NCBI GenBank assembly: GCA_024741835.1
Contig: JAENRP010000156.1
Coordinates: 1 to 20,470, forward strand
Reading direction: 5' to 3'
DNA length: 20,470 nucleotides
From: Diplocarpon mali
Lineage: Eukaryota; Ascomycota; Leotiomycetes; Helotiales; Drepanopezizaceae
Shown here: positions 1-20,470 of the stretch, piece after piece
Position numbering within the stretch: the first letter of the stretch is position 1
Layout of the letters: each line of letters begins with the position of its first letter
The notes under the pieces: model-generated
Told to the model about the DNA's origin: nothing
Databases searched by the model: none
What the model saw: the letters and a program-made list of their open reading frames with translations, nothing else
Made by a program: the position numbers and the translations under genes

Positions 1-1050
1 AATATAAGGGAAGACCTTATTCTTACTACTTTAAAGATAATTAAAAAAGCCGTTAGATAGATTTAATAGCTTATTTTAAATAAGTTTGCTTCTATAGATA
101 TTACTCAATTCTTTAATAATTATAAAAGTCAAGAACCTAATCTCTTAGATACTAAGCGAGACTATTTTATCTTATAAGAAAGAGAATATAAAGAGGAATC
201 TATTAATTAAAATATTTATAATTATAGTAATATACCTTAATCGGTTATTCTTAATCTTAAGCTTAAAGAACGATATAATATTTAAGTATCCTTTATAATA
301 AAGACTCGCTTTTAATAGTATCTTCTTAGCGTAAGAATCGAAGGAAAAAGACTTTATAACCTTTATAATTACTCTCTTTCGATTTACTATAGTCTTAATT
401 ATAAAGGATTTAATATTAATAAAACTATTAAATACCTTAAACTTCTTTATATAGTAAAAGATGTCGATCTTTTTCTAATCTACCTTAATAATTAGTTCTT
501 TATCTTTTTAAGGATATGTAAATCCAACCTATTAATAATAGAGGCATCTCTAAGTGCTATAAAATTCAAGGCTGATCCTAAAGCCTTAAAGGCATTAGAG
601 CTAATTAAATAGAATAATTCTTTCTTTTCGATATTATTAAGTAATAAATAGCAAAAGGAAATAGAGAAAGAAGGGTTAATTATAATGCCTAAACCCTTCG
701 GATGCCGCTTTCTAACTGATAATTTTACTACTAATAATAGTACTTTTATAAGTATATTCCTTTCTATTATAAGATAAAAAGTAGAGATATACCTTTATCA
801 CTTCTACCCTATGGATAATACGACCTTTATACCTTCTTATTTTCTTTATAATATAATATTCAGCTTTACTTAATAAGTCCTTTGGATATATTATAAACTT
901 TACCTTTTAATTATAATAGCAAAAAGTAAAGGAGCCTATTAGCTTATAGCCTACCCTAAACCTCCTTAATTAATTAGCCTTAGTCTTTATAATTAAGTCG
1001 TTTTAATAAAGAGAGATATAAGTGCTACTAATAAAGAAATTCCGATTTTC

Positions 1051-1073
1051 ACTTGCAGTCCTAGCCTATAAGT
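1051..1073. repeat. 23-bp palindrome copy in ORF A
   Basis: Begins ACTTGCAGTCC and ends GCCTATAAGT. It is in the codon phase of ORF A, reading TCSPSLQV with TAA for Q. It lies about 14 residues after a VLIK block; the ORF B copy at 4991 lies a similar distance after the matching VFIK block, so the two appear to be at the same ancestral site. Confidence 0.85.
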
Positions 1074-1935
1074 CAATTTTATTAGAAAGCAAGTCTTAAA
1101 TTATCAAATCCTACTAATCGGATAAGGGCTAGCTTTTAAAAGCCTTAATAGGTAGGTCGGCTCTTAATCGAATATAAAACTCATTCTATTTATGAAAAAG
1201 ATAAGTCGATAGACTTCCTAAGCACTCGGCTTAAAATCTCAACTAGCTTGTATAACTGCAAAAATGAAGTAAAAAGAGATCTTATAGCCTATTACTAATA
1301 ATAGTAACCCTATTATAGTAATAATAAAACAAGGGCACCTTCTTAAAATGCGCTTAAATAAACTTTATAGAATTAAAGGCTTTATAGCCTTTTGCAATAA
1401 CTATATAGCTATTTGCGATAAGAATACTTTAGAAAATAAGACTCGAATCTCTGATCTTATCTTTTCAATCTTTACTCTAAAGTAACCTTTAATGCCTTAA
1501 TAGATTAATATAAGTAGAACTATTGCACCTTTTAAAGCAGCTTTTCATCTTAAGAACTATAGCAGCCTCTTTAAAGCTATTATTAGTTGGCGCTTTTAAA
1601 TAGATCCTTTTATCGTAACTAAAGTATAGGAGTTGTTCCTTCTTAATAAAGATAAATTAAAAATCTACCTTATAGAATATAATTAAAAACTCTTTAACGC
1701 CCTTATTAAGGCTTAGACGAATGTTACAAATACTAAGTCGCTTCTTTATAGACTTAAGTCTTAAGGATAGCGCGATAAAGTAAATGCTATCTAAGAGCCT
1801 AATATACTAATTAATAAAGGCATTATTATAAGAAAATTCAGAAAAGAGATAAACTAAGACGCTAGTATAGTATTAGACCCTGATTTAGGAATTAATCTCC
1901 TATTTTTACCCTTAAGCTTAAAAATACTAAGACTG

Positions 1936-1958
1936 ACCTGCGAGCCCAGCCCGCGAGT
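1936..1958. repeat. 23-bp palindrome copy in ORF A, GC-rich
   Basis: Begins ACCTGCGAGCC and ends CCCGCGAGT. It is one of the least decayed copies, although the flanking DNA is very AT-rich. In ORF A phase it reads TCEPSPRV. It matches the ORF B copy at 5813: both follow a KIL-x-x segment near the C-terminus. Confidence 0.85.
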
Positions 1959-2091
1959 AAGGATAGACTTAGCTAGCTTAAGCTTATAAGATAATTCAAA
2001 TGAACCTTAGTTACCAAATCTAAGGGTACTAATAAAAGATCCTTTAAGAAAGGTCCTTAAAGTTAAGAAATCGCTAAGAAATAAGAACTAA

Positions 2092-2740
2092 TATAAGAGA
2101 AGAAGACTTTAAAGTAACGATAGAACTAACAATTAAGTTAACTCGATCTAAAGAATTATAATCTATCCCTTTTAAAAACCATTTAAAGAGATTGCAAATT
2201 AGATATTGAATTTTTTTTAAAATTATCTACTTTTTATATATCTACATCTCTTTATTCTTAACCTATTATTCTATTCTATATATATTCTTTATTTACTTTG
2301 CTCTTTATATAATTTATTCTTTAATTATTCCCTTTATATACAACTTTCTAATGCTTACCTTTAAAATATCGTCCTTACCTTTAATAATAGTCATTTACCA
2401 ATTATAGGTCCTTATATACGTTATACCCTACTTTTATTCCTACTTCCAGCCTTTTTATACCTACTTTTTCTTTATGCACTAGTACGATTCCATCTCTATA
2501 AATAAACCTTTCCTTACACTACGATCATACTTTTTTTTACCTTTTCTATAATCCTACTAAACCCTAGCACTAGCAACACTACTACTACTATCTTCTATTA
2601 TCAATTCTTTCCTAGTACAAGCTTACCGTCTTATTAATCTGCTTTAAATAAGCTTTTACAAGTTCTATTATCCTATTCCTAATAAATAATTCATTATAGC
2701 ACTATTAAGCTTAAGTAAAAAGGCCATACCTAAGAAAAAT
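2092..2740. other. Spacer between ORF A and ORF B
   Basis: No coding frame could be followed. The stretch is AT-rich and pyrimidine-biased on the + strand, with runs such as ACTACTACTA near 2578-2590. It may hold the 3' region of the A unit and the promoter of B, but no specific site can be supported. Confidence 0.5.
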
Positions 2741-3583
2741 ATGTCAGTTATTGCCTTAGGCAGCTAGTTAATAAATACCGCTAGCAATAAACTAATGCTA
2801 GAAGGTGGCTTTTTATAGAATGGAAAAGCTTTAAGATTAGTAAAAGATATTATAACTACTTATAAAACGTTAAGTGAAATAGAGCAATAAGTATTCCTAA
2901 ATTCGTCTATTAAAGTATTAAACCACAGAATTTCTACTATTAAAGAAGGATTTTTAAAGTTTAACGATTTTCTTAAGAAAGAGCTTAAGATTAAGGGAAT
3001 CGATTGGGAGAAGTTTTTATAAGAATATTAAAGGTATGCTAATTCAATTGATTTATTTTAGAAGAATTAAGATAAGAAAAATAAGTGTATAAAAAGACTA
3101 ATACAATTTATAAACAGAATATGTAGAACGCTCTTTCGAAGCCACTTTATAAATAATATTATAGCTAATAATACTCTGCAGGGACTTAGTAAGATTTTTA
3201 AAATATACTAACCTATAGTAAGAGTGATATAGGTATTAAATCATTTCACTATATAAGAAGGAATGAAAAAGCTATAAGGAAATAACATTAGAAGTAGGAA
3301 ATTTATAGGGTTCTTAAGTACTATTATACACTCTACTATTTAGATTATAAAAGACGATCCCTTGTAATATGATAATTTTATACTCTTTAATTAGACTATT
3401 TTAAATACCCTCGGCCTATAATAGTCATAATATAGTCTACTTATAGTAAGGGAGAAGATAGTCTATCTAATTAAGTATATTATAAACTACTTTAATAATA
3501 AGACGGAAAGATAGGAGTTTATTATACCTGCTACTTAGAAAATGCTACTACTCTTAGTAGATTCAACTAACGAGTTAAATTTA

Positions 3584-3606
3584 ACTTATAGGCCTAGCCT
3601 ATAAGT
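3584..3606. repeat. 23-bp palindrome copy in ORF B
   Basis: Begins ACTTATAGGCC and ends GCCTATAAGT, so both arms have decayed in the same way and the hairpin is nearly perfect. In ORF B phase it reads TYRPSLQV (TAA for Q). Confidence 0.88.
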
Positions 3607-3760
3607 AGAAGCGCTATATAATAAAGATACCCTTAAGTATAAGTTGCCTATAATATCTTATATATAAATAATAGACTACCCCGACCGCTAATTATCTAAG
3701 TTAGACAACTTTGATTCCCTATCTTCCGAAATCCCTTGAATACCTATAGTAATAAAATTG

Positions 3761-3783
3761 ACTTGCAAGCCCGGTCTATAGGT
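3761..3783. repeat. 23-bp palindrome copy in ORF B
   Basis: Begins ACTTGCAAGCC and ends GTCTATAGGT. In ORF B phase it reads TCKPGLQV (TAG for Q). It lies 177 nt (59 codons) after the previous copy. Confidence 0.85.
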
Positions 3784-4990
3784 CGATATACGTAATATTA
3801 TTAATTTAGATAGTAATTTAATAGATAAAGAGAATAACCCTATTATTAATGTATTAGAAATTTTTAATAAAACTAAAAAGGATATATCCGATATTGTACA
3901 GACTTTGCTTAAAGACTTGCAAAGGTTTATTTTGAAATTTTATAAGTCTATAATAAAGCATTTAAAAAAGGAAGACTAAGAAGAAGTTTTATTAGTATAG
4001 GAAGGGATAGCAAGAGCTATTAAATAGATTATAAAGCTTTAAGAAGATGGATTTTCTACTAATAATATTATATAGTTTTTCATTAAGTATAAAAAGCTAA
4101 AGGGTGATTACTATATTCTTAAAGAAAAATCAGATAATAGTATAACAACTATCTTTATAAAGTGCTATAAAGTCCCCTTTAATATTAAGATAATACTATA
4201 GCATGGCGATAGATTTAAGATTATAATGATATTAGAAATAAAGATACGATTAAGCAGATTTATAGTAGGAATTTCTAAAGATACTAATAATGAAAAATTT
4301 TATACTCTTTATAAAAGATAATATGCGTAGTACTATGGGTTAGCATTAATAGGCCTTAATAATAAAGATATATTATCTAACATTTATAAATTTTATATAG
4401 CTCCAGACCTGAAATTGTTCTTACTATATCCTGGAAATCATACTATTATAGCTACTAGTAATAGAATAGCGAATTAAGTTAAGAAGGATATATTGCTAGG
4501 CTTCTCCAAGTTTAAAGTAGCACCTAAAGCCCTTAAATTATTCTATGATATCGCTTAGACCCCGGCCTAATACAATGCTATACTAACTAATAATAGCTTA
4601 ATATCGCTTTATAGCAAAGGCTTCTTAAATATGCCTAAGTTGCTTAGCTATGCCTTTTTAAGCACTATACGTATATATAGTTATAGTAATTGTAAAAAGA
4701 ATTCATTTTTAATATTAGTATAAGAGGAGCTAGAAATATACTAATACTATTTCCGGACCTTAGATAAGAAGCTAAGCCCCCCTTTTGCCTTCTTTTATAA
4801 TATAACTTATAGCTTAATATAGTAGACTTTAAGGATGTACTATAGTCTATATCTTAGTGCTCTATTAACTTATTATAATTCTTTATATAAGCTAGTAGTA
4901 TATCCTAAGCTTATATAGTTTATAAGTATTGACTACTATTTGCGAATTGTTTTTATTAAAATTAATGCTAACTTGAGATTTATAAAGTTA

Positions 4991-5013
4991 ACTCTTAAGC
5001 CTAGCTCGTAGGT
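4991..5013. repeat. 23-bp palindrome copy in ORF B
   Basis: Begins ACTCTTAAGCC and ends GCTCGTAGGT. It reads TLKPSSQV in ORF B phase, at the position matching the ORF A copy at 1051. Confidence 0.85.
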
Positions 5014-5812
5014 CAATTCTCTTAATAGTAGAACTATTAACTATTATATAATTCCTACTATTAAATAATCGACTAAGGAATTTGCTATATAGGAAAAGTC
5101 TTATAAGTCATTTATACTTATATCCTATCGCTTTAAAAACTCTTAGTAGATCTTATTAAACCTAGTATAAAGCGCAGCTTAATAAAAAGAATTAAATATT
5201 AAGGATAGAATAATTTTAAAAGAGTATATTTCTAATAAGATTACTCCATTCTTTATATTTATAAGATAAGGCACTTTTATTAATCTGGATTCTGATAGAG
5301 AGCTTAAGAAGGGTAGTTTTCTTACTATTAGCAATAACTATATAAAAGTTATTGGTAATAACACACTTAAGAATAGAGCTGATTTAGAAGATTTCCTTAT
5401 TAACTCTATTAATATGAAAAAGCCTTAATTATCAAGATGGGGCATAGTCTATAAATCTTCTATAAGATTCTAAGCAATAATCAGAATAATAAAAGGTAGT
5501 CTATTATTAGAAGCCCTTATAGGCAAAAGATTATAAAACGATCTATTAGTAGTAATAACTATAAAAGATTTATTTACAAAAGACGTGTCTTAGCTAATAG
5601 CATATCTAAAGAAGTACAAATAAGAACTTTTTAAAGATTTTACCAATACTTAAAAGCTGGTTTAATAACTAAAGCTATAGTTATATAGCAATAAGTCTTA
5701 AATAAAGACTAAAGATATAGAAGATAATATCGAGGCTGATAATATGATTAATAAGACAATTCTATTTAAGAAGTATAGTATTAAGAAACCCTATGCAAAG
5801 ATACTTGATATG

Positions 5813-5835
5813 ACTCTTAGGCCTGGTTTGCAACT
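5813..5835. repeat. 23-bp palindrome copy in ORF B
   Basis: Begins ACTCTTAGGCC and ends GGTTTGCAACT. It reads TLRPGLQL, with Gln still encoded by CAA, so this copy shows the unmutated residue at the motif's Q position. It matches the ORF A copy at 1936. Confidence 0.85.
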
Positions 5836-5923
5836 TAATCTAGTAAAAGGCAAGACTAAGGAAGTAGTATCTATAGAATCTCCCGCCTCCCTTTCCTCTA
5901 TTATTAATAATTCTTTTAAGGAT

Positions 5924-5947
5924 AATAATAATAATAATAACAATAAC
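5924..5947 (+). repeat. AAT/AAC trinucleotide run (eight Asn codons) in ORF B
   Basis: Eight consecutive AAT or AAC codons in the ORF B frame, between a serine-rich stretch and the basic C-terminal tail. ORF A has no counterpart, so the run looks like local expansion. Confidence 0.9.
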
Positions 5948-6151
5948 GCTATTATATAAGTCTCTCTCCTTATTAGTAGAAGCTACTAAAGTATACTAGC
6001 ATTTACCTAAACTATTAAAGCTCCTATTATACTAAGACCTATCTTATCAAACACTAATAGCAATACTATAAGAAGAAGTGGTCGTTCGGCAAAGAGAGTA
6101 TTATCTAATAATAGTTCTTCCTATCCTTTAAAGAGAACTAAGGAAAACTAA

Positions 6152-6448
6152 TACCTAGGTTAATTCTATTTTAATTATTTTTACAATTCTATAGCTTATT
6201 TGTTTATTTTACTAGTTTCGTTTTCTAACTCCTAGGCCTGGCCTATAGGTAAAAAGCATATAAAAAAAAACTCTTCTTTTTTTCTTTTACCTTTAATAAT
6301 AATATAGTCCTAGTTTAGGCCTTTTAATATATTAGTTTTCTTATACTTAGGGTTTACTAGTAATTGATATACTATTACCTTAACCTATATTATTTTATAT
6401 TCTTTACTAATAGTAGTAAGGGCTACTACTTTTATTATTTAAGATATA
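6152..6448. other. Non-coding spacer downstream of ORF B
   Basis: AT-rich, with A and T homopolymers around 6257-6288. It holds one palindrome copy (6228) and no readable frame. It probably includes the 3' untranslated region of the B unit. Confidence 0.5.
6228..6250. repeat. 23-bp palindrome copy, apparently non-coding
   Basis: Begins ACTCCTAGGCC and ends GGCCTATAGGT. It lies about 75 bp beyond the ORF B stop. Confidence 0.85.
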
Positions 6449-6700
6449 TATAAAGACTTAAGATAGATAGGTCTTATAATAAATACTATATAATCGGCGC
6501 AGGATAGTAGGAGGATAAAAGGGCTATCTTTTATATATAGAGATAGCGCGCATTACTATAAGTACTAAATATATCTTATACTTAGGACTTATTCCTAATA
6601 TCTTATCTAAGAGAGCCTGCTTATAGTGCTTCCTCCTTTTGTTTTTAGGTCTTCCCTTAGGCCTATTCTTGTATTATCTCCCCTTTGTTTTATATTATTG
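6449..6700 (+). mobile_element. Gypsy-family LTR, forward, apparently solo
   Basis: About 252 bp, closely similar to the LTRs at 13563-13810 and 17930-18180 and to the reverse complement of 7472-7719. Shared landmarks are the GACYTRAGATRGATAGG start region, GCGCAGGATAG, a TATATATAG box near 6530-6540, AGAGAGCCTGCTTATAGTGC, and the end TGTTTTATATTA. It is not followed by the leader that normally comes next. It abuts the broken end of an inverted leader at 6701, which fixes the LTR 3' end. No target-site duplication was seen. Confidence 0.85.
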
Positions 6701-7471
6701 TTTTTAGTATTTTCTAATATTAATATTGAAAAAGTAGATAGTAGTCCTAAGTTATTTAAGGATGTCTTTTTATCTTCTTACTTATAGGCTAGGCCTAGGA
6801 GTAGAATTCCAGATTCTATTAAAAGTTTAATCTAAGTTTGCTAAGAGATTTTAAGTAAATGCTAAATAGCTAATAAGAGCGTTGCAACTAATTATAATAA
6901 AATAAGGTTTACCTAATTAAAGACTAATTTCTAAGATAAGGTTTATATTTAAGATTCTTCTTAGCCTTTAGGCCAATTCCTATTAGTCCTTAGAATAAAG
7001 GGGTCTTTAAAGACAATTCTAAGGCAATTTTTAAAGTTCTATTTAGCTAAGGCAGCTGAATTATTAGATTTAGATTTCTAAGGATTCTAAGGAGATACTT
7101 CCAATTAGAGTTTGCGCTTAATATTACTTAAGTACTTAAAACCACTGCTATTAAAGATTACTATTATAAGGTTTATCAAACTTTTTATACTAAAAAGCCG
7201 AAAATTCTAAGAATCTCGGAGTTAAGGAAGAAAATAGGGATTTTCAAAGCAGAGCCGAAAAGGGAAAATCTAAGGTTATTAATAGTTACTAAATAAAAAT
7301 CGATAGTTCTAAGTAACTAAGCGATTAAGGATAAGGGTTTTAGAGTTAATCAAAATGCTATAAGTATTTTAAAGACGTATTTTAAAGGCCAGTCTCTTAT
7401 CTGCGAACTAAGAGATTAATAAGGTTATATAAGGATAGAAATCTTAAGAAATCGGTCCTTGCGTAAGTTAT
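6701..7471 (-). mobile_element. Gypsy 5' leader fragment, inverted, truncated
   Basis: Its reverse complement matches the G1 leader 13811 to about 14590 throughout, including CGATTTCTTAAGATTTC next to the LTR, the ATAAGAGA block, TCTGGAATTC, the palindrome copy, and TAATATTAGAAAATACTAAAA, which in G1 is the first part of gag. The match stops at 6701, where the forward LTR begins. This is therefore the 5' part of a minus-strand gypsy copy whose gag-pol is missing. Confidence 0.85.
6780..6802. repeat. 23-bp palindrome copy in inverted leader
   Basis: Begins ACTTATAGGCT and ends GGCCTAGGAGT. It occupies the same site as the copies at 14480 (G1) and 18893 (G2), so insertion into the leader predates the spread of this gypsy family. 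Confidence 0.85.
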
Positions 7472-7719
7472 TAATATAAAATAAAAGGGAGATAATATAA
7501 GAATAGGCCTAAAGGAAGACTTAAAAACAAGAGGAGGAAGCATTATAAGCAGGCTCTCTTAAATAAGATATTAAGAATAAGTCCTAAGTATAGAGTATAT
7601 TTAATACTATAGCAATATGCGATATCTTTATATATAAAAGATGGTCCTTTTATCTTCCTACTATCCTACGCCGATTATGTAATATATATTACAAAACCTA
7701 TCTATCTTAGGTCTTTATA
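7472..7719 (-). mobile_element. Gypsy-family LTR, reverse orientation
   Basis: About 248 bp. Its reverse complement begins TATAAAGACCTAAGATAG and ends ATTTTATATTA, matching the other three LTR copies along the full length. In its own direction it is the 5' LTR of the truncated leader 7471-6701. With the forward LTR 6449-6700 it forms inverted repeats around a ~770-bp interior. Its outer end interrupts the 3' part of the copia relic. Confidence 0.85.
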
Positions 7720-7944
7720 TTAATTGATTGTTTTTAATTTAGAAAGATACTTAGGAATTGGATTAGCGCAAAAGGATAGTTATTATTTTCCTAACTGCAG
7801 GTCAATTAGAGTAAGGTCTAAGTAGGGGTATTAAGATAGGTGATATAGCTATCACTTTAATATATTATTATATAATCCTACTACTTAGTTAATAGGATAT
7901 TAATACATATATAGCTATAGGGAAGAAAGGGGTAACCTTCCTTC
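7720..7944. other. Probable eroded 3' part of copia pol (RNase H region), not readable
   Basis: This lies directly downstream (minus strand) of recognisable copia reverse transcriptase, where the rest of pol and RNase H would be expected. I could not follow a convincing frame or find RNase H motifs. It is cut by the LTR ending at 7719. Confidence 0.4.
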
Positions 7945-10900
7945 TTTAACTCTTACTAATATATCGACTATCGACCTTTAAAAGCCTCCTTTACCTATTG
8001 CGCCGACTCACTTAAGCTCAATATTTCCTTTGATTAGAGTACGCTTTGGCTTAAAGTTAAGAGTATAAGTAGAAAGTCCTATTCGGTCTAGGATCTTCTT
8101 AATATACTGCTCTTAATTTAACTAGAGTTCTTAAGTAGAGCAGTTCTTTATAATGCAGATGCTAAGGATCTTATAAATTCCCCTTAGATCTTTAGTATTA
8201 AAATGTTTCCGAATTATTATAAAGAACTAATTTAATTAAGTGATTATTTTCGCAGCTATAGTAATATCGTTAATATATAGTAGCAACTTGATTCTACGCT
8301 TAGTATAGGTAAATAGATAAGGGTTAGCTAGGCTTTAAACAAATCCTATTTCTATTAGAGTAGAGCTATATAAGAGGTTTTAATTATAAGCTGATTATTT
8401 AAGCTTATAAATACTGCAAAGTATATAAAGAGAGTGGCTAGCGTATATAGGAATACCGTTAGGTTAAGAGAGAAAAATCCGTTCTTTTATAATCGCTTTA
8501 ATAAATGTATTTTTAATATTGTACTATTTGCATTTAAGGTCTTTAGCAGCTACTATTACTATAAATATACAAAGGGTATCTATGCAAACTATTAACGTAA
8601 ATATATTAAAGTAGTCTTCTCTATACTATTAGGAGAAGCCCTTAGCTATAAGCCTTGCTTTATAACATTTTAAGGTCCTATCTATATATATCTTAATTAT
8701 AAAGACCCACTTTATTAATACTAGGTTTATATCCTTTGGTATTAGTTCCTCTATTTATATACTATTTATAATAAGAGAGCTTATCTCTTCTTAGATTGCC
8801 TTACTTTATACTACTCTATTCTCTAGATCGTTAATAGCTTTATTATACGTTTTTAAAAGAGAGATTTTCATTATCCCTTTAGCGGCTAGGAACGTATTAT
8901 CTTTATCAAAGCTCTATTAAAGTTCGAGCTTATAGATCCTATATACTATTATAGCCTAAATACGCTTAGACTTGCGTTTATCTAAGGTATCTTCTAATTC
9001 TAGGTTTCTATTCCTCTTTAAAGATATAGGTTTAGCTATAGGTTCCGTAGGCTTATTATCTAAGGAACCGCTTTCTAATAGTAGAGGCTTATTATTACTT
9101 ATACCTATTTTAAGAATATCCTTTACCTTAGGTACTTTAACTAAAGGGATAATAATATTAAAGTTATTTTATACTTTAAGTAGTTTGCGGATAATAGGAA
9201 TAGTCTATTCGGCCTTTAGGCGATTAGTAGGTTATCGATCAGCAGGTGCACTTAATATGCCTAAGCTAAGAGAAAGGGGTTATTAGTTCGGCTTAATAGT
9301 ATTACCATTAAGTAGTATACCTTGCGAATCTCTAAGTATATAAAGCTTTAAGGATAGCTCCCTCCTATTTTAAGATTTGTCGAACTCAACTATTAAGGAT
9401 ATAATTACTTGCCTTAGATCTAGTATATATACTATTTATTACTTTATTATTTATTTAATATACTTAATAAATATATATTCTCTACCTCAGTCTATTAGCT
9501 TCTTACTCTTTATACCTATAGGCTAAGACTTTAGGCTAATATAAGAGTAGTAGACGCTTTTAAAAATGCAGATATAGTCCAAGCTTAATTTCTATTCGAA
9601 ATATGCCTTATATAGCGATATTTAAGTGCTATTAACTATTAGTCTACTACTTATTCTATTTTATAAGTATATATCTGCTTTAATCGCAAGGTCTTAGAAT
9701 TCTAATAGTAAGTTAGTATCTTGCAATAGAGCGCGATAGTCAGTCTTTGCTTACTAGATGCTTCGCTTAATAATGCTATTCTAATAGGAACCTTTATATA
9801 TTATAATTAATTTGTAATAAACTCCTTATTTTACCTATTTATTAAGCTTTACCTTAATCTCTAATATATTATTAGACCTAATAGCTATTAGCTTTAATTA
9901 GGTCTAGCGTTCCTCTATCACTTTCTAAGCTCCAGCTTTTTTATAAGCTTAGATTTAGTCCTAGCGCAAATAGTCTATATCTATTAAGTAGAGTTATTTA
10001 CTATTTAAGAAAACCAATTATTTCCTTTAATTAAGGTTATAAATAATTTAATAGTATTAATAGATATTAGTACTAGTATTAAATCTTTCTATAGACTAAG
10101 CTTAATTTGCATTCGATTTTAAAGTTTTATTAGCTTGCAAATTCGATATATTAAGCGATCCTTTAGTACTTAAATCTTCTATTTTAAGGTTAAGACCTTA
10201 TATAAGCCTTTTAATTTCTTTAGCCTTAAATGCGCGAATCTTTTATATATTAGCTAATACTTTAATAAGCTTTCGGCTTTTAATAACTTTAATAGCCTAT
10301 TATCAATCGATGCTTTATTATTAGCGGTTAAAAAGGACTAATAATAGTAGTTTAAGGTTTTACCATTTTCCAATTATAAGCCTGGTTTAAGAGTCGTTTT
10401 TAATAAAACCGCAAGATCTACTTGCGGTCCTAGCTTAAGAGTCGATTTCCTAGAAATAGCAAGATCTACTTATAGTCCTAGCTTAAGAGTCGTCTTTGAT
10501 AAATTCGCGAATTTTACTTATAGTCTTAGCTTAAAAGTCATTTCTACAAATTTCACTTGCGATCCTAGCCTAAGAGTTATTATTAGTAAAATTGTAAAAT
10601 CCACTTATAATCTTAGCCTAAGAGTCATTTCTATTAAATTCACTTATAATCCTAGCTTAAGAGTTATCTTTAAAGATACTTTGCAATCTACTTATAGTTT
10701 TAGCTTAAAAGTCATTTTCGCGAATTTCACTTGCGATCCTAGCTTAAGAGTCTATCTATTCTCCTTATCCTTGCTTAATTATATTAGGGCAAAGAGTGTA
10801 CTTTCCTTAAAGGAATCTACTTATAGGTCTGGCCTAAGAGTCAATTTTTATAATATTACCTTTAAAATAATATAAAGTCTATCTTTGATTTTAACTTTAA

Positions 10901-11015
10901 AGATCACTTTATAATTATTATTTATAAATTATATAAATTAATTATTAAAAACTCTTATATAATTTAACTTTATATAGATCTTATGATTAAATAAAAGATT
11001 AATACTTAAGCTAGG
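7945..11015 (-). pseudogene. Ty1/copia-type pol relic: GAG-pre-integrase, integrase, reverse transcriptase
   Basis: Minus-strand translation with TAA/TAG read as Gln gives copia pol in order. GAG-pre-integrase is YKRFAHLRLKKLKGLYKV near 10240. The integrase core contains ISINTIKLF, IAIRSNNILE and YQNSIIKRS. Its C-terminal region has SLDYICIFKSVYYSYI and EYIFIKYIKQ. Reverse transcriptase starts KWVFIIK at 8712 and contains YKARLIAKGFSQ, QYNIKNTFI and LLLYINDITIA, ending near YIKKILDRIGL (8107). All three integrase acidic residues are changed: Asp to Asn at 10058-10056 and 9873-9871, Glu to Lys at 9768-9766. Reverse transcriptase Asp is also Asn at 8520-8518, and YVDD reads YIND at 8277-8266. 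One frameshift falls in a run of six T on the + strand (9937-9942). A ten-copy palindrome array lies between the protease end and GAG-pre-integrase. The gag and protease are missing because the E1 LTR begins at 11016. Confidence 0.9.
10372..10841. repeat. Array of ten 23-bp palindromes inside the copia polyprotein
   Basis: Copies start at 10372, 10420, 10468, 10516, 10555, 10603, 10642, 10690, 10729 and 10819. The steps are 48, 48, 48, 39, 48, 39, 48, 39 and 90 nt, all multiples of three. On the minus strand, in frame with GAG-pre-integrase, each reads T-L/F-K/R-L/P-x-L/S-Q-V, with Gln as CAA or TAA, separated by 5- or 8-residue linkers such as NLIEM and DLAVLLKT. On the + strand the same stretch is open from 10351 to 10875 (174 codons), a by-product of the palindrome being stop-free in that phase on both strands. 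The linkers are related to one another, so the array grew by tandem duplication of a motif-plus-linker unit while the frame was kept. Confidence 0.9.
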
Positions 11016-11300
11016 TGTTACGGCCGCATCACGTGCATATCACGTGAACGGTTATATCACGTATCGAAGTCAAGTATACGCTAACGCTAAGGTAGCGAGG
11101 TGGCTAGATTACGTGCACGCTAGCGAAGCACCTGTACTTATTCTAGAGGAGCTTTACTAGAGACTCTCTCTTTTTCTTTATCTTTTCTTCTTAATTATAT
11201 AATATACCTCTTAAGGTAATATAGTTAGCGTTATTCGATTCTCGCCTTTTATACGCTTGAGAGTAAGTTATAATATAAGAAAAGATCAACTTAACCTCTG
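11016..11300 (+). mobile_element. 5' LTR of element E1 (right boundary approximate)
   Basis: Starts TGTTACGGCCGCATC, a typical LTR start, exactly where the copia coding frame on the other strand stops. It is clearly less AT-rich than its surroundings and carries repeated CACGTG boxes. A leader and gag-like frame follow on the + strand. The right end is uncertain because no second copy is in the window; it probably falls between about 11270 and 11330. The class of E1 (copia or gypsy) cannot be decided without its pol. Confidence 0.6.
11030..11115. promoter_or_regulatory. Cluster of CACGTG boxes in the E1 LTR
   Basis: CACGTG occurs at 11030-11035 and 11041-11046, with one-base variants CACGTA at 11058-11063 and TACGTG at 11110-11115. 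The first three are each preceded by AT (ATCACGT). CACGTG is the palindromic core bound by fungal bHLH regulators. Its position in the U3-like part of an LTR suggests an enhancer, by inference. Confidence 0.5.
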
Positions 11301-12120
11301 CTAAGAAGCTTAATATCTACCCCCTTTAGAATTATCACTTCGAACTGCCTTAAGCAATTCGATCTCTCGATCTTAATACTTCTACTACAAACTGCCTTAA
11401 GCAACTTATATATAGCGCTTAGATCTTATTAATCTAGTTTTTAAAGAAAGCTAAGTAATAACCTTTGAATATAAGATCAGCTCGTTTTCTTAATTAATCT
11501 ACTCTATTTTACAAATGGAAATTCACCTTTAATTTCAATTTAAAAAAAAAAAATCATTTACTATGCCCTTGCTTTGCTAGCATAGGCTGCTGCCTAGAGT
11601 AGTATAATAACTTTTCTCTTTTCAACTCTCTCCTTCCTTTATAAATACTCTATACCACTCTTTTTCATCGACCTTATACTCGTTGATAATATACTTATTG
11701 ACAACTCTTCTTATACTCTTCAAAGCCCTTTACTCCTTCCTTCGAAATACTTAGGTACGAAACTAAGGGACCTATACCTATATATATACATAGAGACTTG
11801 GTCAGCCTTAGTGGGTTATATTATACTATTGGAGACTAGGTCAACTTTAGTAGAATAATAAGCTTTAGATCCCCGAACCCTACTTCCCTAGATTTGCACT
11901 ATATCCTTAGGCAACCTTATTATAACTCCTAATTAGTAAAGAGATATGATCTTAAAGTAAAACCTTCTTTCTTAAGATTTATAAACCTACGATACCTTAA
12001 TATATACTTTACTAAAAGGCTTTAAGAATATATATAGCTCTGCTTATACTGATCTTCCCCCTTTTGAATAGGTTACTATTTAGCATTAGGTCCCTTTAGA
12101 TTAAACCAGATAATATAGAG
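11301..12120. other. Leader region of element E1
   Basis: No convincing coding frame. Small repeats are visible: AACTGCCTTAAGCAA occurs exactly at 11343-11357 and 11389-11403, and a 39-bp unit starting GAGACTTGGTCAGCCTTAGT at 11793 is repeated, diverged, at 11832. There is an A-run around 11544-11553. It lies between the LTR and the gag-like frame, as expected for an untranslated leader. Confidence 0.5.
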
Positions 12121-12198
12121 AAAGTTAATACTTATGACTTCTAATCTTATGCCACGCCACTTAGGAGAAGTGAAAGGTTAACCGTACCTCTACTACTA

Positions 12199-12280
12199 GG
12201 CCTTACTGCTATTAGTTCTACGGGCCTTACTGCCACTAGTTCTATTAGTTCTATAGGCCTTACTGCTAACCCTAGTCCTA
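12199..12280 (+). repeat. Short imperfect tandem repeat in E1 gag N-terminus
   Basis: GGCCTTACTGC recurs at 12199, 12223 and 12256 (steps of 24 and 33 nt, both multiples of three). It encodes repeated GLTA blocks spaced by Ser/Thr-rich residues. Confidence 0.7.
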
Positions 12281-12336
12281 GAGATATTCCCTCTCCTAAG
12301 CCTACTTAGGAAGAAACCTCCCTTAGTACCAATTTC

Positions 12337-12359
12337 ACTCCTAGTCCTAGACTGTAAGT
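12337..12359. repeat. 23-bp palindrome copy in E1 gag
   Basis: Begins ACTCCTAGTCC and ends AGACTGTAAGT. In the gag frame it reads TPSPRLQV (TAA for Q), the same phase as the copies in the other families. Confidence 0.8.
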
Positions 12360-13562
12360 GGATTTTTAAAATACTCCCCTTTTATCGATTAAAATTAAGA
12401 AAGAACTGATATCTACTCTTACTATATTAGCCCCTCTCTTCTTAACTGCCTAATAGGCCGAAATCGCGAATCTTATTAGCGCTACTATAGCTACCGCTTT
12501 TTAAAATAATACTATTGCCCCTTTTTCCTTAAGTGCTAGCCCTTAAAACACTTAGTCCTTTACCGCCGACTTACTGCCTCCTTTAGACTACTACCTCTTA
12601 ATTATCTGACCTTTAGTCCTAGCTATTGACCCCTATTAAATTAAGTACCTTTAAACCTATTTTAGCAACTATTAAGGCGAAATTACTTATAACGCTTAAA
12701 AGATAGTTATAAAGGTGTTTATTTAAAAGTACTTAAGCAACTTCACTTTAAAAGAGGACTAGATTATTACCTACTTTAAGTATATAATAGGTAAAGCTTA
12801 GAACTTGATCTTATAATATATAGATCCTATCTTTACTAATAAGTTCATATACGCTGCTAACGTCTTTAGGATTTTAGATTAAAGGTTCTTTAATTATAAT
12901 TACATTTAATCCGCTAAGCTTAAATATAATAGGCTAACTATAGGTTTAATATTATATAATAAGTTCTAATTCAAGTTTATTACCCTTATAATAGCTAATA
13001 AGATTGATTAGTCTCGCTAGTTCGATAATATTTATAAAAAGGTCTCTTTAGCTTTAAAGAACGACCTTTAAATAGAAAAGTATAAAATAAATAATAATTA
13101 TATTACTTTAGATAAGTTCTTAGCTATTGCGGATTATAAGGCCTATAATATTAAATAAAAAGAAGCTTATAACGCTTGATAAGTCGCTCCTACTATTGCG
13201 TTCTCCCTTTTAAAGGACCGCATCCTTAGTATATTAAAAAGGGAGTTATAAAGACCTATAGCTATAGCTACTTCCCTAGCTCCTTATACTTATTCCCCTT
13301 TGCCGGCGGCCTACTAAGAAAGGTCTGCTAGCCTAAAGCCGTCGTCTAGTCTTTGCTATAACTGCAAAGCCTTTAGTTACTATATAATAAATTGCCTTAA
13401 GCTAAAGAAGTAAGGCGAGTTTATAGTAGCTAAAGTTGAGATAGAAAACGACCTACTATTAAGAAACTGCTAAGCTATGGCAAAGACTCTTACTATAGTA
13501 TAAGTTATAATTTGTAAAAAGACTTAGATTTTGATTCCTACTTATTAATAGGCAGCCACTAG

Positions 13563-13810
13563 TATGGAGACCTGAGATGGATAGGTCTTATGATATATAT
13601 TATATAATTAGCGCAGGATAGAGGGAGGATAAAAGGGCCATCTTCTATATATAGAGATAGCGTATGTTACTATAGTATTAAATATACCTTATACTTAGGA
13701 CTTGTTCCTAATATTATATCTAAGAGAGCCTGCTTATAGTGCTTCCTCCTCTTGTTTTTAGGTCTTCCCTTAGGCCTATTCTTATATTATCTCCCTTCTG
13801 TTTTATATTA
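13563..13810 (+). mobile_element. 5' LTR of gypsy element G1
   Basis: 248 bp from TATGGAGACCTGAGATGG to TGTTTTATATTA, matching the LTR at 17930-18180 and the inverted pair at 6449-7719. The original first bases are probably TG (TGTAGAGACC in the better-preserved copy), here decayed to TA. It contains a TATATATAG box at 13646-13654 and the conserved GAGCCTGCTTATAGTGC block. It interrupts the E1 gag frame. RIP damage is heavier than in the G2 LTR. Confidence 0.87.
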
Positions 13811-14555
13811 GTAACTTATGCAAAGACCGATTTCTTAAGATTTCTATTCTTATACAACCTTATTAATCTCTTAGTTCGCAAATAAGAGACTGGCCTTTGA
13901 AATATATCTTTAAAACACTTATAGTATTTTGATTAATTCTAAAACCCTTATCCTTAATCGCTTAGTTACTTAGAACTATTGATTTTCGTTTAGCAACTAT
14001 TAATAACCTTAGATTTTCCCTTTTCGGCTCTGCTTTGAAAACCCTTATTTTCTTCTTTAACTCTGAGATTCTTAGAATTTTCGGCTTTTCAGTATAAAAA
14101 GTTTGATAAACCCTATAATAGCAATCTCTAATAGTAGTAGTTTTGAGTACTTAAGTAATACTAAGCGCAAACTCTAATTGGAAGTATCTTTATAGAATCC
14201 TTAGAAATCCGAATCTAATAATTCAATTGCCTTAGCTAAATAGAACTCTAAAAATTGCCTTGGAATTATCTCTAGAGACCCCTTTATTCTAAGGACTAAT
14301 AGGAATTGGCTTAAAGGCTAAGAAGAATCTTAGATATAAACCTTATCTTAGAAATTGGTCCTTAATTAGGTAAACCTTATCTTATTGCGATTAGTTATAA
14401 CGCTCCTATTAGCTATTTAATACCTACTTAGAATCTCTTAGCAAACTTGGATTAAACTTTTAATAGAATCTGGAATTCCACTCTTAGGCCTGGCCTATGA
14501 GTAGGAGGATAAAAAGATATCTTTAAATAACTTAAGACTACTACCTACTTTTTTA
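13811..14555 (+). mobile_element. G1 leader between LTR and gag
   Basis: Begins GTAACTTATGCAAAGACCG, where a primer-binding site is expected; no clear tRNA match could be assigned. The region matches the G2 leader (18181-19019) and the reverse complement of 6701-7471. It has a single version of the ~54-bp unit duplicated in G2. It carries a palindrome copy at 14480. No ORF is supported. Confidence 0.75.
14480..14502. repeat. 23-bp palindrome copy in G1 leader
   Basis: Begins ACTCTTAGGCC and ends GGCCTATGAGT, with arms still largely complementary. It occupies the same leader site as 6780 (inverted) and 18893. Confidence 0.87.
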
Positions 14556-15488
14556 ATATTAATATTAGAAAATACTAAAAATAATAATAATTTTAAACTT
14601 TTTACTAATCCTTTATTTGAATCTTTTTAAACTTGTCTTAGTTACTTTAAGATTGACTCGGATTTTAAATATTCTTTAAACCCTTTTGAATTTCGAAGTA
14701 CTCCTTTTAGCAATTAATCTTGTAATATTAAAGCTTCCCCTTTGCCCCTTATGAATTCTATCAACTTAGACAGTTAGTATAAAATGATAATAGCCGCATT
14801 TAAGGCTATTACTAGTCACTTTCCCCTCTTTAGTTCCCTTAGCGCTCCTTACTTTATAGGCGCTAATATTACTGATTTCCTTAAGTAATATAAGGAAACT
14901 TATTACGATTTTGGTATTATATAAAAGGATATGATTTCTCGACTTCTTTACTACTATAATTATATAAGTAAGGATATTATTAAATCCCTCCTTAAATGGA
15001 AAACTTATAGTTTATAAGAACTCTTTATTAAGGCCTTTAAATCTGAATTTCGCGAATTTAATAAATAGTAGATTTGCGATACCCTGGCTTTCTTAAAGGA
15101 ATTTGTTCTAATCACTTATACTCTTAAGGAACTTAAAAACTACTATCGGACTTTTACTTATATATCGAATACTTTAATCAGCTAGAAAATACTTAGTAAA
15201 GTTGAAAGAGGCTGCCTTTTCTTACTCAAATTACCCACTGGCCTTTGAAATAAGATTATTAAGCATTTTAAGATCGATAAGTAAGACCTTATAACCTTTG
15301 CCTTATTTAAGGAATTCTCGGCCTTTGCTTTGAAATCAGATCTTAATAAGAGAACTATTAATATTATAAAGTAGGAAAAAGCCCTTACTCCCTTTTATAC
15401 TAAAGACCTTAAGAGCTTGGTCCAAGAATACTCAAAGGCTCTGGAAGTTATAGAGGAAGTAAAGAAGAACCTAATAGTTATACCTTTT

Positions 15489-15511
15489 ACTTGCGGTCCT
15501 AACCTAGGAGT
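15489..15511. repeat. 23-bp palindrome copy in G1 gag
   Basis: Begins ACTTGCGGTCC and ends ACCTAGGAGT. It reads TCGPNLGV in the gag frame, at the same gag site as the G2 copy at 19899. Confidence 0.87.
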
Positions 15512-17404
15512 AAGATCTAACCTTAGAATTAAGGAACTTAAGACCTAATTTGCAAAACTTTAAATTTAAAGCTTAGAAATTAGGATTAATAATCTCTTAT
15601 AGGAAAAATAGCATATTCCTTAGTTTGGTAATAGATAAAACTCAGCTACTATAAGCCAACTTAATAGTTCTTATTATTAAGCTCCTGCTTCTTATCATTT
15701 AGAATAACTAGCTAATATAAGAATGCAATAGCTGGCTAAAGAAGGAGGAATTGATCCTAACTAGCACTCTGCTAATATTAATGCTATAGGATACTAAGGA
15801 AACGGCAATAGAAGACGACTAACTTACAACTTTTGCAATAATAAAGAACCTAACTGCGCTTTATATAAGTATTGTAACAATTGCCCTCTTTTCCTTTATT
15901 TTATTAATACTAGGGTTATATATATTAACAAGTATGGGATGCTTTGTATTAGGGATCTTAGGCCAAAAGCTATCCCTATTAAAAAGCACTAGAATTGGTT
16001 ATAGTTATAGACTGTTCGAACAATAATATATAGTACGAAATAGGATAAGAATTTAGTCGAATAATAGCATATTATAAATATAAATGCTAAAATTCCAACT
16101 TATATATATATTAGTCCAATTAGCAACCTACCTAAGGGAGTTCTCAAGGACCTAGCTTCTGATTAAATAGCTATAGAAGTTAAAGGCATCTCTATCTTAG
16201 GATAGGTTAATAATAATATATCTACTAATATTAATACTACTTTTATATCTAGAAACCCTTGGAATACTTAGCGTCCTTCTAGATCTACCACTCCTTTAAT
16301 ACTAATAAAACTAGCTAAAGTCTAAAAATCAATACGTATAACTTAGGAATCTTAATATAGAGTTTAAATGCTAAAAGACATTTAATAATCTAGAACCGCA
16401 GTGGATAAGGATAAAGCTAATATAATAGACGAATTGATCAGAGATATAATAGATAAAGATGGCTTTAAGCTTAAAGATTAAGAAGTTAAAGTTATTGTAT
16501 AGACCCTTGACCTTAAGCGAAAGAGATAGATGTTAAAATGGGAGAAATTCGTTAATAAATATGCTAATTCAATTGTAATAGAGAAAGCTATAGAGAATGT
16601 TATAGCTTAGCAAATTAACCTTACGTTTAAAGACCTATTTAGTTTAACTAGACGCTTTAATAAAGTGCTAGGAAAGCATATCCTAATTGCCTTTAAAGAT
16701 TTGAATAATAATAAGGAAATGGAAATTATAATACGAAAGAACTTTAAGAAGTACCTAGCTTTAATCAAATGTCTTTAGATTGCAAAAGACGAAGGAACCT
16801 AGAGGTACTATAATATTATAATGATAGCTTTAATATCTTAGAATATTAATTGAAATTGTTTAGTAGTTATAATAAAAAGCCCTATTATTATTTGTTTTAT
16901 AAAAGAATTAATTAAAGCAAAGGCTCTAATCGATTATGATTTAAAAGTTAATATAATAACTAGAAAAGTGGCGGAAATAGCTTGATTAATAATCGTTAGC
17001 AATCGACTCCTTATTTATTCGACTGTCTTTAGATTGAAATACAATTTTAATAAATAGGTGAAAAACGTAAAGGTTAGAGTTAGAGGAATCATTAATTATA
17101 CTAACTTTCTAATAATAGAGAATTCTTTAAATGATATTCTTTTAGGAATGCCCTTTATTTTAAAATCTCAGCTAATATTTAACTATCTTAGAGATAGGCT
17201 TATAAAAGCTAGCCTTTAGAATACGGATCGATCTTTAGAAGGATAAATGGTTATTATAGGAGATATAGCCGAATTTTAAAATAAGGTTTTAGGAAACGAT
17301 TAGCTAGTATAAGGGCTAGGCTTAATGCTAATAAAGGAAGGCACCTAGCAAGGAGTTATAGTAAAAGAAAGGTGAGTTTGCCGATTTTAAATAATAGCGA
17401 TTTA

Positions 17405-17427
17405 ACTTGCGGTCTTAAACTAGGAGT
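17405..17427. repeat. 23-bp palindrome copy in G1 pol
   Basis: Begins ACTTGCGGTCT and ends AACTAGGAGT. It reads TCGLKLGV in the frame used after the shift near 17370. The flanks extend the hairpin: GATTTA before, TAAATC after. Confidence 0.8.
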
Positions 17428-17566
17428 TAAATCTAGAATTTTAAAAATTAGTGCAATCGGCGTTTTATCGGCTTAATAATTAAGAAAAAAGAAAAATAAG
17501 GTAGAGAAGAGAGTTCGTTTTATAAATTTTAATAATTTATTAATTATTTTAAAAAACTTAAAAACC

Positions 17567-17589
17567 ACTTATAAGCTAGACCTATAAGT
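17567..17589. repeat. 23-bp palindrome copy in G1 pol
   Basis: Begins ACTTATAAGCT and ends GACCTATAAGT. It reads TYKLDLQV (TAA for Q), 162 nt (54 codons) after the previous copy and in the same frame. Confidence 0.8.
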
Positions 17590-17929
17590 GAAAAATAATA
17601 AAATTATTAATAATATTTCTATTTATACACTTTAAATTAATAACTTAGAAAATCTTTTATTTATTTTTAAAAAGGAAAATTCGGACCGTTTTATAGGATT
17701 TGATAAAAAAGGAAAGAAGTAGAGAAGTATAGTATTAGCTAATATTCGAACTATATATAAAAGTAAGGCTGATAAAGTACAACCGGTAGATTAAGGAATC
17801 TCTAATGGCTTAAAGCCTAAAGGACTAGACGATTGGTTTAAATAAGACGAGAAGCTTCGACCTCTAAAGCCGGGTGGCAAATTCGATAAGTTTATTATAG
17901 GCAGATTTTCTAATAAACCTATCGGATAT

Positions 17930-18180
17930 TGTAGAGACCTGGAAGTGGAGGATCTCGTGACATAGGTCATATGGTCAGATGAGGACTAAGAAAGGGGTAT
18001 ATATAGGACTACTATTATACTTAGAGATAGCGCGCAATGCTAACTACCTATTCTACCCCTAACAAGTGATTTATCCTAGTTCTATCTTCGGAGAGCCCGC
18101 TTATAGTGCTTCCTCCCTCTTTATCTTTGGTCTTTACGTAGGCCTATTCTCAGGTGTTGTTCCTGCTTCCTCTTATATTA
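17930..18180 (+). mobile_element. 5' LTR of gypsy element G2 (younger copy)
   Basis: 251 bp from TGTAGAGACCTGGAAGTGG to CCTCTTATATTA. Same family as the LTRs at 6449, 7472 and 13563, but it keeps CpG- and CpA-containing words the others have lost (CTACGCAGGG just after the LTR, GGAGAGCCCGC). It splits the G1 pol frame within the segment before reverse transcriptase, so it is the left end of a nested insertion rather than the 3' LTR of G1. The G2 leader and gag that follow support this. Confidence 0.85.
17998..18007 (+). promoter_or_regulatory. TATA box of the G2 LTR
   Basis: TATATATAGG, preceded by a G-run, about 70 bp into the LTR. An equivalent TATATATAG box lies near the same place in the G1 LTR (13646). 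It is the likely core promoter of the element. Confidence 0.55.
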
Positions 18181-18293
18181 GTGATCTACGCAGGGACAAT
18201 TCCTTTGAGATTTCGTCTTCATACGACTTCTCCTCTTGATTCTCTTGGTTCGCAGATAAGAGATCAACCCTTCGAAAAACCCTCTTAAGACAA

Positions 18294-18401
18294 CAATCAC
18301 TCAGTTATTTAGAACTGTCAGTTGTCATTCCTCTATTGTCGACCTTGCAATCACTTAGTTATTTGGAACTGTCGATTGCTACTCTCTACTATCAATAGCC
18401 T
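18294..18401 (+). repeat. 54-bp tandem duplication in G2 leader
   Basis: Two diverged units start at CAATCAC 18294 and 18348. Each continues with a TAGTTATTTGGAACTGTC-like core. The G1 leader has only one unit (around 13965-14010). The units already differ by several transitions, so the duplication is not recent. Confidence 0.75.
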
Positions 18402-18892
18402 CAGATTTTCCCATTTCGGCCCTTATTCCGACTCTCCTACCTCTGATCCGATAAAGCTTGAATTGTCAGCTTATTAGTACGATTGTCGGATTCCCAGCCT
18501 TTCTAATACGAAGAAGTTTGATTAGCTATAATAGCTACTTTAAATAATAGCAGTTTCGAGTATTTATGCAATACTAAACAAAAGCTCTAATCGGGAGTGT
18601 CTCCTTAGCTTCCTTAAAAAGCTAAATCGGATACTTTAGCCGCCTCCACTCGATAGAACTCTAAAAACTGCCCCGGAATCGTCTCCGGAGACCCCTTTAT
18701 TCTAAGGACCAATAGGAATTGTCTTAAAAGCTAAGATGAATCTTTCTTAGAAACTTTATCTTAGAAATTAGTCTTTGATTTAATAAACCTTTTCTTACTG
18801 CTAGTGATTGTAGTACCTTTATTTATTGCTTTGTACCTACTAAAGAAGTCTTAGTAAAGTATAAATAAACTTTCTGCGGAAGCCGGATTTTC

Positions 18893-18915
18893 ACTCCTGG
18901 GCCAGGCCCGCGAGT
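18893..18915. repeat. 23-bp palindrome copy in G2 leader, well preserved
   Basis: Begins ACTCCTGGGCC, centre A, ends GGCCCGCGAGT. Flanking GATTTTC and GGGAATC extend the possible stem. Same leader site as 6780 and 14480, with far less decay, so it is close to the ancestral form at this locus. Confidence 0.9.
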
Positions 18916-18956
18916 GGGAATCTAAAAATGCAATTTTGTATAACTCGAGTTCTTTA

Positions 18957-19001
18957 CCTTCCCCTTCTACACCTTCTCCTTCGACACCTTCCCCTTCGAC
19001 A
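18957..19001 (+). repeat. Three 15-bp minisatellite units (PSPST in the gag frame)
   Basis: Three consecutive units of the type CCTTCNCCTTCNACA at 18957, 18972 and 18987. They read PSPST three times in the gag frame but lie before the likely start ATG at 19020. The matching G1 region lacks them. Confidence 0.85.
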
Positions 19002-19019
19002 ACTGCACCTACTTTCTCA

Positions 19020-20201
19020 ATGTCGACACTTGAAAATACTAAAAATATCAATTTTAAACCTCCTTCTGACCCTTTGCCCGAATCTTTTCAAGCTCGCCCT
19101 AGTCACTTTAAGATTGACTCAGATTCTGAAAACTCCTCAGAATACCTTAGGACCTGTATTCGACCTGACTCCCCTCCTATCGAAACGAATAAAGCAATAA
19201 TAGCCGCCTTTAAAGCTATCACTAATCATTTTCCCCTCCCTAGTTCCCTTAGCGCTCCTTATTTCACTAGAGCTAATATTACTAATTTCCTTAAACAATA
19301 CGAGGAGACTTATTATAATTTCGGCATTAGATATAATAAAATAATCAATCGACTTCCCCGCTACTATAACTAAACTAGCAAAGATATTATCAAATCTCTG
19401 CCTAAGTGGAAGCTTCGCGAGTCCTAGGAACTACTCGTTAAGGCTCTTAAAGCTGAATTTCGGGAATTTAATAGACAGCAGATTCGCGACACTCTGGCCT
19501 TTCTAAAGGAGTTTGTTCTTATTACTCGCACTCCTAAGGAACTCAAAAACTACTATCGGACCTTTACTTGAGTGTCGAATACCTTAATTGACTAGAAAAT
19601 ACTTAGCGAAGTTGAAAGAGGCCGCCTTTTCTTACTCGGATTACCCACTGGCCTTCGCAATAAGATCATTAAGAATTTCAGGATCGATGAATAAGACCCT
19701 ATAACCTTTGCCTCATTTGAGGAGTTCTCGGCCTTTGCTTTAAAATCAGATCTTAATAAAAGAACTATTAATGCTATAGAATAGGAAAAAGCCCCTACTC
19801 CCTCCTATACTAAAGACCTCAAGAGCTTGGTTTAAGAATACTCAAAGGCTCTAGAAGTTACAAAGGAGGCAAAGAGAAATCCAGTGGTAATTCCCTTTAC
19901 TCGCAGTCCCAGCCTAGGAGTGAAATCTGCCTTAAAAATCAAGGAACTTGAAGCCCAGTTTTCTAAACTCCGCATCTAACGTTTAAAAACCTCAATCGAA
20001 GGCCTTCTTTAGAAAACTTATCACGCCCCTTAGTTTGGAAATCGATAGGCTTTAAAAGGCAAAAACCAGCACGCGAACTCTAAATACCTAAATCCAGCTT
20101 CCCTTAAGTTGAATAAGCGAGTTGCTACCTTAGAAAGGCTTAATAAACGTCTATATTAAAGGAATTCCTAAATTGTCAATCGAATTTTATACAAAGCTTG
20201 A
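19020..20201 (+). pseudogene. Ty3/gypsy gag of G2, lightly mutated, C-terminus divergent
   Basis: Start ATG at 19020 (MSTLENTKNINFK); stop taken at TGA 20199. The gag domain is clear: NITNFLKQYEETYYNFG, INRLPRYYN, DIIKSLPKWK, LRDTLAFLKEF-like and RGRLFLLGLPTG blocks, as in fungal gypsy capsid proteins (the family motif is RRLPRYC; the last Cys is lost here). About ten in-frame stops are present: TAA 19371, several TAG where Gln is expected, and a TGA at about 19569. Damage is much lighter than in G1. The two gags match until about 20050, then diverge completely. G1 goes on to a Cys cluster and protease, whereas G2 has a short basic tail (LNKRVATLERLNKRLYQR). Gag forms the particle shell; this copy cannot make a full protein. 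Confidence 0.85.
19899..19921. repeat. 23-bp palindrome copy in G2 gag
   Basis: Begins ACTCGCAGTCC and ends GCCTAGGAGT. It reads TRSPSLGV in the gag frame, at the same site as 15489 in G1. Confidence 0.88.
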
Positions 20202-20323
20202 ATTTTCTTTAGCGAGGACGCCTCTTAAGTTAGTTAGGGCATATATGCTTAGGATTACTTGAAATTGTCTTCGAATTTTCCTTAAAATTGCGATTTAATA
20301 GCTTTAATAACTTCGAGCTTTTG

Positions 20324-20346
20324 ACTCGCAGTCCCGGACCAGGAGT
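20324..20346. repeat. 23-bp palindrome copy downstream of G2 gag
   Basis: Begins ACTCGCAGTCC and ends GGACCAGGAGT. In the locally open frame it would read TRSPGPGV, the usual phase, but coding status is unproven. Confidence 0.85.
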
Positions 20347-20447
20347 CGCATTACCAAAGGAGGAAAAAAGGAGTTTTTATTATTTTATACGTTTACTACC
20401 GCACCTCCCCCCTTCCCCCTCTCCCTCTATATATTTCTTTAAAATCC

Positions 20448-20470
20448 ACTCGCGGGCCCGACCCGCGAGT
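20448..20470. repeat. 23-bp palindrome, best-preserved copy
   Basis: ACTCGCGGGCC, centre C, then GACCCGCGAGT. The two 11-base arms are complementary except at one pair next to the centre. It contains no CpA or TpG, so it is not itself a preferred RIP target. It lies at the extreme end of the window, so its right flank is unseen. Confidence 0.92.

What the first reader, a model, noticed from the sequence alone, without database searches (positions are those of the whole stretch)
1051..20470. A 23-bp GC-rich palindrome dispersed 27 times across unrelated transposon families
The arm ACTCGCGGGCC, a centre base, and the arm GGCCCGCGAGT, in various states of decay, occur at 1051, 1936, 3584, 3761, 4991, 5813, 6228, 6780, ten sites in 10372-10841, 12337, 14480, 15489, 17405, 17567, 18893, 19899, 20324 and 20448. 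Hosts include the unknown A/B family, copia pol, E1 gag, gypsy gag and pol, and leaders. All copies are exactly 23 nt, and sequence outside the 23 nt is not shared between unrelated sites. A unit this short in unrelated hosts points to a mobile or templated mini-element rather than shared descent. No target-site duplication was obvious.
Basis: seen in the sequence. Interest (0 to 1): 0.93.

Follow-up and report, generated by a model that had tools for sequence, protein, structure and literature searches.

The report
Shared palindromic signal in fungal retrotransposons
Several unrelated families of jumping genes in one fungus-like genome carry the same short mirror-image DNA signal over and over, mostly in one reading frame, which suggests a shared recognition signal for which our searches found no earlier description.

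Summary
The palindromes are real. All 27 stand at the stated coordinates. A degenerate form occurs 5,169 times in the 49.4 Mb host genome, against 2 for the reversed pattern. Much of that number is retrotransposon amplification. But unrelated lineages carry it: two gypsy-type families, a copia family and an unassigned tandem array, at several unrelated positions. Three gypsy copies and a copia-bearing stretch in the same genome show none.

Three points change the finding. (1) The unit is longer than 23 nt: the dyad skips one base and continues, with pyrimidine/purine at ±13 in 1,787 of 1,791 exact sites. (2) Inside reading frames, 18 of 19 loci use one codon phase, outside the recognised domains. 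(3) Transversions fall almost only at five tolerant positions, and lone half-sites are no commoner than chance.

Independent mobility is not supported: 0 of 38 measured copies lack either of two sites, and 0 of 38 lack a third. Best reading: an in-frame palindromic cassette kept as a recognition site shared by retrotransposons. The binding protein is unknown.

The parts
1051..1073 (.). site s8, gypsy-type element Y, second ORF, phase ACT = codon
1936..1958 (.). site s9, element Y, second ORF, in phase
3584..3606 (.). site s10, element Y, second ORF, in phase; present in 38 of 38 measured copies
3761..3783 (.). site s11, element Y, second ORF, in phase; present in 38 of 38 measured copies
4991..5013 (.). 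site s12, element Y, second ORF, in phase
5813..5835 (.). site s13, element Y, second ORF, in phase
6228..6250 (.). site s14, element Y, near or after the end of the second ORF
6780..6802 (-). site s1 in an inverted 5' piece of element Y
10372..10841 (+). tandem array V: ten sites (10372, 10420, 10468, 10516, 10555, 10603, 10642, 10690, 10729, 10819), most at steps of 39 and 48 bp, in the one open frame
12337..12359 (.). site z1 of gypsy element Z, in phase with the least interrupted frame (modest margin)
14480..14502 (+). site s1, upstream of the gag frame of element Y (leader, inferred)
15489..15511 (+). site s2, gag frame of element Y, in phase
17405..17427 (+). site s3, stretch before the reverse transcriptase of element Y, in phase
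17567..17589 (+). site s4, stretch before the reverse transcriptase of element Y, in phase
18893..18915 (+). site s1 of relative Y', orthologous to 14480
19899..19921 (+). site s2 of relative Y', orthologous to 15489, in phase
20324..20346 (+). site p3' of Y', reading frame around it unclear

Best explanation
Each site is a 27-bp, perhaps 35-bp, imperfect dyad: an 11-bp arm, one free centre base, the mirrored arm, one free base on each side, then a pyrimidine/purine and an AT-rich tail. I read it as a recognition site for a dimeric DNA- (or RNA-) binding protein used in common by several unrelated LTR retrotransposon lineages. Shown: repeated occurrence in unrelated gypsy and copia lineages; position-specific constraint; no excess of lone half-sites; one codon phase at 18 of 19 in-frame loci; location outside the recognised domains; 45-bp tandem gain and loss at one position. 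Inferred: that family ancestors took it up as a ready-made in-frame cassette, which would explain the phase and the positions; that a protein binds it; and that this helps the element, for example against silencing as VANC motifs do in Arabidopsis VANDAL elements. Retrotransposition then copied the sites by the thousand, and RIP-like C-to-T mutation is eroding them. The binding protein is not identified; Y's second reading frame (about 7 kb) is a candidate only because it is large and unknown.
For: Unrelated hosts: Y has RNase H and integrase zinc domains, Z has RVT_1, RNase H and a weak integrase zinc match, W has RVT_2 and copia-type gag; gypsy copies L026, L022, L023 and the copia-bearing stretch L029 carry no site in the DNA held. 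Extended dyad: pyrimidine at -2 / purine at +2 in 56 of 56 flanks of 28 site groups and in 1,787 of 1,791 exact sites. Constraint: 7 deviations in 774 core cells over 43 site groups; 9 of 10 within-group transversion columns fall at positions 5, 9, 12, 15, 19. Lone half-sites: 49, three shuffles gave 53-69. Phase: 11 of 12 in Y, 3 of 3 in Z and 3 of 3 in W, 1 of 1 for array V: 18 of 19 loci, p about 1e-7 if phases were random; without the two weakest frame calls (s6, z1) 16 of 17, p about 8e-7. Not codon-driven: T3 in 41 and A21 in 40 of 43 groups although both are third codon positions, while 5 and 19, second and first positions, are free. Site s1, outside the frames, keeps the pattern in Y, Y' and a short LTR derivative.
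Against: No binding protein was found; the second ORF has no homologue at E 0.001 and no Pfam domain. A DNA-binding site alone predicts no codon phase. Within family Y the sites diverge as fast as the rest (19% against 16% in one pair; 20/17 and 19/16 in the other two), so recent copies show no constraint beyond a low transversion count. One site (s5) is out of phase. In the short derivative the s8 copy has lost much of the pattern. No empty site was seen, so uptake as a cassette is not shown. Symmetry at 9/15 is not kept (17 of 43 groups unequal). Only one genome and about 237 kb of it were read. The five tolerant positions were chosen from the same data that tested them.
Confidence: 0.42

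Rival explanations
1. A selfish palindromic coding insert, the nuclear counterpart of the palindromic coding elements reported from Rickettsia and Wolbachia. It entered retrotransposon ancestors many times, survived where it was in frame and in tolerant stretches, and has no function.
For: Same unit at unrelated positions, outside recognised domains and in one phase; the passages seen of PMC2996958 describe such elements as in-frame insertions at assorted positions, typically in non-structured segments. Z carries an extra stretch in the RNase H-integrase linker relative to site-free gypsies, of uncertain exact length.
Against: No empty site in 38 and 38 measured copies. In the DNA sampled it keeps to certain retrotransposons. 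Position-specific constraint, also at a site outside the frames.
Confidence: 0.27
2. A peptide signal: the usual reading (T-x-x-P-x-x-x-V) marks processing or flexible points between protein domains, and the DNA palindrome is a by-product.
For: 18 of 19 loci in one phase; sites lie between recognised domains in Y, Z and W; the second ORF of Y carries seven.
Against: Sites outside the frames have the same pattern. Silent third positions 3 and 21 are nearly invariant while other residues of the peptide vary. s5 is out of phase. Peptide selection does not produce dyad symmetry or the mirrored flanks.
Confidence: 0.13
3. An RNA (or cruciform) hairpin in the element's transcript, for example for dimerisation, packaging or translational pausing.
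For: Near-palindromic arms; 14 sites spread over 14.3 kb of element Y.
Against: Pairing is not kept: stem position 5/19 is a Watson-Crick pair in 6 of 43 groups and 9/15 in 26 of 43; genome-wide 1,489 of 1,791 exact sites cannot pair at 5/19, and the type with C-type arms on both sides is rare, 32 against 337 expected. No fold was computed.
Confidence: 0.06
4. Ordinary shared descent: one ancestral repeat copied with its host, nothing more.
For: Much of the 5,169 matches are copies of few elements; 61 Y pol copies were scored among 542 candidates.
Against: The 14 sites within element Y share the dyad but not their wider flanks, and gypsy and copia hosts are different superfamilies.
Confidence: 0.05

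Closest known systems
Palindromic coding elements: Rickettsia/Wolbachia palindromic elements and PARCELs (PMC2996958, abstract and passages seen)
   Same: Dyad-symmetric DNA read through inside unrelated reading frames, typically in unstructured segments, for PARCELs also in tandem arrays
   Different: Here a 27-35 bp unit rather than a 25-residue repeat, in nuclear LTR retrotransposons of a fungus-like genome, also outside frames, with position-specific constraint
VANC-binding motifs of Arabidopsis VANDAL transposons (PMC5735166, passages seen)
   Same: Short motif repeated many times within transposons, multiplied by tandem repeat gain and loss, also present in an unrelated transposon (AT9TSD1)
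   Different: Those motifs are 8-9 bp, not palindromic, mainly noncoding, and their binder is known; here none is
Mitochondrial GC clusters and double-hairpin elements of fungi (recalled, no call)
   Same: Short GC-rich palindromic elements in AT-rich DNA
   Different: Those are organellar; here the hosts are retrotransposons on contigs with nuclear-type genes, and no empty sites were found
MITEs / solo terminal inverted repeats (definition recalled)
   Same: Short inverted-repeat unit in many copies
   Different: No lone arm above chance, no sign of target duplication, no presence/absence between measured copies

Membership tests
Palindromic coding element (RPE/PARCEL-like) | Dyad-symmetric DNA inside reading frames of unrelated genes | tested here: met
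Palindromic coding element (RPE/PARCEL-like) | In-frame insertion demonstrated against an empty orthologue | tested here: inconclusive
   0 of 38 and 0 of 38 measured copies empty within families; linker comparison with distant relatives not exact
Palindromic coding element (RPE/PARCEL-like) | PARCEL 25-residue repeat unit | tested here: not met
   repeat steps here are 13, 15 and 16 codons
Transposon-borne binding motif (VANC type) | Same motif many times per element and multiplied by tandem repeats | tested here: met
   at z3 one unit in 14, two in 21, three in 3 of 38 copies
Transposon-borne binding motif (VANC type) | Binding protein encoded by the element | tested here: inconclusive
   second ORF of Y without homologue or domain; binding itself not testable here
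Transposon-borne binding motif (VANC type) | Loss of silencing marks at the motif | not testable with these tools
   needs ChIP or methylation data
MITE | Terminal inverted repeats separable from each other | tested here: not met
   49 lone arms against 53-69 in three shuffles
MITE | Target-site duplication and empty sites | tested here: not met
   flanks mirror-related (direct repeats were not scored separately); no empty sites at the three positions measured

The most novel reading that the evidence does not exclude
Gypsy and copia retrotransposons of one fungus-like genome share a 35-bp dyad, taken up as an in-frame cassette and kept about once per kilobase in the largest element, because a trans-acting protein (retrotransposon- or host-encoded) binds it and shields or licenses the elements: a counter-defence shared between unrelated transposons in a host with RIP-like mutation.
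Probability: 0.25. Interest if true: 0.92.

Novelty: new variant of a known kind. Interest (0 to 1): 0.76.

Why it matters
If right, unrelated retrotransposons share one cis-acting signal, and its protein partner would be a new handle on how transposons and fungal genome defence meet. It would also be a case of a palindromic coding cassette in retrotransposons; the one paper seen on such elements names bacteria, an archaeon and algae. The number of sites makes it testable by a single pull-down.

Tried and rejected
A fixed 23-nt element: rejected, the dyad extends. Hairpin selection: disfavoured on pairing counts. Terminal inverted repeats of a lost transposon: disfavoured, no lone arms above chance. 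tRNA and Rfam: nothing in the window. Independent mobility: no support. Peptide-only explanation: kept as a rival. Compensatory change between arms at 9/15: not supported, groups fall 20/12/6/5 in the four classes. Viral contigs: 0 matches to a form with 15 fixed bases. Organism: not named; named matches to one host gene include Aspergillus niger and Sclerotinia sclerotiorum (best 120 of 388 seen). Literature: searches listed no account of this motif; they cover open-licence papers only. Second ORF of Y: no homologue; in six frames of L028 the only Pfam family at E 0.01 is the integrase zinc domain; a re-scan up to E 1 gave one chance-level match.
Full report
What was checked. All 27 sites stand at the coordinates given. 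With the degenerate form ACTYNNRGKCCNRGMCYNNRAGT and up to two mismatches the window holds 40 two-strand matches at 22 distinct sites; shuffles give 0.05. The host genome has 49,369,952 bases in 676 contigs; with up to one mismatch it holds 5,169 forward and 5,174 reverse matches, against 2 and 2 for the reversed pattern. Exact core matches on contig C1 (560 kb) are listed at 3.7 kb, 292 kb and 400-523 kb only. Of 20 sampled 10-kb loci (chosen around known sites, so not a random sample) 4 had none: L025, L026, L029 and L036, among them the two richest in G+C (52% and 49%).

The unit. In the flanks of 28 site groups (15 of 43 left out: 13 tandem or orthologous groups, one strongly decayed, one cut by the window end), position -2 is a pyrimidine and its mirror a purine in 56 of 56 cases, position -1 is nearly free, and -3 to -6 lean to T, T/A, A, A/G. 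Genome-wide there are 1,791 exact cores, and 1,787 also fit the flanking pyrimidine and purine (counts weighted by element copy number). Thus the dyad is at least 27 bp and probably about 35. Lone half-sites with at most one mismatch number 49, while three shuffles gave 53, 54 and 69. In purine/pyrimidine code, which ignores C-to-T decay, 43 groups show 7 deviations in 774 core cells; positions 5, 9, 12, 15 and 19 are free, and 9 of 10 within-group transversion columns lie there (the five positions were picked from the same data). The arms are usually unequal at 5/19: 1,489 of 1,791 exact sites are mixed, 270 have G-type arms on both sides, 32 C-type on both against 337 expected if arms were independent. 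Hairpin pairing is therefore not what is kept.

Reading frame. Stop density, Pfam frames and alignment define the frames of Y (gag, pol, and a second frame of about 7 kb), Z and W. In Y, 11 of 12 in-frame loci read ACT as a codon; the exception, s5, lies between RNase H and integrase in another phase. Z gives 3 of 3, W 3 of 3, V 1 of 1. In all 18 of 19; if phases were random p is about 1e-7, or 3e-7 if two neighbouring W sites count as one. The frame calls of s6 and z1 rest on small stop differences; without them 16 of 17 remain, p about 8e-7. Sites avoid the recognised RT, RNase H, integrase and gag domains; the second frame of Y has no recognised domain to compare with. Sites outside frames, or of unclear frame, exist too: s1, s14, w4, v2a-c, p3', p4'. 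T3 (41 of 43 groups) and A21 (40 of 43) are silent third positions in the common phase yet nearly invariant, so the pattern is not set by the peptide.

History. Between copies of Y, sites differ as much as the rest (19% inside, 16% outside in one pair, similar in two others) and nearly only by transitions, as expected of RIP-like decay. s1 and s2 are shared by Y and Y'; s1 also by a short LTR derivative with about 67% flank identity, whose s8 copy has decayed. To look for empty sites I searched the genome with flanks joined across s10 and s11: of 40 scored matches (236 candidates) two were partial; the other 38 all contain both sites, with 46 (33 copies), 37 (3), 47 (1) or 43 (1) extra bases. 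For z3 (182 candidates, 40 scored) 38 copies could be measured: 14 have one unit, 21 two, 3 three, none zero; two unpaired pieces were dropped. The 45-bp unit grows and shrinks in tandem, but the position itself looks fixed.

Relatives. Four proteins in a 5.8-billion set match the Y pol piece at 38-44% identity, and seven more at 21-24%. In the alignment the four lack a recognisable counterpart of the palindrome peptides, but the linkers vary too much in length to read an insertion exactly. The second frame of Y has no relative and no domain.

Judgement. The repeat is not chance, not one inherited repeat, and not a 23-mer. The phase and the positions point to uptake as a read-through cassette; the position-specific constraint, the lack of lone half-sites and the shared use by unrelated elements point to a recognition site. 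I combine the two, with confidence 0.42, and keep a functionless palindromic coding insert as the main rival at 0.27. Shown are occurrence, extent, phase, tolerance, and presence in the copies measured; uptake, binding and benefit are inferred.

Literature. PMC2996958 (abstract and passages seen) describes palindromic coding repeats and refers to in-frame palindromic elements of Rickettsia and Wolbachia. PMC5735166 (passages seen) describes VANC motifs multiplied by tandem repeats and found also in an unrelated transposon. PMC5915480 (passages seen) mentions only the usual LTR-end palindrome. Other papers were seen in search listings only. Six searches listed no description of this motif.

Noticed in passing
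L028:2001-9200 (element Y): A second reading frame of about 7 kb (2,400 codons) follows pol in the gypsy element Y; transversions concentrate at third codon positions in its later part, yet it has no homologue or Pfam domain.
   Followed up: partly
L002 (C1:290609-293631): A short element with 239-nt direct repeats (85% identical) looks like an internally deleted relative of Y that keeps s1 and a decayed s8.
   Followed up: partly
z3 locus of gypsy Z, e.g. G000:C1:426089 and C1:516667: A 45-bp tandem repeat in the RNase H-integrase linker varies from one to three units among 38 measured copies.
   Followed up: yes
window and AT-rich loci: CpA is depleted to about 0.4-0.8 of expectation in the AT-rich stretches (0.4 in the window) and CpT is raised, a RIP-like signature; inside the palindromes CpG often reads TpA.
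   Followed up: partly
L022, L023, L026: Gypsy copies without any palindrome occur in the same genome; their G+C is 39-46%.
   Followed up: partly
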